Source of the DNA: Serinicoccus profundi
GTDB lineage: Bacteria > Actinomycetota > Actinomycetes > Actinomycetales > Dermatophilaceae
DNA: 64,000 nucleotides
Direction of reading: 5' to 3'
NCBI RefSeq assembly: GCF_008001015.1
Contig: NZ_CP042862.1
Location: 1,426,001 to 1,490,000 of the forward strand
The notes under the pieces were generated by a model, which saw only the letters and a list, made by a program, of their open reading frames with translations, ran no database searches and was not told the origin of the DNA. Made by a program: the position numbers and the translations under genes. Positions 1 through 64,000 of this stretch are shown here, in pieces (positions within the stretch are counted from its first letter, which is position 1; each line of letters starts with the position of its first letter).

Positions 1-1611
1 TGGGGCTACCTGCTCGGCGACGACGGCAGCGGGTATGCCATCGGTCGCGCCGGTCTCCGCGCCGCCCTGGAGTACCGCGACGGGCGCGGCGGGTCGTGCG
101 CGCTGGAGCGGGCTGCCCGGGCCCGGTTCGGTGACCTGGCGGGACTGCCCTCGACGATCCAGTCCGCGGAGCACCCGGCGCGCCTCGTCGCCTCCTTCGC
201 GCCCGACGTCGCCGCCGCGGCGCGGGAGGGCCATGAGGTCGCCGTGCGGATCTGGCGCGCCGCGGGCGAGGCGCTGGCGCACACGGCCGTGGCCTGCCGC
301 AACCAGCTGGGGTCCGACCTGCCGATCTGTCTGGCCGGGGGGCTCACCGCTGCCGAGGCGCTCCTCAGCGAGCCCTTCGCCGAGGTCGTCGGGGAGACCG
401 TCGTGGCGCCGTCCGGCACCGCGCTCGACGGCGCCGAGCAGCTGGCCCACGAGGCCTGGGCGGGTCGGGTCGACCCGGCCCTGGCCGGGCTGGTCACCCT
501 CGCGCGACGGGAGCGCGCGACTGCCCACGCTGACGCGGGGCAGGACGCTCCGGCCGGGTCCGCGCCGACCGACTGGACGCCACCCGAGTCCGCCTCGCCC
601 GATGATGCCCCGCCCGCGATTCCTGACGCTGCGGCGAGGGAGAGCGGGTCGCCGGAGGTGATCGGCGCCCTGGCCACCGAGGGCGTGCGGGAGGACCTGC
701 TCGATCTCGACGAGCGGCATACCGAGGACGTCCTGCGGGCGCTCTGGGAGGCGGAGGCGACCGTGGCCCCGGCCCTGCTCGGCGTGGTCCCGACTGTCGC
801 GGCCGCGGTGGACGACATCGCGCAGCGACTGCGCGGCGGTGGGCGCATGTTCTACCTCGGCGCGGGCACCCCCGGCCGCCTTGCTTTCGTCGATGCCTCC
901 GAGCTGCCGCCGACCTACGGCACCCCCGCAGAGCTGGTGCGGGCGCTGCCGGCCGGTGGGGTCGAGGCGATGGTGCGCGCCCGCGAGGGTGCGGAGGACG
1001 ACGGCCCGGCAGGGGCTGGCATGGTCCGTGAGGCCGGTGTCGGCCCGCAGGACGTCGTCGTCGGCATCAGTGCCTCGGGGCGGACGCCCTACGTCCTCCA
1101 CGGGCTCCGGGCCGCGGCCGAGGTGGGCGCGCTCACGGTGGCGGTGTCCAACAACGAGGGGGCCCGCGCCTCCACCGGGGTGGACCACGCCATCGAGGTC
1201 CCGACGGGGCCGGAGGTCATCAGCGGCTCGACCCGGCTCAAGGCGGGCACGGCGCAGAAGATGCTGCTCGTAGCGCTGTCGACGGCCGTGATGGTGCGCC
1301 TGGGCAAGACCCACGGGCCGTTCATGGTCGACATGCAGGCCTCCAACGTCAAGCTGCGCGACCGTGCCGTGCGCATGGTGCAGCGGGTCTCCGGCTGCGG
1401 GGCGGCGGAGGCCACCGCCGCTCTGGAGTCGGCGGGCTGGAGCACCAAGGTCGCGGTCGTGCAGCTGCTCGGGGGTATGCCGACCGACCAGGCCCGAGAG
1501 GCGCTCGCTCGAGGTGACGGCTCCGTGCGGGATGCCCTCGCTCGAGGTGACGGCTCCGTGCGGGACGCGCCGGTCCAGGACGCGCTAGCCCAGGACGGTG
1601 GCACGCGATGA
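1..1611 (+). CDS. murQ: GlcNAc/MurNAc kinase fused to MurNAc-6-phosphate etherase (MurQ); 5' end outside window
   Basis: Cytoplasmic peptidoglycan-recycling protein joining two enzymes. The BadF/BadG-type kinase would phosphorylate GlcNAc and/or MurNAc; MurQ removes the lactyl ether of MurNAc-6-P to give GlcNAc-6-P. The frame is open from base 1, so the kinase N-terminus lies upstream. Codons 1-170 are the C-terminal part of the ATPase fold (GDDGSGYAIG at codons 6-15, LAGGL near 111). Codons 171-220 are an Ala/Pro/Glu-rich linker. Codons 221-505 are a complete MurQ with GAGTPGR, DASELPPTYG (catalytic Glu), GISASGRTP and GSTRLKAGTAQK. There is no stop or new start between the domains. The tail carries a 33-bp duplication. 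It overlaps anmK by 4 bp (ATGA). Kinase specificity (GlcNAc, MurNAc or both) cannot be read from the sequence. Confidence 0.9.
   Translation, partial: WGYLLGDDGSGYAIGRAGLRAALEYRDGRGGSCALERAARARFGDLAGLPSTIQSAEHPARLVASFAPDVAAAAREGHEVAVRIWRAAGEALAHTAVACRNQLGSDLPICLAGGLTAAEALLSEPFAEVVGETVVAPSGTALDGAEQLAHEAWAGRVDPALAGLVTLARRERATAHADAGQDAPAGSAPTDWTPPESASPDDAPPAIPDAAARESGSPEVIGALATEGVREDLLDLDERHTEDVLRALWEAEATVAPALLGVVPTVAAAVDDIAQRLRGGGRMFYLGAGTPGRLAFVDASELPPTYGTPAELVRALPAGGVEAMVRAREGAEDDGPAGAGMVREAGVGPQDVVVGISASGRTPYVLHGLRAAAEVGALTVAVSNNEGARASTGVDHAIEVPTGPEVISGSTRLKAGTAQKMLLVALSTAVMVRLGKTHGPFMVDMQASNVKLRDRAVRMVQRVSGCGAAEATAALESAGWSTKVAVVQLLGGMPTDQAREALARGDGSVRDALARGDGSVRDAPVQDALAQDGGTR
1501..1566 (+). 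repeat. 33-bp tandem duplication, two copies, in frame in the MurQ tail
   Basis: Copies at 1501-1533 and 1534-1566 differ at only two third-codon positions. Each encodes ALARGDGSVRD, so the C-terminal tail after the MurQ fold contains the 11-residue unit twice. The unit length is a multiple of three, which keeps the frame. Confidence 0.95.
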
Positions 1612-2792
1612 TCGTCGTCGGTGTCGGCTCCGGCACGAGCGTCGACGGGATCGACGTCGCCGCGCTCGACCTCGAGCTCGACCACGAGGTGGTGCGAGCC
1701 CGCCTGCTGGGCTGCGACACGATGCCCTTCGACACGACTCTGCGCGAGGAGGTCCTCGCAGCCTTCCCGCCGGGGCAGGCCGGGATGCAGGAGGTGTGCC
1801 GCCTCGACACGCGCCTGGGTCAAGCGCTGGCGGAGGCGGTGGCGACCCTCGGGGTCGAGCTCGCCGGGGGAGCGCCCGACCTGGTCTCCTCCCACGGGCA
1901 GACGTTCTTCCACGACGTCGTCGACGGCGAGGTCGCCGGGACGCTCCAGCTGGGGCAGCCGGCCTGGATCGCCGAGCGCACCGGCGCGCCCGTCGTCTCC
2001 GACCTGCGCGTCGCCGACGTCGCGGCCGGGGGTCACGGAGCCCCGTTGGCGAGCACCTGGGACGCGCTGTGGCTCGGTGGCCGGGGGCACACCTGCGCCG
2101 CGCTCAACCTCGGCGGCATCGCCAACGTCACCATCGTGCCGCCGGAGTCCTCGGTCGGCGATGGGGTGCGGGCCTTCGACACCGGGCCGGCCAACGCGCT
2201 GGTCGATGCCGTGGTGGCCCGCCAGACCGGCGGCCGCTCGACCTTCGACGCGGACGGTGCGGGCGCCGCGGCGGGCCGCGTCGACGCCGACCTGCTGCAG
2301 GTCCTCATGGCCGACGGATACTACGCGCTCACCCCGCCCAAGACGACCGGCAAGGAGCACTTCCACCTCGGCCACGTCGACGACGCGCTCATGCGCCTGG
2401 GGCGCACGGTCGAGGGCGATGATCTGCTCGCCACCCTCACCGCGCTCACCGTCCGTACCGTGGCCGACGCCCTGCGTCCGGTCGGCGCCGCGGAGGTCGT
2501 CGTGAGCGGGGGAGGAGCCCGCAACCGCACGATGATGCAGGGCCTGCGGCGCGCGCTCCCCGGCGTGGACGTCGTGACCAGCGACGCGCACGGCATACCC
2601 GTCGACGCCAAGGAGGCGTGCCTTTTCGCCCTCCTCGGCTTCCTCACCTGGCACGGGGTGCCGGGCACGGTCGCCGGGGTCACCGGGGCGCGGCACGCTT
2701 GTCTCGCCGGTCGCCTCACCCCCGGCCTCGACCCGCTGCGACTGCCCGAGCCCGCTGCGTCCCGCCCGACCCGCCTGGAGGTGGTGCGCTGA
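1608..2792 (+). CDS. anmK: Anhydro-N-acetylmuramic acid kinase
   Basis: AnmK converts 1,6-anhydro-MurNAc to MurNAc-6-P, feeding the MurQ domain just upstream. The 394-residue product has the family's ATPase motifs: GVGSGTSVDGID at residues 5-16, LVSSHGQT near 92, LNLGGIANVT near 165, FDTGPANALVD near 190 and SGGGARN near 300. Length is normal for AnmK. The start is an ATG that overlaps the preceding stop (ATGA), and its own stop overlaps the nagB start by one base (TGATG), so the three genes are almost certainly one translationally coupled operon for wall-sugar salvage. Confidence 0.95.
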   Translation: MIVVGVGSGTSVDGIDVAALDLELDHEVVRARLLGCDTMPFDTTLREEVLAAFPPGQAGMQEVCRLDTRLGQALAEAVATLGVELAGGAPDLVSSHGQTFFHDVVDGEVAGTLQLGQPAWIAERTGAPVVSDLRVADVAAGGHGAPLASTWDALWLGGRGHTCAALNLGGIANVTIVPPESSVGDGVRAFDTGPANALVDAVVARQTGGRSTFDADGAGAAAGRVDADLLQVLMADGYYALTPPKTTGKEHFHLGHVDDALMRLGRTVEGDDLLATLTALTVRTVADALRPVGAAEVVVSGGGARNRTMMQGLRRALPGVDVVTSDAHGIPVDAKEACLFALLGFLTWHGVPGTVAGVTGARHACLAGRLTPGLDPLRLPEPAASRPTRLEVVR

Positions 2793-3577
2793 TGGAGGTG
2801 GTGATCCGTCCCGACCACGCCGACCTGGGTCGGCTCGCGGGCGAGGTGGTCGCCCGGCTGGTGGGTGAGCGGCCCCGCGCCGTGCTCGGGGTCGCGACGG
2901 GTTCCAGCCCCCGCCCCGTGTATGCCGACCTCGTCGCCCGGGTGCGGGCCGGCAGCCTGGACCTGTCGGGCGTGAGCACCTTCTCCCTGGACGAGTACGT
3001 CGGGCTGCCCGAGGGTCACCCGAGCAGCTACCGAGCCGAGATCAGGCGGGAACTCACCGACCTGGCGGGCATCCCGCCCGCTCAGGTGCACTCCCCGCAC
3101 GGAGACGCCGAGGACCTGCCGGCCGCGGCGGCCGCCTACGAGTCGCTCATCGCGCAGTCCGGCGGCGTCGACGTGCAGCTGCTGGGGCTGGGCAGCGATG
3201 GGCACATCGCCTTCAACGAGCCGGGGAGCTCGCTCGCGAGCCGCACCCGCATCAAGACGCTCACCCGGCGCACCCGCGAGGACAACGCGCGCTTCTTCGA
3301 CGGCGATGCCGACGCCGTGCCGACCCACTGCCTGACGCAGGGCCTGGCGACGATCCTGCAGGCCCGGCACGTCGTGCTGCTCGCCATGGGCGAGGGCAAG
3401 GCGCGGGCGGTGGCGGAGCTCGTCGAGGGCGCGGTGTCGGCGCGGTGGCCGGCGACGGTGCTGCAGTGGCACCCGCACGTCAGCGTGCTCATCGACGAGG
3501 CCGCGGCCAGTCGGCTGGAGCTCGCGGGCTACTACCGCGAGGCCTGGGCCAACAAGCCGGACTGGCAGGGGCTGTGA
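2792..3577 (+). CDS. nagB: Glucosamine-6-phosphate deaminase
   Basis: NagB deaminates and isomerises GlcN-6-P to fructose-6-P, passing salvaged wall amino sugars to glycolysis. The 261-residue product has GVATGSSP near residue 33, STFSLDEYVGLP (acid-base Asp) near 64, GLGSDGHIAFNEPGS near 134-148 and the TVLQWHPH segment near the end. I chose the ATG at 2792 because it sits in a TGATG overlap with anmK behind a GGAGGT Shine-Dalgarno (about 2777-2782); the longer in-frame extension is not family-like. No nagA is present in the window; it may lie upstream. It ends 4 bp from the convergent atoE-like gene. Confidence 0.93.
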   Translation: MEVVIRPDHADLGRLAGEVVARLVGERPRAVLGVATGSSPRPVYADLVARVRAGSLDLSGVSTFSLDEYVGLPEGHPSSYRAEIRRELTDLAGIPPAQVHSPHGDAEDLPAAAAAYESLIAQSGGVDVQLLGLGSDGHIAFNEPGSSLASRTRIKTLTRRTREDNARFFDGDADAVPTHCLTQGLATILQARHVVLLAMGEGKARAVAELVEGAVSARWPATVLQWHPHVSVLIDEAAASRLELAGYYREAWANKPDWQGL

Positions 3578-3581
3578 CCCT

Positions 3582-4940
3582 TCAGCCGGCCCCGAGGACG
3601 AGCAGCGCGGCGGCGAAGAGCACCCCGGTGGTGATGAGGATGACCGTGGTGTAGCCGAGGATGTCGCGGATCTTCAGGCCGGCGATGGCCAGCAGGGGCA
3701 GCGCCCAGAAGGGCTGGATCATGTTGGTCCACTGGTCGCCGTAGGCGATGGCCATCACCGCCACCTCGGGGTCGACGCCCAGGCTCTGGGCTGCCTCGAG
3801 CAGCACCGGCCCCTGCACCGCGATCTGCCCGCCGCCGGAGGGCACGAAGAAGTTGACGATGCCGGCGGAGAGGAAGGCGAGGGTGCCGAAGGTCGCCGGC
3901 GTCGAGATCGAGACCATCGCCTCGGACAGCACCGTGATGAGACCGGTGCCGGCCATGATGCCCATGATCCCGGCATACAACGGGAACTGCAGGAGGATCT
4001 CGCCGACGTTGGCCGCCGCCCGCTGCGTGAGCTCGATGATCTCGAAGGGGTTGCGCACGAGCAGCAGGCACAGGGTGAGGAAGGTCCAGTTGACGATGTC
4101 GAGGGTGACCGTGCCGCCGCCGCTGAAGTGGATGACGAGGTAGGCGAGCAGCAGGAGCCCCGGGATGAGCGTCAGCACCCGGGACGCGTCGAGCCGGTCC
4201 GCGGGGGTGGTCACGTCATACCGGATCTCGTCGTCGCTCATCCGGTGCTCAGGCATCTCGAGGATCTCGCTCGTGCCGCGCGGCGCCATGAGCGCGATCG
4301 TGCCCGCGACGACGATGACGGCCAGGACGGCGGTCACCATGTTCCACGTCGAGAAGGTCGTCTCGGTGATGGGCAACGTCTGGCCGAGCTGCTCGCTCAC
4401 GAAACTGTCCGGGGTGGCGGCGACGAGCGGGGCCGAGCCGGAGTAGCCCATGTGCCAGACGACCATGCCGGTGTATCCGGCGGCGACCAGCAGCGGGAAG
4501 TGGCGCGGTTCGCCGCGGCGTCGTCCCTCGGCAGCCACCTCCTTGGCGAGCAGCGCCCCGACGACCAGGCCGAGGCCCCAGGTGAACAGTCCGGCCACGC
4601 AGGTCACGAGGGCGACGAAGACGTAGGGCATCACCCGTCCGCTCGGCACGGCGGCGAGTCGCCGGAGTCCGGCGCGCACCGGCCCGGTGTTGGCCAGGAT
4701 GTAGCCCAGCAGGAGGATCAGCGCCATCTGCGTCATGAAGGCCAGCAGCCCGGACAGGCCGTCGCCCCAGGCGCGGACGACGTCCACGGGGCCGGCGTCG
4801 GTGAGGCCGAGGGCCGCCACCATGACCACGACGGTCAGGACGATCGCGAAGACCAGGGCCGAGGGGATGAAGCGCTCGACGACGGAGTTCAGCGGGCCCA
4901 TGGCTCGCTGGACACCGGTGCGGCTGGGGGACGTGCTCAT
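3582..4940 (-). CDS. atoE: AtoE-type short-chain fatty acid transporter
   Basis: Polytopic membrane carrier of the AtoE family (TIGR00366), thought to take up short-chain fatty acids such as butyrate or acetoacetate. The 452-residue protein has about a dozen hydrophobic segments; family-like stretches are FTWGLGLVVGALLAKEVA, the GYTGMVVWHMGYSGSAPL region near residue 150-170, FFVPSGGGQIAVQGP near 365, and DQWTNMIQPFWALPLL near the C-terminus. The ATG at 4940 is followed by a short soluble N-terminus. It stands alone, convergent with nagB. A TAACCT box at 4987-4992 (minus strand) could be its -10 element with a leader of about 40 bases. The substrate is inferred from the family only. Confidence 0.88.
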   Translation of the reverse strand: MSTSPSRTGVQRAMGPLNSVVERFIPSALVFAIVLTVVVMVAALGLTDAGPVDVVRAWGDGLSGLLAFMTQMALILLLGYILANTGPVRAGLRRLAAVPSGRVMPYVFVALVTCVAGLFTWGLGLVVGALLAKEVAAEGRRRGEPRHFPLLVAAGYTGMVVWHMGYSGSAPLVAATPDSFVSEQLGQTLPITETTFSTWNMVTAVLAVIVVAGTIALMAPRGTSEILEMPEHRMSDDEIRYDVTTPADRLDASRVLTLIPGLLLLAYLVIHFSGGGTVTLDIVNWTFLTLCLLLVRNPFEIIELTQRAAANVGEILLQFPLYAGIMGIMAGTGLITVLSEAMVSISTPATFGTLAFLSAGIVNFFVPSGGGQIAVQGPVLLEAAQSLGVDPEVAVMAIAYGDQWTNMIQPFWALPLLAIAGLKIRDILGYTTVILITTGVLFAAALLVLGAG

Positions 4941-5058
4941 GGGGACGGACCTCGGATCCTGGACGGCGGCGGGGGTTCTGGCCCGAAGGTTAACGCTCGC
5001 CAGGGTCGTGGTCCGGGAGGTCGCCCGGGTGTGTGCGGGGGTCAGGCCCGAGGGAGTC

Positions 5059-5412
5059 TCAGAAGGTCAGGACGGTGCGGCCCTCGACGACGAGGTTGCG
5101 CAGGCTGGCGTGACCGCGGTTCTCGGTGAGCAGCTCGAAGCCCGCGCCGGTGACCTCGTCGGCGACCTTGTGTGCCTTGGCGCAGTAGCCGCAGGCGCCG
5201 CGCACGACCGGGCGCAGCTTCTCCAGCAGGCCGTGCAGCTGGTGGTCCCCGGCCGTCAGGGCGGCCAGGCTCTCGGTGCCCGAGCCGTCGAAGACGATGG
5301 TCACGTCGTCGCCGGCCTCCACGAACTCGCGCGCGGTGTCGAGCCCGCGGTAGACCGCTGCCATGTCCTGGGCGATGTCGGTGAGGATGACGATGGCTGC
5401 GTGATGGGTCAT
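5059..5412 (-). CDS. DsrE-family sulfur-relay-like protein
   Basis: Small soluble protein of 117 residues with the DsrE/DsrF-like fold: alternating beta/alpha pattern starting AAIVILTD, a GDDVTIVFDGSG strand-turn near residue 32, and a cysteine pair in GACGYCAKAH near residue 72 that could carry persulfide. I start it at the ATG at 5412 because GAGAGGA lies just upstream; the longer reading crosses the divergent tetR operator. The gene is divergent from tetR, and the palindrome at 5471-5484 lies between them, so it is a likely target of that repressor. The partner or substrate is unknown. Confidence 0.8.
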   Translation of the reverse strand: MTHHAAIVILTDIAQDMAAVYRGLDTAREFVEAGDDVTIVFDGSGTESLAALTAGDHQLHGLLEKLRPVVRGACGYCAKAHKVADEVTGAGFELLTENRGHASLRNLVVEGRTVLTF

Positions 5413-5470
5413 GGGATGGTCCTCTCGTCGGTGCGGCGTCGCCTGCGATTGCCGCGACGTGGGAAAGAAC

Positions 5471-5484
5471 AGACAGGTCTGTCT
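5471..5484. promoter_or_regulatory. Palindromic operator between the dsrE-like and tetR genes
   Basis: AGACAG-GT-CTGTCT is a perfect inverted repeat with 6-bp arms and a 2-bp centre. It sits between divergent genes, directly upstream of the tetR promoter (-10 TATGCT at 5507-5512). Size and position fit a TetR-family dimer site; that the adjacent regulator binds it is inference. Confidence 0.75.
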
Positions 5485-5506
5485 TTCCATTCCACGGCCC
5501 GCTCCG

Positions 5507-5512
5507 TATGCT
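5507..5512 (+). promoter_or_regulatory. -10 box TATGCT, leaderless tetR promoter
   Basis: TATGCT ends 6 bp before the GTG at 5519, placing the transcript start at or next to the start codon. This supports a leaderless message and decides the tetR start over longer readings. Confidence 0.6.
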
Positions 5513-5518
5513 GTCCGG

Positions 5519-6154
5519 GTGAGCACGTCGACGACCGCGGGACGCGTCCGGTCCACGCCCGATGAGGTGCACGAGCGGATCCTGGAGACGGCGGACCGGT
5601 TGTTCTACGCCGAGGGGGTCCACGCCGTCGGAATCGACCGGATCATCGCCGAGGCCGGTGTCGCCAAGGCCAGCCTCTACGGGCACTTCTCGACCAAGAG
5701 CGACCTCGTGGCGGCCTACCTGCGTCGACGCTCGCAGCGTTCCGGAGAGCGGCTGCGCGAGACCCTCGGGGGGCTGCCGGCCGGTGCGGCGCGGGATCGC
5801 GTGCTCGTCATCATGGAGGACCTCTGGGCCTGGCTGCACGAGGACACCTTCCGCGGCTGCCCCTTCATCAACGCGACCGCCGAGTATGCCGACCCCGACC
5901 ACCCGGTGCGGCGGGAGGTGGCCGCGCACCGGCGCGCCTTCGTGGCGCTCCTGCACGAGCAGGTGAGCGACCGGCCGGACGCCGACCTCCTCGCCGCCGC
6001 GTTGGCCCTGATCTACGACGGGACGCTGGTGGCGGCGCAGGTGGATGGCGCGGTGGCGGCGGAACGGACGTCCCGCCACCTCGTCGGCACGCTGCTGGAC
6101 CACGACGGCGCGACCCAGGACGTGCACGTGTCCAGGTCGGGGGAGAGGGCATGA
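5519..6154 (+). CDS. TetR-family transcriptional regulator
   Basis: Repressor-like protein of 211 residues. The N-terminal helix-turn-helix spans about residues 14-58 (ILETADRLFYAEGVHAVGID, then IIAEAGVAKASLYGHFSTKSDLV), followed by a helical ligand domain containing WLHEDTFRGCPFINATAEY near residue 105. The GTG at 5519 is chosen from the -10 box 6 bp upstream. It lies downstream of a palindrome shared with the divergent DsrE-like gene, so autoregulation is likely. Its stop overlaps the arr start (ATGA), putting the rifamycin-modifying enzyme in the same transcript. The ligand is not deducible. Confidence 0.9.
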   Translation: MSTSTTAGRVRSTPDEVHERILETADRLFYAEGVHAVGIDRIIAEAGVAKASLYGHFSTKSDLVAAYLRRRSQRSGERLRETLGGLPAGAARDRVLVIMEDLWAWLHEDTFRGCPFINATAEYADPDHPVRREVAAHRRAFVALLHEQVSDRPDADLLAAALALIYDGTLVAAQVDGAVAAERTSRHLVGTLLDHDGATQDVHVSRSGERA

Positions 6155-6585
6155 GCGAGCACTCCGCACCGGTGCCCTTCGAGGTCTACCAGCCCGGGGC
6201 ATACCTGCACGGCACGAAGGCAGACCTGCACCCCGGGGATCTGCTCGATGCCGGCCGCGAGTCGAACGTCGAGTTGGGGCGAGTGATGAACTACGTCTAC
6301 TTCACCGAGACCCTCGACGCGGCGACGTGGGGTGCCGAGCTGGCTGTGAGGGAGGGGCGGGGCCGGATCTACCTCGTCGAGCCGACCGGTGAGTTCGACG
6401 ATGATCCGAACGTCACCGACAAGCGCTTCCCCGGCAACCCGACCAGGTCCTACCGATCCCGCTCGCCGCTACGGGTCGTCGGCGAGGTGGCAGACTGGGC
6501 CGGGCACCCACCGGAGCAGGTGCAGGCGATGCGCGACGGGCTGGCTGAGCTGCGGCGGCGGGGGGATGCCGTCATCGAGGACTGA
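6151..6585 (+). CDS. arr: Rifamycin ADP-ribosyltransferase
   Basis: Arr enzymes transfer ADP-ribose from NAD+ to the C23 hydroxyl of rifamycins and so inactivate them. The 144-residue product is the normal length and matches the family almost end to end: GAYLHGTKADLHPGDLL near residues 16-32, SNVELGRVMNYVYFTETLDAATWGAELA split across residues 37-66, and RIYLVEPTGEF followed by DDPNVTDKRFPGNPTRSYRS near residues 75-105. It is translationally coupled to the upstream tetR gene (ATGA overlap). Chromosomal arr genes are common in soil actinobacteria; whether this one confers resistance depends on expression. Confidence 0.93.
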   Translation: MSEHSAPVPFEVYQPGAYLHGTKADLHPGDLLDAGRESNVELGRVMNYVYFTETLDAATWGAELAVREGRGRIYLVEPTGEFDDDPNVTDKRFPGNPTRSYRSRSPLRVVGEVADWAGHPPEQVQAMRDGLAELRRRGDAVIED

Positions 6586-6591
6586 CGCACC

Positions 6592-7158
6592 GTGGTTCAC
6601 CGACGAAGGGGCAGGGTGGCAGTGGTGAGACCGACGCTCTTCCTCATGGTCGGGCTCCCCGGGACCGGCAAGACGACGGCGGCCCGGGTGATCGAGCGGG
6701 AGCACGAGGCGCTGCGGCTGACGAAGGATGCCTGGATGAGGGCGCTCTATGGCGCGGGGAACCCGTCGGCGGCGTCGGACGTCATCGAGGGCCGACTGGT
6801 TGAGATCGGTCTACGCGCCCTGGAGCTCGGCATCGACGTGGTCATCGACTTCGGACTGTGGGGCCGCGACGAGCGCAGCGCCTTGCGCCAGGCCGCGGCC
6901 GATCGGGGCGCCGACGTGGTCATGGTCTATCTCGAGCTCGATCCGGTGGAGCAGCGCCGACGGATCGACCGGCGACAGGCCGACGAGCCCCACAGCAGCT
7001 GGCCGATGTCTGACGACGAACTCGCCCTCTGGGCCGCGACGATCGAGGTCCCGACACCGGGGGAGCGCGACGGGAGCGAGCCGGTCGACCCTCCGCCGGA
7101 GGACTTCCCCACCTGGGACGCCTGGCGAGAGCACCGGTGGCCCCCGGCGGTCCGCTGA
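6592..7158 (+). CDS. P-loop ATPase/kinase of the AAA_33 type
   Basis: Predicted small nucleotide-binding kinase-like protein, 188 residues from the GTG at 6592. The Walker A motif GLPGTGKTT lies near residues 21-29, followed by LTKDAWMRALYG, a Walker-B-like DVVIDFGLWGRDER near residue 83, and a lid with Arg residues (QRRRIDRRQ). This layout is seen in AAA_33 proteins, including antibiotic phosphotransferase-like and RNA/small-molecule kinases; the substrate is unknown. In-frame GTG codons at 6616, 6622 and 6625 are alternative starts, since the first 11 residues are basic and not fold-like. It follows arr by 6 bp and may share its transcript. Confidence 0.8.
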   Translation: MVHRRRGRVAVVRPTLFLMVGLPGTGKTTAARVIEREHEALRLTKDAWMRALYGAGNPSAASDVIEGRLVEIGLRALELGIDVVIDFGLWGRDERSALRQAAADRGADVVMVYLELDPVEQRRRIDRRQADEPHSSWPMSDDELALWAATIEVPTPGERDGSEPVDPPPEDFPTWDAWREHRWPPAVR

Positions 7159-7167
7159 GGGCTGGGA

Positions 7168-7848
7168 TCAGGTCCGACCTTCCGCACCCTGGGGGCACGG
7201 GCGAGGCGGCTCGGCCGAGAAAGTCGACGCCCTGGTGGGGAGAAGGACCCGGAGCAGTCCGATGAGGCCCCCCGCGAGCAGGATCCCACCAGCGACCGCA
7301 CTGGACGCACGATCGGGCCAGGGGAGGATCTGCGGCTGGGTGAACATCCCCACGACGACGGGCTCCGCGAGGGCTGCCACCGGGACGACCAGCCGAGCCA
7401 GCACACCGAGGAGGCCTGGGCGCCGGGCGGCAGCGCCGATGAGGCCGAGCGGCCCTCCGGTGATGGCCGCCGCGAGGAACCACGAGGAGTTGCTGGCCCA
7501 CACCTCGGGCGGGAAGACCCCGAGGAGACGGCCGAGCCCATAGTGGACCAGCAGCGCGAGAGTCCCGGCCATGAGACCCGCGAGGACGGCCTGGGGCACG
7601 CGCCGCACCAGCCATCCGGCCACGATGCCCAGCCCCGCCCACGCCGTGCCGCTGTTGACCACCTTGCTGACCGTGAGACGGGTGGCCTGGAGGATGTCGG
7701 CCTGCCCTGAGAGCTGAGCCTCACTGGTGAGGTTGCTGATGAGCGACACCAGGGCCAGCCCCGTGGCCGCGGCGACGACCCAGAGCCAGCCCCGCCGGGT
7801 CACGCTGCCGCCGGACGCCGCAGGTCGGCCAGCCGAGATCGCCCTCAT
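7168..7848 (-). CDS. Integral membrane protein of unknown function
   Basis: A 226-residue protein with about six hydrophobic segments (for example WLWVVAAATGLALVSLI near residue 17, AWAGLGIVAGWLV, and AVAGGILLAGGLIGLLRVLL near the C-terminus). I do not recognise the family with confidence; it resembles uncharacterised actinobacterial membrane proteins. The start at 7848 is supported by a minus-strand TACTGT box 8 bp upstream, typical of a leaderless transcript, so the 29 extra residues possible upstream are excluded. It converges on the kinase-like gene, 9 bp away. Confidence 0.65.
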   Translation of the reverse strand: MRAISAGRPAASGGSVTRRGWLWVVAAATGLALVSLISNLTSEAQLSGQADILQATRLTVSKVVNSGTAWAGLGIVAGWLVRRVPQAVLAGLMAGTLALLVHYGLGRLLGVFPPEVWASNSSWFLAAAITGGPLGLIGAAARRPGLLGVLARLVVPVAALAEPVVVGMFTQPQILPWPDRASSAVAGGILLAGGLIGLLRVLLPTRASTFSAEPPRPCPQGAEGRT

Positions 7849-7856
7849 GGGTCGGA

Positions 7857-7862
7857 ACAGTA
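7857..7862 (-). promoter_or_regulatory. -10 box TACTGT for the membrane protein gene
   Basis: Read on the minus strand, TACTGT ends 8 bp before the ATG at 7848, the spacing expected for a leaderless transcript. Confidence 0.45.
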
Positions 7863-7960
7863 GTGGACGGCATACCCCCTGACGGCGAGACCCGGGATCG
7901 TGTTCTCCTGGACCTCGTGACCCCGGCTCGGCCACGAGGCTTCACACGCGTGACCGGCCG

Positions 7961-8275
7961 ATGTCACCCCGACCAGGCCACGTGAGAAGGCAAAGGCGCC
8001 GGAAGAGGTTCAACTGGCCCGTCATCAGCGGATTCTTCGTCTTCTGCGCCCTGGTGTATGCCGCGCTGCAGATGGCCATGGGCGACCCGTGGTGGAAGTC
8101 TGTCCTGTCCGCCCTGCTGTGGGCTGCGTTCTTCGTCCCGGTCATGGTGTGGTTGATGGGGCGCACGAGTGCGATGGTGCGCCAGAGCGTGCGACACGGC
8201 TCGGAACCCCACCGCTCGCGGGAGCAGCAGGATGCGGCGCATCCGGCCGCAGCAGCTTGGGTCAACGCGGAGTAA
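7961..8275 (+). CDS. Small two-helix membrane protein
   Basis: Hypothetical protein of 104 residues: a strongly basic N-terminus (RRQRRRKR), two hydrophobic segments (WPVISGFFVFCALVYAALQM near residues 19-38 and VLSALLWAAFFVPVMVWLMG near 48-67) and a charged C-terminal tail. The pattern fits a small inner-membrane hairpin with both ends in the cytoplasm. There is no clear Shine-Dalgarno before the ATG, and the family is not recognised. It is divergent from the preceding membrane protein gene. Confidence 0.5.
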   Translation: MSPRPGHVRRQRRRKRFNWPVISGFFVFCALVYAALQMAMGDPWWKSVLSALLWAAFFVPVMVWLMGRTSAMVRQSVRHGSEPHRSREQQDAAHPAAAAWVNAE

Positions 8276-8384
8276 GCGTTTGCCCATCTTTGGGTCAACT
8301 GCGTTCGATCAGTCCGCGGAAGCAGCTCTGCGCAGTGACGCCAGGGCAGGCATCACCGTGGGAGGGCTGCGTATGCGGCGCCGC

Positions 8385-8966
8385 TCACCATGGGTCACTC
8401 GTGAGACTCGGCCAACGCGCGGTGTACTGGCTGACCTTCTCCTCGTAGACCTTCCGAGGCGCCAGTCGGCGATGCGGGCGCAGATGCATGGCGAGGACAT
8501 CGCCGAGCCCGAAGGGGGCGTGGAACCGCAAGCCACCATGGTCCTGGGTGATGCCGACGCAGCAGGTCGTCGAAGCGAAAGCATCGATGGCATCCGTCGC
8601 GCTGACGAAGGGAGGGCAGGTCACGCCGAACTTCGCTTCGTACCACAGGTGCACACGGGCCTGATTGCGGACCTGAACCGGTCTGGGGGCCTCGGGGAAG
8701 AGATCTGTCGCAGCACGAATGACGTCGTCCTCGGCCTCCCATGACAGGTCCGTGCGGTCGTAGTAGAAGACGTCGTAGTCCTGGATGCCATACCCGGGTG
8801 GTCGCCCCTCGATACGGTTCCAGACGTTCTGGAAGACGGCACCGGCCGTGAGCCACCACTCCGGGAGTCCTAGCGAAGGGAAGCGGTCCAGGATCTCAGC
8901 GCAGACGGGGTCGGCGAGCACCGCGGCAAGGACCGTCTGCCCGGTCTGGTCCGACGGCGACAACAC
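8385..8966 (-). CDS. Nucleotidyltransferase-fold family protein
   Basis: A 193-residue protein of the bacterial NTP_transf_6 type. Visible family features are EWWLTAGAVFQNVWNRIEG near residues 36-54, then GIQDYDVFYYD near 60-70 (the acidic D-x-D segment typical of the fold), and WYEAKFGVTCPPF near 108. Function and substrate of this family are poorly known. The GTG at 8966 has GAGACT ending 6 bp upstream, which could be a weak leaderless -10. The downstream gene-poor strip 8276-8384 shows nothing recognisable. Confidence 0.75.
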   Translation of the reverse strand: MLSPSDQTGQTVLAAVLADPVCAEILDRFPSLGLPEWWLTAGAVFQNVWNRIEGRPPGYGIQDYDVFYYDRTDLSWEAEDDVIRAATDLFPEAPRPVQVRNQARVHLWYEAKFGVTCPPFVSATDAIDAFASTTCCVGITQDHGGLRFHAPFGLGDVLAMHLRPHRRLAPRKVYEEKVSQYTARWPSLTSDPW

Positions 8967-8985
8967 CGCTCGAGTCTCCCAGGAG

Positions 8986-9266
8986 TTAGTGAAGGGCGCG
9001 CTGGCAGACCATCAAGGCGTTGCCGTCCGGGTCCTCGAACTGGACGAAGAAGACGCTGCCGATGTCGCGATGGGCGTCCAGGGCGATGCCGGGCCCGTCG
9101 TCGGTCGGGATGTCGAGGATCGTGTCGCCGTGCGAGGGGTGCCGGGCTCGAAACCCAGCACCTCGGCATACCACCGTGCGGACCTCGCGATGTCGCGCAC
9201 AGGGATGAAGACCTGCCCCACGTGTCGCCGGATGGGGGAACACTGACTGTCTGTCACGCACGTCAC
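8986..9266 (-). pseudogene. VOC (glyoxalase-like) protein gene split by a frameshift
   Basis: Two halves of one small VOC-fold protein lie in different frames. The first half (from about 9221 or 9266 down to about 9140) reads QVFIPVRDIARSARWYAEV and LGFEPG, the classic first VOC strand and helix. The second half (about 9140 to 8986) reads GDTILDIPTDDGPGIALDA and VFFVQFEDPDGNALMV, the matching C-terminal half. Adding one base between them restores a protein of about 85-95 residues. It is either a true single-base deletion or a sequencing error. It sits between the nucleotidyltransferase and topoisomerase genes. Substrate unknown. Confidence 0.7.
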
Positions 9267-9271
9267 CCGAC

Positions 9272-11752
9272 TCAGCCGACGGCCGCGATCGGTGCCGTGG
9301 CAGGCACGCCGGACCCGTCACGCTTGTCGTTCGTCTCCGGCAGGTCGACGGCCACGCCATTGGCCGACGCGGCTCGTGGTGGCGCGGCCCCGGCCCAGCC
9401 GATGACGAGCGCGTCCTCGCCGCGCAGGAGTCGGTGGCAGCGGACACCCCCGGTGGCGCGGCCCTTGGTGGGGTAGGCCCACAGGTCCGTGACCTTGACC
9501 GAGCCGGTCTGGGTGCCGGGGAGGGCCCCGGCGGGCCCGGCGACGGTGACCACGACGTTCTCCGCGGCGGTGTCGACGGCGGTGAAGCCGACGACGGTGG
9601 CGTCGGCGCTGAGCTTGATGCCGGCGATCCCGCCGCCCGAGCGGCCCTGCGGACGCACCAGCGAGGAGCCGAAGCGGAGCAGCTGGGCGTCGGAGGTGAT
9701 GAAGACCAGCTCCTCCTCGCCGCTCGCGAGCTCCACCGCGCCCACGACGCGGTCACCGTCCTTGAGCGAGATCACCTCGAAGGAGTCGCGGTGTCCGGGG
9801 TAGTCGGGGTTGACCCGCTTGACCACGCCCTGCGCGGTGCCGAGTGCCAGGCCGGGCCCGTCGCCGGTGAGCGAGCACAGACCCAGCACCTGCTCCCCGG
9901 GCGGCAGGTCGATGAAGGCCGACAGCGGCGCCCCGCCGGAGAGGTTGGGTGCCTCCGCCGCGGGTGGGAGGGAGGGCAGCTCGACGACCGACAGCGAGAC
10001 CACCCGACCCGCGCTGGTGAGCAGGCCCACCGTCCCGCGCGCAGTCGCGCGCACCTGGGAGCGGATGACGTCGTGCTTGGCTCGGCGGCCACCGCCGCCG
10101 AGCGGCTCGTCCTCGGAGCTGGCCGTGCGGGCGAGCAGCCCGGTCGAGGAGAGCAGGACCCAGCACGGGTCGTCGGCGACCTCGAGGTCAAGGCCGGATG
10201 CCTTGCCGCCGGTGGCCGGCCCGCCGGCCGCGGACGTCGCACCGGTGCCGTCGCTCTCCAGCAGGACGGTCCGTCGGGGAGTGCCGTGCTCGGCCGCGAC
10301 CGCGGCGAGCTCGTCGCTGACCACCTTGAGGAGCAGCTGACGGTCGGCCAGGATCGCCTCGAGCGCCTCGATGGCGCGCAGCAGCTCGTCCCGCTCGGTC
10401 TCCAGCTCGATGCGGGAGAACTTCGTCAGTTGGCGCAGCTGCAGGTCGAGGATGTGGTTGGCCTGGATCTCGGTCAGGTCGAAGACCTGCATGAGCCGCT
10501 CGCGCGCGGTGCCGACGTCCTCGGCGGCGCGGATGAGCTGGATGACCTCGTCGATGTCGAGGATCGCGATGAGCAGACCCTCGACCAGGTGCAGCCTGGC
10601 CTTCTTTTTTCCCAGCCGGTGCTCGGTCCGGCGTCGCACCACGTCGGTGCGGAAGTCGACATACACCGAGAGCAGCTCACGCAGCCCTAGGGTGCGCGGC
10701 TGCCCCTCGACGAGCGCGACGTTGTTGATCCCGAAGGACTCCTCCATCGGCGTGAGCTTGTAGAGCTGCTCCAGCACGGCGTCCGGGTTGAAGCCGGTCT
10801 TGATCTCGATGACCAGGTGCAGGCCCTTGGTGCGGTCGGTGAGGTCGATGATGTCGGAGATGCCCTGCAGCTTCTTGGACTGCACGAGCTGCTTGACCTT
10901 CTCGATGACCTTCTCGGGGCCCACGAGGTAGGGCAGGTCGGTGACGACGATGCCCTTCTTGCGCGGCGTGACATTCTCGATCCGCGCGGTCGCCCGCGTC
11001 TTGAACGATCCGCGTCCGGTCTCGTAGGCCTCCCGGATGCCGTCCAGCCCGACGATCCGGCCACCGAGCGGCAGGTCCGGGCCGGGCACGAAGCGCATGA
11101 GCGCTTCGAGGTCGGCCTCGGGGTGGGCGATGAGGTGTCGCGCGGCACCGATGACCTCGCCGAGGTTGTGCGGCGGCATGTTGGTCGCCATGCCGACCGC
11201 GATGCCGGAGGCGCCGTTGACCAGGAGGTTGGGGAAGGCCGCGGGCAGCACCTCCGGCTGCATGAGCTGGTCGTCGTAGTTGGGCACCTCGTCGACGGTG
11301 TCCTCGTCCAGGCTGCGGGTCATGAGCAGCGCCGCCGGGGCCATCCGCGCCTCGGTGTAGCGGCTGGCCGCCGGTCCGTCGTCGAGGGAGCCGAAGTTGC
11401 CGTGCCCGTCGACGAGGGGGAGGCGCATGGTGAACGGCTGCGCCATCCGCACCATCGCGTCGTAGATGGCGGTGTCACCGTGCGGGTGGTACTTACCCAT
11501 GACCTCACCGACGACGCGGGAGCACTTGACGTGCGCCTTGTCCGGCCGCAGCCCGAGCTCGTTCATCGCGAAGAGGATGCGCCGCTGCACGGGCTTGAGC
11601 CCGTCCCGCGCGTCCGGGAGGGCCCGGGAGTAGATCACCGAGTAGGCGTACTCCAGGAAGGCGCCTTCCATCTCCTCCTGAACGTCGACCTCGAGGATCT
11701 TCTCCTCGACGTCGAAGAGGTCCTCGCTCTGCGGTCGCTTGCGACGGGCCAT
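9272..11752 (-). CDS. parC: DNA topoisomerase IV/gyrase subunit A
   Basis: Type IIA topoisomerase breakage-reunion subunit, 826 residues. The catalytic Tyr is Y132 in AASRYTEAR; the quinolone region contains [19 protein letters not shown] around 88-106, with Thr94 and Asp98 at the E. coli GyrA Ser83 and Asp87 positions. The C-terminal part (from about 510) carries the beta-pinwheel type repeats but no clear GyrA-box. The long Lys-rich helical section near 270-330 and [11 protein letters not shown] near 440 are also family-like. It stands alone, without a B subunit next to it, so I call it parC rather than gyrA. AGGAG lies upstream of the ATG. It would decatenate or relax chromosomal DNA with ParE. 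Confidence 0.85.
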
Positions 11753-11881
11753 GTGCTGGTGCTGCTCCTGGATGTGTCGGGTGTGTCGCTCGGGTGGTCA
11801 GGGCGCCCCGCCGTGGGCACGGGGCAGCAGGGTCGGTCCAATGTATGCCGTCGCACCGCGGGCGGGTCGGAGGCGCGAGGG

Positions 11882-11910
11882 CGACCCCGCGGATCAGCGG
11901 CGCGGGGTCG
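11882..11910 (-). terminator. Possible hairpin terminator at the 3' end of the nucleosidase gene
   Basis: CGACCCCGC (11882-11890) pairs with GCGGGGTCG (11902-11910) around an 11-base loop that includes the stop codon. There is no U-tract, as is common at this GC content. Confidence 0.4.
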
Positions 11911-12610
11911 GCGCCCGCAGGTAGTGCTCGACCACGTCGGCCATGAGCCGGGCGGAGCCTCGCAGGAAGGTGGGGAAGTCGCTCGCCGCCCCGTGGTCCG
12001 CGGTGTCGGACAGCGCGCGGACCACGGCGAAGGGCATACCCAACGACGTGGCGGCCTGGGCCACCGCCGCTCCCTCCATCTCGACGCAGAGGGCGCCGAA
12101 GCCGCGGTGGATCGCCGCCGCCCGCTCCGCCGAGGCGACGAACTGGTCGCCGGAGGCGATGCGGCCGAGGTGCACCCCACGCCCGTCCTGCGACGCGCAG
12201 GCGTCGACGGCGACCTGCAGGCGGGCCGTGAGATCAGGGTCGGCCGCCCAGGAGCCAGGCTCGCCGAGCAGCTGACCCGGGGGTCGACCGAGAGCGGTGA
12301 CGTCGACGTCGTGCTGGACCAGGTCGGTGGCGACGACGAGGTCGCCGATCCGTTGGCCCGGGGCGATCCCGCCCGCGACCCCCGTGAAGAGTAGGGAGCT
12401 GGCCCCAAGGGTGTGCAGGGCCGCAGTGGCCAGCGCGGCGTTGACCTTGCCCACGCCGCACCGCGCGAGCAGCACCTCCTGCCCGTGCAGCCGCCCGCGC
12501 TGGACGACCAGGTGCCCGGCCCGCAGCTCGACCGGATCCACCAGCAACGCCCTGGTGTCGGCGACCTCGGTCTCGATGGCACCCAGGATGGCGAGCATGC
12601 GGCCGATCAT
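11894..12610 (-). CDS. mtnN: 5'-methylthioadenosine/S-adenosylhomocysteine nucleosidase-like protein
   Basis: Nucleosidase of the MTAN/PNP_UDP_1 family, 238 residues, cleaving the N-glycosidic bond of MTA, SAH or a related adenosine compound. Family motifs are AILGAIETEV at residues 7-16 (catalytic Glu), CGVGKVNAALAT near 50, FTGVAGGI near 73, SGDQFV near 152, LCVEMEGAAVAQAA near 172 (ribose-binding Glu) and RALSDTAD near 197 (catalytic Asp). The start is the ATG at 12610 or the in-frame ATG at 12598. It is divergent from the amidohydrolase gene with only 30 bp between starts. A futalosine hydrolase role is possible but nothing nearby suggests menaquinone synthesis. Confidence 0.85.
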   Translation of the reverse strand: MIGRMLAILGAIETEVADTRALLVDPVELRAGHLVVQRGRLHGQEVLLARCGVGKVNAALATAALHTLGASSLLFTGVAGGIAPGQRIGDLVVATDLVQHDVDVTALGRPPGQLLGEPGSWAADPDLTARLQVAVDACASQDGRGVHLGRIASGDQFVASAERAAAIHRGFGALCVEMEGAAVAQAATSLGMPFAVVRALSDTADHGAASDFPTFLRGSARLMADVVEHYLRAPTPRR

Positions 12611-12627
12611 CGCAGACCGACCCGGGC

Positions 12628-12633
12628 TAGCCT
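12628..12633 (+). promoter_or_regulatory. -10 box TAGCCT, leaderless amidohydrolase promoter
   Basis: TAGCCT ends 7 bp before the ATG at 12641. With only 30 bp between two divergent starts there is no room for a leader, which supports leaderless transcription on this strand. Confidence 0.55.
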
Positions 12634-12640
12634 CGTGGCC

Positions 12641-13852
12641 ATGACCAGCACACTCTTCAGCGGCGGCACCGTCGTCGACGGCACGCTGTCCGCACCCCGC
12701 CTCGCCGACGTCCACGTCGTGGACGGGCGGGTCGCCGCCCTCGGGCCCGACCTCGGGGTCGAGGCCGACACCGTTGTGGACTGCACCGGGCAGACGGTCA
12801 CGCCCGGCCTGTTCGACTGCCACGTGCACTTCATGTTCGAGCAGCCCAGCATCGTGCGCCAGCTCCAGACGCCGTTCAGCCTGCCGTTCTTCCAGGCGGC
12901 CGAGCGCATGCGCACCACCCTCGGCACCGGCATCACCTGGGTCCGGGACGCCGGCGGGTCCGACCTCGGGGTCGCCGAGGCGGTGCGCCGCGGGCTGACG
13001 CCGGGCCCGCGGATGCAGATCGCCTTGACGATGATCAGCCAGACCGGCGGGCACGGCGACGGCTGGCAGCTGTGCGGCGCGCACGTCGACCTCATGCCCG
13101 AGCACCCCGGGTGCCCCTCCGGTGTCGTCGACGGACCGATCGAGATGCGGCGCAAGGTCCGTGAGCTGGTCCGCGGCGGCGCCGACGTCATCAAGGTGGC
13201 CACGAGCGGTGGTGTCCTCTCCCCGCGGAGCAACCCGCTGCACGGTCACCTGCGCGACGACGAGATCGCGGCCCTGGTGACCGAGGCCGGCGCCGCCGGG
13301 CTCCACGTCATGGCGCACGCCCAGGCCACCGACGGCATCAAGACCGCGATCCGCGGCGGCATCCGCTCCATCGAGCACGGCATCTACCTCGACGACGAGG
13401 CGATCGAGATGATGCTCGAGCACGGGACCTGGCTGGTGCCGACCCTGCTCGCCCCGCGCGCAGTGCTGGCCCAGGCGGACGCCGGTATGCCGTTGCCCGA
13501 CGCGGTCGTGGCCAAGGCGCGCATGGTCTCCGAGGCCCACGACGACTCCGTGCGCCGCGCCATCGCCGCGGGCGTCAAGGTCGCGATGGGCACCGACTCC
13601 GGGGTCGGGGTGCACGGCACCAACCTGGACGAGCTGGCCATCATGCGCGATCTCGGGATGAGCGAGCTCCAGGCGTGGCACGCGACCACCCAGGTCGCCT
13701 CCGAGCTGTTGGGCGTCGAGGCCGACTACGGAACCCTCGAGCCGGGCAAGGTCGGGGACGTCGTGGTCTTCGACGGAGCGTATGACGACCTCTCGGGGCT
13801 GGGTGAGCGGGTGTCGTCGGTCTGGTTGGCGGGGGAGCGGGCACCGGTCTGA
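12641..13852 (+). CDS. Metal-dependent amidohydrolase (prolidase/imidazolonepropionase-like)
   Basis: TIM-barrel amidohydrolase of 403 residues. Metal-site motifs are visible in order: DCHVHF near residue 61, a Lys in VIKVATSGG near 185, LHVMAHAQAT near 224, RSIEHGIYLDD near 245 and VAMGTDSG near 311 (final Asp). The composite N- and C-terminal beta-sandwich is also present (GGTVVDGT, GTLEPGKVGDVVVFDG). The closest type is the 'Xaa-Pro dipeptidase / imidazolonepropionase-like' group, which contains prolidases and hydrolases of acylated amino acids. Its stop overlaps the start of the ornithine cyclodeaminase-like gene by one base, so the two probably act in the same amino-acid-related pathway. 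Substrate unknown. Confidence 0.85.
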   Translation: MTSTLFSGGTVVDGTLSAPRLADVHVVDGRVAALGPDLGVEADTVVDCTGQTVTPGLFDCHVHFMFEQPSIVRQLQTPFSLPFFQAAERMRTTLGTGITWVRDAGGSDLGVAEAVRRGLTPGPRMQIALTMISQTGGHGDGWQLCGAHVDLMPEHPGCPSGVVDGPIEMRRKVRELVRGGADVIKVATSGGVLSPRSNPLHGHLRDDEIAALVTEAGAAGLHVMAHAQATDGIKTAIRGGIRSIEHGIYLDDEAIEMMLEHGTWLVPTLLAPRAVLAQADAGMPLPDAVVAKARMVSEAHDDSVRRAIAAGVKVAMGTDSGVGVHGTNLDELAIMRDLGMSELQAWHATTQVASELLGVEADYGTLEPGKVGDVVVFDGAYDDLSGLGERVSSVWLAGERAPV

Positions 13853-14790
13853 TGGAGGTCCTCGACGCCGCCGCCGTCCGCGCCGGGCTCGACCCCGTCG
13901 AGCTGGTCGCGGCGCTGCGGGAGGTCTTCGCCGGTGACGAGGTCACCGTGCCGGAGCGCACCCTCCAGTCGATCGGGTCGGACTCCTCGGCCACGCTCCT
14001 GCTCAAGCCCGCCTGGGGCCTGCACGGCCTCCTCGGCGTCAAGGTCGCGACGCACCACCCCGCCAACGGCAGCCTCGGCCTGCCCAGCATCCACGCCACC
14101 TACCTCCTGCTCGACGAGGCGACCGGCGCCCCTGTGGCCGTGCTCGACGGCACCGAGCTGACGCGCTGGCGCACCGCCGCGGCGAGCGCGCTGGCCGCCG
14201 ACCACCTGGCGCGGGAGGACGTCGGGGAGCACCTGCTCGTCGGCGCTGGCAACGTGGCCGCGTCGATCCCGGCCTGCTACGCCGCGGTCCGCGACATCCG
14301 GCGCACCCGCGTCTGGGCCCGGGACGCCGGTCGCGCCGCCGCGCTCGTGGAACGGCTCCGCACCGAGGGGTATGCCGCCGACGTCGCCCCCGACCTGCGC
14401 GCGGCCGTCCGGGCCGCGGACGTCATCACCACCGCGACCTCCGCGACGAGCCCGCTCGTCCTCGGACGAGACGTCCGGCCCGGCACGCACGTCGACCTCG
14501 TCGGCTCCTTCCTGCCCGACATGGTGGAGGCCGACGAGGAGCTCATGACCGCCGCCCGCATTGTGGTCGATGCACCCGAGGCGCGGCATACCGCCGGGGA
14601 GCTGGCCGGTCCACTGGCCCGAGGGACGTTGACCGAGAGCGACGTCACGACCTCCCTGGCCGACGTCGTCGCCGGGCGGGCAGCAGGGCGCACGGCGTCA
14701 GAGCAGATCACCGCCTTCGTGTCGGTCGGCACGGCCGCCGAGGACCTCGCTGCGGCAGCCCTGGTCCTGCGTTCCCGCCCATCGACCTGA
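13852..14790 (+). CDS. Ornithine cyclodeaminase/mu-crystallin family protein
   Basis: NAD(P)-dependent protein of 312 residues. The N-terminal part has the substrate Arg/Lys region (TLLLKPAW, LGVKVATHHPAN near 52-70), then RWRTAAASALAADHLA near 102, then a Rossmann fold beginning HLLVGAGNVAASI near 125. DLVGSFLPDMVEAD near 215 is also typical. Members include ornithine cyclodeaminase, ketimine reductases and alanine/2,3-diaminopropionate synthases; I cannot choose from sequence alone. It is coupled to the amidohydrolase (TGATG), which suggests the hydrolase supplies its amino-acid substrate or consumes its product. Confidence 0.87.
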   Translation: MEVLDAAAVRAGLDPVELVAALREVFAGDEVTVPERTLQSIGSDSSATLLLKPAWGLHGLLGVKVATHHPANGSLGLPSIHATYLLLDEATGAPVAVLDGTELTRWRTAAASALAADHLAREDVGEHLLVGAGNVAASIPACYAAVRDIRRTRVWARDAGRAAALVERLRTEGYAADVAPDLRAAVRAADVITTATSATSPLVLGRDVRPGTHVDLVGSFLPDMVEADEELMTAARIVVDAPEARHTAGELAGPLARGTLTESDVTTSLADVVAGRAAGRTASEQITAFVSVGTAAEDLAAAALVLRSRPST

Positions 14791-14809
14791 GACCGCGAGC
14801 GACGCGGTC
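14791..14809 (+). terminator. Hairpin directly after the cyclodeaminase-like stop
   Basis: GACCGCG (14791-14797) and CGCGGTC (14803-14809) pair perfectly around a 5-base loop, starting at the base after the stop codon. Short GC-rich stem without a U-tract. Confidence 0.5.
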
Positions 14810-14856
14810 GGAGCCGGGAGGGACCCCGGCCCCACGCCCGGTGGGATCCCTCGCCC

Positions 14857-14862
14857 TACCAT
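14857..14862 (+). promoter_or_regulatory. -10 box TACCAT, leaderless alpha/beta hydrolase promoter
   Basis: TACCAT ends 6 bp before the ATG at 14869, favouring that codon over the adjacent GTG at 14866. Confidence 0.55.
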
Positions 14863-14868
14863 CGAGTG

Positions 14869-15651
14869 ATGACTCTCCATCACGTCCGACGCGGCAGCGG
14901 CGCCCCCCTGCTGCTGGTCCACGGTCTCGGCGCAGGCTCGCAGTCCTGGGGCCCGATCCTCGACACCCTGGCCGCCGAGCGCGAGGTCATCGCCATCGAC
15001 CTCCCCGGCTTCGGTCAGTCCCCACCGCTGGCCGGCGAGGTCTCGATCGCGACCCTGGCCGACGCGGTCGCCGGGTTCATCCAGGAGCAGGGCCTCGGCA
15101 CGGTATCCACGGCGGGGCAGTCCATGGGTGCACGGATCGTGCTCGAGCTCGCCCGGCGCGGGGTCGGCGGTGACACGGTCGCCCTCGACCCAGGCGGCTT
15201 CTGGACCGACCGCGAGGTCGCGGTCTTCAGCGGCACGCTGCGCCCGTCCATCCGGCTCGTCAAGACGCTCCGCGCAGCGCTCCCCACGTTGCTGGGCAAC
15301 CCTGTCTCCCGCTCGGCTCTGCTGGCGCAGTTCTCGGCCCGGCCCTGGGCGCTCTCGGCCGAGACCGTGCTGCCGGACCTGCGCGGTCTCGCGACCGCGC
15401 CCTCGACCGGCGCCGCCATGGACGCGCTGACGAAGGGGCCCAAGCAAGCGGGTGCACCCGCAGGCACGCTGCCCGGTCGGGCCACCATCGGCTGGGGTCG
15501 CCGCGACCTGGTGACCCTGCCCCGGCAGGCGCACCGCGCCGTCTCGGCGTTCCCGGACGCGGAGCTCCACTGGTTCGAGGGGTGCGGGCACTTCCCGCAG
15601 TGGGATGCGCCGGACGAGGCCGCGCGGCTCATCCTCGACCGCACCAGCTGA
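14869..15651 (+). CDS. Alpha/beta-fold hydrolase
   Basis: Soluble serine hydrolase of 260 residues. The oxyanion-hole strand LLLVHGLGAGSQSW is near residues 14-27, the nucleophile is Ser in GQSMG near 84, the acid is probably Asp in WGRRD near 209, and the catalytic His is in GCGHFPQWD near 239. No substrate can be assigned; the compact lid region resembles small esterases and C-C hydrolases. It appears to be a single-gene unit: a hairpin ends the preceding operon, a leaderless promoter lies directly upstream, and the next gene converges. Confidence 0.85.
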   Translation: MTLHHVRRGSGAPLLLVHGLGAGSQSWGPILDTLAAEREVIAIDLPGFGQSPPLAGEVSIATLADAVAGFIQEQGLGTVSTAGQSMGARIVLELARRGVGGDTVALDPGGFWTDREVAVFSGTLRPSIRLVKTLRAALPTLLGNPVSRSALLAQFSARPWALSAETVLPDLRGLATAPSTGAAMDALTKGPKQAGAPAGTLPGRATIGWGRRDLVTLPRQAHRAVSAFPDAELHWFEGCGHFPQWDAPDEAARLILDRTS

Positions 15652-15715
15652 GGCCCGACCTCCGCACCACCGCCTGAGCCGACCGGGTCGAGGTGGCCGG
15701 CCCAGCACTCCGACC

Positions 15716-16576
15716 TCAGCGCGAGGATGCCTGGCGGAACCTGTTGACCGCGAGCGGCACGAAGATCGCGAGCATGAGGACCGACCCGACGACGGTGGTG
15801 AGGATCGGGTTCTGCATCGGGAAGGTGTCCGGGGTCGGTGCGCCGCCGGTGTTGCCGAAGAGCTCCCGTGCGGCCTGGACCAGCGCCGAGATGGGGTTCC
15901 AGTTGGCGAAGACCTCCAGGACACGCGGCATGGTGGCCGTCTGCACGAAGGCGTTGGAGATGAAGGTCAGCGGGAAGAGCACCATGAACGAGGCGTTGTT
16001 GATGACCTCCGGGGTGCGGACCACGATGCCCAGCAACGCCATCACCCAGCTGAAGGCATAGCTGAAGAGCAGCAGGATCGCGACTCCGCCGAGGAAGTTG
16101 AGCCACCCCTCGTGGAAGCGCCAGCCCACGGCCGCGCCGCTGAGCATCATGATGACCATGGACACGCCGTTGAGCACGAGGTCGGCGTTGGTGCGTCCGA
16201 AGAGCACGGCGGAGTCGTGCATGGGCAGCGTCCGGAAGCGGTCGATCATCCCTTCCTTGAGGTCCTGCGCCATCTGGTAGCCGGAGAAGGTGGACCCGAA
16301 GAGCACCGTCTGGCCGAAGATGCCGGCCATGAGGTAGTCGGTGTAGTCACCGCCCTCGATCTCGATCGACCCGCCGTAGACCTGGGAGAAGAGCAGCACG
16401 AACATGATGGGCTGCAGCACCGCGAAGAGCATGATCTCGGGGTTGCGCCGGAACTTGATGAGGTTGCGCCAGGTCACGGTGCGGACGTCGCTGGCCCAGG
16501 TGGCGAGGGTCGCACCCGACCCACCGGGCCGGTCGACGGTCGTGGCGCCGCGCGCCGGTGCGGACTGCGTGCTCAT
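15716..16576 (-). CDS. ABC-2 type multidrug exporter permease (DrrB-like)
   Basis: Permease of 286 residues with about six membrane segments (for example IMLFAVLQPIMFVLLFSQV near 48 and the C-terminal VVGSVLMLAIFVPLAVNRF). ABC2_membrane family features include DYLMAGIFGQTVLFGS near 79 and the amphipathic segment KEGMIDRFRTLPM near 108. With the upstream-coupled ATPase it forms an exporter of the daunorubicin-resistance type; the substrate is unknown. Its ATG overlaps the ATPase stop by 4 bp (ATGA on the minus strand), giving coupled translation. Confidence 0.88.
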   Translation of the reverse strand: MSTQSAPARGATTVDRPGGSGATLATWASDVRTVTWRNLIKFRRNPEIMLFAVLQPIMFVLLFSQVYGGSIEIEGGDYTDYLMAGIFGQTVLFGSTFSGYQMAQDLKEGMIDRFRTLPMHDSAVLFGRTNADLVLNGVSMVIMMLSGAAVGWRFHEGWLNFLGGVAILLLFSYAFSWVMALLGIVVRTPEVINNASFMVLFPLTFISNAFVQTATMPRVLEVFANWNPISALVQAARELFGNTGGAPTPDTFPMQNPILTTVVGSVLMLAIFVPLAVNRFRQASSR

Positions 16577-17556
16577 GCGCTCTCCTCGAGGTCGTGTGCC
16601 GTGTCGTCGGCCTGCTCCCGCCCGGTGAGGGCGAGGAAGACGTCGTCCAGGGTGGGTCGCCGCATACCGGCGTCGTGCAGGCGGACTCCGGCGGCGTCGA
16701 GGTCGGCCAGGACCTGCTGGAGGGCGCCCGGCCCACCGGCGACGGGGACGGAGAGGGTCCGGCCGCCGGTGGCCTGCTGGACCTCACCGGCGCCGTGGCG
16801 GGCGAGAACCTCCCGTGCCGCCGCGGCCTCGGAGGCCTCGACGAGGGTCACCACGACCCGGTGGCCACCGACCTGGGCCTTGAGCTCGTCGGCCGTCCCC
16901 TCGGCGATGACCTGGCCGTGGTCGATGACGCTGATGTCGTCGGCGAGGTAGTCGGCCTCCTCGAGGTACTGCGTCGTCAGCAGCACGGTCGTGCCGTGCC
17001 CGACGAGGTCCTTGATGACCTCCCACATCCCGAGTCGGCTGCGCGGGTCGAGACCGGTGGTCGGCTCGTCGAGGAAGAGGATCTGCGGGCTGTTGACCAG
17101 GGCGCAGGCGAGGTCGATGCGGCGCCGCATACCGCCGGAGAAGCCCTTGACCGGCCGGTCGCCCGCCTCGGTCAGGTCGAACTGCTCGAGCAGCTCCGCG
17201 GCCCGGGCCTTCGCCCGGGAGCCGCCCAGGTGGTAGAGCCGCCCCACCATCTCGAGGTTCTCCCGGCCGGTGAGGTGCTCGTCGACGGCGGCGTACTGGC
17301 CGCTCGCACCGATGACCCGGCGCACCCCCTCGGGGTCGCTGAGCACGTCGATCCCGGCGACGGTCGCGCTTCCCGTGTCGGGCTGCAGCAGGGTGTTGAG
17401 GACCTTGACGGTCGTCGTCTTGCCGGCTCCGTTGGGTCCCAGCAGCCCCTTGATGGTGCCCTCCGGGACGCTCAGCGACAGCCCCGCCAGCGCGTGCACG
17501 TCGCCGGAGCGTGAGTGATAGGTCTTGCGCAGGTCATGCGCCTCGATGATGGCCAC
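16573..17556 (-). CDS. ABC exporter ATP-binding protein (DrrA-like)
   Basis: ATPase of 327 residues: Walker A GPNGAGKTT near 38-46, signature SGGMRRRIDLA near 139, Walker B ILFLDEPTTGLD near 159, H-loop in LLTTQYLEEAD near 195 and the family's D-loop. The C-terminal extension of about 100 residues is typical of DrrA-type proteins (DUF4162-like). First gene of a two-gene operon with the permease. Export of a drug, lipid or secondary metabolite is inferred from the family. About 70 bp separate it from the upstream lipoprotein gene, enough for a promoter. Confidence 0.9.
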   Translation of the reverse strand: MAIIEAHDLRKTYHSRSGDVHALAGLSLSVPEGTIKGLLGPNGAGKTTTVKVLNTLLQPDTGSATVAGIDVLSDPEGVRRVIGASGQYAAVDEHLTGRENLEMVGRLYHLGGSRAKARAAELLEQFDLTEAGDRPVKGFSGGMRRRIDLACALVNSPQILFLDEPTTGLDPRSRLGMWEVIKDLVGHGTTVLLTTQYLEEADYLADDISVIDHGQVIAEGTADELKAQVGGHRVVVTLVEASEAAAAREVLARHGAGEVQQATGGRTLSVPVAGGPGALQQVLADLDAAGVRLHDAGMRRPTLDDVFLALTGREQADDTAHDLEESA

Positions 17557-17626
17557 GCCGTGATGCTACGACGGGGCACCGACAGACCCCCATGAATTTC
17601 TGGTGACCGAGGCGCTGCACCGTCGC

Positions 17627-19207
17627 TCAGTCCGCGAACGCCACCAGGGCATCGGGCCCGGTCACGAGTCGCATGCCCCCTGCCTCCTGCGCCACGAAGC
17701 TGAGCGCCTTCTCGGTGGGCACCGCGACCTGCTGACCGGTGGAGTCGCACGGGAACTGGAAGCGGTCCGTCATACGTCGCGACCCGTCCTCGGGATTGTC
17801 CGGGGCCTCCCACGGGACGGACCACTCGCACACGAACCCGTCGGACAGCCTGGCCTGGGCTGCCGGCGTCAGGTCGCCGCTGAGGACGTCGACCATCACC
17901 CGTTCCCCGTCGACCACGACGAGGGTCTGCGCGGGGTCAGGCGAGAGGGGCAGCTCGCCGAGGAGGGCCGTCCAGTCCTCGTCGCTGATCGCCTGGGTCC
18001 ACGTCACCTCGCCGGTGGCGACGTCCCTGCCGCTGAGCAACACGTCATCGGCGTCGACGGTGGTGGGGCCGGCATAGCCGTCGTTGATCACCTCTCCGTC
18101 ACCGGAGCAGGTGATCACCGTGCTGACCTCGACCCCACCCGGCGTGCAGAGGCTGACCCCGGTGGCACGCCACAGCGGCGATCCGTCCCCGAGGTCCAGT
18201 GCGAGCAGCACGTGCTCCTCCAGCGCGAAGACGTTCGGGCGCGCGCCATAGGTGTCCTCGCCGTAGAACACGTCGTGGAGGTAGACCTCGCTCATGGTCA
18301 TCGTGGCCCCGAGCACTGCGGTGTGCGAGGGGTCGGTCCGCAGCTCGTGATCGTCCACCGACGAGCTCCACACGACCTCTTCCGCCTCACGGGCCTCGAT
18401 CCGGATCTCTCCGGTCTCGAAGTCCCAGTCCTCGCTGACCTGGATCCCCACGGAGTCCTCCTCGGCCGGTCCCTGCGCATCATCCGACTCCTCGGCGCCC
18501 GCGTCGGGGTCGTAGGGGCTCCCGTCGAGCACCTCCAGCACCGCGCCGTCGCGGCGCAGGTGCCCCAGGCTCACCGACTCAGCCCCGGGTAGCCGGTAAC
18601 TCAGGCAGACCTCGTTCTGGCCGCACGGACGTGGCTGCGCATAGGCCCGCAACACCTGGGTCGAGCGCGCCACCTCCTCGCCCGAGCCGGCCTCGAGGGC
18701 GACGGCCTCGGCCTGGTCGTCCTGCCCGGTGTCCTCGAAGGTGTAGACGAGTCCGTCGCGCAGGGTCGGCGGACCGGCGCTGAACAGCCCCGTGATGCCG
18801 GCGTCTCGTCGCCAGTTCTCCTCGCCCGTCGCGGCGTCCAGCGAGACGAGCGTCATGGTCTGCGCCCCCGGTGGGTCGACGTGCAGGAGCAGGTCGCCCT
18901 CGTGCTCGACCGGCGTCGACAGGATCGTCCCCTCGAGGGTCCACGCCGGCTCGGGTCCGGGGGGCGGGGGTGGCTCGGCGGCCGGGCGCTCGTCGACCTC
19001 GGTCGCGGTCTTGGCCTCGCCGTCGACCTCGGACGCGGCGTCCGCGTCGGGGGCGGCCGTGGTCGACGGTGTCGACGTGGCTCCGGTCGTGTCCTGTGCG
19101 AGGACATCGCCGGGGTCGCCCTTCCCGGGATCGGTGCAGGAGGTCAGGACGAGCGACAGGCAGACCAGGGCGGCGGTGCGCCCGGCGATGGCGTGAGTTC
19201 CCCTCAT
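17627..19207 (-). CDS. Lipoprotein with PQQ-like beta-propeller repeats
   Basis: Secreted lipoprotein of 526 residues. The signal peptide (MRGTHAIAGR, then a hydrophobic stretch to LTSC) puts the lipid-modified Cys at residue 24. A Pro/Asp/Glu-rich spacer runs to about residue 95. The rest shows PQQ/WD-like outer-propeller patterns: SLDAATGEENW near 130, VALEAGSGEEV near 180, LALDLGDGSPLW near 335 and VLSGRDVATGEVTW near 395. Such proteins act outside the membrane as binding or scaffolding proteins; this one's partner is unknown. The start is supported by a TACCGT box 7 bp upstream. Confidence 0.75.
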   Translation of the reverse strand: MRGTHAIAGRTAALVCLSLVLTSCTDPGKGDPGDVLAQDTTGATSTPSTTAAPDADAASEVDGEAKTATEVDERPAAEPPPPPGPEPAWTLEGTILSTPVEHEGDLLLHVDPPGAQTMTLVSLDAATGEENWRRDAGITGLFSAGPPTLRDGLVYTFEDTGQDDQAEAVALEAGSGEEVARSTQVLRAYAQPRPCGQNEVCLSYRLPGAESVSLGHLRRDGAVLEVLDGSPYDPDAGAEESDDAQGPAEEDSVGIQVSEDWDFETGEIRIEAREAEEVVWSSSVDDHELRTDPSHTAVLGATMTMSEVYLHDVFYGEDTYGARPNVFALEEHVLLALDLGDGSPLWRATGVSLCTPGGVEVSTVITCSGDGEVINDGYAGPTTVDADDVLLSGRDVATGEVTWTQAISDEDWTALLGELPLSPDPAQTLVVVDGERVMVDVLSGDLTPAAQARLSDGFVCEWSVPWEAPDNPEDGSRRMTDRFQFPCDSTGQQVAVPTEKALSFVAQEAGGMRLVTGPDALVAFAD

Positions 19208-19214
19208 GCCCTCG

Positions 19215-19220
19215 ACGGTA
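19215..19220 (-). promoter_or_regulatory. -10 box TACCGT for the lipoprotein gene
   Basis: On the minus strand TACCGT ends 7 bp before the ATG at 19207, the leaderless spacing. It overlaps a GGTATGCC word. Confidence 0.5.
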
Positions 19221-19270
19221 TGCCGTTTCGCCCCTCTCCTACCGGGCGTCCGACCCTCCCTGTGGATAAC

Positions 19271-20539
19271 TCAGCGGGCGAGCCACGCCATCGCCGCGGC
19301 GACCATGGCCCGCACCCCCGTGTCGAGCATGGGCTGCAGCACCGGGGCGAAGTGCGGGGAGTGGTTGTCGGGGAAGTCGGAGCGCTCGGTGCCGCGCGTC
19401 TCCGCCTCCTGCCAGGAGGCCGCGTCGAAGGCGCCGAACCCCCAGTAGCAGCCTGGTGCACCCCAGGCAGCGGGCAGCTCGCCGAAGTCCTCCGACCCCA
19501 TCTCCGGGGTGAAGTCGCGGACCTGCTCCTCGCCGAGCTCGGCGGCCAGCGCGGCGCGGACCCGCTGCGTGGCGTCCGGGTCGTTGTCGGTCACCGGCAG
19601 GTGGTCGAAGGTCTCGAAGCCGGGCTCGGGCGCACCCCAGGCGAGCGCCTCGGCCCGGGCGGTCCGCTCGATGACCTCCAGGCAGTGCGCCGCCACCGCG
19701 CCGTCGTAGGTCCGCACCGTGCCCTCGAGCACGGCGTGCGCGGGGATGATGTTGGTCTTCGTGCCCGCCGCGATCCGCCCGATGCTCACGACCGCGGTCG
19801 CCTGCGGCGACACCTGCCGCGAGACCACGGTCTGGAGGCGCATGACCAGCGACGCGGCCATGACGACGGGGTCGATCGCGGTGTGCGGCGCCGACCCGTG
19901 ACCGCCCTTGCCGTGCAGCGTGATCCGGAAGTCGTCGCAGCTGGCCATGATCGGTCCCGGCGCGACCTGCACCGACCCGGCCGGGCCGGGCAGCACGTGC
20001 TGCCCGAGAGCCACATCGGGGCGGGGGAGGAGGTCGACGAGACCGTCGGCCACCATCGCCTCGGCCCCGTTGAACTGCTCCTCGGCCGGCTGGAAGACCG
20101 CCACGACGGTCCCGGCCCAGTGCTCACGTCCCTCGAGCATCAGGCGCAGCGAGCCGAGCAGGGTCGCGACGTGGGTGTCGTGCCCGCAGGCGTGCATGAC
20201 CGGCACCTGCTCGCCCGCGTCGTTGGTGACCCGCACCGTGGAGGCGTAGTCGAGCCCGGTGTCCTCCGCGACCGGCAGCGCGTCCATGTCGGCGCGCAGC
20301 AGCACGGTCGGGCCCTCACCGTTGCGGAGGACCACCGCCACCCCGGTGCCACCGATCCCGGTGTGGACCTCGAGGTCGACGGCACCCGGCATACCCGAGA
20401 CCTCCTGCACCACCCGGGCCGCGGTCTCGTGCTCGGCCATCGACAGCTCGGGGTGGGCGTGCAGGTGCCGGTAGACCTCCTCCACCCACGGGCGGATCGT
20501 CGGCAGCGGCTCCAGGACGGCGGCGGTGGCAGTGCTCAT
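19271..20539 (-). CDS. M20-family amidohydrolase (IAA-amino acid hydrolase/hippurate hydrolase type)
   Basis: Zinc-type amidohydrolase of 422 residues cleaving an N-acylated amino acid or similar amide. Metal and catalytic motifs: HACGHDTHVA near 115, VFQPAEEQFNGA near 149 (catalytic Glu), GKGGHGSAPH near 203 with the dimerisation insert, and PEMGSEDFGELP near 353. The short N-terminal peptide (HLHAHPELSMAE near 28) is also canonical. The start at 20539 is set by a minus-strand TACCCT box 6 bp upstream. It is divergent from the PfkB kinase gene with 43 bp between starts. Confidence 0.88.
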   Translation of the reverse strand: MSTATAAVLEPLPTIRPWVEEVYRHLHAHPELSMAEHETAARVVQEVSGMPGAVDLEVHTGIGGTGVAVVLRNGEGPTVLLRADMDALPVAEDTGLDYASTVRVTNDAGEQVPVMHACGHDTHVATLLGSLRLMLEGREHWAGTVVAVFQPAEEQFNGAEAMVADGLVDLLPRPDVALGQHVLPGPAGSVQVAPGPIMASCDDFRITLHGKGGHGSAPHTAIDPVVMAASLVMRLQTVVSRQVSPQATAVVSIGRIAAGTKTNIIPAHAVLEGTVRTYDGAVAAHCLEVIERTARAEALAWGAPEPGFETFDHLPVTDNDPDATQRVRAALAAELGEEQVRDFTPEMGSEDFGELPAAWGAPGCYWGFGAFDAASWQEAETRGTERSDFPDNHSPHFAPVLQPMLDTGVRAMVAAAMAWLAR

Positions 20540-20545
20540 GCGGTG

Positions 20546-20551
20546 AGGGTA
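20546..20551 (-). promoter_or_regulatory. -10 box TACCCT, leaderless M20 amidohydrolase promoter
   Basis: On the minus strand TACCCT ends 6 bp before the ATG at 20539; this decides against the upstream in-frame ATGs. Confidence 0.55.
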
Positions 20552-20582
20552 TGCGCTCGGCCGGCGTGGCAGGGTACGTCCC

Positions 20583-21536
20583 ATGACGGCGTCCTCCCGC
20601 AGGGTCATCCACACCGGTCAGGCCATGGTCGACCTCGTGCTCGAGGTGGGCCGGCTGCCCGCGCGCGGCGGCAACGTCATGGCCGACTCCGCCACCAGGT
20701 ATGCCGGTGGTGCCGTGACCATCGTCGTGGCGGCCGCGCGGACCGGGGCTCCGGCGGTGCTCGCGGGAGCGGTCGGGACGGGACCGAACGGCGACCTCGT
20801 GCGCGAGGTGCTGGCGACGGAGGGCGTCGAGGTGAGCGCGCCGGCGGTCGAGGATCTCGACACCGGGGTCTGCGTCGTGCTCGTCGAGCCCAGCGCGGAA
20901 CGCACCTTCGTCACCACGCGTGCCGCTGAACGCCGGATCACGGCGGACTCCCTGGCGACGAGCGACCCGCGGCCGGGTGACCTCGTCTGCGTGTCCGGCT
21001 ACACCCTGCTCCCGCCGACCCGTGACCCGCTGCTCGGCTGGCTGCACGACCTGCCCGAGGGGGTCGCCGTCGTCCTCGACCCTGGCGCCCCCTTCGCGAC
21101 CTTCGAGCCGGACGTCGTCGAGCGGGTGCTGGCCCGGACGACGGTGTGGACCTCCAACGCCGCCGAGGCCCGCGAGCTCACCGGGTCACCGGACACGCAG
21201 GACGGAGAGGTCGACCTGGGTGCCCTGTGCGAGCAGGTCGCGGGCCGGCTGGCTCCGGACGCGGTGGTCGTGGTCCGGGACGGCCCGCGCGGCTGCGTCG
21301 TCCGGGCCGACGGACGGGCCACGCAGGTCCCGGGCTTCCCGCAGACCGCGGTGGACACCAACGGGGCCGGCGACACGCATACCGGAGTCCTGTGCGCTGA
21401 GGTCGCGGGCGGCCGTGACTGGCCCGAGGCAGCACGCCGGGCCAACGCGGCAGGGGCGATCAAGGTGACGCGCCGCGGCCCGGCGACCGCACCGACGGCG
21501 AGCGAGGTCGACGCCTTCCTGACGGGCCGCGCCTGA
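20583..21536 (+). CDS. PfkB-family carbohydrate kinase
   Basis: Ribokinase-fold sugar kinase of 317 residues. The N-terminal glycine-rich substrate region is GGNVMADSATRYAGGAV near 29-46, and the C-terminal signature DTNGAGDTHTG near 259 holds the catalytic Asp and anion hole. The intermediate WTSNAAEARELTG segment near 188 is also typical. The sugar cannot be read from sequence; members phosphorylate ribose, fructose, tagatose-6-P or nucleosides. It stands alone, divergent from the amidohydrolase. Confidence 0.87.
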   Translation: MTASSRRVIHTGQAMVDLVLEVGRLPARGGNVMADSATRYAGGAVTIVVAAARTGAPAVLAGAVGTGPNGDLVREVLATEGVEVSAPAVEDLDTGVCVVLVEPSAERTFVTTRAAERRITADSLATSDPRPGDLVCVSGYTLLPPTRDPLLGWLHDLPEGVAVVLDPGAPFATFEPDVVERVLARTTVWTSNAAEARELTGSPDTQDGEVDLGALCEQVAGRLAPDAVVVVRDGPRGCVVRADGRATQVPGFPQTAVDTNGAGDTHTGVLCAEVAGGRDWPEAARRANAAGAIKVTRRGPATAPTASEVDAFLTGRA

Positions 21537-21807
21537 GGTCAGTGGGCTGTCGCGCGGCCGACGCCCGGCCGTGGTCGGCGTGTCCCGCGGCGACACCCGG
21601 TCCGCGACGAGCACGGTGGGACGGTCGGTGCCAGGGTTGCTCCTGAGCAGGACAGCACGCGACGCAGATCACGATCAGGTCACGATCCACCCCACAGCGC
21701 AACGGGAGGGGGCAGGCTGGGCATCTAGGGGGTGAGGCCGGCGCGCAGGGGGCGCCGCCCTCTGCCACCCACAGAGTCCTCTGACCACCACAGACAGGGG
21801 TTCGGAC

Positions 21808-22074
21808 ATGACCGCATCGCACCAGCACCGCACGCTCATCCCCACTGCACGTCGCGCCCAGCGCGGCGACACCGTCGCCCGAGCGCTCGACCCCACCCGG
21901 CACGCTCCAGAGATCCAGCTGGCGCTCGCCGCGCTGCTCGTCGTGCTGGCCGGGCCCGTCGCCCGAGCCTTCGCCCCGACGAGCGTTGCCGTGGCCGGAG
22001 CCTCCGTCGTGCTCCTCGCCGTCGGCATCCTGCTCGCCGTCCTGGCCGCGATCAGCCTCCTGCGCACCCGCTGA
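21808..22074 (+). CDS. Small membrane protein of unknown function
   Basis: Hypothetical protein of 88 residues with a basic N-terminus of about 35 residues and two Ala/Val/Leu-rich hydrophobic segments (IQLALAALLVVLAGPVARAF near 36-55 and a second near 60-85). No family recognised. GACAGGGG upstream of the ATG could be a weak ribosome site. The 271 bp before it have no gene; a weak hairpin (GCCGAC 21557-21562 with GTCGGC 21574-21579) may end the preceding kinase transcript. Confidence 0.5.
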   Translation: MTASHQHRTLIPTARRAQRGDTVARALDPTRHAPEIQLALAALLVVLAGPVARAFAPTSVAVAGASVVLLAVGILLAVLAAISLLRTR

Positions 22075-22101
22075 CCGCTCAGCCTGCTGCGCGCCGACCG
22101 C

Positions 22102-22761
22102 TCAGCCCTGCTCCACCTCCCTTCTCACCTCACCGCCGACCCACGGCCGGCCGTAGGCGCCGCGGTGCGCCACCTCCGAGACCGGACGGCGGCCCCGACG
22201 CAACGAGGGGGAGCGGCGGTCGCGGTCTGAGGCGGCATACCCCATCGCCACGACCCCGACGATCCGGCGGCCCGCCGGTGCCCCGAGCGCCGCGACGGTC
22301 TGGGCCCCGTGCTCGACCGGCACCCCGAAGAACAGCCCACCGAGCCCCTCGTCGACAGCGGTCAGCAGCATGAGCAGGGCGGCCATCCCCGTGTCGACGT
22401 CCCAGTAGGGCACCGGCCAGTGCGCCTCGTCGCGATCAGCGCGCCCCTTGTCGGGCTCGGCGTAGCGCTCGAGGTAGGCCTCCTTGTCGGAGAGGCACAC
22501 GACCAGGCACGGGGCGGACCGCACCCCCCTCAGCCACGGGTCCATGCGCTCACGCGCCTCCGCGCTCGTCGCCGCCGACCAGAAGCGCTCACGCTCCTGC
22601 TCGGTGGTGAGCACGACGAAGTCCCATCCCTGGGAGAAGCCCGCGCTCGGGGACCGTGTCGCGTGCTCAAGCGCCCGGGTCACGACCTCCTCCGGGACCG
22701 GGCGGTCGGGGTCGTACGCCCGCACCATCCGCCGCCGTCGCACCACCTCGCCGAACTCCAT
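22102..22761 (-). CDS. Nitroreductase family protein
   Basis: FMN-dependent oxidoreductase of 219 residues. FMN-binding features are RRRMVRAYDPDRPVP near residues 8-22, RSPSAGFSQGWDFVVL near 35-50, and MAALLMLLTAVDEGLGGLFF near 125-145. It may reduce nitro compounds, quinones or a deazaflavin-type substrate; no substrate is indicated. The ATG at 22761 is chosen since upstream residues are not fold-like and CACGAT lies 6 bp before it as a weak -10. Divergent from the large acetyltransferase gene. Confidence 0.82.
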   Translation of the reverse strand: MEFGEVVRRRRMVRAYDPDRPVPEEVVTRALEHATRSPSAGFSQGWDFVVLTTEQERERFWSAATSAEARERMDPWLRGVRSAPCLVVCLSDKEAYLERYAEPDKGRADRDEAHWPVPYWDVDTGMAALLMLLTAVDEGLGGLFFGVPVEHGAQTVAALGAPAGRRIVGVVAMGYAASDRDRRSPSLRRGRRPVSEVAHRGAYGRPWVGGEVRREVEQG

Positions 22762-22829
22762 ACCCGGATCGTGGCACGCGGCTCCGACACGCCCCTGACC
22801 AAGGAGGCCCACGGTGGGATAGTGGGGGC

Positions 22830-25496
22830 ATGAGCGAGGCCGAGGAGCTGCCCCCCGGATACCCCCGCGAGTGGGAGGCCGACGTCGTCCTGTCCGACGG
22901 GCGGGTCGCCCACGTCAGGCCGATCCGCCCCGACGACACCGACGCCATCCACGCCTTCCACGAGGCGCAGTCCGAGCAGTCGATCTACCTGCGCTTCTTC
23001 GCCCCCATCAAGCGGTTGTCCGACAAGGACGTCCACCGCTTCACCCACGTCGACTACTCCGACCGGGTGGCGCTGGTGATGTATGTCCGCGACGACCTCG
23101 TGGGCATCGGCCGCTTCGACCGGATCACCCCCGGCGGGTCGGTCGCGGAGGTCGCCTTCAACGTCTCCGACCACCATCAGGGCCGGGGGATCGGCTCGGT
23201 GCTCCTGGAGCACCTCGCCGACATCGGTCGCGAGGGCGGGGTGACCCGCTTCGTCGCCGACGTCCTGCCGCAGAACCGTCGGATGATCGGGGTCTTCCGC
23301 GACGCCGGCTTCGAGGTCTCCCATGAGTTCGACGACGGCGTCATCGCCGTCTCCTTCGACATCGAACCGACCGAGGCCTCACGAGCGGTGCGCATGTCGC
23401 GCGAGCACCGCTCCGAGGTGCGGTCGATGCGCGCGGTGCTCCACCCGGAGACGGTCGCCGTCGTCGGGGTGAGCCGGAGACCGGCGACGATCGGCCGCGC
23501 CTTCTTCGACGACATCGTCGCCGGGGGGTTCACCGGCCGGGTCTACCCGGTCAACAACGCGGCCGAGCCCGGGACCCTCATCAACGGCCACCCCAGCGTC
23601 GCCTCCGTCCGCGACATCGAGGGTGGGGTCGACCTCGCGGTCGTGGCGGTCGTGGCCGAGGAGGTCCTCGGCATCGTCGAGGAGTGCGCCGACGCCGGGG
23701 TCAAGGCGCTGGTCGTGGCGTCCGAGGGCTTCGCCGAGACCGGCCCGGAGGGCCGCGCGCTGCAGCGCCAGCTGCTGATCCGGGCCCGCCATTACGGCAT
23801 GCGGGTGCTCGGGCCCACGAGCTTCGGGCTCATCAACAACGACCCTCAGACCCGGCTCAACGCCTCCATCGCCGCGGCCGAGCACCTGCCCGACTTCGGC
23901 CGGCTGGGACTCTTCAGCCAGTCCGGCGGGCTGGGCATCGCACTGCTCGCCTCGGCCCGGCGGCGCGGGCTGGGGTTGTCGACCTTCGCCTCGGCGGGCA
24001 ACCGGATCGACATCTCCGGCAACGACCTCATGCAGTACTGGACCGATGACGAGAACACCACGGTGGTCGGGCTCTACCTCGAGTCGATGGGCAACCCGCG
24101 CAAGTTCACCCGGATCGCGCGCAAACTGGCGATGACCAAACCGGTCATCGTCGTGAAGTCCGGGGCGGGCCAGCACGCCATCCCCCAGGGCCACCGGGTA
24201 CGCGCCACCCAGGAGCGCCCGGAGACCTTCGGGCAGATGCTGCGCCAGTCCGGCGTCGTCCGGGTCGACAACGCCCACCAGCTCTTCGACGTCGCCCAGC
24301 TCCTGCTCTCCCAGCCGCTGCCGTGCGGTGACCGGGTCGCGGTCGTCTCCAACAACGACGCGCTGGGGTCGCTGGCCGCCGATGCCGCCTCCTCACGCCG
24401 GTTGCGCGTCACCCACGGACCGGTGACGGTGTCGGCCGAGGCGCTCACCGAGCAGTTCCGTGACGTCGTCGAGCAGGCCCTCGCCGACGAGGAGGTCGAC
24501 GCCCTCATCGCCTGCTTCATCCCGCCCATCGCCGACATCGACCCCGATGTGGTCGACGCGGTCGCCACGGCCGTCGCCGGTCACGACAAGCCTTGCGTCG
24601 CAACCTTTCTCGGGATGCGCGGTGTCACCCCCGGCGCGGGCGTGCCCACCTACCCCATGCCCGAGGACGCCGTGCGCGCGCTCACCGCCGCCGTGCGGTA
24701 TGCCCAGTGGCGGCGCCGCGACCACGGCGAGCGGGTGCGCCCCGAGGGTGTCGACCGGCCGGTCGCTGCACGGATCATCGAGGAGGCACTCTCCCGGCAG
24801 CCGCGAGGCGTCGAGCTCACCACCGAGGAGACCGGCTCCGTCCTCGCGGCCTACGGCATCTCCGTATGGCCCGTGGTGCCCGTCGGGTCGGACACGGAGG
24901 CGGTCGCGGCCTACCGCAAGCTCGGGGGCACGGTCGTGCTGAAGGCCACCTCGCCGATGCTCAGCCACCAGCCCGGCCAGGGATGGATCCGGACCGGGCT
25001 GCGTCATCCCAAGGCCGTCGGCGCCGCCTACCGCGACCTCGCCGCCCTGCTCGACCCGGTGGGGGCCGAGGGGATCGCCCTGCAGCAGATGGGTCCCTCC
25101 GGGGTCACCGTCGAGGTCAACTCGGCGGAGGACCCGCTCTTCGGCCCGGTCGTCGGGTTCGGCATCGCCGGCCTGCCCATCGACCTGCTCGGTGACGAGG
25201 CGCTGCGCTTCCCGCCGCTGACCGACGTCGACATCGCCGAGATGGTGTCCTCGATCAAGGCGGCACCCATGCTCGACGGCTACCGCGGCGCGATGCCGGT
25301 CGACCACGCCGCGCTGCACGACCTCATCGCGCGGGTCAGCGTGCTCGCCGACGACCACCCCGAGCTCGCCCACGTGCGGCTCAACCCGGTCATGGCCCAC
25401 CCCGAGGGCATCGAGGTGCTCGGGGCCAGCATCCGGGTGGCCCCCGCGCCCACCCGCGCCGACGCGGAGCGGCGGACCCTGCTCGCCGACGTCTGA
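22830..25496 (+). CDS. GNAT acetyltransferase fused to acyl-CoA synthetase (ADP-forming)-like domains, PatA-type
   Basis: Large protein of 888 residues likely to acetylate protein lysines. An N-terminal GNAT domain spans about 18-180 (AHVRPIRPDD; the acetyl-CoA loop HHQGRGIGSVLLEHLA near 115-130). The rest is the NDP-forming acyl-CoA synthetase architecture: CoA-binding Rossmann (VAVVGVSRRPATIG near 210), succinyl-CoA-ligase-like domain (SQSGGLGIALL near 365), and ATP-grasp (about 660-880, with TVVLKATSPMLSHQ). The GNAT-first order is the one reported for Streptomyces PatA; E. coli PatZ has it last. In relatives these proteins tune acetyl-CoA synthetase activity. GATAGT, 6 bp before the ATG, suggests a leaderless transcript. 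Confidence 0.85.
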   Translation: MSEAEELPPGYPREWEADVVLSDGRVAHVRPIRPDDTDAIHAFHEAQSEQSIYLRFFAPIKRLSDKDVHRFTHVDYSDRVALVMYVRDDLVGIGRFDRITPGGSVAEVAFNVSDHHQGRGIGSVLLEHLADIGREGGVTRFVADVLPQNRRMIGVFRDAGFEVSHEFDDGVIAVSFDIEPTEASRAVRMSREHRSEVRSMRAVLHPETVAVVGVSRRPATIGRAFFDDIVAGGFTGRVYPVNNAAEPGTLINGHPSVASVRDIEGGVDLAVVAVVAEEVLGIVEECADAGVKALVVASEGFAETGPEGRALQRQLLIRARHYGMRVLGPTSFGLINNDPQTRLNASIAAAEHLPDFGRLGLFSQSGGLGIALLASARRRGLGLSTFASAGNRIDISGNDLMQYWTDDENTTVVGLYLESMGNPRKFTRIARKLAMTKPVIVVKSGAGQHAIPQGHRVRATQERPETFGQMLRQSGVVRVDNAHQLFDVAQLLLSQPLPCGDRVAVVSNNDALGSLAADAASSRRLRVTHGPVTVSAEALTEQFRDVVEQALADEEVDALIACFIPPIADIDPDVVDAVATAVAGHDKPCVATFLGMRGVTPGAGVPTYPMPEDAVRALTAAVRYAQWRRRDHGERVRPEGVDRPVAARIIEEALSRQPRGVELTTEETGSVLAAYGISVWPVVPVGSDTEAVAAYRKLGGTVVLKATSPMLSHQPGQGWIRTGLRHPKAVGAAYRDLAALLDPVGAEGIALQQMGPSGVTVEVNSAEDPLFGPVVGFGIAGLPIDLLGDEALRFPPLTDVDIAEMVSSIKAAPMLDGYRGAMPVDHAALHDLIARVSVLADDHPELAHVRLNPVMAHPEGIEVLGASIRVAPAPTRADAERRTLLADV

Positions 25497-25508
25497 GACG
25501 ATGGGCGC

Positions 25509-26087
25509 ATGGTCCGTCGTGTGAGGTCACCGTTGCCCGAGTCGCTCGTCGCCGACATCGATGCCGCGGGATACCTCCCCGCGGTCGTCCACGACGTGGT
25601 GGTGACCGCCGTCGGCAAGGACCACGTCGTCGCCCACCTCGTGCACGACGAGACAACCTTCGACGAGATGGCGGTCCGCAACCACCTCTCCGTCCTCGTG
25701 CTCACCGACCGGCGGCTCGTCATCGCCCACGCCGACGACCACGAGGGGCCCGAGGGCCAGCGGATGGCGACCGCCACCAGCGAGACGGTGCCCCTGCGCT
25801 CGGTGCGCGGCGTGATGCTCACCCACACCGTGCCCGACCCCGAGCGCTACGACGGCAGCCTCTCGGGGCGGGGGATCACCCTGACGCTCGGCTGGGGTGC
25901 GGTGGCCCGGGTCGACCTGCTCCCCGCGGTGTGCGAGGACCCGCAGTGCGAGGGTGACCACGGCTACGAGGGCACCGTCTCCAGCGACGACATCTCGCTG
26001 CGGATCGCCGCCGAGACGCACGGCGTCGAGCGGCTTGAGCAGGCCCTGGCCTTCGCCAGCGAGCTGTCGTCCCGCCTGGGTCGATGA
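25509..26087 (+). CDS. DUF5998 family protein
   Basis: Conserved actinobacterial protein of 192 residues with no known role. It is soluble and beta-rich at the centre (DEMAVRNHLSVLVLTDRRLVI region; SLSGRGITLTLGWGAVARV) with CEDPQCEGDHG, a possible small metal or disulfide motif, near 140. The pattern 'measure, compare, convert' seen in PH-like/GRAM-type domains is a loose impression only. It lies 12 bp after the PatA-like gene and overlaps the phosphodiesterase gene (ATGA), so it is expressed with them. GACGAT is 6 bp before the ATG. Confidence 0.75.
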   Translation: MVRRVRSPLPESLVADIDAAGYLPAVVHDVVVTAVGKDHVVAHLVHDETTFDEMAVRNHLSVLVLTDRRLVIAHADDHEGPEGQRMATATSETVPLRSVRGVMLTHTVPDPERYDGSLSGRGITLTLGWGAVARVDLLPAVCEDPQCEGDHGYEGTVSSDDISLRIAAETHGVERLEQALAFASELSSRLGR

Positions 26088-27343
26088 GGCCCGGCGAGGA
26101 GCCCGACGCCACGGTGGGTGCCGTGGTCGACCAGACCGCGACCGACCCTGCGGCAGTCCCGACCTCAGCGAATCCTGTCGTGGCCCGCGCCACCGAGGCC
26201 TACCAGCCGCCCGCGCCGGGCAGCGGACTGGCCTCCGTCCTCCCGGCGGCCCTGCGCGCCCTCGGGGTGGACGACCTGCCGGAGGGGGTGGTCCCGGCCA
26301 GCTGGGAGCTGCCGGAGACCCGCCGCGTCGTGGTCGTGCTCGCCGACGGGCTCGGGGCGCGTCAGCTGCAGCGCCGCAGCGGGCACGCCCGCACCCTGCG
26401 TGACCTCTCCGCCGCCGAGGACCTCGGCGCGGGAGCCTCCGCCTGCGGCTTCCCCTCGACGACCGCCACCAGCCTCAGCTCGCTGGGCACCGGCCGCCCG
26501 GCCGGGGGCCACGGCATCGTCGGGTGGCAGACCAGCTACCGGGGACGCCTCTTCAACCACCTGTCGTGGAAGGACGGCCCTGACCCGTACACCCACCAGC
26601 CGCTGCCCACCCTGCTCCAGCACGCCGGGCGTCGCGACGTGCTGATGAGCACCGTGTCCCTGCCGGCCTACTCCGGCTCCGGGCTGACCCGGGCGGTGCT
26701 GCGCGGCGGCGCCTACACCGGGGCCGGCACGCACGACGAGCGCACCTCCGGGGTGCTGCGCGCGCTGATGCAGGCCGGACGACGCGGACGCGCGCTGGTG
26801 TATGCCTACTGGGACGAGATCGACAAGGCCGGCCACGTCCACGGCCCGGACTCGCTCGAGTGGGGCGAGGCGGTGGAGACCTTCGACACCTGGGTCGCGG
26901 GGCTGCTCGAGCGTCTACCGGGAGGCACCACTGTGCTCGTCACCGCGGACCACGGCATGATCGAGGCGCCGCACGCCCAGCGCCGCGACCTCGCCCTGGA
27001 GCCCGAGCTCGAGCAGGGCGTCGCGCTGCTCGCGGGCGAGCCGCGGGCGCCGCAGGCGTGGTGCCTGCCGGGTGCCGTGGACGACGTCGTCGCCGCGTGG
27101 CGCGAGCAGCTGGGCGAGCAGGGCCTCGTGCTCACCCGTGAGGAGGCGATCGAGGCGGGGTGGTTCGGTCCGGTCCGGTCCGGCTACGACACCCGCATCG
27201 GCGAGGTCGTGGTCGCGATGCTCGGGCAGGCCACGCTGCTGGACTCGCGGCTGCTGCGGCCCGAGGTGCTGCGGTTGAAGGGCCACCACGGGTCGATCAC
27301 CGACGCCGAGACCGCCATACCGCTGCTGGTCACGACCACCTGA
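26084..27343 (+). CDS. Alkaline phosphatase/nucleotide pyrophosphatase superfamily protein
   Basis: Metallo-phosphoesterase of 419 residues. Metal ligands and nucleophile are recognisable: VVVLADGLG near 89 (first Asp), the nucleophile segment GFPSTTATSLSSLGTG near 123-138, YWDEIDKAGHVHG near 246-258 (Asp/His), TADHGMIE near 287 (Asp-His), and GHHGS near 405 (His). This arrangement is that of NPP-type phosphodiesterases. The N-terminal 45 residues are low-complexity and not signal-like, so it is probably cytoplasmic. It overlaps the DUF5998 gene by 4 bp. Substrate unknown. Confidence 0.85.
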   Translation: MRPGEEPDATVGAVVDQTATDPAAVPTSANPVVARATEAYQPPAPGSGLASVLPAALRALGVDDLPEGVVPASWELPETRRVVVVLADGLGARQLQRRSGHARTLRDLSAAEDLGAGASACGFPSTTATSLSSLGTGRPAGGHGIVGWQTSYRGRLFNHLSWKDGPDPYTHQPLPTLLQHAGRRDVLMSTVSLPAYSGSGLTRAVLRGGAYTGAGTHDERTSGVLRALMQAGRRGRALVYAYWDEIDKAGHVHGPDSLEWGEAVETFDTWVAGLLERLPGGTTVLVTADHGMIEAPHAQRRDLALEPELEQGVALLAGEPRAPQAWCLPGAVDDVVAAWREQLGEQGLVLTREEAIEAGWFGPVRSGYDTRIGEVVVAMLGQATLLDSRLLRPEVLRLKGHHGSITDAETAIPLLVTTT

Positions 27344-27410
27344 GCGCCACGGCCCGCGCGACCGGGCGAGGAGGCCGTGAGGCGACCACGGGCGCCTCCT
27401 GGAGGTTCCG

Positions 27411-27416
27411 TAGACT
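27411..27416 (+). promoter_or_regulatory. -10 box TAGACT, leaderless thymidine kinase promoter
   Basis: TAGACT ends 6 bp before the GTG at 27423, the leaderless spacing, and so supports that GTG as the start. Confidence 0.55.
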
Positions 27417-27422
27417 TCGCGG

Positions 27423-28163
27423 GTGCCCGAGCTCGTCTTCTTCACCGGAACCATGGACTGCGGCAAGTCGACCCTGGCCCTCCAGATGGACCACACCCAC
27501 CACCAGCGCGGGCGCGGCGGTCTGCTCTTCACCCAGCACGACCGTTCCGGGTCGGCCGTGCTCTCCTCGCGCCTCGGGCTGACCAAGGGCGCCCTCGAGG
27601 TCAACGACGACCTGGACTTCTGGGAGCTCGTCGTCGAGCAGCGCACCAACGGACGCCGCATCGACTACCTCATTTGCGACGAGGCCCAGTTCTACCGCCC
27701 CGAGCAGATCGAGCAGCTCGCCCGGCTCGTCGACGAGATGGGCATCGACGTATATGCCTTCGGCATCACCGCCGACTTCCGCACCGAGCTCTTCCCCGGC
27801 TCGCGTCGGCTCATCGAGCTCGCCGACCGCACCGAGCAGCTCCAGGTCCGTGCGCTGTGCTGGTGCGGCAAGCCCGCGACCGTCAACGCGCGCGTCGTCG
27901 ACGGCCACATGGTGGTCGAGGGCGAGCAGGTCGTCGTCGGGGATGTCGGCGGTGGTGAGGAGGACGCCCTGGCGGCCAGCGTTGTCGAGTACGAGGTGCT
28001 GTGCCGACGGCACTACATGCGCCGGATGAACTCCGCCGCGGCGCGCTCAGCCTCGCTCTCGCCCGAGCTGCTGCCCTTCGACCTCGACCTGTGCCCGCTG
28101 CCCGCGCCGGACCTGACGGCCCTCCCGGAGGACGACGCAGCGGCATCGACCACCCGGGGCTGA
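27423..28163 (+). CDS. tdk: Thymidine kinase
   Basis: Type II thymidine kinase of 246 residues, salvaging thymidine to dTMP. P-loop GTMDCGKST at residues 9-17, catalytic Glu in ICDEAQFYRP near 81, lasso-type FGITADFRTELFPGS near 109-123, and zinc cysteines in LCWCGKPA near 142 and LCRRHY near 197. The protein has an extra C-terminal tail of about 35 residues. It starts with GTG. It converges on sepH 37 bp away; a 6-bp hairpin (28170-28186) lies between them. Confidence 0.92.
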   Translation: MPELVFFTGTMDCGKSTLALQMDHTHHQRGRGGLLFTQHDRSGSAVLSSRLGLTKGALEVNDDLDFWELVVEQRTNGRRIDYLICDEAQFYRPEQIEQLARLVDEMGIDVYAFGITADFRTELFPGSRRLIELADRTEQLQVRALCWCGKPATVNARVVDGHMVVEGEQVVVGDVGGGEEDALAASVVEYEVLCRRHYMRRMNSAAARSASLSPELLPFDLDLCPLPAPDLTALPEDDAAASTTRG

Positions 28164-28169
28164 GCCCTC

Positions 28170-28186
28170 GGCGACCCGGTGTCGCC
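28170..28186. terminator. Weak hairpin between convergent tdk and sepH
   Basis: GGCGAC (28170-28175) and GTCGCC (28181-28186) pair around a 5-base loop. Short, no U-tract; its place between two convergent stops is the main support. Confidence 0.35.
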
Positions 28187-28187
28187 T

Positions 28188-28207
28188 CAGCTGTCAGCTG
28201 TCAGCTG
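28188..28207. repeat. 7-bp tandem repeat CAGCTGT, nearly three copies, at the sepH stop
   Basis: Two full copies and six bases of a third run through the sepH stop codon (28201-28203). It is also rich in the self-complementary CAGCTG. Confidence 0.7.
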
Positions 28208-29910
28208 CGCGGTGGGCGCGAGCCGAACATGATGTCGTCCCAGCTGGGCACGCTCGTGCGGCCCTTGCGCCCGGCCGGCTTGGTCGCGGGCTTCTCGGTG
28301 GCTTCGTCCTCGTCGTCGCCGGCCGGCTCTGATGAGGCGGCCTCGAGGTCGTCGTCGGCGTCCTCGGGATCCTCATCCTCGTCCGCGTCGTCGTCCTCGT
28401 CGTCACCCTCGTCGTCGCCGACACGCTCGTCCCGGTCGATGACCTCTGCGGGCTCCGCGACGGCGGTGAGCCGCGGCCGCCCGGCGTCCGGAGCCTCGTC
28501 CTCATCCTCTGCGTCGAGCTCGTCGTCGTCCGTGTCGCGTTCCTCGTCCACCGGTGCGCTCGCGGCGTCGTCCGACAGGTCGTCCTGCGACAGGAGATCC
28601 TCGTCCGCCGCCTCGTCCCGCACGTCGGGTCCGGGGGCGCCGTGGTCGTCGCTCGGCCCGGCGCCGGAGTCCAGGGCCTCCTCGTGCTCGAGCGTCTCCT
28701 CGAAGGAATCCTCGTCGTCGCCGACGCCGAAGAACTCCTCGAAGGTGACCTCCTGGGGGTCGTGACGGGTCCGGGCGAAGGTGCCCTCGGGCTCCTGCGG
28801 GTCCGCGGGGTGCTCGCCTCCCAGCGAGGGCAGCCGCAGCCGGCGTCGCTTGCGGCCGGGGGAGCGGCCGACGGCGCGCTGCGCCTCCTCCGGCGACATC
28901 GGCTCCGGCGACATCGGCTCGGGCTCGGGCTCGGGGCGAGGTGACGCCGGTGCAGCAGCAGTGCGCACGTCCGCCTCGCCGGTGGCGTCCCCCGCGGGGC
29001 GATCGGCGGAGTCGCGATCGTCCGGCGCCTGCTCGTCGTCCTCCTCCGGCCCGACGGGCACCGCAGCCTCGGGCGCCGAGCCCCGCGGGTGGGCGGCCGG
29101 CGGGTCGCCCATCGTGTCGGGGTCGTAGTGGAGGTCCTCCAGGGGCAGCACCTCGTCGGGCATCTCCTGGCTCCCGGGCACGTGGCTCGGGTCTTCCTGG
29201 GTCTGCTTGGTGGGGGTGCGGCGTCCGCGGCCTCGCCGCTGACGGCGCTCCCGCATCGTCGCCATGAGGTCGGCGGCGGCCTCGTCCTCGCCGTGGTGCC
29301 CCCCGAGCAAGGGGTGGCCCGCCAGGCCACCGGGCAGGGACTGCTCGTCCTCGCTGAGCCAGCGGGCCTCGTCGTCCAGCGCCTCGACCGAGCGCGAGCG
29401 CACGTCGTAGTGCCATGCCGCACGTCGCTCGCGTCCGCCGGCGCCGAAGGCGACGATGACCGTCCACGGCTCGTGGGCCTCGCCACGGGCGGCGTCCCAG
29501 GTGACGGCTGTCAGGTCGACCCCGCGGCTCTGCAGCCGCTCCCGCACCCGTCGGTCGAGGGTGTGCGAGCCGTCGGTGCGACCGCTGGCGCGCACCGGCG
29601 CCCGCTGGGCCAGCCCGACCACGTGCTCGCGCTCGGCGAGCACCGGGCCCTCGAACCGGCGCACGCGGTCCAGCTCCCACCCCGTGGAGGCGGCGACGTC
29701 CTCGGCCGGCTGCCCGGCCCGGATCATGGCCTGCACGTCGCGCGGGCTGGCCGAGCGTCCCGCGGGGCGCTCACCGTCGGACTGGCGCGGCCGCGGGCGC
29801 AGAGCGGCTCGCAGACGGTCGTCGACGACCACGGCATACTGAGTGCCGTCGTCACCGGTCAGGACCAGGCGACCACCCTCGTCGAGCTCGACGAACTGGA
29901 GCTGCTGCAT
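28201..29910 (-). CDS. sepH: SepH septation protein (DUF3071), with long acidic extension
   Basis: Actinobacterial cell-division protein; SepH is reported to bind FtsZ and stimulate ring assembly. The conserved N-terminal DUF3071 region spans about 1-180 (MQQLQFVELDEGG; a helix-turn-helix-like SPRDVQAMIRAGQPAEDVA near 59-77; FGAGGRERRAAWHYDV near 152). The last residues contain the conserved SVPSWDDIMFG. Between them lies about 350 residues of low-complexity, mostly Asp/Glu/Pro-rich sequence including a duplicated MSPEP unit. At 569 residues it is clearly longer than the 300-400 typical of the family. I start at the ATG at 29910. Confidence 0.88.
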   Translation of the reverse strand: MQQLQFVELDEGGRLVLTGDDGTQYAVVVDDRLRAALRPRPRQSDGERPAGRSASPRDVQAMIRAGQPAEDVAASTGWELDRVRRFEGPVLAEREHVVGLAQRAPVRASGRTDGSHTLDRRVRERLQSRGVDLTAVTWDAARGEAHEPWTVIVAFGAGGRERRAAWHYDVRSRSVEALDDEARWLSEDEQSLPGGLAGHPLLGGHHGEDEAAADLMATMRERRQRRGRGRRTPTKQTQEDPSHVPGSQEMPDEVLPLEDLHYDPDTMGDPPAAHPRGSAPEAAVPVGPEEDDEQAPDDRDSADRPAGDATGEADVRTAAAPASPRPEPEPEPMSPEPMSPEEAQRAVGRSPGRKRRRLRLPSLGGEHPADPQEPEGTFARTRHDPQEVTFEEFFGVGDDEDSFEETLEHEEALDSGAGPSDDHGAPGPDVRDEAADEDLLSQDDLSDDAASAPVDEERDTDDDELDAEDEDEAPDAGRPRLTAVAEPAEVIDRDERVGDDEGDDEDDDADEDEDPEDADDDLEAASSEPAGDDEDEATEKPATKPAGRKGRTSVPSWDDIMFGSRPPRS

Positions 29911-29982
29911 GGTCCACCACTCTGCCACCCCGCCCGGACGCCACGCGGGAGGGCACGCCGCGCGAGATACGCTGACGGGGCC

Positions 29983-30657
29983 ATGATCGTTGCCTCCGCC
30001 GATGTGCGTCTCGCCCTCGACCTCGTCGGCATCTTCGTCTTCGCGCTCTCCGGTGGCCTCGTGGCGGTGCGGGCCCGGCTCGACCTCTTCGGGGTCGCCG
30101 TGCTGGCCTGGGTGAGCGGCCTGGGCGGGGGCATCATCCGTGACGTCTTCCTCGGCGACGTGCCCCCCGACGGCATCAGCAACCCCTGGTACGTCGTCAC
30201 CGTCCTCCTGGCCGGTCTCGTCGTCTTCGCCCTCCACGGCGTCTTCGTCGACCTGTCCCGGCACCGCCCCAAGCTGCGCCTCCAGCGCATCGCCCAGGCG
30301 GTGAAGTACCTCGACGCGGTCGGCCTGGCCACCTTCGCCGTCGCCGGTGCCCTCAAGGCCGTCATGCTCGGCGCACCCCCGCTCGCCGCGGTCTTCGTCG
30401 GCGGCATCACCGCCGTCGGTGGTGGCATGATCCGCGACGTCCTCGTCGGCCAGGTGCCCGAGGTCCTGCGCCGTGAGCTGTATGCGGTGCCCGCCCTGCT
30501 GGGTGCGACGATCGTCGTCGTGGCGGCCGAGCTCGGCGGCTTGTCCTACCTCGTCATCTGGGGCACGCTGCTGATGGTGCTGGGCATCCGGGTCGCCGCG
30601 ATCGTCTTCGACCTGCACGCCCCCACCCCGATCCCCTCCCGAGGAGAGACCCCATGA
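29983..30657 (+). CDS. Trimeric intracellular cation (TRIC) channel family protein
   Basis: Seven-helix membrane protein of 224 residues, a duplicated-repeat TRIC/UPF0126 channel. Both repeats carry the glycine-kink motif: LGGGIIRDVFLGDVPP near 46-61 and VGGGMIRDVLVGQVPE near 142-157. Prokaryotic members conduct monovalent cations such as K+; one conserved lysine in each repeat lines the pore in relatives. Its stop overlaps the ferrochelatase start (ATGA). A TACGCT box lies 9 bp before the ATG. Confidence 0.88.
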   Translation: MIVASADVRLALDLVGIFVFALSGGLVAVRARLDLFGVAVLAWVSGLGGGIIRDVFLGDVPPDGISNPWYVVTVLLAGLVVFALHGVFVDLSRHRPKLRLQRIAQAVKYLDAVGLATFAVAGALKAVMLGAPPLAAVFVGGITAVGGGMIRDVLVGQVPEVLRRELYAVPALLGATIVVVAAELGGLSYLVIWGTLLMVLGIRVAAIVFDLHAPTPIPSRGETP

Positions 30658-31892
30658 GCCATCCTTTGGCCGAGCCTGCCGACCCGCGCGACCCTGCCGT
30701 CGACAACGCGACCGACGCCGCCGCGGAGGTCGACGCGGACGCCCAGGACGAGGTGGTCGCCGAGCTGGAGGAGTCACTGGAGGAGACGGAGGAGCATGAC
30801 CTGTTCCCCTATCAGGCCATCGTGCTGACCTCCTTCGGCGGACCCGAGGGCCCGGAGGAGGTCATGCCTTTCCTCCGCCGGGTCACCGGCGGCCGCGGGA
30901 TCCCCGACGAGCGCCTCGAGGAGGTCGCCGAGCACTACCTCCACTTCGGCGGCAAGAGCCCCATCAACGACCAGAACCGCGCCCTCATCGAGGCCATCCG
31001 CGCCGAGCTGGACCGCCGCGAGATCCCGATCCCGGTGCTCTTCGGCAACCGCAACTCAGCGCCCTTCCTCGCCGACGCCTTCCGGGAGGCCCACGCCGAG
31101 GGCATGACGCGGTTGCTCTCGGTGACGACGAGCGCCTACTCCTGCTACTCCTCCTGCCGGCAGTACCGCGAGGACATCGCGGCCGGCCAGCTCGAGCTGC
31201 GCGAGGAGGGCAAGGAGATCCACGTCGACAAGGTGCGGCAGTACTGGAACCACCCCGGCTTCTCCGGTGCCAACGCCCGGATCGTGGGGGAGGCCGCCCG
31301 GCAGCGCTACGAGAGCTCGGGGGTGGTGCCGCACCTCGTCTTCGTCACCCACTCGCTGCCGATCGCCATGGACGACACCTCCGGACCGGGCGACGACGAG
31401 GGCAACCTCTACTCCCGGCAGCACCTGGAGCTCGCTGCGGCGATCGCCGCCGAGACCGCGGCGACGCTCGGTACCGAGGTCGAGCACGACCTCACCTACT
31501 GCTCCCGGTCCGGCCCGCCGACCCAGCCGTGGCTGGAGCCGGACGTCAACGACCACCTGCGCGCCCTGGCCGAGCGCGGCGTCCGGAGCGTCGTCCTGGC
31601 CCCGATCGGCTTCGTCTCCGACCACATGGAGGTCGTCTTCGACCTCGACACCGAGGCTGCCGAGACGGCGCAGGAGCTGGGCCTGGACCTGCTGCGGGTA
31701 CCCACTGTGGGCACCGACACCGAGTTCGTCATGGGGCTGGTCGACCTCGCCCTGGAGCGCGCCGCGCAGGCCCGTGGCGAGGAGGTGGCCACGCCGACCT
31801 GGCCCGGCGGCGAGGTGCGACCGGCGATCTGCCGCCCGGGCTGCTGCCCCAACCTGCGGGTCGCCAAGCCCGCCGCCTGCGGGAGCGACTGA
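30654..31892 (+). CDS. hemH: Ferrochelatase (coproporphyrin ferrochelatase type)
   Basis: Inserts Fe2+ into a porphyrin; in Actinobacteria this is the coproporphyrin III enzyme (CpfC). The 412-residue product has LTSFGGPEGPEEVMPFLR from 58, the GGKSPINDQNR substrate loop near 99, VTTSAYSCYSSCRQYRED near 153, the catalytic His in VFVTHSLP near 237, and the GFVSDHMEVVFDLD helix near 321. The C-terminus has CRPGCC and a final AAC, matching the cysteine ligands for the [2Fe-2S] cluster described for mycobacterial ferrochelatase. An acidic N-terminal extension of about 50 residues is unusual. It overlaps the TRIC gene by 4 bp and the phosphatase gene by 1 bp. Confidence 0.92.
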   Translation: MSHPLAEPADPRDPAVDNATDAAAEVDADAQDEVVAELEESLEETEEHDLFPYQAIVLTSFGGPEGPEEVMPFLRRVTGGRGIPDERLEEVAEHYLHFGGKSPINDQNRALIEAIRAELDRREIPIPVLFGNRNSAPFLADAFREAHAEGMTRLLSVTTSAYSCYSSCRQYREDIAAGQLELREEGKEIHVDKVRQYWNHPGFSGANARIVGEAARQRYESSGVVPHLVFVTHSLPIAMDDTSGPGDDEGNLYSRQHLELAAAIAAETAATLGTEVEHDLTYCSRSGPPTQPWLEPDVNDHLRALAERGVRSVVLAPIGFVSDHMEVVFDLDTEAAETAQELGLDLLRVPTVGTDTEFVMGLVDLALERAAQARGEEVATPTWPGGEVRPAICRPGCCPNLRVAKPAACGSD

Positions 31893-32767
31893 TGGCGGCG
31901 GCCGCGGGAGCGGCCGGGCCTGACGCCGGCACTGGCGGGGCGGCCCAGCGGGCTTCGCTCGAGGAGCTCGCGGTGTCCGTCGCCACGGAGGCCGGGGCCA
32001 TGATCCGCGACGAGCGCCCCGACGGCCTCGGGGTCGCGCGCACCAAGAGCACCGACCTCGACGTCGTCACCGAGATGGACACCCGGGCCGAGACCCTCAT
32101 CCGCGCCCGCCTCCGCGACGCCCGCCCCGAGGACGGCATCCTGGGCGAGGAGGACGGCCTCACCGAGGGCACGTCGGGGCTGAGCTGGGTGGTCGACCCC
32201 ATCGACGGCACCGTCAACTACCTCTACGACCTGCCGGCGTATGCCGTGTCCGTCGCCATCGTCGTCGGTGACCCCACCACCCCGGGCGCCTGGGCTCCCC
32301 TCGCCGGTGCGGTGGTCAACCCCCGGACGGACGAGGTCTTCCACGCCCACCTCGGTGGCGGGGCCCGCCTCACGTCCCGGGGCGTCACGCGCCCGGTGCG
32401 GGTCGGGAGCCAGGAGACGCTCGACGGTGCGCTGCTGGCCACCGGTTTCTCCTACGACCGGGGCGTCCGGCGGGGGCAGGCGGCCGTCGTGGCGGACCTC
32501 CTGCCCAGGGTGCGCGACATCCGCCGGATGGGTGCTGCCGCGCTCGACCTGTGCCACGTGGCCGTCGGCCGGGTGGACGGCTACTGGGAGAAGGCCCTGA
32601 ACCCCTGGGACATCGCGGCCGGCCTGCTCATCCTCGGTGAGGCCGGCGGGGTCGCCTCCGGCGCGGCCGCGGGAGAGCCCGTGTCCCACGATCTCCTCGT
32701 CGCGGCCGGTCCCGCGCTCCAGCCGGTCCTGCGGGCCGAGATCGCGCGTCTGACCAGCGCCGACTGA
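31892..32767 (+). CDS. suhB: Inositol monophosphatase family protein (SuhB-like)
   Basis: Mg-dependent phosphatase of 291 residues. Metal motifs: GEEDG near 91, WVVDPIDGTVNYLYDLP near 97-113, and WEKALNPWDIAAG near 232-244 with the final Asp. Actinobacteria use such enzymes to make inositol for phosphatidylinositol and mycothiol; histidinol phosphate or fructose bisphosphate are other options. It starts at an ATG overlapping the ferrochelatase stop (TGATG). Mycobacterium tuberculosis has suhB in the same neighbourhood near dut. The first 20 residues are Ala/Gly-rich filler. Confidence 0.9.
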   Translation: MAAAAGAAGPDAGTGGAAQRASLEELAVSVATEAGAMIRDERPDGLGVARTKSTDLDVVTEMDTRAETLIRARLRDARPEDGILGEEDGLTEGTSGLSWVVDPIDGTVNYLYDLPAYAVSVAIVVGDPTTPGAWAPLAGAVVNPRTDEVFHAHLGGGARLTSRGVTRPVRVGSQETLDGALLATGFSYDRGVRRGQAAVVADLLPRVRDIRRMGAAALDLCHVAVGRVDGYWEKALNPWDIAAGLLILGEAGGVASGAAAGEPVSHDLLVAAGPALQPVLRAEIARLTSAD

Positions 32768-32916
32768 CGCCCTGGGCATACCCGCTCGCATCCACCCGGG
32801 TCGATAGGGCAGAATCCCGCGCGGCGAGCGTGACGACCCCCGGGGCAGCGGGCACAAATTCGCAGGCCGCAGCGTTCACGCACGACGAGAGACCACGCAG
32901 AGGTGAAAGAGGCGAG

Positions 32917-33216
32917 ATGGCGACCGACTACGACGCACCACGAAAGAACGACGACGAGCTCAACGAGGACTCGATCGAGGAGCTGAAGGCACGACGCAAC
33001 GACAAGTCCTCGGGCAGCGTCGATGTCGATGAGACCGAGCAGGCCGAGGGCTTCGAGCTGCCGGGGGCCGACCTGTCCAACGAGGAGCTGTCGGTGCACG
33101 TGCTGCCCCGGCAGCAGGACGAGTTCACCTGCTCCCGCTGCTTCCTCGTGCACCACCGCAGCCAGCTGGCCAAGGAGGTCAGCGGCATGCCGGTCTGCAC
33201 CGAGTGCGCCGCCTGA
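32917..33216 (+). CDS. DUF4193 zinc-ribbon-like protein
   Basis: Small conserved actinobacterial protein of 99 residues. The N-terminal two-thirds are very acidic; the C-terminus has paired cysteines (FTCSRCFLVHH near 68 and PVCTECA at the end), a likely single zinc ribbon. Function unknown; relatives sit next to dut in mycobacteria. A GAAAGAGGCGAG ribosome site precedes the ATG. The 149 bp upstream hold a likely promoter (CGATAGGGCAGAAT near 32803). A strong hairpin follows at 33244-33278. Confidence 0.88.
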   Translation: MATDYDAPRKNDDELNEDSIEELKARRNDKSSGSVDVDETEQAEGFELPGADLSNEELSVHVLPRQQDEFTCSRCFLVHHRSQLAKEVSGMPVCTECAA

Positions 33217-33243
33217 GCAGCATGAGACCCGTGAGGTCGGTGC

Positions 33244-33278
33244 GCATCGTCACCGGGGGCTACCCTCGGTGACGATGC
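33244..33278. promoter_or_regulatory. Strong hairpin between DUF4193 gene and dut, covering the dut start codon
   Basis: The arms 33244-33259 and 33263-33278 pair over 16 bp with one G-U pair and a 3-base loop; the core arms are CATCGTCACCG and CGGTGACGATG. The 3' arm contains the dut ATG (33275-33277). It could terminate the upstream transcript and, in read-through RNA, hide the dut start. Within its loop region lies TACCCT (33261-33266), a possible -10 for a leaderless dut transcript that would lack the hairpin. Confidence 0.75.
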
Positions 33279-33769
33279 CGCCCGAGCCCCAGACCCTGGA
33301 CGTCCCCCTGCGACGACTGGACCCCGACCTCCCGGTCCCGGTCCAGGCGCGGCCGGGTGACGCCGGGGTCGACCTGCACCTGCGCGAGGACGTCCGGATC
33401 GGGCCGGGCGAGCGCACCATGGTCGGCACGGGCATCGCGCTCGCCGTCCCCGAGGGGTATGCCGCGTTCGTGCACCCCCGTTCCGGGCTCGCGGCACGGC
33501 ACGGCCTGACCATCGTCAACGCCCCCGGCACCGTGGATTCGGGTTACCGCGGGGAGATCCTGGTCAATCTGCTCAACACCGACCCGCGCGAGCCGGTGCA
33601 GCTGCGCCGGGGCGACCGCATCGCCCAGCTCGTGCTCCAGCAGGTCGCCCGCCCCGTCTTCACCGTGGTCGACGACCTCGGGGAGTCCGAGCGCGGGGCC
33701 GGCGGCCACGGGCATACCGGCACCTCCACCACCCTCCCGGCCGCAGCCGGGCCGACCCTGAAGGACTGA
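33275..33769 (+). CDS. dut: dUTP diphosphatase
   Basis: Trimeric dUTPase of 164 residues, keeping uracil out of DNA and making dUMP for thymidylate synthesis. All five motifs are present: PGDAGVDL near 27, HPRSGLAARHGL near 67, GTVDSGYRGEI near 86 (catalytic Asp, then Tyr), RIAQLVL near 114, and RGAGGHGHTGT near 137, where His replaces the Phe found in many families (as in mycobacteria). The ATG at 33275 lies in the 3' arm of a strong hairpin; the only near alternative is GTG at 33269. The neighbour order matches other actinobacteria. Confidence 0.93.
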   Translation: MPPEPQTLDVPLRRLDPDLPVPVQARPGDAGVDLHLREDVRIGPGERTMVGTGIALAVPEGYAAFVHPRSGLAARHGLTIVNAPGTVDSGYRGEILVNLLNTDPREPVQLRRGDRIAQLVLQQVARPVFTVVDDLGESERGAGGHGHTGTSTTLPAAAGPTLKD

Positions 33770-33776
33770 GCCACCA

Positions 33777-34682
33777 GTGGCACTCTTTGGCCGACGCAAG
33801 ACCAACCGCCTCAGCGACGAGGAGCTGCTCGATCTCGAGGACCGGGACGAGGTCGTCGTGCGGCCGGAGCCTGCCGAGGGCGAGCCGGGCGTGGACCGCG
33901 ACTGGGTCCGCGACGAGGACGGCCCCTACGACATCACCGAGTGGCGCGAGCTGGACGGCCGGATCGACCTGGGGGCGATGCGCATCCCGTCGGTCAAGGG
34001 TATGCAGATGCGGCTCGACATCGAGCAGAACTCGGGCCGCGTCATCGGCACCACCCTCGGCTTCGGTGCCTCCCAGGCCCAGATCCAGGTCTTCGCGGCG
34101 CCGCGGACCGAGGGCATCTGGGATGAGCTGCGCGCCGAGATCGCTCGGGGTCTGGTCGACTCCGGCGGCGCCGCCGAGACGGTCGAGGGCCGCATGGGCA
34201 AGGAGCTGCGGGCCCGGATGCCCGGTCGCGCCCCGGACGGGCGGGTCGCCTACCAGCCGGCCCGCTTCCTCGGGATCGACGGCCCCCGGTGGTTCCTGCG
34301 CGTCGTCATCGGCGGTCCGGCCGCGACCGACGACAACCAGGCGCGGGGCATCCTGGCCTATGTCCGGCGGGTCGTCGTCGACCGGGGCGACGAGCCCAGG
34401 CCCCCACGCGAGGTGCTCACCCTGACGCCGCCCAAGGGGTTCGCCGAGGCGGTCGCCAAAGAGGCCGAGGCCCGTCGCGAGCAGCAGGAGCAGAAGCGCC
34501 GCGCCGCGGCCGCCGACGCCGTGCGCCGGGCTCCCTCGGCGGCCGGTTCGACCGACGCGACCTCGGTCGCGGGGGTCGACATCGGCGCGCCCCAGGGCAG
34601 CGACGGCTCGGTGCGGCACCGCGCCCCCGAGCCCTCGCCGACGGACGCCCCCAAGGCGCCCCGCAATCCCGACTTCACCTGA
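33777..34682 (+). CDS. DUF3710 family protein
   Basis: Conserved actinobacterial protein of 301 residues, function unknown. The conserved core spans about 45-225 (GPYDITEWRELDGRIDLGAM from 49, then IPSVKGMQMRLDIEQNSG; GIDGPRWFLRVVIGG near 162). It begins with a basic ALFGRRKTNR and ends in an Ala/Lys/Glu helix and low-complexity tail. The GTG at 33777 follows dut by 7 bp; the stop overlaps the DUF3159 start by one base. Mycobacterium has this gene beside dut (Rv2696c type). Confidence 0.88.
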   Translation: MALFGRRKTNRLSDEELLDLEDRDEVVVRPEPAEGEPGVDRDWVRDEDGPYDITEWRELDGRIDLGAMRIPSVKGMQMRLDIEQNSGRVIGTTLGFGASQAQIQVFAAPRTEGIWDELRAEIARGLVDSGGAAETVEGRMGKELRARMPGRAPDGRVAYQPARFLGIDGPRWFLRVVIGGPAATDDNQARGILAYVRRVVVDRGDEPRPPREVLTLTPPKGFAEAVAKEAEARREQQEQKRRAAAADAVRRAPSAAGSTDATSVAGVDIGAPQGSDGSVRHRAPEPSPTDAPKAPRNPDFT

Positions 34683-35398
34683 TGACCGCGCCCGGCACCC
34701 CCACGGGGTCTGAGGGCTCCGCAGCGCCCGAGGGCCACCTCGTCGCCTCCGCGCAGGAGACGGTCGAGCAGGTCATCCGTCGACGGATCAGCGACGCGCT
34801 GGGCGGGTGGTACGGCTCCCTGGAGACGGCGCTGCCGACCGTGGCCTTCGTCGCGACGTGGCTCATCACCGATGCGGTGCGCCCGGCGGTCATCGCGGCG
34901 GCGGGCCTGCTCGTGGTCCTGACCGTGGTGCGCGGCTTCGTCGGCGGGTCGTGGCGGTTCATCGGCTCCGCGGTCTTCGCCACGGCGATCGCCGCCTTCT
35001 TCGCGCTGCGCTCGGGCGAGGCGCAGGACGCCTTCCTCCCGGGGATCGTCGTGAGCGGGGCGTATGGCGTGGCAGCCCTCGTGAGCATCCTCGCCCGGTG
35101 GCCGCTGGTCGGCTTCATCGTCGCCGTCGGCGACCCGGACTTCGCCGAGCGGCCCACCGCGTGGCGACGTGACGCTGGCCTGGTGGCCGTGTGCTCACGG
35201 CTGACCTGGGTCCTCGTCGGGCTCTTCGCGCTGCGGGTCGCCGTCATGCTCCCGCTCTACCTCGCGGGGGAGGTGGCCTGGCTCGGCGTGACGAAGATCG
35301 CGCTGAGCTGGCCGGCCTACCTGGTGGCGGTGCTCATCATGGGGGCGATGCTGGCCACCGGCCGGACCCCCAGCGAGAACGCCGCCGTCGACCGGTGA
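34682..35398 (+). CDS. DUF3159 membrane protein
   Basis: Predicted membrane protein of 238 residues with about five or six hydrophobic segments (LPTVAFVATWLITDAV near 51, AVIAAAGLLVVLTVV near 69, and LVGFIVAVGDP near 140). The conserved actinobacterial DUF3159 family has no assigned role. It is coupled to both neighbours: TGATG with DUF3710 and a GTGA overlap with the RNA methyltransferase. In Mycobacterium an OB-fold gene sits between DUF3710 and DUF3159 and two Trk genes follow; neither is present here. Confidence 0.85.
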   Translation: MTAPGTPTGSEGSAAPEGHLVASAQETVEQVIRRRISDALGGWYGSLETALPTVAFVATWLITDAVRPAVIAAAGLLVVLTVVRGFVGGSWRFIGSAVFATAIAAFFALRSGEAQDAFLPGIVVSGAYGVAALVSILARWPLVGFIVAVGDPDFAERPTAWRRDAGLVAVCSRLTWVLVGLFALRVAVMLPLYLAGEVAWLGVTKIALSWPAYLVAVLIMGAMLATGRTPSENAAVDR

Positions 35399-36816
35399 CC
35401 ACGTCCCCGACCCCGCCCCGGCCCGGTGACCGGCTCGACCTCGACGTCGGTCCGGTCGCGCACGGGGGTCACTGCGTGGCGCGCGTCGGCGACGAGCCTG
35501 CGGGTCAGGTCGTCTTCGTCCGGCACGCGCTGCCCGGCGAGCGCGTGAGCGTGGTCGTCACCGGCACCGGGGGAGGTGGACGCTTCCTGCGGGCCGACGC
35601 GGTCGAGGTCCACCGGGCCGCCGCCGGGCGCGTGGAGGCCCCGTGCCCGTTCGCGGGGCCGGGACGGTGCGGCGGCTGCGACTGGCAGCATGCCGACCTC
35701 TCGACCCAGCGCCGGCTCAAGGCCGACGTCGTCCTGGAGCAGCTGCTGCGGGTCGGTGGGTGCTCACCGGAGGAGATCGAGCGGGCCACCGGGCCGGACG
35801 GCGTGGTGTGCGAGGCCCTGCCGGGCGACGAGGACGGGCTGCGCTGGCGTACCCGGGTGGAGGTGGCGCTCGCCCCCGACCCGCACGGGCAGGGTCAGGC
35901 CGCCGGGCTGCGCGCCCACCGCTCGCACCGCGTCGTCCCCGTTAACGACTGCCTCATCGCCGCACCCGGTGTGGTCGGCACCGGGGTCTTCGCCGACCCG
36001 CAGCGGTGGGTCGACGAGGCGCAGTCCCGGACCCGAGAGGGCCGACGCGCGCCGCGGGTGAGCGCCCTCGACGTGGTCGCCCCCGGAGTGGGGGAGCCCG
36101 TCGTCGTGCCGCTCGAGACGGCCGGCGCCGACCACCCCGGCACGGGTCGCGGGCGCCGACGGGCCCCGCGCCGTGGCACGCGGAGCACACCCCGGCCGCT
36201 CGGCCCCGTGCCGCAGGTCGTCGAGCGGGTCGACGGCCACGACTTCGCCGTCTCGGCCCGTGGCTTCTGGCAGGTCCACCCCGGCGCCGCGCAGGAGTTC
36301 ACCGCGCAGGTGCAGCAGTGGCTCGACCCGCAGCCCGGCGACACCGTCCTGGACCTGTATGCCGGTGTCGGGCTCTTCGCGGTGCCGCTCGCCGAGGCCG
36401 TGGGAGAGGCTGGGAGGGTGCTCGCCGTCGAGGCGGACCCCGTGGCGGCCGAGGCGGCGACCCGTCACCTGGCTCCGTACCCGTGGGCGCAGGCCACGGC
36501 CCAGCGTACGGAGGACGCGCTCGCCGGGCTCGTCGAGGTCGGGAGGGCCGCCGACCTCGTCGTCCTCGACCCGCCGCGCAGCGGTGCCGGGGCTGAGGTC
36601 ATCCGGTCGCTGGCCGCGCTCGGCCCCCGGGCCGTGGTCTACGTCGCATGCGACCCGGCAGCCCTGGCCCGCGACCTCGCGACCGCGAGGCAGGAAGGCG
36701 TGCGCCTCGACTCCTTGCGCGTGCTCGACGCCTTCCCCATGACCCACCACGTCGAGTGCCTGGCGCTCCTGCGCCCGACCGACGCCCCGACGTCCTTGCC
36801 CATCGCCACGACCTGA
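35395..36816 (+). CDS. TrmA/RlmCD-type class I SAM-dependent RNA m5U methyltransferase
   Basis: Likely methylates C5 of a uridine in rRNA or tRNA. The 473-residue product has an N-terminal TRAM-like OB domain (about 10-70), iron-sulfur cysteines CPFAGPGRCGGCDWQ near 83-96 with a further NDCL near 182, the SAM site LDLYAGVGLFAVPLAE near 317, then VVLDPPRSGAG near 389 and the catalytic Cys in VYVACDPAALARDL near 415. A Pro/Arg-rich insert of about 30 residues lies near 245-265. The GTG start overlaps DUF3159 by 4 bp. Which RNA position is modified cannot be told. Confidence 0.88.
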   Translation: MTTSPTPPRPGDRLDLDVGPVAHGGHCVARVGDEPAGQVVFVRHALPGERVSVVVTGTGGGGRFLRADAVEVHRAAAGRVEAPCPFAGPGRCGGCDWQHADLSTQRRLKADVVLEQLLRVGGCSPEEIERATGPDGVVCEALPGDEDGLRWRTRVEVALAPDPHGQGQAAGLRAHRSHRVVPVNDCLIAAPGVVGTGVFADPQRWVDEAQSRTREGRRAPRVSALDVVAPGVGEPVVVPLETAGADHPGTGRGRRRAPRRGTRSTPRPLGPVPQVVERVDGHDFAVSARGFWQVHPGAAQEFTAQVQQWLDPQPGDTVLDLYAGVGLFAVPLAEAVGEAGRVLAVEADPVAAEAATRHLAPYPWAQATAQRTEDALAGLVEVGRAADLVVLDPPRSGAGAEVIRSLAALGPRAVVYVACDPAALARDLATARQEGVRLDSLRVLDAFPMTHHVECLALLRPTDAPTSLPIATT

Positions 36817-36827
36817 GGGAGTCCACC

Positions 36828-38408
36828 GTGCCCGACCTGGACCAGCAGCTGGAGTTCGGGATCTTCCCGAGCCCGTCCGCCGCCCGCATCCCCGAGCTGC
36901 TCGGGGTGGTGCAGGTCGCCGAGGTCGAGGGCCTGGACCTGGTGTCGGTGCAGGACCACCCCTACCAGGACGGCTTCCTCGACACCTGGACCCTGCTGTC
37001 GGTGCTCGGGGCGCGCACCACGACCATCCGACTCGCGCCCAACGTCGCCAGCCTCCCGCTGCGCCCGCCGGTGGTGCTGGCCAAGGCGGCCGCCTCGCTC
37101 GACCTGCTCACCGACGGCCGGGTGGAGCTCGGCCTGGGGGCGGGGGCCTTCTGGGACGCCATCGTCGCGGCCGGTGGCCCGCGGCGGACCCCCGGTGAGG
37201 CGGTCGACGCGCTGACCGAGGCGGTGGAGCTCATCAAGGCCTTCTGGGCCGGGGGGACGCTGCGCTTCCGCGGCGAGCACTACCAGGCGCACGGCCTGCA
37301 CGCCGGCCCGGTGCCGGCGCACAACATCCCGATCTGGCTGGGGGCGTACAAGCCACGGATGCTGCGGCTCACCGGCCGCCTCGCCGACGCCTGGGTCCCG
37401 AGCATGGGGTATGCCGACCCGCCCGATCTCGCCGCGCTCGCGGCCGTCGTGGACGAGGCGGCGCTCGCGGCGGGGCGCCCGCCCGCGGCGGTGCGGCGCA
37501 TCTACAACATCAACGGCCGCTTCGGCGGCGGCAGCGGCTTCCTCCAGGGCAGTCCCGCCCAGTGGGCCGAGCAGCTCGCCGAGCTCAGCCTTAGCGTCGG
37601 GATGACCACCTACATCCTCGGCACCGACGACCCGGGCGTCGTGCGGCGGTATGCCGCCGAGGTCGCCCCCGCGACGCGGGAGCTGGTCCAGGCCGAGCGG
37701 GCCCGGCGTGCGACGGCGCCGCACGAGGGGACGGCCGACGCCGCCCCGACCGCCCCCGAGCCCGACGCCGGGGGATCGGTGAGCGTCCGCGGGTCGGCGG
37801 GGGCACGGCATACCGTCGAGCCGACGCCGGACGACGGCACCCGCCTCTCGCCGACCATGCCCTGGGACGAGCCAAGCCGGCCGGTCGGCCCCGACGGCGA
37901 GGCCGGGCCGCACCCGGAGCAGGCCCAGCACCTCAAGGACATCCACGACGGGCTGCGCGACGAGCTGCAGCAGGTGCGCGACGTGCTGGAGCAGGTGCGC
38001 CGCGGCCACGTGAGCGTCGGCGCGGCCCGGTCGGTCATCAACACCATGACGATGCGGCAGAACAACTGGACCCTCGGCGCCTACTGCGAGTCCTACTGCC
38101 GCATCGTGACCGGGCACCACACCCTCGAGGACCGCAGCGTCTTCCCCCACCTGCGTCACTCCGAGCCGGGGCTGGAGCCGGTGCTGGACCGGCTGGAGGA
38201 GGAGCACCAGGTGATCCACGACGTGCTCGAGGAGTTCGACCGGGCCCTGGTGCGGCTGGTGACCGAGGACGGCACCGGGCGCAGGGGAGAGGCGGTGCTC
38301 GACGGCGTGCAGGAGTCCCTCGACCTGCTCACCGACACCCTCCTGTCCCATCTGGCCTACGAGGAGCGGGAGCTCATCGGGCCGTTGAGCCGCCACGGGC
38401 TCTCCTGA
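36828..38408 (+). CDS. Luciferase-like (LLM) flavin oxidoreductase fused to a hemerythrin domain
   Basis: Two-domain protein of 526 residues. The N-terminal part (about 8-285) is a bacterial-luciferase-like TIM barrel of the F420/FMN group: FGIFPSPSAARIP near 8, LVSVQDHPYQ near 37, LAPNVASLPLRPPVVLAKAA near 66, RVELGLGAGAF near 100 and IPIWLGAYKPRMLRL near 167. A Pro/Asp-rich linker spans about 286-365. The C-terminal part (367-525) has the diiron hemerythrin pattern: IHDGLRDEL, then GHHTLEDRSVFPHL, EEEHQVIHDVL, and HLAYEERELIGPL. GAGGGAG precedes the GTG start by 5 bp. The fusion suggests oxygen or redox sensing tied to a flavin-dependent oxidation. Confidence 0.87.
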   Translation: MPDLDQQLEFGIFPSPSAARIPELLGVVQVAEVEGLDLVSVQDHPYQDGFLDTWTLLSVLGARTTTIRLAPNVASLPLRPPVVLAKAAASLDLLTDGRVELGLGAGAFWDAIVAAGGPRRTPGEAVDALTEAVELIKAFWAGGTLRFRGEHYQAHGLHAGPVPAHNIPIWLGAYKPRMLRLTGRLADAWVPSMGYADPPDLAALAAVVDEAALAAGRPPAAVRRIYNINGRFGGGSGFLQGSPAQWAEQLAELSLSVGMTTYILGTDDPGVVRRYAAEVAPATRELVQAERARRATAPHEGTADAAPTAPEPDAGGSVSVRGSAGARHTVEPTPDDGTRLSPTMPWDEPSRPVGPDGEAGPHPEQAQHLKDIHDGLRDELQQVRDVLEQVRRGHVSVGAARSVINTMTMRQNNWTLGAYCESYCRIVTGHHTLEDRSVFPHLRHSEPGLEPVLDRLEEEHQVIHDVLEEFDRALVRLVTEDGTGRRGEAVLDGVQESLDLLTDTLLSHLAYEERELIGPLSRHGLS

Positions 38409-38525
38409 GAGCGGCCACCGCGGCACGCTCGGCCGCCGCCCCCACCTGACGTGGCGGCGGGCGGTGCGGCAGGATGGGGACCCCGGGTGCGGCGCGTCCC
38501 GTTGCGTCCGGCACCGACGGTGAGA

Positions 38526-38543
38526 TATCTTGATGTCAAGATA
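38526..38543. promoter_or_regulatory. 18-bp perfect palindrome in the aconitase promoter region
   Basis: TATCTTGA-TG-TCAAGATA is an inverted repeat with 8-bp perfect arms and a 2-bp centre, 30 bp before the acnA start. It is markedly AT-rich for this genome and runs into an AT-rich stretch (AAATAG) that may be the -10 region, so a bound protein would block transcription. Size and symmetry fit a MarR-type dimer site; TamR of Streptomyces is a MarR-family regulator of aconitase. Confidence 0.75.
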
Positions 38544-38572
38544 AATAGCCAGCCAGCGAAGGAGCGACCACG

Positions 38573-41404
<2,832 letters not shown>

Positions 41405-41433
41405 GCCACGCAGCCAGCACGGCAGCACCCGCA

Positions 41434-41470
41434 CGGCGCCCGCCGGACCACCTCGGTCCGGCGGGCGCCG
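41434..41470 (+). terminator. Intrinsic-type terminator after acnA
   Basis: CGGCGCCCGCCGGACC (41434-41449) pairs perfectly with GGTCCGGCGGGCGCCG (41455-41470) around a 5-base loop. It starts 30 bp after the stop. No U-tract, but the 16-bp GC stem is strong. Confidence 0.8.
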
Positions 41471-41502
41471 TCGTCGTGCGTGCACACGGGTGGAGGGAGG
41501 AG

Positions 41503-41521
41503 TATGCTAGGTGACGCGTCA
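41503..41521 (+). promoter_or_regulatory. Promoter and small palindrome upstream of the VOC dioxygenase gene
   Basis: TATGCT (41503-41508) is a likely -10 box. The perfect palindrome TGACGCGTCA (41512-41521) lies over the expected transcript start, a position suited to an operator. A ribosome site TTGAGGAG follows before the ATG at 41540. Confidence 0.5.
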
Positions 41522-41539
41522 TACAGTTGAGGAGCCCGC

Positions 41540-42418
41540 ATGACCACCACCCAGCCCGACCGCCTCGCCGCCGACACCGCGATGGGTCCGGTGACGCTCG
41601 AGGTCGCGGACCTGGATGGGCTGCGCGACTTCTACCGTGACGCGGTGACGTTGGCGGTGCTGAGCGAGGACGGGCCGGTCGTGACGCTCGGGCGCGGGAC
41701 CACCCCGATCGTGATCCTGCGTCACCGGCCCGAGCTGCGGCATGCGTCGCCGGGCTCGGCCGGGCTGTTCCACACCGCCATCCTCTTCCCGACCCAGACC
41801 GAGCTGGCGGTGGCGGTGGCCGCCATGGGCGCGGCGCGCGCCCCCTACGTCGGCAGCGCCGACCACCTGGTCAGCCAGGCGTTCTACTTCGAGGACCCCG
41901 AGGGCAACGGGATCGAGCTCTACTGGGACCGCGACCGCACGCAGTGGAGCTGGGTGCACGGCCGGGTGGAGATGGACAACCGGTTCCTCGACGCCGGGGC
42001 GTTCCTGCGCGAGCACCTCGACCCGCAGGCGCAGGAGCGACCGCAGGACGGCGAGGCCGCCGTGGGGCACGTGCACCTGTCGGTGGGGGACGTGGCCAGC
42101 GCCAAGGAGTTCTACGTCGAGCGGCTCGGCTTCGACACCACGAGCGAGTGGAACGGCCAGGCGCTCTTCGTCTCCGCCGGTGGCTACCACCACCACATGG
42201 CGATGAACGTCTGGCGCAGTCGCGGCGCCGGCCGACGGTTCCCGACCCTCGGCCTCGGGCAGGTCGACATCGTGCTGCCGAGCAGCGACGACGTGGGTGA
42301 GCTGGGGGAGCGGATGCGTCACTTCGGGGTGCGCGGCGCCGACGACGGGCGCAGCGTCACCTTCGAGGACCCGTGGGCCAACACCATCCGGGTCGTCGCC
42401 GAGGGTGCGGCTAGCTGA
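41540..42418 (+). CDS. Two-domain VOC protein, CatE-type catechol 2,3-dioxygenase-like
   Basis: Predicted extradiol dioxygenase-like protein of 292 residues with two VOC repeats. The first (about 15-130) ends in YFEDPEGNGIELYWDRD; the second (about 175-285) starts VGHVHLSVGDVASAKEFYVE and contains YHHHMAMNVW near 216. The His, His and Glu positions expected for a metal site are visible. BLAST-type annotation would be CatE or glyoxalase; in relatives such genes answer to quinone or catechol stress. GAGGAG ribosome site. Its 3' end overlaps the convergent ppk2 gene by 8 bp. Confidence 0.83.
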   Translation: MTTTQPDRLAADTAMGPVTLEVADLDGLRDFYRDAVTLAVLSEDGPVVTLGRGTTPIVILRHRPELRHASPGSAGLFHTAILFPTQTELAVAVAAMGAARAPYVGSADHLVSQAFYFEDPEGNGIELYWDRDRTQWSWVHGRVEMDNRFLDAGAFLREHLDPQAQERPQDGEAAVGHVHLSVGDVASAKEFYVERLGFDTTSEWNGQALFVSAGGYHHHMAMNVWRSRGAGRRFPTLGLGQVDIVLPSSDDVGELGERMRHFGVRGADDGRSVTFEDPWANTIRVVAEGAAS

Positions 42419-43307
42419 CACCCTTCGGACGAGGACGCTCGACCGGCTTGCCCGCGGCCGCGGCGACGGCTGCGGCGTGGTCGGGCACCGGCAGCTGGAG
42501 GCGCCGGTCGGTGCGCTGGTAGCCCGTCGAGGACGGGCGGCGGGGCATCGTCAGCTCGGTCTGCTCGACGGCGGCATAGGGGATCGAGGACAGCAGGTGG
42601 GCGATCATGTTGATCCGCGCGGAGCGCTTGTCGTCGGAGGCCACGACATTCCACCTCGCCTCGGGGGTGTCAGTGTGGACGAACATCTCGTCCTTGGCCC
42701 GGCTGTAGTCCTCCCAGCGGGTGAGTGACTCGAGGTCGGTGGGGGAGAGCTTCCAGCGGCGCATGGGGTCCTCCATCCGGGACCGGAAGCGGCGCTCCTG
42801 CTCGTCGTCGGAGACCGAGAACCAGTACTTGCGCAGCAGGATCCCGTCGTCCATGAGCATCCGCTCGAAGATCGGGGTCTGCTGCAGCCACCGTCGGTGC
42901 TCCTCGGGGGTGCAGTAGCCCATGACCCGCTCGACCCCGCCGCGGTTGTACCAGGACCGGTCGAAGAGGCGGATCTCGCCGGCCGCCGGGAGGTGCTCGA
43001 CATACCGCTGGAAGTACCACTGCGTCTTCTGCCGCTCGGTCGGCGTCGGCAGCGCGACGATCTGCGCCTGCCGGGGGGAGAGGTACTCGGTGACCCGCTT
43101 GATCGCGCCGCCCTTGCCGGCGGCGTCCCGGCCCTCGAAGACCACGACGAGGCGGTGCCCGGTCTCCTTGATCCAGGTCTGCAGCTCGACCAGCTGCTCC
43201 TGCAGTCTCAGCAGCTCGGCCTCGTAGATCTTCTTGTCCAGGCGCGGCACCCGGCCGCCGGAGGACGCCGAGGTCGTGCTCTTCTTCCCACCCGTGGATG
43301 TGGCCAT
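42411..43307 (-). CDS. ppk2: Polyphosphate kinase 2
   Basis: PPK2 transfers phosphate between polyphosphate and nucleotides, most often making GTP/ATP from NDP. The 298-residue product has Walker A FEGRDAAGKGG near 58-68, Walker B in LFDRSWYNRGGVERVMG near 113-129, and the lid helix with WKLSPTDLESLTRWEDY near 185. The single-domain layout fits class I (NDP-phosphorylating) PPK2. The first 20 residues are Ser/Thr/Gly-rich. CACGAT 6 bp before the ATG is a weak leaderless -10. Divergent from the next gene with 88 bp between starts. Confidence 0.92.
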   Translation of the reverse strand: MATSTGGKKSTTSASSGGRVPRLDKKIYEAELLRLQEQLVELQTWIKETGHRLVVVFEGRDAAGKGGAIKRVTEYLSPRQAQIVALPTPTERQKTQWYFQRYVEHLPAAGEIRLFDRSWYNRGGVERVMGYCTPEEHRRWLQQTPIFERMLMDDGILLRKYWFSVSDDEQERRFRSRMEDPMRRWKLSPTDLESLTRWEDYSRAKDEMFVHTDTPEARWNVVASDDKRSARINMIAHLLSSIPYAAVEQTELTMPRRPSSTGYQRTDRRLQLPVPDHAAAVAAAAGKPVERPRPKGVS

Positions 43308-43382
43308 GGGGTCATCGTGCCAGTACGACGCTCGGTAGGGGAAGGGTCGGACGGCGCGGTCCCGCCAGAGGTCCCCGAGTCG

Positions 43383-43388
43383 TACACT
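43383..43388 (+). promoter_or_regulatory. -10 box TACACT, leaderless promoter
   Basis: TACACT ends 7 bp before the ATG at 43396; a second T-rich stretch follows to the start, without any ribosome site. Confidence 0.55.
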
Positions 43389-43395
43389 TGTTCGT

Positions 43396-43755
43396 ATGCA
43401 GAGCGGACCCCCAGGCTGGCCCGACCGGGTGCCCCCGGCCGGGGTGCCGGGGTGGGAGCAGGCGGCGGTGTCCTGGCTGCTCGACCAGTGCCCGGCCGAC
43501 TACCGGGCGTATGCCGCGTGGCGCCGGCACCCCGCGGCGCTCGCCTGGGTCGCCACCCGCCACCTGGAGGCCCAGCTGCAGGCGATGCGCGGCGCGTGGC
43601 GCGACGTGCGACCCGAGCTCGGTCCGTCGCTGCCACCCGGCAGCCTCGGCGACGTGCTGGAGTCGCTGGCCCGGGAGGGGCTGCGGCTGCGGGCCAACCA
43701 CCGGGCCGCGGGGCTGCTGCTCGAGGCGCTGCGGCTGCGGGCCCCCATCGCGTGA
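43396..43755 (+). CDS. Conserved hypothetical actinobacterial protein
   Basis: Small soluble protein of 119 residues, mostly helical, rich in Ala, Arg, Leu and Trp (AAVSWLLDQCPADYRAYAAW near 23-42; HLEAQLQAMRGAWRDVRPEL near 56-75). No domain recognised; I have seen similar unnamed proteins in actinobacteria. Leaderless-type promoter directly upstream. It lies 22 bp before the PhzF-like gene and probably shares its transcript. Confidence 0.65.
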   Translation: MQSGPPGWPDRVPPAGVPGWEQAAVSWLLDQCPADYRAYAAWRRHPAALAWVATRHLEAQLQAMRGAWRDVRPELGPSLPPGSLGDVLESLAREGLRLRANHRAAGLLLEALRLRAPIA

Positions 43756-43777
43756 GCCGAGTCGTGAGCATCACCGG

Positions 43778-44593
43778 ATGACGCACCGGTTCAGCCAGCT
43801 CGACGTCTTCTCCTCCCGGTTGGGCGACGGCAACCCCCTCGCGGTGGTGCTGGGTGCCGATGACCTCGACCCGGAGGCGATGCAGCGCTTCGCGGCCTGG
43901 ACCGACCTGTCGGAGACGACCTTCCTCCTCGAGCCGACCGACCCCGGCGCCGACTACCGGGTCCGGATCTTCACCCCGGCGACCGAGCTGCCCTTCGCCG
44001 GGCATCCCACGCTGGGCAGCTGCACGGCCTGGCTCGAGGCCGGCGGCACACCCCGGGGCGCCGACCGCATCGTGCAGGAGTGCGGCCTCGGTCTGGTCGA
44101 GCTGCGCCGCACCGGCGACATCCTGGCCTTCGCCGCCCCGCCGCTGCTGCGCTCGGGGCCGGTCGACCCCGCGCTGGCCGCGCACGTCGCCGGCGTCCTC
44201 GGCCAGGAGCCGGTGTCGCTGGCCTGGGGCGACAACGGGCCCGGCTGGGTCGTGGCCGAGCTGCCCTCCGGTGACGCGGTGCGGTCGCTCGTGCCGCAGT
44301 TCCCGCCCGGTGACCAGCTCGACCTCGGGGTCTTCGGCGCCGACGCGGAGGGATATGAGGTGCGCGCCTTCTTCCCCGACGCCACCGGGCGCCGGGAGGA
44401 CCCGGTGACGGGCAGCCTCAACGCGGCGGTCGCGATGATCCTCGCCGAGCGCGACCCGGGCTGGACACGGTATGCCGCGACCCAGGGCACCGTCATCGGT
44501 CGTCACGGCCGGATCGAGGTCGAGCGCGAGGGCGACACGCTCTGGATCGGCGGCCGGGTCGTGCCGGCCATCACCGGCACCGTCGAGCTCTGA
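43778..44593 (+). CDS. PhzF-family isomerase
   Basis: Diaminopimelate-epimerase-fold protein of 271 residues. Family motifs: [18 protein letters not shown] near 6-23, SETTFLLEP near 46 with the catalytic Glu, [20 protein letters not shown] near 70-89 and [13 protein letters not shown] near 208-220. PhzF itself isomerises a phenazine precursor, but most relatives, including this one, have no phenazine genes nearby and unknown substrates. It follows the small hypothetical gene by 22 bp and is read towards dxs. The ATG at 43778 lacks a clear Shine-Dalgarno. Confidence 0.87.
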
Positions 44594-44647
44594 GGCTCCG
44601 ACCGTGGGGCGAACCCGGCCACCGGCGTTCTCCCAGGGAGAGAGGCC

Positions 44648-44653
44648 TAGACT
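44648..44653 (+). promoter_or_regulatory. -10 box TAGACT for dxs
   Basis: TAGACT lies 47 bp before the GTG start, which has its own ribosome site (CCGGAGGA, about 44684-44691), so dxs has a leader of about 40 bases. Confidence 0.5.
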
Positions 44654-44700
44654 TGTCCGGACCCAGACGACGACGCCGCCGAATCCGGAGGACTAGCCCC

Positions 44701-46584
44701 GTGGCCCTGATGCGCACCATCTCCGGACCGGCCGACCTCAAGGCCCTCACACCCTCGCAGGTGCGGACGCTCGCGGAGGAGATCCGGGCATACCTCATCT
44801 CCTCGGTCTCCCAGACCGGCGGCCACCTCGGCCCCAACCTCGGTGTCGTGGAACTCACCCTGGCCCTGCACCGCGTCTTCGACTCCCCGCGCGACACCCT
44901 GCTCTTCGACACCGGGCACATCTCCTACGTCCACAAGCTGCTCACCGGCCGCCACGACCTCTCGACCCTGCGCAAGCAGGGCGGGCTGTCCGGCTACCCC
45001 AGCCGGGCCGAGTCCGACCACGACGTCGTGGAGAACTCCCACGCCAGCTCCTCGCTGTCCTGGGCGATCGGCATCGCCAGCGGACGCAAGCTGCGGGGGG
45101 AGGGCGACCGGCACACCGTCGCGGTCATCGGCGACGGTGCCCTCACCGGCGGCATGGTGTGGGAGGCGCTCAACAACATCGCCGACCAGCCCGACCTGCC
45201 GCTCATCATCGTCATCAACGACAACGAGCGGTCCTACGCGCCCACCCGCGGCGGGATGGCCGACTACCTCGCGTCCCTGCGCGCCACCAAGGAGTACGAG
45301 CACATGCTCTCCTGGGGCAAGCGGCAGCTGTCCCGCACGCCGGTGGTGGGCCGTCAGGTCTACGGCACCCTGCACGGGATGAAGAAGGGCCTCAAGGACA
45401 TCGTCAGCCCGCAGGGGATGTTCGAGGACCTGGGGCTGAAGTACCTCGGCCCGGTGGACGGCCACGACGTGGAGGCGATGGAGACCGCCCTGCGCCGGGC
45501 GCACGACTTCGGTGGCGTGGTGCTGGTGCACGCGATCACCGAGAAGGGCCACGGCTACGACCCGGCCACCGCCGACGAGGCCGACCGCTTCCATGCCGTC
45601 GGCCAGATCAACCCCGAGACGGGTCTGCCGCTGGAGGTCTCGGGCCGGTCGTGGACCGATGAGTTCAGCGACGAGCTCGTGCGGCTCGGCAAGGAGCGCG
45701 ACGACATCGTCGCGCTCACCGCCGCGATGCTCATCCCCGTCGGGCTCCAGCCCTTCGCCGAGCGCTTCCCCGAGCGGGTCTTCGACGTCGGCATCGCCGA
45801 GCAGCACGCCGTGGCGATGGCCTCCGGGCTGTCCTTCGCCGGTCTGCACCCGGTGGTCTCGATCTACGCGACCTTCCTCAACCGGGCCTTCGACCAGCTC
45901 CTCATGGACTGCGCGCTGCACGGCCAGGGCGTCACCTTCGTGCTCGACCGGGCCGGGATCACCGGCTCCGACGGCGCGAGCCACAACGGTATGTGGGACC
46001 TCACCCTCGCCGGGATCGTCCCCGGGATCCGGATCGCGGCGCCCCGGGACGGCCAGCAGGTGGCCCGCGCGCTGCGCGAGTCGGTCGACATCGACGACGG
46101 GCCGTCCGTGGTGCGCTTCCCCAAGGGCAGCGTCGGTGCGCCGATCGAGGCGGTGCGCCAGGTCGGCACCCTCGACGTGCTGCGTGACGTCGAGCCCGGC
46201 GCCGACGGCACGGAGCCGGTCGAGGTGCTCCTCGTGGGCGTGGGCTCGATGGCCGACACCGCGCTCCAGGTCGCCGACAAGCTGCACGCCGAGGGTCGGC
46301 GGGTCATGGTCGTCGACCCGCGCTGGCTGCTGCCGGTGAGCGCGGACCTCGTCGACCTCGCCCGCGGCGCGGGCCGGGTGGCCGTCATCGAGGACAACAT
46401 CGTCGGCGGCGGCATCGCCAGCGCGGTGTCCCGGGCGTTCGACGACGCGGGGGTCGACACACCGGTGCACGGCTACGGCATACCCCAGGAGTTCCTGGAC
46501 CACGGCTCGCGCGCCCAGGTGCTGGAGCGGATCGGGCTGACGCCGGACGCCGTGGCGACCTCGCTGTCCGCCAGGCTCGCCTGA
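44701..46584 (+). CDS. dxs: 1-deoxy-D-xylulose-5-phosphate synthase
   Basis: First enzyme of the MEP isoprenoid pathway, joining pyruvate and glyceraldehyde-3-P with thiamine diphosphate. The 627-residue product has [19 protein letters not shown] from about 37, the ThDP motif [19 protein letters not shown] near 142-160, [17 protein letters not shown] near 175, the catalytic Glu in [16 protein letters not shown] near 364, and [10 protein letters not shown] with a C-terminal transketolase domain. GTG at 44701 is preferred over the ATG at 44710 because of the ribosome site spacing. Dxs near acnA is a familiar actinobacterial arrangement. Confidence 0.95.
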
Positions 46585-46598
46585 GCGAGGGCGCTCCC

Positions 46599-47531
46599 GT
46601 GCCGTCGGTGGCGCTGGTCCTCAACCCGGTGGCGAGGGGAGCCGCGGCGGCGCGACGTGCGGTGGAGGCCGCGTGCACGCAGGCGGGTCTCGGTATGCCG
46701 TCGGTCCTGCCGACGACGATCGCCGAGCCGGGCGGCGCCCAGGCGCGGGAGGCGCTCGCCCGGGGGTGCCGGCGGGTGGTCGTCGCCGGGGGTGACGGCA
46801 CGGTGCGCCAGGTCGTGGGGGAGGTGGCTGCGGTGGCCGGCCAGGAGGTCGTCGTCGGGGTGGTCCCGTGCGGCACCGCCAACCTCGCTGCCCGCACGCT
46901 GGGTCTGCCGACGGGCCGAGCCGACGCCGCTGCCCGGCTGGCGGTCCGGGCCGAGGGTCACCCGATCGATGTCGGATCGCTCACCCTGGAGCCCCTCGAC
47001 GGACCGACCTCGACGCTGCCCTTCCTCGTCGTGGTCGGCGCCGGGCACGACGCGCAGATCCTCGCCGGCCTCAGCCCGACGGCCAAGGCCCGGTGGGGGT
47101 GGCCGGCCTACGTCACGCCGGGTCTGCGTCGTCTCGGGCACGCCGGGTCCGACCTGCAGATCACGCTCGACGACGGCGACCCCGAGGAACTCCGCGCCTG
47201 GAGCGTGCTCGCGGTCAACGCCGCCCGCCTCCCTCTCGGGGCCCAGGTCGCGCCGGGGGCGAGACTCGACGACGGCCGGTTGCACGTCGTGCTGGTCCAG
47301 CCCCGCCGCGTGTCCGACTGGGGAGCCATCGCCGCCGGCGGCTTCGGCGCCCGGCGGCCGCACCCGGCGCTGGTGCGCAGGGTCGGCCGTCACCTGCGCG
47401 TCGAGCTGCCCGGGCCCGGACCCGTCCAGGTCGACGGCGACGTGGTGCCGGATATCCTGCGGCTATGGATCGAACTCCGGCCGGCGGCCGTGCGGGTGGC
47501 GGGGGCGAGGGGGAGCTCCGGGCGGCGCTGA
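46599..47531 (+). CDS. Diacylglycerol/lipid kinase family protein
   Basis: Lipid-kinase-like protein of 310 residues. The N-terminal DAGK catalytic domain has ALVLNPVARG at 5-14, VVVAGGDGTVRQVVGEVA near 62-79 (nucleotide-binding GGDGT) and VVPCGTANLAARTLGLP near 88-104. The C-terminal beta-sandwich holds GAGHDAQI near 149 and PVQVDGDVVPD near the end. It would phosphorylate diacylglycerol or a sphingoid/glycolipid. It begins with GTG 14 bp after dxs and its 3' end overlaps the App1-like gene by 67 bp. Confidence 0.87.
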   Translation: MPSVALVLNPVARGAAAARRAVEAACTQAGLGMPSVLPTTIAEPGGAQAREALARGCRRVVVAGGDGTVRQVVGEVAAVAGQEVVVGVVPCGTANLAARTLGLPTGRADAAARLAVRAEGHPIDVGSLTLEPLDGPTSTLPFLVVVGAGHDAQILAGLSPTAKARWGWPAYVTPGLRRLGHAGSDLQITLDDGDPEELRAWSVLAVNAARLPLGAQVAPGARLDDGRLHVVLVQPRRVSDWGAIAAGGFGARRPHPALVRRVGRHLRVELPGPGPVQVDGDVVPDILRLWIELRPAAVRVAGARGSSGRR

Positions 47532-48496
47532 CGGTGCAGGTGTCGACGGACCTGCTGGCCAGGATGATCGCGCGGCTGCACCGGGGCCGGGTCTCGCGCG
47601 CCGACCAGCAGGCCATCGTGAGCACGATGACCGCGCTGGAGGGGCGCGACTTCCACGACCTGAAGTACCGCCTCAACGCCTCGGGCGACCACCACGACCT
47701 GGAGCACCTGGTCTTCGACGACCTCGACGAGGACCTCCAGGAGGTCCTGATCGAGCACATCGCCGCCCAGGCGCAGGGGGAGTTCACCACTGACCTCCGG
47801 GTCCTGTGCGACATCGACGACACCGTCAAGTGCGCCATCCACGACGACCGCTACCCCCGCGGCACGGTCTACCCCGGGGTCGTCGCGCTGCTGACCGAGC
47901 TGGACCGGGGAGCCTCCGGCGACGACGGACGGGTCGGCGACCTCACCTTCGTCACCGCACGGCCCGGTGGGCCGTGGGGACTGGTGGAGCAGTACACCCG
48001 CGACAACCTCGCCGAGCTGGGTCTGCCCCCGCACTCGGTCCTGGGCGGGTCGCTGCTCAACCTCCACACCAAGAACGCCATCGCCGAGCGCAAGCTGCAG
48101 AACATGGAGCGCGACCACCTGCTCTTCCCCGAGTCCCGGATGATCTTCATCGGCGACAGCGGGCAGGCGGACGGCCAGGTCGGCGCACAGATGTGGGCGC
48201 GACCGCACGACCACGTGATCGGGACCTTCCTGCACGACGTCACGGGTCTGAGCCCACAGGAGCGCGCCACCTGGGCCGAGCAGGGAGTCCACGTGTTCGA
48301 CACCTACGTCGGGGCGGCGGCGCACGGCGTCCGGCTCGGGCTGCTGCGCCCGGAGCAGGGATATGCCGTCGCCGACGCGGTGCGCGTCGAGCTCGAGGCC
48401 GTGGGTCTGGAGGGGGAGCGTGCGGCGCGGATGGCGTCCCTGCTCGAGGCGGACCTGGCGACGCTGGACGCGACCGACGCCCCGTCGGCGGGCTGA
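47465..48496 (+). CDS. App1-like phosphatidate phosphatase (DUF2183)
   Basis: HAD-related phosphatase of 343 residues, with the DUF2183/App1 catalytic domain across about 112-265: LCDIDDTVKCAIH near 114 (nucleophile DIDDT), LTFVTARPGGPWGL near 160, and MIFIGDSGQADGQVG near 225. Yeast App1 hydrolyses phosphatidate. The N-terminal 100 residues are helical and acidic. From the ATG at 47465 it overlaps the lipid kinase gene by 67 bp; GTG at 47534 would remove the overlap. The pairing of a lipid kinase and a phosphatidate phosphatase suggests control of the phosphatidate/diacylglycerol balance. Confidence 0.82.
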   Translation: MDRTPAGGRAGGGGEGELRAALTVQVSTDLLARMIARLHRGRVSRADQQAIVSTMTALEGRDFHDLKYRLNASGDHHDLEHLVFDDLDEDLQEVLIEHIAAQAQGEFTTDLRVLCDIDDTVKCAIHDDRYPRGTVYPGVVALLTELDRGASGDDGRVGDLTFVTARPGGPWGLVEQYTRDNLAELGLPPHSVLGGSLLNLHTKNAIAERKLQNMERDHLLFPESRMIFIGDSGQADGQVGAQMWARPHDHVIGTFLHDVTGLSPQERATWAEQGVHVFDTYVGAAAHGVRLGLLRPEQGYAVADAVRVELEAVGLEGERAARMASLLEADLATLDATDAPSAG

Positions 48497-48509
48497 CGGG
48501 GCGTCGGTC
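48472..48509 (+). terminator. 15-bp hairpin terminator overlapping the end of the App1-like gene
   Basis: GACCGACGCCCCGTC (48472-48486) pairs perfectly with GACGGGGCGTCGGTC (48495-48509) around an 8-base loop. The left arm codes for the protein's last residues and the stop sits between the arms. It lies between convergent genes and could serve both. Confidence 0.8.
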
Positions 48510-48551
48510 AGGCGGGGAGCGCACGGGAGCGGTGCCCGGTCCCCGCGGGAG

Positions 48552-49397
48552 TCACTCCGGGATGACGTCCATCGCGTCGGGGTGCGGGCCCCGGCGGCCG
48601 TTCTCGCCACGGTCGAGCCCGTCGACGGCGGCCATCTGCTCCTCGGTCAGCTCGAAGTCGAAGAGCGCGAAGTTCTGCTGCATCCGGCCCGGGGTCACCG
48701 ACTTGGGGAAGACGATGTCGCCGCGCTGGACGTGCCAGCGGAGCGCGACCTGGGCCGGGGTGCGGCCGTGGGTCTCGGCGATCCCGAGGAGGACGGGGTC
48801 GTCCAGGATGGCGCCCTGGGCGATCGGCGACCAGGCCTCGACCAGACCGCCGTGCTGCTGCGTCGCCTTCCGCGCGGCCTCGTTGGCGAAGTAGGGGTGG
48901 ACCTCGATCTGGTTCACCACTGGGGCGCTGCCGGTGGCCTCGACGATGCGCTCGAGGTGATCGGGCTCGAAGTTGGAGACACCGGCCGACCGGGTCTTCC
49001 CGGCCCGCTGCAGCTCGAGCAGGGTCTCCCAGGTGGAGACGTAGTCACCGTCGTAGCGGGTGGGCAGCGGCCAGTGGATGAGGAACAGGTCGACCTGGTC
49101 CAGGCCGAGGCGGTCCAGGGACTCGTCCAGGGAGCGACGGGCGTCCTCGGGACGGTGGAACCCGTTGTCGAGCTTGGTGGTGACGTAGATCTCGTCCCGG
49201 GAGAGGCCGGACTCGGCGATCGCCTCTCCGACACCAGCCTCGTTCTGGTACATCTGCGCGGTGTCGATGTGGCGGTAGCCGAACTCGAACGCCTGCAGCA
49301 CCGCCGCCTTGGTCTGCGCGGGCGGGATCTGGAAGACCCCGAAGCCGAGCTGCGGGATGGTCGTGCCGTCGTGGAGCGTCAGTGTCGGAACAGTCAT
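48552..49397 (-). CDS. Aldo/keto reductase (2,5-diketo-D-gluconate reductase type)
   Basis: NADPH-dependent carbonyl reductase of 281 residues. The catalytic tetrad is visible: Asp45 and Tyr50 (RHIDTAQMYQNE), Lys75 (VTTKLDNG) and His108 (FLIHWPLP). The AKR signature SLDRLGLDQVDLFLIHWP and the C-terminal cofactor segment VFPKSVTPGRMQQN are present. Length is typical. Substrate not deducible. The ATG at 49397 has no clear upstream ribosome site. Divergent from the sugar ABC operon, with 165 bp between starts. Confidence 0.9.
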   Translation of the reverse strand: MTVPTLTLHDGTTIPQLGFGVFQIPPAQTKAAVLQAFEFGYRHIDTAQMYQNEAGVGEAIAESGLSRDEIYVTTKLDNGFHRPEDARRSLDESLDRLGLDQVDLFLIHWPLPTRYDGDYVSTWETLLELQRAGKTRSAGVSNFEPDHLERIVEATGSAPVVNQIEVHPYFANEAARKATQQHGGLVEAWSPIAQGAILDDPVLLGIAETHGRTPAQVALRWHVQRGDIVFPKSVTPGRMQQNFALFDFELTEEQMAAVDGLDRGENGRRGPHPDAMDVIPE

Positions 49398-49562
49398 ACT
49401 CCGTCCAGCGACGTGCCCTCGCCGAGAATTCCCGACCGTGACGCACACCCCGACCACACCCCGGGCCGGAGGACGGTCAAACAGGACGGCCCAGAAGCGC
49501 GAGGCTACGATTGACAAGCCGCTGCTCGCGGCAGTCCCTGGCCTTTCACCGACGGAGATGCC

Positions 49563-50858
49563 ATGCATGTCAGTAGACGTTCGTTCCTCGCTGCCCTCGG
49601 CGCCGTGGCGACCCCGACGGTCCTCGGTGGGTGCGGAGGGTTCTCGACCGGTGGCGGCAGCAGCAGCGGCGAGGGGTCGCTGACCTTCACCACCTGGGGG
49701 ACCGACGCCGAGCTCGCCGGCTTCCGCTCGGCGATCGCGGCCTTCCAGGAGGCCAACGACGGCGCACGGGTGGAGCTCAACGCCGTGCCCTACGAGCAGA
49801 TGTTCACCAACATCGACGCTCAGCTGCAGGCGGGCAACCCGCCGGACATCTTCCGGGTGCCCTACTACACCTTCGGCAGCTATGCTGGGCGCGGCCAGCT
49901 GCTGGACCTGACGCCCCACCTGAGCGGCGACGTCCAGCACCGTTTCACCCCGCAGGCCTGGGCGGCCGTCCAGAGCGAGGGCGCTCCCTACGGCGTGCCG
50001 CACCACACCGACACCTCGGCGATCCTCTACGACGTGCAGGCGCTCGCCGACGCCGGCATCGACCGGGTCCCGCAGACGCTGGAGGAGGCGTGGACCTGGG
50101 AGGAGTTCGCCGAGGTCGCCCGCCAGCTGCAGGAGTCGCTGTCGTCGGACCGTTCTCCCTTCGCCTACAACTGGCAGGGCAACGGGGTCACCCGGTGGCT
50201 CAGCTGGCTCTTCGAGGCCGACGGACGCTTCCTCGAGGAGGACCTCGTGACGCCGGCGATCAACTCCGACGCCGGTGCCGCCGCGGTGGAGTTCACCACC
50301 AGCTTCTTCCGGGACAACCTGGTGCCGCGCAACAACTCGATCAGCTCCTCGACGTATGCCGCCGACAGCTGGTTCGCCGGCACCGTCCCGATGGTCTTCG
50401 CCGGGGCGTTCCTCATCCCGGACGCCGAGGCGACCTACGAGCGGGAGTGGGCGGCCACCTTCCCGCCGCGCCGCGAGCGCTCGGCCGGCGACTTCGGCGG
50501 CAACGCCCTGGTGGCGACGGCCCAGACCGAGCAGCCCGACCTGGTCGCGCAGTTCCTGGAGTTCGTGACCGAGGCCGAGCAGATGCAGGAGTTCTGCGCC
50601 GGGTCCTCGCTGCTGCCCACCCGTGCCGACCTGGTGGAGCAGGGGATCGAGTTCGACGTGCGCCCCGAGCTCTCGCAGGTCTTCCTGCAGCAGTCCAGCG
50701 CGGTGCGTGCGCAGGACTCGGGTCAGGTCGCCTCGCCGGACATGTCCTCGATCATCACGGTGCTCCAGGACGGACTGGAGGCCAGCTTCCTCGGTGACGC
50801 CGACGTGGAGACCACCCTCGCGACCCTCTCCGACGGCATCGAGGCTGCGACGCAGTGA
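49563..50858 (+). CDS. Sugar ABC transporter substrate-binding lipoprotein
   Basis: Extracellular sugar-binding lipoprotein of 431 residues (SBP family 1). The signal has twin arginines (VSRRSFLAAL) and a lipobox ending LGGC, so it is probably Tat-exported and lipid-anchored at Cys24. Typical features: LTFTTWGTDAELAGFRSAI near 40, GNPPDIFRV near 93, and TWEEFAEVARQLQE near 178. First gene of a three-gene importer whose permeases follow with GTGA overlaps. A -10 TACGAT (about 49506-49511) and a GGAGATG ribosome site precede it. No ATPase is present, so a shared MsiK-type ATPase elsewhere is expected. Confidence 0.9.
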   Translation: MHVSRRSFLAALGAVATPTVLGGCGGFSTGGGSSSGEGSLTFTTWGTDAELAGFRSAIAAFQEANDGARVELNAVPYEQMFTNIDAQLQAGNPPDIFRVPYYTFGSYAGRGQLLDLTPHLSGDVQHRFTPQAWAAVQSEGAPYGVPHHTDTSAILYDVQALADAGIDRVPQTLEEAWTWEEFAEVARQLQESLSSDRSPFAYNWQGNGVTRWLSWLFEADGRFLEEDLVTPAINSDAGAAAVEFTTSFFRDNLVPRNNSISSSTYAADSWFAGTVPMVFAGAFLIPDAEATYEREWAATFPPRRERSAGDFGGNALVATAQTEQPDLVAQFLEFVTEAEQMQEFCAGSSLLPTRADLVEQGIEFDVRPELSQVFLQQSSAVRAQDSGQVASPDMSSIITVLQDGLEASFLGDADVETTLATLSDGIEAATQ

Positions 50859-51730
50859 CGGCGCGCGCCCGTGAGGCCTGGGCGGGCTACGCCTTCGCCG
50901 CGCCCACGCTGGTGCTGCTCGGGGTCTTCGTGCTGCTGCCGCTGGGTGGGGCGGCCGTCATCAGCCTGCAGGAGACCAACGGCTTCGGTGCGGGGACCTT
51001 CGTCGGCCTTGACAACTACCGACAGCTCGTCCAGGACCCGGTCTTCTGGCGGGCCAGCCTCAACACCGCGCTCTACACTGTGCTGGTGACGCCAGCCGCG
51101 ATGGCGATCGGTCTGGGCCTGGCGCTGCTGCTCGACTCCGCGCTGCCGGCCCGTGGCGTGCTCCGGTCGGTGCTCATCCTCCCCATGGCGATCTCCGGGG
51201 TCGCGACCGCACTCATGGGTGTGCTCATCTTCGACGAGAACAGCGGCTTCCTCGCGCAGGTGTCGCTGGCCATGGGGCTGCCCCAGGTCGACTGGCAGAC
51301 CCACGGCCCCGCCGCCTTCGCCTCCGTCGTCATCATGACCCTGTGGTGGCGGGTGGGCTTCAACATGCTGATCTACCTCGCCGGGCTGCAGGGGGTGGCG
51401 CCCGAGCTCTACGAGGCGGCGCGGCTGGACGGCGCCAACGCCTGGCAACGGCTGCGCCACGTCACCGTCCCGCAGCTGAGCCCGCAGTCGTTCTTCCTGG
51501 TCATCCTCAACATCATCTACTCCTTCCAGGTCTTCGACATCGTCTTCGTCATGACCGGTGGAGGCCCGGAGCGGGCCACCACCGTGCTGGTCACCTACGC
51601 CTACGACACCGGGTTCGTCACCCGGGACCAGGGGTATGCCGCCGCGATCGGCGTCGTGCTGCTCGCCGTCACGCTGGTGGTCACCGGTCTGCGGTGGCGT
51701 GCCGAGCGCCGACGTGAGGAGAGCGAGTGA
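50855..51730 (+). CDS. Sugar ABC transporter permease 1 (MalF/UgpA-like)
   Basis: Inner-membrane permease of 291 residues with six predicted helices. The ATPase-docking EAA loop is [20 protein letters not shown] near 187-206. It pairs with the next permease to form the channel for the sugar delivered by the binding lipoprotein. The GTG start overlaps the binding protein stop (GTGA). Confidence 0.9.
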
Positions 51731-52560
51731 GCAGCCACCTCGCCCGTCGACGGTCCGCGGCGTGGGCACGCCTGCTCGGCGCGCTGCTCGCCGCCGTGGT
51801 CATCCTCTTCCCGCTCTACTGGATGGTCGTCGTCGCCTTCTCCACCCGGTCCTCGCTCTCCGGCGGCGGGCTGCGGCTGTGGCCGGAGCAGGCCACCCTG
51901 GACAACTTCCGCCGGGTCTTCGAGGCCTTCCCCGTCCTGACGTGGTTCGGCAACTCCCTGGCGATCGCCCTGGTGACCTCGGTCATCATCGTGCTGGTCA
52001 ACCTGCTCGCCGGGTATGCCTTCGCGCACCTGCGCTTCCCGGGCTCGGGTGCGCTGCTGCTCGTGGCGCTGTCGACGCTCATGCTGCCGGTGCAGGTCAT
52101 CATGGTCGGCCTGTTCCGGCTCGTCACCGAGCTCGGGCTCTACGGCAGCTACTGGGCGGTGATCCTGCCGACGGCAGCCTCCGCCTTCGGAGTCTTCCTG
52201 GCCCGCCAGTTCATCCTCACCATCCCGCGCGAGCTCATGGAGGCGGCCCGCATCGACGGCGCGACGCACCTGCAGATCTTCTTGCGCATCGTGCTGCCAT
52301 TGTCGCGCCCTCTCATCGCGGTGCTCTTCTTCATGAGCATGCTGCAGACGTGGAACGACTTCGCCTGGCCGCTCATCGCGCTGCGGGACAACGCGCTCTA
52401 CACCCTGCCGGTGGGGCTGCTCTTCCTCCAGGGCCAGTTCGGTCCGGACTACGGCGCGACCATGGCCTTCGCCCTCATCACCGTCGCGCCGATGGTGCTC
52501 GTCTTCCTGCTGGCGCAACGCTGGTTCGTCCAGGGCTTCTCCCGCAGCGGCCTGCGATGA
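51727..52560 (+). CDS. Sugar ABC transporter permease 2 (MalG/UgpE-like)
   Basis: Inner-membrane permease of 277 residues with six predicted helices and the EAA loop [20 protein letters not shown] near 175-194. It completes the importer with the two genes upstream. The GTG start overlaps permease 1 (GTGA), and its stop overlaps the next gene's ATG (ATGA). Confidence 0.9.
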
Positions 52561-52967
52561 GCCCGGACCGTGCGCGAGCGGAGAAGACCTGCCTGGCGTG
52601 CGGTCGAACGTTCACGTGGCGCAAGAAGTGGGAACGCGACTGGGACCAGGTGCGCTACTGCTCGTCGGCGTGCCGGCGCCGAGGTGTGGGTGAGGTGGAC
52701 CGCGAGCTGGAGGCGGCCATCCTCGAACTGCTCTCACGCCGCGCCCGCACGTCGACGATCTGCCCCTCCGAGGCGGCACGTGAGGTCGGTGCGTCCACCG
52801 GTCAGGAGTGGCGCGACCTCATGGAGCCCGCGAGGCGTGCCGCGCGGCGGCTGGTGGCCCGCGGTGCGGTCGAGATCCTCCAGGGCGGCCGGGTGGTGGA
52901 CCCGTCGACGGTGCGCGGCCCCATCCGGATACGACGTTCTCCCGGCGCCACGAGCGGTGAGGGGTGA
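52557..52967 (+). CDS. DUF2256-DUF3253 two-domain protein
   Basis: Small protein of 136 residues joining two domains of unknown function. The first (about 10-45) is a zinc-binding-like knuckle, [16 protein letters not shown] followed by YCSSACR. The second (about 50-130) is a winged-helix-like DUF3253 ([20 protein letters not shown], then [22 protein letters not shown]). In other actinobacteria the pair is a common fused protein of unassigned role. Its ATG overlaps the sugar permease stop, so it is translated with the transporter, although a functional link is not obvious. Confidence 0.85.
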
Positions 52968-53133
52968 GCGGTGAGGAGTGGGGGGCGCATCGTCGGTGTG
53001 CCGGGCAGACCTGGTCAGCCATGGGTGCGCAGCGGTCGGTATCGGTGACCAACGCAGGGTGGGTGCACACGCCGTGCCTCCCCGGACGGCGGGCCGTCAC
53101 GACCACGTGACGACGGCGCGCGGAGGAACTCAC

Positions 53134-53889
53134 TCAGTAGTACACCGCCAGGGGGCCGTCCGGCCCCTGTATGACGCGGACCGGGGTGCGGAAGACCCGG
53201 GTGAGCGTCTCGTCGTCGAGCACCTGCGCGGGACTCCCGACCTCGCTGACCCGGCCGTCGTTCATCGCCACGATGTGGTCGGCGTAGCGCGCCGCGAAGT
53301 TGATGTCGTGCAGGACGATGACGACCGTGCGGCCCAGCTCGTCGGCCGCCCGCCGCAGCTGGCGCATCATCTGGACCGAGTGCTGCATGTCCAGGTTGTT
53401 GAGCGGCTCGTCGAGCAGGACGTACTCCGTGTCCTGGGCCAGGACCATGGCGACGTAGGCCCGCTGGCGCTGGCCGCCGGAGAGCTCGTCGAGGTAGCGG
53501 TGCTCGAGCCCGGTGAGGTCGAGGAAGTCGATGGCCTCGGAGATGTGCCGCTCGCACTCGGGGGTCAGCCGACCACGGGAGTGCGGGAAGCGGCCGAACC
53601 TGACGAGCTGGCGCACGGTGAGGCGGGTGATGAAGTGGTTCTCCTGCCGCAGCACCGACAGGATCGTGGCCACGACGGCCGACGGCGTGTGCACGACATC
53701 GTGGCCGGCGACCGTGATCGTTCCCTGGTCCAGCCCGAGGAGCCGGCCGATCATGGTGAGGACGGTCGACTTGCCGGCACCGTTGGGGCCGATGAGCGCC
53801 GTGATTCCGCCCGCCGGGATCTGCAGGCTCACCGGGCCGATGCGGGCCTCGGTGGCGTAGGTCTTGGTGACCTCGGTCAGCTCGATCAC
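53134..53889 (-). CDS. Siderophore ABC transporter ATP-binding protein (YclP/FatE-like)
   Basis: ATPase of 251 residues of the iron-siderophore family: Walker A GPNGAGKST near 34-42, signature LSGGQRQRAYVA near 138-149, Walker B YVLLDEPLNNLD near 159 and the switch His in VIVLHDINFAARYAD near 191. Among relatives it looks most like YclP/FatE/VctC, the catechol or petrobactin-type importers. Translation starts with a GTG overlapping the upstream permease stop (GTGA on the minus strand). It is intact, although both permeases feeding it are damaged, so it may have no working partner here. Confidence 0.88.
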   Translation of the reverse strand: MIELTEVTKTYATEARIGPVSLQIPAGGITALIGPNGAGKSTVLTMIGRLLGLDQGTITVAGHDVVHTPSAVVATILSVLRQENHFITRLTVRQLVRFGRFPHSRGRLTPECERHISEAIDFLDLTGLEHRYLDELSGGQRQRAYVAMVLAQDTEYVLLDEPLNNLDMQHSVQMMRQLRRAADELGRTVVIVLHDINFAARYADHIVAMNDGRVSEVGSPAQVLDDETLTRVFRTPVRVIQGPDGPLAVYY

Positions 53890-54925
53890 AGGCGGCCCTT
53901 TCGCAGGAGGTAGATGAGGAAGGTGAGGCCGCCGACGAGCTCGATGATGATCGTGACCATGCCCTGGGCGTAGAAGACGTGCCGGAGCACGAAGTATGCG
54001 CCGGACAGCACGACATACCCGAGCAGGAACGCCATCGGCAGCAGCAGACGGTGGCTGGAGGTGTCGGCGAGCTGATAGGCGAGCATCGCCACGAGGAAGC
54101 CGAGGAAGGTCATCGGGCCGACGAGCGAGGTGGTCATCGCCATGAGGACCGAGACGAGGAAGAGCACGATGACGACCTCGCGCGTGTGGTGCAGCCCGAG
54201 GTTGGTCGACGTGTCGCGGCCGAGGGCGAGCACGTCCAGCCGTCCGGAACGCCACCACAGCGCCCCGCCCGCCATCGCGGCGAGGGGGATGACGTGGGGC
54301 AGGATCGAGGCGTCGGCGTTGCCGATGTTGCCGAAGAGCCGGGCGGTGAGGATGTCGAACTCGCTGGGGGTGAGGAGGCGCTGCATGAAGGTCGACAGGG
54401 ACGCCAGCCAGCCCCCGAGGATGACACCCACGAGCAGCATGGTGTGCAGGTCGCCGAGCCGGCCGGCGAGCAGCGATCCGTAGAGCAGGGTCGCGAGGAG
54501 CACCATGAGTGCGGTCTGCAGCAGGAAGGCCGTCGTGCCGGTCGTCAGGGAGAGCCCGGCCACGCCGAAGAGGAAGACCGAGCTCGTCTGGATGAGGAGG
54601 TAGAGCGCCTCGAAGCCCATGATCGACGGCGTGAGGATCCGGTTCCCCGTCGCCGTCTGGAAGCTCACCGTCGCGATGGCGTGGCAGAACGCGACGACGA
54701 GGATGACGGCGATGCTCGCGGCTCGCATCGCCGCGATCCGCCAGAACCCATCGGTGCCGAGCGGCATGGGGTTGTCGTAGGCGAGGATGCCCGCGGAGAA
54801 GCCGACGGCCAGCACGACGAGCAGGACGGTGAGGAGGGTGTACCGCCGGCGCCCCCCGGCAGGAACGGACCCGTGTGGCGGTCGGCCCGGGTGCGCGCGG
54901 GGGTGCGCAGCGCCTGCCCCGTCAT
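53886..54925 (-). pseudogene. Siderophore ABC permease (YclO/FatC-like) with 1-base frameshift near its start
   Basis: FecCD-type permease. The frame from 54815 (GTG) reads about 310 residues with seven or more helices (NRILTPSIMGFEALYLLIQT; SLVGPMTFLGFLVAMLAYQ). That GTG lies in the middle of the first helix. The natural start is probably the ATG at 54925, 4 bp after the previous permease stop, but reading from it runs out of frame at the six-C run 54852-54857. Seven bases there would join PFLPGG to RRRYTLLTVLLVVLAVGF and restore a normal N-terminus. Cause: real frameshift or homopolymer sequencing error. Confidence 0.75.
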
Positions 54926-54929
54926 GGCC

Positions 54930-55316
54930 TCAGGCACGGCGCTGCCGGATGAGGAGCAGGGCGATGAAGAAGGCGGCCCCCGCGACCCCGAGGATGAGCG
55001 AGACGGGGATCTCGAACGGGCTGATGACAGTCCGTCCGAGGATGTCGCAGAGGGTCACCGCCCACACGCCGAGCAGGCAGACCCAGGGCAGGCTGCTGCG
55101 CAGGTCGCCGCCCCGCACGAGGGAGACGAGGTTGGGCACGATGAGACCCAGGAAGGGCAACGCCCCGATGACGACGGTGACCACCCCGGTGGCCACCGCG
55201 ACCAGGGCCACGCCGAGCAGGATGATCCGGCCGTAGTCGAGGCCGACGTTGGTGGCGACGTCCTTCCCCAGCCCGGCGACGGTGAGGCGGTCGGCGAGGA
55301 GGAAGACCAGGACTCC
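54930..55316 (-). pseudogene. Siderophore ABC permease (YclN/FatD-like), only the C-terminal third left
   Basis: About 128 codons match the end of a FecCD permease: ADRLTVAGLGKDVATNVGLD near the start, then IGALPFLGLIVPNLVSLVRG, and a last helix VSLILGVAGAAFFIALLLIR. The normal protein is 320-340 residues; the first 190 or so are missing. Upstream the frame meets TAA at 55317-55319 and then a short AT-rich strip. No substrate-binding protein follows. The most likely cause is a deletion or a mobile element event at about 55317. Confidence 0.82.
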
Positions 55317-55376
55317 TTAGTTCTGTTACGAATGCTCCATATGCCCGTATATGTGGCACAGGTCACCTGCCCGCGC

Positions 55377-56237
55377 TCAGAGAGCCAGCCCGATGGCCTC
55401 GGCGAAGAGCGCGTCGCCGTCCGCGTCCACGCCGCGGGCACGGAACCACGTGGCGACGTTGACGCAGTCGCGGTGCAGCAGGTCCGCGCCGCGGGGGTTC
55501 GCCACCACATCGACCACCTGCGGAAGGTCGATGACGACGAGCGTCCCGTCGTGCACGAGGAGGTTGTAGGCAGAGAGGTCCCCGTGGGCCCACCCGAGCT
55601 CGGCGAGCTGCAGCACGACGGTCTGCGTCTGCTGCCACAGGTGTGCCGCCTCCCCTGTGTCCGGGCGCGCCTGGGCGAGGCGAGGGGCGGCCCTACCCCC
55701 GGGGTCCCCGATGAACTCCATGACGAGCTCCGTGCCGTCCAGGGACACCGGGTAGGGCACCGGGATCCCGGACGACCAGGCCCGGCACAGCGCCTCCCAC
55801 TCGGCGTACGCCCACCGTCCCGCGGCGACCTGCTGGCCGTAGGTGGTGCCCTTGGCGAGGGCGCGCTGGTCGCGGGAGCGGCGGACACCGCGGCCCTCGG
55901 CATACACCGTGCTGCGGTGGAAGGACCGGTGGTCGGCGTCACGGTAGCGCTTGGCGGCGAGCAGGCACGCCGCGTCCGCACCGGGGGTGGTGGCGGCGCG
56001 CTCGAGGAGGAAGACGTCGGCCTCCTTGCCGGTCTTGAGGACACCCAGCTCGGTGTCCACCGCCCCGGCGTCCTGGACGACCCAGGTGGGCACGGGTCCG
56101 GGCCCGCGGTGACCGGCGACGACCTGCCAGTAGGTCGTCAGCCGTTGGCCGGAGGGGAGGTCCTCGACCGCCTCCAGCGGGGTGTAGTCGATGACGAAGA
56201 ACGGGTCGATGTCGCCCGTCGGGTGCTGAGATGGCAC
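55377..56237 (-). CDS. RIO-family protein kinase
   Basis: Serine kinase-like protein of 286 residues. The ATP-binding KTGKEADVFLLE near 69-80 and the Lys in AAKRYRD near 96 (with the usual variation), catalytic HGDLSAYN at 218-225, and the metal-binding IDLPQ at 236-240 form the RIO1 pattern. Bacterial RIO kinases have no settled role. CAGGAGC lies before the ATG at 56237. It reads into the decayed siderophore locus, whose truncated end lies just downstream (55317). Confidence 0.87.
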   Translation of the reverse strand: MPSQHPTGDIDPFFVIDYTPLEAVEDLPSGQRLTTYWQVVAGHRGPGPVPTWVVQDAGAVDTELGVLKTGKEADVFLLERAATTPGADAACLLAAKRYRDADHRSFHRSTVYAEGRGVRRSRDQRALAKGTTYGQQVAAGRWAYAEWEALCRAWSSGIPVPYPVSLDGTELVMEFIGDPGGRAAPRLAQARPDTGEAAHLWQQTQTVVLQLAELGWAHGDLSAYNLLVHDGTLVVIDLPQVVDVVANPRGADLLHRDCVNVATWFRARGVDADGDALFAEAIGLAL

Positions 56238-56466
56238 GGATGCTCCTGCGCGAAGATGAAGGGGAGGGCGTCGGGGGACGCCTCAGGGGCGGTGTGGTTC
56301 ATCGCTCGACCCCTTCCTCGCGCGGAGCACGCCGGGTGCGCGCTCGCTGGTGCACCGTCAGCGTCCCGCATCCGCGGATCGCCGGGCAACGGGTTTTCCC
56401 GCACCCCCGGCAGCGCCGGGTGCATGCCGAGTTGACCGGCGCAGTCCGGGCAGTGAGCCTGGGGGG

Positions 56467-56790
56467 ATGTACTTCATCGTCGTCAGGTTCCCCGTCAAGC
56501 CCGAGTCGGCCGCCCAGTGGCCGCAGATCGTCTCCGACTACACGGCCAGCGTGCGCGGGGAGGAGGGCAACCTCTTCTTCGAGTGGTCCCGCAGCATCGA
56601 GGACCCCCACGAGTTCGTGCTCGTCGAGGGTTTCACCGACGACGGTGCCGCCGCCCACGTCGAGAGCCCGCACTTCAGCGAGGGGATCGAGGCGATGCGC
56701 CCGCACCTCACCGGCACCCCGAAGATCATCTCCCGCCAGATCGAAGGCGAGGGCTGGGACGCGATGGGGGAGCTGCAGATCGACGAGTGA
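56467..56790 (+). CDS. Antibiotic biosynthesis monooxygenase-like (putative quinol monooxygenase)
   Basis: Small dimeric ABM-fold protein of 107 residues: MYFIVVRFPVKPESAAQW at the start, then EEGNLFFEWSRS near 32, a strand EFVLVEGF near 49, and HVESPHFSEGIEAM near 64. Such proteins act on quinols, or as heme/cofactor-free oxygenases. GGGGGG directly precedes the ATG. The 229 bp between it and the divergent RIO kinase gene show no further ORF or clear motif. Confidence 0.8.
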   Translation: MYFIVVRFPVKPESAAQWPQIVSDYTASVRGEEGNLFFEWSRSIEDPHEFVLVEGFTDDGAAAHVESPHFSEGIEAMRPHLTGTPKIISRQIEGEGWDAMGELQIDE

Positions 56791-56804
56791 TCTGGAATCT
56801 CTGA

Positions 56805-58415
56805 TCAGGTGAGCGAGCGCTGCGCCTGCTCATCCTCGGGGATCTCGTCCTCGAGCCGCTGCAGGACCATCTTGCCGATGACGGCGAAGGCGGCGATGCC
56901 GGCGAGGACCGCCGCGAAGCCCACCCAGCCGCTGCCCGTGGCGGCGAAGACGGCATACCCGATGAGGGAGACGACCGCTCCGACGATCGCGTAGGGCAGC
57001 TGCGTGGTCACGTGCGTAATGACGTTGCACGCGGCACCGGTGCTGGACAGGATCGTCGTGTCGCTGATCGGTGAGCAGTGGTCGCCCCAGACGGCGCCGG
57101 CGAGCACCGCGCCGAAGGCCGCGAGCAGCAGCTCCGAGCCCCCGGAGACGTTGACCATGATGTCGCCCGCGATGGGCAGCAGGATCCCGAAGGAGCCCCA
57201 CGAGGTCCCGGTGGAGAAGGCCATCGCGCCGGCGAGGACGAACATGACCGGCACGAGCCACTGGGGCGCCATGTTGGCGCTCTCGACGAGGCCGCCGAGG
57301 TACTCGCCCGTCCCGAGCTCGCCGATGAGGGCGCCGAGCACCCAGGCCAGGAGCAGGATGTAGACCGCGGGCAGCATCGACTTGATCCCCTCCCACACCC
57401 CCTGGCCGAGGGTCGCGCCCGAGAACTTCGGGTTCTGCGCGGTGTAGCGGAAGTAGTAGTAGAGCGCTGCGGCCAGTCCGAGCACCCCGCCGTAGAGCAG
57501 GGCATCGGTCACCGAGGTGTTGGCGAGCAGGTCGATGACGTCCCAGCTGCCGCCGGCGGCATACCCCGTCCACACGATCCCGCCCAGGACGCCCACGACC
57601 AGCAGGAGGAAGGGCACGATGAGGGCCCGCTTGGCGCCCGGCTCGTGCGTCGGCAGGTCCTGGGCGAGCTCGCCGGGGATCTCCTCGGAGGCGTCGAAGG
57701 TCTGGCCCTCGGCGATGGCCCGGCGCTCCTCCTTGCGCATCGGGCCGATGTCCAGCTGGAGGAGGACGACGACCCAGACCAGCAGGATCGCCGAGATGGC
57801 GTAATAGTTCATGCCCGCGGCGCCGAGGAAGGCCTCGACGTCGCTCACCGCCAGGGTGGAGGTGGCGAGGATCGGAGCCATGATCCCGATGATGCTGGCG
57901 CCCCAGCTGGAGAAGGGCGCGAGCACGGCGACCGGGGCCGAGGTGGAGTCGATGAGGTAGGCGAGCTTGGCCCGGGCCACGTGGTGCCGGTCGGTGACCG
58001 GTCGCGCGACCTGGCCGACGGCGAGGGCGTTGAAGTAGTCGTCGATGAAGATGATGATGCCCAGCGCGGCGGCGAGCACCTGGGCCCCACGGCGCGTCCG
58101 TATGCGTTGGATCGCCCAGTCCGAGAAGGCCTGGCTGCCGCCGGACATCATGATGAGCGCCGCGATGACGCCGAGGGTGAGGGTGAAGACGAGGATGTAG
58201 ACGTAGGTCGTGTTGACCGCGCCGTCCGCCCAGAAGATGCCGGCGACGGAGGTGCCGATGAGGCGCAGCGTCTCCAGCGGGGCGAGGTCGGCCACGAGCA
58301 GCGCGCTCGCGAGCACACCCGCGCCGAGGCTGAGCAGCACCTTCTTGGTCCAGATCACCAGCACGATCGCCACGAGTGGCGGAAGGATCGTCAGGATCGG
58401 CGTCGACTCGGTCAT
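56805..58415 (-). CDS. NhaC-family Na+/H+ antiporter
   Basis: Polytopic carrier of 536 residues with 12 or more hydrophobic segments. Family features include ALGIIIFIDDYFNALAVGQVARPVTD near 120-145 (seen as two shorter runs), DSTSAPVAVLAPFSSWGA near 155-172, FSTGTSWGSFGILLPIAGD near 400, and WGDHCSPISDTTILSSTGA near 445. Members exchange protons for Na+ or carry related ions or acids. A GAGGAGG ribosome site lies 7 bp before the ATG. Single gene, convergent with the small monooxygenase. Confidence 0.9.
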   Translation of the reverse strand: MTESTPILTILPPLVAIVLVIWTKKVLLSLGAGVLASALLVADLAPLETLRLIGTSVAGIFWADGAVNTTYVYILVFTLTLGVIAALIMMSGGSQAFSDWAIQRIRTRRGAQVLAAALGIIIFIDDYFNALAVGQVARPVTDRHHVARAKLAYLIDSTSAPVAVLAPFSSWGASIIGIMAPILATSTLAVSDVEAFLGAAGMNYYAISAILLVWVVVLLQLDIGPMRKEERRAIAEGQTFDASEEIPGELAQDLPTHEPGAKRALIVPFLLLVVGVLGGIVWTGYAAGGSWDVIDLLANTSVTDALLYGGVLGLAAALYYYFRYTAQNPKFSGATLGQGVWEGIKSMLPAVYILLLAWVLGALIGELGTGEYLGGLVESANMAPQWLVPVMFVLAGAMAFSTGTSWGSFGILLPIAGDIMVNVSGGSELLLAAFGAVLAGAVWGDHCSPISDTTILSSTGAACNVITHVTTQLPYAIVGAVVSLIGYAVFAATGSGWVGFAAVLAGIAAFAVIGKMVLQRLEDEIPEDEQAQRSLT

Positions 58416-58509
58416 TGCGGGTCCTCCTCGGGCAGCGCCTGGATCGCCCCAGCGTAGGGCAGCGGGGTCCGCCTGTCAGGGGGCGCGCCCGTCGTGACAG
58501 GGTGGGGTC

Positions 58510-59301
58510 GTGGCTGTTTCCGAGCATCTCGGCACCGACGACGTCCTGCGGCTGCTGCAGGAGGTGGCCGAGGAGGTCATCACCCCACGCTTTCGGGCGC
58601 TGGCCGAGCACGAGATCTCCTCCAAGACGCACCCGGGTGACCTCGTCACCGTCGCCGACCGCGAGGCCGAGGTGCTCATCACCCGGCAGCTGCGCGCGGC
58701 ATACCCCGGGGCTGTGGTGCTGGGTGAGGAGGCGTTCGCCGACGACCCCACCAGCCTCGTCGCCTTCCGCGAGGCCGAGCACGCCTTCACCGTCGACCCG
58801 GTCGACGGCACCCGCAACTTCGTGCACGGCTCGCCCGACCACGCCGTCATGGTCGCGGAGACCCGCGCAGGACGCACGGTGCGGTCCTGGATCTGGCAGC
58901 CGCAGCACGAGCTGGCCTACGTCGCCGAGCTGGGCTCCGGCGCCACCCGCAACGGTTTGCGCCTGCCCGACCTCACTCCTGACTCGGACCCGGCGCACTG
59001 GCGGGTGCGCACGTCGGCCCGACGACGCATCGGGGAGCGGCTGGGCCCCCTCCCGCCGCTGGAGCTCAGCTGGGTGAGCTGCGGCATCGACTACCCGAAG
59101 CTCGCCGAGGGCGCCTGCGACGCGCTGGTCTACCACGGCACCCGGCCCTGGGACCACGTGCCCGGCAGCCTTCTCGTGAGCGAGGTCGAGGGAGTCGTGG
59201 GGTCGGTCGACGGGCAGGTCTACGCCCCGCGCGACGATCCGCGGGGCATCCTCGCGACCGGCGGAGCCGACGTCTACGACTGGCTGCGCCGCGAGGTCTG
59301 A
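58510..59301 (+). CDS. Inositol monophosphatase family protein (second copy)
   Basis: Mg-dependent phosphatase of 263 residues, distinct from the SuhB-like protein at 31892. Motifs: LGEEAFADDP near 72, VDPVDGTRNFVHGSPDHAVM near 95-114, and RPWDHVPGSLLVSE near 214 with the final metal Asp. Substrate could be inositol-P, histidinol-P or a nucleotide such as PAP. The GTG start is supported by family alignment only. Its 3' end overlaps the convergent DUF2304 gene by 28 bp. Confidence 0.88.
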   Translation: MAVSEHLGTDDVLRLLQEVAEEVITPRFRALAEHEISSKTHPGDLVTVADREAEVLITRQLRAAYPGAVVLGEEAFADDPTSLVAFREAEHAFTVDPVDGTRNFVHGSPDHAVMVAETRAGRTVRSWIWQPQHELAYVAELGSGATRNGLRLPDLTPDSDPAHWRVRTSARRRIGERLGPLPPLELSWVSCGIDYPKLAEGACDALVYHGTRPWDHVPGSLLVSEVEGVVGSVDGQVYAPRDDPRGILATGGADVYDWLRREV

Positions 59302-59732
59302 CCGCCGTCGGGGGCCGGGTCCTCGTGGGCGGACTCGTCATACCCGGTCTCGTGCCCGCTGCCGACGTGCCCGCTGCTGTCGTGCTCGGTCGTGTCGTGC
59401 ACGGCCGCGCGCAGCGCGAGCTCCCGGGCGAGGGTCGTGACCTGCTGCTCGAGCTGGCGCATACGGCGGTAGGACGCCGCGACGTAGCCGAGGAAGACGA
59501 CGGTGAGGCCGTAGAGCAGCAGGTCGGCGCCCCGACCGACGCCGAGGAGCTGGGCGACCTGCGTCATGACCCGGGGGAAGAGGATGGCGATCGCCGCGAG
59601 CACGACGAAGCCGACGAGCAGCAGGCGGCGGACCGCCTGGTGTCGGACACCCGCCGTCGAGCGGGTGAGCATGGCGGTGACGACGACGACACTCACGAGC
59701 AGGACGAGCTTGATGACGGGTTGGTCGAGCAC
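59274..59732 (-). CDS. DUF2304 membrane protein
   Basis: Membrane protein of 152 residues: three hydrophobic segments (VIKLVLLVSVVVVTAML near 6, RLLLVGFVVLAAIAILF near 36, LLLYGLTVVFLGYVAAS near 71), then a Leu-rich helix RMRQLEQQVTTLARELALR and a His/Asp/Glu-rich tail of about 40 residues. DUF2304 genes usually neighbour a GT2 glycosyltransferase, as here, in cell-surface polysaccharide loci. Starts with GTG. The tail could bind metal but no function is known. Confidence 0.85.
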   Translation of the reverse strand: MLDQPVIKLVLLVSVVVVTAMLTRSTAGVRHQAVRRLLLVGFVVLAAIAILFPRVMTQVAQLLGVGRGADLLLYGLTVVFLGYVAASYRRMRQLEQQVTTLARELALRAAVHDTTEHDSSGHVGSGHETGYDESAHEDPAPDGGQTSRRSQS

Positions 59733-59786
59733 GTCAGCGCCTCCGTCGGGGTGGGGTCGTCAGAAGCAGGGTCGCGGGCATGGCAC

Positions 59787-60470
59787 TCACTTGAGGATCG
59801 TGTCGATGAGGATGTTGACCGAGTTCATGAGCGACTGGCCCTTGGCCCGGCTGTAGTCGGTGTAGAGCACGTGCACGGGGTGCTCGGCCCAGGGCAACCG
59901 GGTGCGGCCGAGCTGCAGCACGATCTCGGTCGCGTGCGCCATACGGTTCTGACGCAGGTCCAGACGGGTCGCCGCGTCGCGCCGGATGACGCGCAGCCCG
60001 TTGTGGGCGTCGGTGAGCTTCATCCCGGTCTGCTGGTTGGTCAGCCACACGGCGGCCTTGAGCACGAGCTTCTTGAGCCGGCCCGGACGGGTGCGGTCAT
60101 CGAGAAAGCGGGAGCCGAAAACGATGGCCAGCTGCTCCTCCCGGGCCCGGCGCACCATCTCCGCGGCGTCCTGGGGCCGGTGCTGCCCGTCGGCGTCGAA
60201 GGTGACGAGGTATGCCGCGTCCGTCGCCTCGAGCACGTAGCGCATACCCGTCTGCAGCGCGGCCCCCTGGCCGAGGTTGAAGGGGTGCTGCACGACGACC
60301 GCACCGGCCGCCCTGGCGCGCTCCGCCGAGTCGTCGCTGCTGGCGTCGTCGACGCACACGACGTGCGGGAAGTGCTCCCGCGCCTCGTGCAGCACCGTCT
60401 CGATGACCCGCGCCTCGTCGAAGAGGGGGATCACCAGCCAGGCGTCCTCCTGCGCGCGCGTTAGAGTCAT
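59787..60470 (-). CDS. GT2-family glycosyltransferase
   Basis: Dolichyl/polyprenyl-phosphate-sugar synthase-like enzyme of 227 residues. The fold signature is WLVIPLFDEARVIETVLHE near 11-29, DDASSDDSAERAR near 42-54 (nucleotide-sugar), FDADGQHRPQDA near 89-100 (DxD-type metal site), and GSRFLDD near 117. It would place a sugar from a nucleotide onto a lipid carrier. The ATG at 60470 is set by GACAAT 6 bp upstream and avoids the long upstream reading. It pairs with DUF2304 and is divergent from the sugar-nucleotide genes. Confidence 0.88.
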   Translation of the reverse strand: MTLTRAQEDAWLVIPLFDEARVIETVLHEAREHFPHVVCVDDASSDDSAERARAAGAVVVQHPFNLGQGAALQTGMRYVLEATDAAYLVTFDADGQHRPQDAAEMVRRAREEQLAIVFGSRFLDDRTRPGRLKKLVLKAAVWLTNQQTGMKLTDAHNGLRVIRRDAATRLDLRQNRMAHATEIVLQLGRTRLPWAEHPVHVLYTDYSRAKGQSLMNSVNILIDTILK

Positions 60471-60476
60471 GGGTGC

Positions 60477-60482
60477 ATTGTC
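60477..60482 (-). promoter_or_regulatory. -10 box GACAAT for the GT2 gene
   Basis: On the minus strand GACAAT ends 6 bp before the ATG at 60470, in the 37 bp between divergent genes. Confidence 0.45.
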
Positions 60483-60507
60483 CCTCACCACCCCTGATGG
60501 GAGTCCC

Positions 60508-61122
60508 GTGACGACACGCATCGTCGACAGTGCCGACGTCGCCGAGAGCGCCAGCATCGGCGAGGGCAGCTCCGTGTGGCACCTGGCCCAGGTGCGCGAG
60601 GACGCCGTGCTCGGCGCTGGCTGCGTCATCGGGCGCGGAGCCTATGTCGGCACCGGTGTCCGCATGGGCGACCACTGCAAGGTCCAGAACTACGCCCTCG
60701 TCTACGAGCCGGCCCGGCTCGGCCACGGCGTCTTCGTCGGCCCCGCCGCCGTCCTCACCAACGACACCTTCCCCCGGGCGGTCAACCCGGACGGCTCGCT
60801 CAAGGCCGCCGACGACTGGGACGCCGTGGGCGTCACCGTCGGCGACGGAGCGTCCATCGGTGCGCGCGCGGTCTGCATCGCGCCGGTGCGCGTCGGCGCC
60901 TGGGCCACCGTGGCGGCCGGGGCCGTCGTCGCCAAGGACGTGCCCGACCACGCCCTCGTGGTGGGGGTGCCCGCCCGGCAGGTGGGCTGGGTCGGGCACG
61001 CCGGCCGGCCCCTGGAGCCGACCGGCACACCGGGGGAGTGGCGCTGCCCCCAGACCCAGGAGATCTACCGCGAGAGCGACGGCGGACTGCGTCGCACCGA
61101 CCCCGCCGGAGGACAGTCATGA
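60508..61122 (+). CDS. WbpD/WlbB-like sugar N-acetyltransferase
   Basis: Left-handed beta-helix acyltransferase of 204 residues, with hexapeptide-type turns from about 8 to 165 (SASIGEGSSVWHLAQVREDA near 11-30; VGDGASIGARAVCIAPVRV; AKDVPDHALVVGVPARQVGW near the end). The WbpD role is to acetylate the 3-amino group of UDP-GlcNAc3N-uronic acid. The order acyltransferase, aminotransferase, dehydrogenase suggests a wbpDEB-type pathway. GTG at 60508 has GATGGGAG upstream; ATG at 60469 is possible but overlaps the divergent gene's start. Overlaps the next gene (ATGA). Confidence 0.82.
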   Translation: MTTRIVDSADVAESASIGEGSSVWHLAQVREDAVLGAGCVIGRGAYVGTGVRMGDHCKVQNYALVYEPARLGHGVFVGPAAVLTNDTFPRAVNPDGSLKAADDWDAVGVTVGDGASIGARAVCIAPVRVGAWATVAAGAVVAKDVPDHALVVGVPARQVGWVGHAGRPLEPTGTPGEWRCPQTQEIYRESDGGLRRTDPAGGQS

Positions 61123-62243
61123 CCGAGCAGCCGATGATCCCCGCGGCCAAGCCGCTGATCGGGGAGGACGAGCGGGCGGCCGTGGACCGGGTGCTGCGCT
61201 CGGGGATGGTGGCGCAGGGCCCGGAGGTGGCGGCCTTCGAGGGGGAGTTCGCGGGGCAGCTAGTGGCTGGGCGCACGTGCGTGGCGGTCAACTCGGGGAC
61301 CTCGGGTCTGCACCTGGGGCTGCTCGCGTGCGGGATCGGTGCGGGCGATGAGGTGATCGTGCCGAGCTTCACCTTCGCCGCGACGGCCAACGCGGTCGCC
61401 CTGACGGGGGCGACGCCGGTGTTCGCCGACATCAGCCCGGACACCTTCAACCTCGACCCGGAGTCGGTGCGGGGGGCGTTGAGCGACCGGACGGCGGCGG
61501 TGATGCCGGTCCATCTCTACGGTCACCCTGCGGATGTCGAGGGGTTGCGGGCGGTGACCGCGGAGGCGGGGGTGCAGCTGTTCGAGGACGCCGCGCAGGC
61601 TCACGGGGCGACCTACCGCGGGTCGCCCGTGGGCAGCTTCGGGTCGTTCGCGATGTTCAGCCTGTACCCGACGAAGAACATGACCTCCGGCGAGGGCGGC
61701 ATGGTGTCCTGCGCCGACGAGGAGATCGCGCGGGGCATACGGCTGCTGCGCAACCAGGGGATGGAGAAGCAGTACGCCAACGAGGTCATCGGGCTGAACA
61801 ACCGGATGACGGACATCCACGCCGCGATCGGGCGCGTGCAGCTGACCAAGGTCGGGGCGTGGACGCAGGCGCGGCAGGCCAACGCGGCGTGGCTGGACGA
61901 GCACCTGTCGGGGGTGGCCGGGGTGGTGGTCCCGACGGTGCGGGAGGGCTGCACGCACGTCTACCACCAGTACACCGTCCGGATCGCCGGGGCCAGCAGC
62001 GAGCAGCGGGACGAGGTGGTGACGGCGCTGCGCGAGGAGCACCGGGTCGGGTGCGGGGTCTACTACCCCACCCCCAACCACGAGCTGGTCTCGCTGTCGC
62101 GCTTCGCCCCGGCCTGGGAGCTGCCGGAGACGGCGCGGGCCGCGGCCGAGGTCATCAGCCTGCCGGTGCACCCGTCGTTGACGCACGGTGACCTGGAGCG
62201 GATCGCCACCGCGGTGGAGTCGGTCGTGGGGGCAGGGGCGTGA
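61119..62243 (+). CDS. DegT/DnrJ/EryC1 (WbpE-like) sugar aminotransferase
   Basis: PLP-dependent nucleotide-sugar aminotransferase of 374 residues. It has NSGTSGLHLGLLACGIGAGD near 55-74, VIVPSFTFAATANAVALTGA near 76-95, VHLYGHPAD near 130, and the PLP lysine in SLYPTKNMTSGEGGM near 181-195, plus YHQYTVRI near 285. It would transaminate a 3-keto-uronic sugar nucleotide. It overlaps both neighbours by 4 bp (ATGA, GTGA), so synthesis of one sugar is strongly implied. Confidence 0.9.
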   Translation: MTEQPMIPAAKPLIGEDERAAVDRVLRSGMVAQGPEVAAFEGEFAGQLVAGRTCVAVNSGTSGLHLGLLACGIGAGDEVIVPSFTFAATANAVALTGATPVFADISPDTFNLDPESVRGALSDRTAAVMPVHLYGHPADVEGLRAVTAEAGVQLFEDAAQAHGATYRGSPVGSFGSFAMFSLYPTKNMTSGEGGMVSCADEEIARGIRLLRNQGMEKQYANEVIGLNNRMTDIHAAIGRVQLTKVGAWTQARQANAAWLDEHLSGVAGVVVPTVREGCTHVYHQYTVRIAGASSEQRDEVVTALREEHRVGCGVYYPTPNHELVSLSRFAPAWELPETARAAAEVISLPVHPSLTHGDLERIATAVESVVGAGA

Positions 62244-63271
62244 CCGGGGGCGCGGAGCGGACGGCGGCGCGCTCGGTGCTGCCCGAGGGCCCGATCAGGA
62301 TGGGTCTCATCGGGCTGGGCTCGATGGGCCGCCACCACGCGCGGGTGATCCGGGAGGTGGAGGGGATGGAGCTGGTCGCGGTGGCCGACCCCTCGGGTGA
62401 CAAGCACGGGGTGGCGGGCTCGTTGCCCGTCCTGGCGGACGTGGCGGGCCTGGTCGCGGAGGGGATCGACGCGGCGATGGTGGCGGTGCCGACCTATCTG
62501 CACGAGGAGGTCGCGCTGGCCCTGGCCGAGGCCGGGGTCCACACGATGGTCGAGAAGCCCATCGCCGCGACGGTCGAGTCGGGGCGCCGGGTCGCCCAGG
62601 CCTTCGACGCGGCCGGGCTGGTCGGCGCGGTGGGATACGTCGAGCGGTGCAACCCGGCGCTGCTGGAGATGCGGCGGCGGATCGCGGCCGGGGAGCTGGG
62701 GGAGGTCTTCCAGATCACCACCTCGCGCCAGGGGCCGTTCCCGGCGCGGATCGCGGACGTCGGCGTGGTGAAGGACCTCGCCACGCACGACATCGACCTC
62801 ACGGCCTGGATCGCCCGCTCGCCGTATGCCAGCGTCGCCGGTCAGGTCACCCACCGCTCGGGCCGCGAGCACGAGGACATGGTCGTCGCGACCGGTCGCC
62901 TCGCCAACGGCATCATCGTGTCGCACACGGTCAACTGGCTGAGCCCGTTGAAGGTGCGGGAGACGGTCGCGACGGGGGAGAAGGGCGCCCTCGTCGCCGA
63001 CACCCTCCACGGTGACCTCACCTTCGTGGCCAACGGCGACGTGCGCAGCGAGTGGGACCGCGCGGCGACCTTCCGCGGGGTCTCCGAGGGCGACTCGATC
63101 CGGTATGCCATCGCCCGCCGCGAGCCGCTGCGGGTCGAGCAGGAGAACTTCCGCGACGCCCTCTGGGGCCGCGAGGCCGACGTCGTCTCCATGGCCGAGG
63201 GCGTGCATACCCTCGAGGTCGTCGAGGCCATCCTCGAGTCCGCCGCGACGGGCCAGTCCCAGACGCTGTGA
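62240..63271 (+). CDS. Gfo/Idh/MocA (WbpB/WlbA-like) sugar-nucleotide dehydrogenase
   Basis: NAD(P)-dependent oxidoreductase of 343 residues. The Rossmann motif GLIGLGSMGRHHARV lies near 22-36, the family EKP in VEKPIAATV near 104-112, and a catalytic His in VKDLATHDIDL near 177-187. The WbpB/WlbA role is oxidation of C3 of UDP-GlcNAc-uronic acid to give the aminotransferase substrate. GTG start overlaps the aminotransferase stop. A short gene-free stretch with three tandem repeats follows (63288-63383). Confidence 0.87.
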   Translation: MTGGAERTAARSVLPEGPIRMGLIGLGSMGRHHARVIREVEGMELVAVADPSGDKHGVAGSLPVLADVAGLVAEGIDAAMVAVPTYLHEEVALALAEAGVHTMVEKPIAATVESGRRVAQAFDAAGLVGAVGYVERCNPALLEMRRRIAAGELGEVFQITTSRQGPFPARIADVGVVKDLATHDIDLTAWIARSPYASVAGQVTHRSGREHEDMVVATGRLANGIIVSHTVNWLSPLKVRETVATGEKGALVADTLHGDLTFVANGDVRSEWDRAATFRGVSEGDSIRYAIARREPLRVEQENFRDALWGREADVVSMAEGVHTLEVVEAILESAATGQSQTL

Positions 63272-63287
63272 CCCGACGCTCCCTGCC

Positions 63288-63383
63288 CCACGACCCACCG
63301 AGCGTCGCAGATGGTTGCGCCACGACCCACCGGGCGTCGCAGATGGTCGCGCCACGACGCACCGAGCGCCGCAGATGGCCGCG
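63288..63383. repeat. 32-bp tandem repeat, three copies, before the GT4 gene
   Basis: Units at 63288-63319, 63320-63351 and 63352-63383 differ at a few bases and share a core close to GAGCGTCGCAGATGGT. Inverted copies occur inside the next gene (63539-63564, 63571-63596). No spacers, so it is not a CRISPR array; it resembles REP-like intergenic repeats. Confidence 0.9.
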
Positions 63384-63385
63384 GT

Positions 63386-64000
63386 ATGACTGACCGGGCG
63401 TCGCTCGTGGTTCTCGCGACCCGGATCTACGCCCCCGAGGCGGCGGCCGCGACCTTCCGTCTGGGTGCCCTCGTGCGTTCCCTGAGCCGCCGGGCGTCCG
63501 TGCGCGTGCTCACGACGACGCCTCCGCCCGCACTCCGACAACCATCTGCGACGCTCGGTGGGTCTGAGGGCGACCATCTGCGGCGCTCGGTCGGGGAGGG
63601 GGAGCGCGATCGGGAAGGTCGCTCGGTCGGGGAGGGGGTCTCGGTCGAGTCGGGATCGCCGGACCATCGGGTCGGGGTGAGTCGCTGGCCGGTGCTGCGG
63701 GACGCCACGGGGTATGTCCGCGGCTACCTGCCCTACCTGTCGTTCGACCTGCCGCTCGCGCTGCGGCTGCTGACCGGCCCGCGCCCCGACGTCGTCGTCG
63801 TCGAGCCACCGCCGACCACCGGCGCCGTGACCCGGGTCGCCCTGGCGGTGCGCTCGCTGGGGCGGGCGCCGATCCCCTACGTCTACTACGCCGCGGACAT
63901 CTGGTCCGACGCCACCGCCTCGATGGGAGCCCCACGGGCGGTGGTCTCCCTCATGCGTTCTGTGGAGCGGTTCGCGCTGCGGGGCTCCCGCGACGTGATC
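63386..64000 (+). CDS. GT4-family glycosyltransferase, 3' end outside window
   Basis: N-terminal part (205 codons) of a GT-B glycosyltransferase, open to the end of the window. The start LVVLATRIYAPEAAAATFRL and LSRRASVRVLTTTPPP is the first Rossmann strand-helix of WbuB-like enzymes; YVRGYLPYLSFDLPLALRLL, RPDVVVVEPPPTTG and YYAADIWSDATASMG follow. Between them is a low-complexity stretch (codons about 50-85) that corresponds to inverted copies of the 32-bp repeat, so repeat DNA has expanded in frame into a loop. The ATG at 63386 begins 2 bp after the last upstream repeat. It probably adds the sugar made by the trio upstream. Confidence 0.8.
   Translation, partial: MTDRASLVVLATRIYAPEAAAATFRLGALVRSLSRRASVRVLTTTPPPALRQPSATLGGSEGDHLRRSVGEGERDREGRSVGEGVSVESGSPDHRVGVSRWPVLRDATGYVRGYLPYLSFDLPLALRLLTGPRPDVVVVEPPPTTGAVTRVALAVRSLGRAPIPYVYYAADIWSDATASMGAPRAVVSLMRSVERFALRGSRDVI
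63539..63639. repeat. Inverted and degenerate repeat copies inside the GT4 gene
   Basis: 63539-63564 and 63571-63596 are reverse-complement copies of the intergenic unit (core ACCATCTGCGACGCTCGGT). A further partial copy, CGCTCGGTCGGGGAGGGGG, occurs at 63584-63602 and again at 63621-63639. All are within the reading frame and keep it open. Confidence 0.85.

Follow-up and report, generated by a model that had tools for sequence, protein, structure and literature searches.

The word GTATGCC is enriched in the window (the whole stretch of DNA analysed, 64 kb), and this enrichment is confirmed as real and far stronger than the preliminary description had supposed. The word is short and present in hundreds to thousands of copies over the chromosome, and different words are found in different genera of the family. 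We propose that GTATGCCG (word A) may be one local dialect of a self-recognition word used throughout the family, seemingly read in one direction and most likely serving DNA uptake, a reading to which we give about an even chance. In its behaviour the word is like the identity tags by which some other bacteria recognise their own DNA.

The window holds 48 copies of GTATGCC (Table 1), compared with 6.6 expected from a third-order Markov model and 2.3 from dinucleotide shuffles, in which the maximum over 100 shuffles was 7. For the shorter TATGCC/GGCATA, put at about 50 copies in the preliminary description, the recount gave 54 against a third-order Markov expectation of 9.0. Ten of the 12 positions quoted there were right within two bases and the other two, entered in the last column of Table 1, were off. 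Strand use is close to symmetrical (27 forward and 21 reverse copies), and six of the 48 copies fall outside called genes or on a gene edge.

Table 1. Copies of GTATGCC in the window.
Position	Strand	Context	Position quoted previously, where off
33..39	+		
716..722	-		
1475..1481	+		
2592..2598	-		
2920..2926	+		2927
3972..3978	-		
5884..5890	+		
6198..6204	-		
7869..7875	-	intergenic or gene edge	
8056..8062	+	intergenic or gene edge	
9165..9171	-		
11843..11849	+	intergenic or gene edge	11838
12033..12039	-	intergenic or gene edge	
13485..13491	+		
14370..14376	+		
14585..14591	-		
19218..19224	+	intergenic or gene edge	
20388..20394	-		
20699..20705	+		
22234..22240	-		
24698..24704	+		
26800..26806	+		
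29833..29839	-		
32239..32245	+		
32775..32781	-	intergenic or gene edge	
33457..33463	+		
33711..33717	-		
36357..36363	+		
37409..37415	+		
37649..37655	+		
37807..37813	-		
40978..40984	+		
43509..43515	+		
44470..44476	+		
44787..44793	-		
46477..46483	-		
46693..46699	+		
50354..50360	+		
51634..51640	+		
52014..52020	+		
55899..55905	-		
56952..56958	-		
57558..57564	-		
58698..58704	-		
60210..60216	+		
61734..61740	-		
62824..62830	+		
63103..63109	+		

Over the whole genome, GGTATGCC occurs 1,695 times and its reversed control 24 times, and GTATGCCG is present at 1,901 copies in 3.48 Mb. The window copies are preceded by G in 33/48 cases and followed by G in 36/48; because G is common on both flanks, the unit is nearer GGTATGCCG, and the local form of word A is mostly GGTATGCCG. 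Both GTATGCCG and CGAAGGGGG are non-palindromic. The near-palindrome GGYATRCC was also considered, but GGCATGCC was found at 18 against 32-54 expected, indicating that no palindrome is favoured. Word density in the host genome has no overall correlation with GC; one stretch with transposase and cation-transport genes holds 3 copies in 20 kb (1.5 per 10 kb), compared with an average of about 7 per 10 kb.

Synonymous codons were shuffled 40 times over the 420 called genes in 464 kb of the host genome. Coding GTATGCC was observed 264 times, compared with 20.6 under this null, and all six phases were raised, 6 to 33 fold, the Val-Cys-Arg phase having 3 copies only, a number that one of the 40 shuffles also gave. 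Intergenic DNA of the same 464 kb contains 58 copies where about 4 are expected, and a Markov model of this sample does not explain the count either. The word is hence independent of reading frame, as had been claimed, several coding phases and intergenic DNA being enriched rather than one phase. That codon usage, amino-acid composition or mutation bias alone produced the pattern has next to no probability and is refuted by the codon-phase test. The commonest phase is indeed Tyr-Ala (TAT-GCC), with 159 of the 264 coding copies, but TAT is chosen in 129/140 cases within G-TAY-GCC-G and in 170/2,194 where the following codon is not GCC, a shift of about 140-fold in odds computed from these counts, and other genera have other words. 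Dinucleotide composition, Markov composition and codon usage are ruled out as the cause by the shuffles, Markov models and codon nulls.

Among protein-neutral placements able to spell GTATGCCG, nearly half (210/478) are filled, whereas in two groups without the word such placements are filled in 0/112 and 0/131 cases. GTACGCCG is depleted in coding DNA (17 vs 60.6 expected). One-step C-to-T conversion alone is contradicted both by the preference for G in the first position and by two-base jumps between CTACGCCG and GTATGCCG. The enrichment of several phases and of intergenic DNA, together with the conservation, orientation-dependent spacing and genus-specific words described below, supports selection or a process acting on DNA and not a codon effect, in agreement with the preliminary description.

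Word copies of the host genome are intact in 84/131 comparisons with eight relatives, compared with 41.1% of anagram words; this one-way count replaces 168/237, in which each pair was counted in both directions. Twenty-five of 51 word sites are intact in every aligned relative. Where ungapped comparisons have the word on one side only (both directions counted), 35/61 (57%) differ at at least 2 positions and 45% of controls do so, multi-base differences being only mildly commoner than in controls.

Copies are distributed genome-wide with slightly even spacing, and 9 close pairs (<100 bp) were found where 22.4 +/- 4.8 are expected by chance. Same-facing pairs of word A within 300 bp are avoided more than opposite-facing ones, which suggests that the word is read directionally. 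To our knowledge, a polarity of this kind has not been published for uptake sequences. Word B (CGAAGGGGG) has no orientation effect within 300 bp when seven hairpin-like pairs are left out (15 opposite, 8 same), and its close inverted pairs number 7 in about 203 kb of g52/g61 DNA. Two convergent word-A pairs, 27-36 bp apart, occur in the sample of the host genome, and terminator pairing of word A is not clear. Replication-strand bias is absent for any origin, the co-oriented share being 0.538 at best against a random mean of 0.550 (338 copies, host genome only).

Four dialects were recognized: A (GTATGCCG), B (CGAAGGGGG), C (GTACGGCGT) and D (GGATGCCG). Relatives' dialects share a core, while word B, carried by g52 and g61 and very different from the others, can be aligned only remotely. 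A few relatives are without any word; word A is missing from all 12 g2 genomes, one of which yielded no word at all in 120 kb. Other genomes lacking the word have word-bearing sisters: G140 beside G141 and G142, G065 among the g30 genomes, and G022 within g1. Checked against sister genera, word A was seen within the order in this family only, among the genomes examined, and other genera have other words. The candidates CGATGCGG in G139 (42 vs 10.8 expected, but 1 intergenic copy) and GGACGCGT in G206 stay weak. The reversed-word control used across genera is probably inflated where a dialect has C before the word, as GCCGTATG would then overlap it; the tally was made by absolute density. The word counts used 15 of 80 named loci.

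In the host genome a comEA-like gene (TIGR01259, E 1.8e-24, below its cut-off) adjoins comEC (TIGR00361, over cut-off). A ComEC domain is encoded in 180/186 family genomes, and TadE in 28/28 genomes tested. The g2 genomes keep the ComEC domain (12/12) despite the absence of word A, and ComEA and TadE are kept in both g2 genomes inspected, indicating that possession of these uptake genes does not distinguish the two states; more broadly, none of ComEC, ComEA, PilM, TadE and RecC separates word from no-word genomes. PilM, a marker of the type IVa pilus, was found in 4/76 genomes only (3 over cut-off), and since it is mostly missing a ComP-type receptor on a type IVa pilus is unlikely. RecC was not found in 12/32 genomes, including the word-A genomes G064, G097, G155, G135 and G033, and MutS_I was not found in 20/20. 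No receptor for the word was found.

Several other signals could be invoked. Chi, non-palindromic like word A and directional as word A seems to be, is strongly strand-biased in E. coli, and words of the Chi type are subject to drift among related bacteria and label DNA as self. A Chi-like signal, which would make a DNA end-processing helicase-nuclease arriving from one side switch from degradation to recombination and so protect and repair self DNA, would suit a non-palindromic word whose orientation is avoided by its neighbours over a few hundred bases. We nevertheless consider it unlikely, given the absence of replication-strand bias and the failure to find RecC, the Chi-reading subunit, in five word-A genomes; near-half filling of neutral sites also looks, in our opinion, too strong for a repair signal. 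The slightly even, genome-wide spacing and scarcity of close pairs would likewise fit a site, of the KOPS, AIMS or nucleoid kind, bound by a protein that organises or segregates the chromosome. A strand bias directed at the terminus characterises KOPS and AIMS, however, and no choice of origin, with the terminus opposite, yields such a bias here; nor would an essential segregation system be expected to have its word replaced from genus to genus. This candidate of the preliminary description is thus disfavoured, and we hold it very unlikely.

A methylation or strand mark comparable to HIP1 is a distinctly improbable account. Under it a methyltransferase would read the word, methylation-dependent repair would make and keep copies, and the orientation effect would reflect the marking of one strand, which would favour opposite-facing neighbours. 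HIP words reach like or higher densities and are exchanged between lineages, as a rule together with a corresponding methyltransferase (PMC4390886). However, HIPs are palindromic and the family words are not; the model as published depends on MutS/MutL, so that the failure to find MutS_I in the genomes searched disfavours the MutS-directed form of the repair bias suggested previously; NucS repair in M. smegmatis involves limited resection, short beside the word spacing (PMC11551767); and a single C-to-T process cannot account for the G at the first position. Among the candidates listed in the preliminary description, an uptake-type word is the best fit, yet unproved.

Under the uptake reading, we infer a DNA receptor at the surface or in the membrane that would act together with ComEA-ComEC and the Tad (Flp) pilus, favour word-bearing DNA and draw it in unidirectionally, starting at the word. 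Fragments of relatives that carry the word would then recombine more often, and this putative drive or selection would let the word accumulate and be kept, while drift or replacement of the receptor specificity may have given each genus its own word. Density, a non-palindromic word of 8-9 bases, lack of strand bias and use in coding and intergenic DNA match uptake sequences. Against this reading count the failure to find a receptor, the uptake genes kept by g2 genomes, the scarcity of PilM and the missing orientation effect of word B. Somewhat better than even, in our judgement, is the chance that these words form a directional genome code unlike any known to us. In such a code a single evolving recogniser would read its word in one direction over roughly half a kilobase, its target having changed between genera by drift or by a swap. 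The hosts are Gram-positive bacteria in which the type IVa pilus marker is mostly absent, MutS was not found and RecC is often missing. The code would amount either to an uptake-sequence system, the first beyond two Gram-negative families and dependent on Tad pili, or to a directional mark of a new class by which self DNA is processed. Neither natural transformation in this family, nor this word, nor any uptake word in Actinobacteria is reported among the literature matches listed, obtained partly by whole-word matching and with most subscription journals outside coverage.

If the word serves uptake, Actinobacteria would add an independent third case. Its several dialects, with one or more nearly complete replacements of the word across many sequenced species, would offer a natural experiment on how words arise, spread and change, and on whether they restrict the exchange of genes among genera. 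If the word does not serve uptake, it would be an undescribed signal at about 1,900 sites, with enough force to alter codon choice as far as the TAT counts indicate.

With HIP1 and the alternate HIPs of cyanobacteria the word shares very high density and replacement by another word in some lineages (PMC4390886), whereas those words are palindromic and tied to methyltransferases. Micrococcus luteus, also an actinobacterium, needs Flp/Tad pili for transformation and has comEA/comEC homologues (PMC6370729), both gene sets being present in the family studied here; unlike the present case, no uptake word is mentioned in the available part of that article, and the term 'uptake sequence' is absent from PMC4322843. 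The closest likeness is to the uptake sequences of two Gram-negative families, Neisseriaceae and Pasteurellaceae, to which sequence-specific DNA uptake is assigned in a review of 2016 (PMC5031613). The Pasteurellaceae USS is likewise a 9-base word, its receptor not identified as of that review (PMC5031613), but word and phylum are unrelated to ours, and uptake is established for USS where here it is a probable role. One study notes that uptake sequences have an orientation bias inside genes (PMC2346458). The Neisseriaceae DUS, present at about 900 to 5,900 copies, resembles the present words in being short, non-palindromic and conserved above average, in forming dialects with a shared core, and in being absent from some relatives (PMC3630211, PMC2397512); multi-base jumps in Neisseria were read as arrival by recombination (PMC2397512). 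The letters ATGCCGT, found in the Neisseria word too, are probably a chance match. Unlike in Neisseriaceae, the host here is a high-GC Gram-positive in whose family the type IVa pilus marker is mostly absent and a role in uptake is presumed, g52 and g61 carry a very different word, and word A avoids same-facing neighbours.

The enriched word is a signal at the level of DNA, and it is longer than first proposed. The preliminary description had put the copies of TATGCC/GGCATA in the 64-kb window at about 50, which agrees with an actual count of 54, and its excess of GTATGCC is borne out by 48 copies in the window against 2.3 expected from dinucleotide shuffles. As a unit, GTATGCC is enriched but too short, since among its 327 copies in 464 kb of the Serinicoccus profundi genome a G precedes it in 68% and follows it in 78%; the base next after this trailing G is mostly C or T. 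A third-order Markov expectation, the check suggested in that description, fails to account for the count, GGTATGCCGT occurring at 73 times the predicted number in this genome. The complete genome, a single contig of 3,475,711 bases, holds 858 forward and 837 reverse copies of GGTATGCC, against only 13 and 11 copies of a control with its letters reversed.

The claimed enrichment across frames and between genes was assessed with 420 genes called in the 464 kb by a home-made simple codon model, the synonymous codons being shuffled 40 times, and it holds: coding copies of GTATGCC number 264 against 20.6 expected, the increase ranges from 6 to 33 fold across the six phases (the Val-Cys-Arg phase having just 3 copies, a count that one shuffle equalled), and 58 intergenic copies stand against about 4 expected. 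TAT makes up 129 of 140 tyrosine codons in G-TAY-GCC-G but 170 of 2,194 before codons other than GCC, an odds ratio of about 140. Of the synonymous placements able to spell the 8-mer GTATGCCG (word A), this genome fills 210 of 478, and four further genomes with word A fill 79 of 157; none is filled among 112 in g2, a genus without word A, or among 131 in sampled DNA of g52 and g61, two genera that carry a different word. The protein sequence hints at bending to the word as well: Arg-His-Thr, its reverse-strand reading, is found 31 times against 15 expected in S. profundi (2.09 fold); the second word-A set has a ratio of 1.22, and three non-word-A sets have 0.75-0.99. The ratio for Tyr-Ala is 1.27, 1.15 and 0.94-1.08, respectively. 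Gly-Ile and Met-Pro, from other phases of the word, gave no contrast between word-A and non-word-A sets.

In a tally over 186 genomes of the family, probably the Dermatophilaceae of GTDB, with genome sizes rounded, GTATGCCG exceeds 100 copies/Mb in 108, reaches about 44-100 in 12 and is lower in 66; the highest count is 4,724 copies (G155). Among 111 genomes sampled outside the family but within its order, no genome has more than 167 copies, and in those with at least 10 the excess over the reversed control is never above about 4-fold. The flank of word A differs by clade, with G before it in Serinicoccus, C or T more often in G014, G006 and G010, and the form CGTATGCCGC in G158. Several low-GTATGCCG genomes carry a different word. 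CGAAGGGGG (word B) ranges from 797 to 1,939 copies in all 16 g52 and both g61 genomes tested; the 48 further genomes tested hold 13-74. GTACGGCGT (word C) reaches 949 copies in G140, where the control gives 44; G069 has 625, G071 347, G059 299 and three g60 genomes 255-354, over a background of 21-143 in the remaining 38 of 45 tested. In G201, GGATGCCG (word D) occupies 43 of the 133 coding placements open to it, against 5-12% in other sets, and 60 kb of this genome hold 58 copies where 7.8 are expected. No word of comparable enrichment appeared in g2 (G184, 120 kb) or in 20 kb of G022; the remaining low genera were sampled with at most 20 kb, and most other genomes are represented by 20-120 kb. 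When stacked, GTATGCCGT, GGATGCCGG, GTACGGCGT and CGAAGGGGG agree in an A at position 3 and a G at positions 5 and 8, a pattern compatible with a single recogniser of drifting preference; the alignment of word B is possibly due to chance.

Further forms were also observed. In 40 kb of G097 (L207, L208), 12 copies extend to a longer shared sequence, approximately GTATGCCGCTGRGC (11 of 12), and 11 of the 12 lie outside called genes; this may be a dialect with a longer word, or else a dispersed element. G033 (L213, L214; 18 against 2.3) and Flexivirga (L094; 10 against 0.6) have, in addition to GTATGCCG, an excess of a sister form, GTATGACG, perhaps as two dialects within one genome. GGACGCGT, mildly enriched in G206 (L194-L198, L222; 43 against 11.5), is perhaps a further dialect. 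The palindrome CGACGTCG, a possible HIP-like word, is enriched over codon-shuffled nulls in Rothia (L111, L116; 43 against 12.3) and in Kocuria (L102, L109; 26 against 4.2, with poor gene calling). One word-poor stretch, L003, was possibly acquired.

Coordinates and content of two individual features
Feature	Position	Content
L003	genome 360001-380000	word-poor; Mutator-family transposase, cation efflux, P-type ATPase and cytochrome c assembly genes
Fusion protein	window 22656-25496	acetyltransferase-like region fused to acyl-CoA ligase (ADP-forming type) region

Of 131 comparisons of S. profundi word copies with eight related species, 84 show the word intact (anagram words, 41.1%), and at 25 of 51 distinct sites all alignable relatives preserve it. 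An alignment of 14 genomes over one 20-kb region contains 43 word sites; at six, between 9 and 12 genomes retain the 7-mer, and at 19 it is confined to one genome, partly through alignment gaps. One aligned site reads CGTATGCCG in six genomes and CCTACGCCG in five, two changes apart with the intermediate absent; at another an intermediate is present, with TGTATGCC in 7 genomes and TGTACGCC in 2. Where only one side of an ungapped comparison has the word, 35 of 61 (57%) differ at two or more places, against 45% for controls, both directions being counted. For the Neisseria word, high conservation and too-large jumps are described, and the jumps interpreted as recombinational arrival (PMC2397512).

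The copies are spaced slightly more evenly than chance would give, with a CV of 0.90 where random placement gives 1.02 (3% of nulls are equally low), and neighbours less than 100 bp apart number 9 against 22.4 ± 4.8 expected, a deficit that rests mostly on same-facing copies. Within 300 bp, the S. profundi genome has 13 same-facing and 35 opposite pairs, and 399 null 7-mers of like abundance are on average 57% same-facing (5th percentile 43%, minimum 26%). Three related genomes give 8 and 39, figures not fully independent because word sites are shared, and 12 further word-A genomes, 11 from other genera, give 9 and 33; in each of these two sets one of about 300 null words has an equally low same-facing share. 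The effect shows in genes (16 same, 31 opposite within 500 bp) as well as in the DNA outside genes (10 and 33). No such effect is demonstrated for word B, which has 8 same-facing and 15 opposite pairs, seven of the latter hairpin-like. These seven close inverted CGAAGGGG pairs (L186, L225, L226 and L088 of g52/g61) are potential hairpins, such as have been reported for uptake words in terminators. Slippage between direct repeats could also create a same-facing deficit, but the null words lack one. In our reading a same-facing neighbour of word A is dispensable, and therefore the reader of the word acts unidirectionally, across a few hundred bases. We know of no earlier description of this orientation effect.

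Between leuS and a LysR-type gene, S. profundi carries comEC, which scores over the TIGR00361 cut-off, and a comEA-like gene that stays below that of TIGR01259. The ComEC domain is present in 180 of 186 family genomes; of 29 comEA/comEC loci examined with our own gene calls, 26 yielded ComEA and 27 ComEC. TadE was found in 28 of 28 genomes tested, PilM in 4 of 76, RecC in 20 of 32 and MutS_I in 0 of 20, and none of the six separates genomes with the word from those without. Competent bacteria without an uptake word exist, so com and tad genes retained without the word do not contradict an uptake function, nor do they support it.

The lack of a strong strand preference, remarked on at the outset, extends to replication: over all origin placements, with the terminus opposite, the best co-orientation is 0.538 (338 copies; random mean 0.550). 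This absence of bias counts against KOPS and against a Chi-like signal, which we consider unlikely; a strand or methylation mark is more doubtful still. The pattern matches known uptake sequences on most of the anatomical features tested, though not in the type of pilus, and we would give an even chance to a self-recognition word serving DNA uptake.
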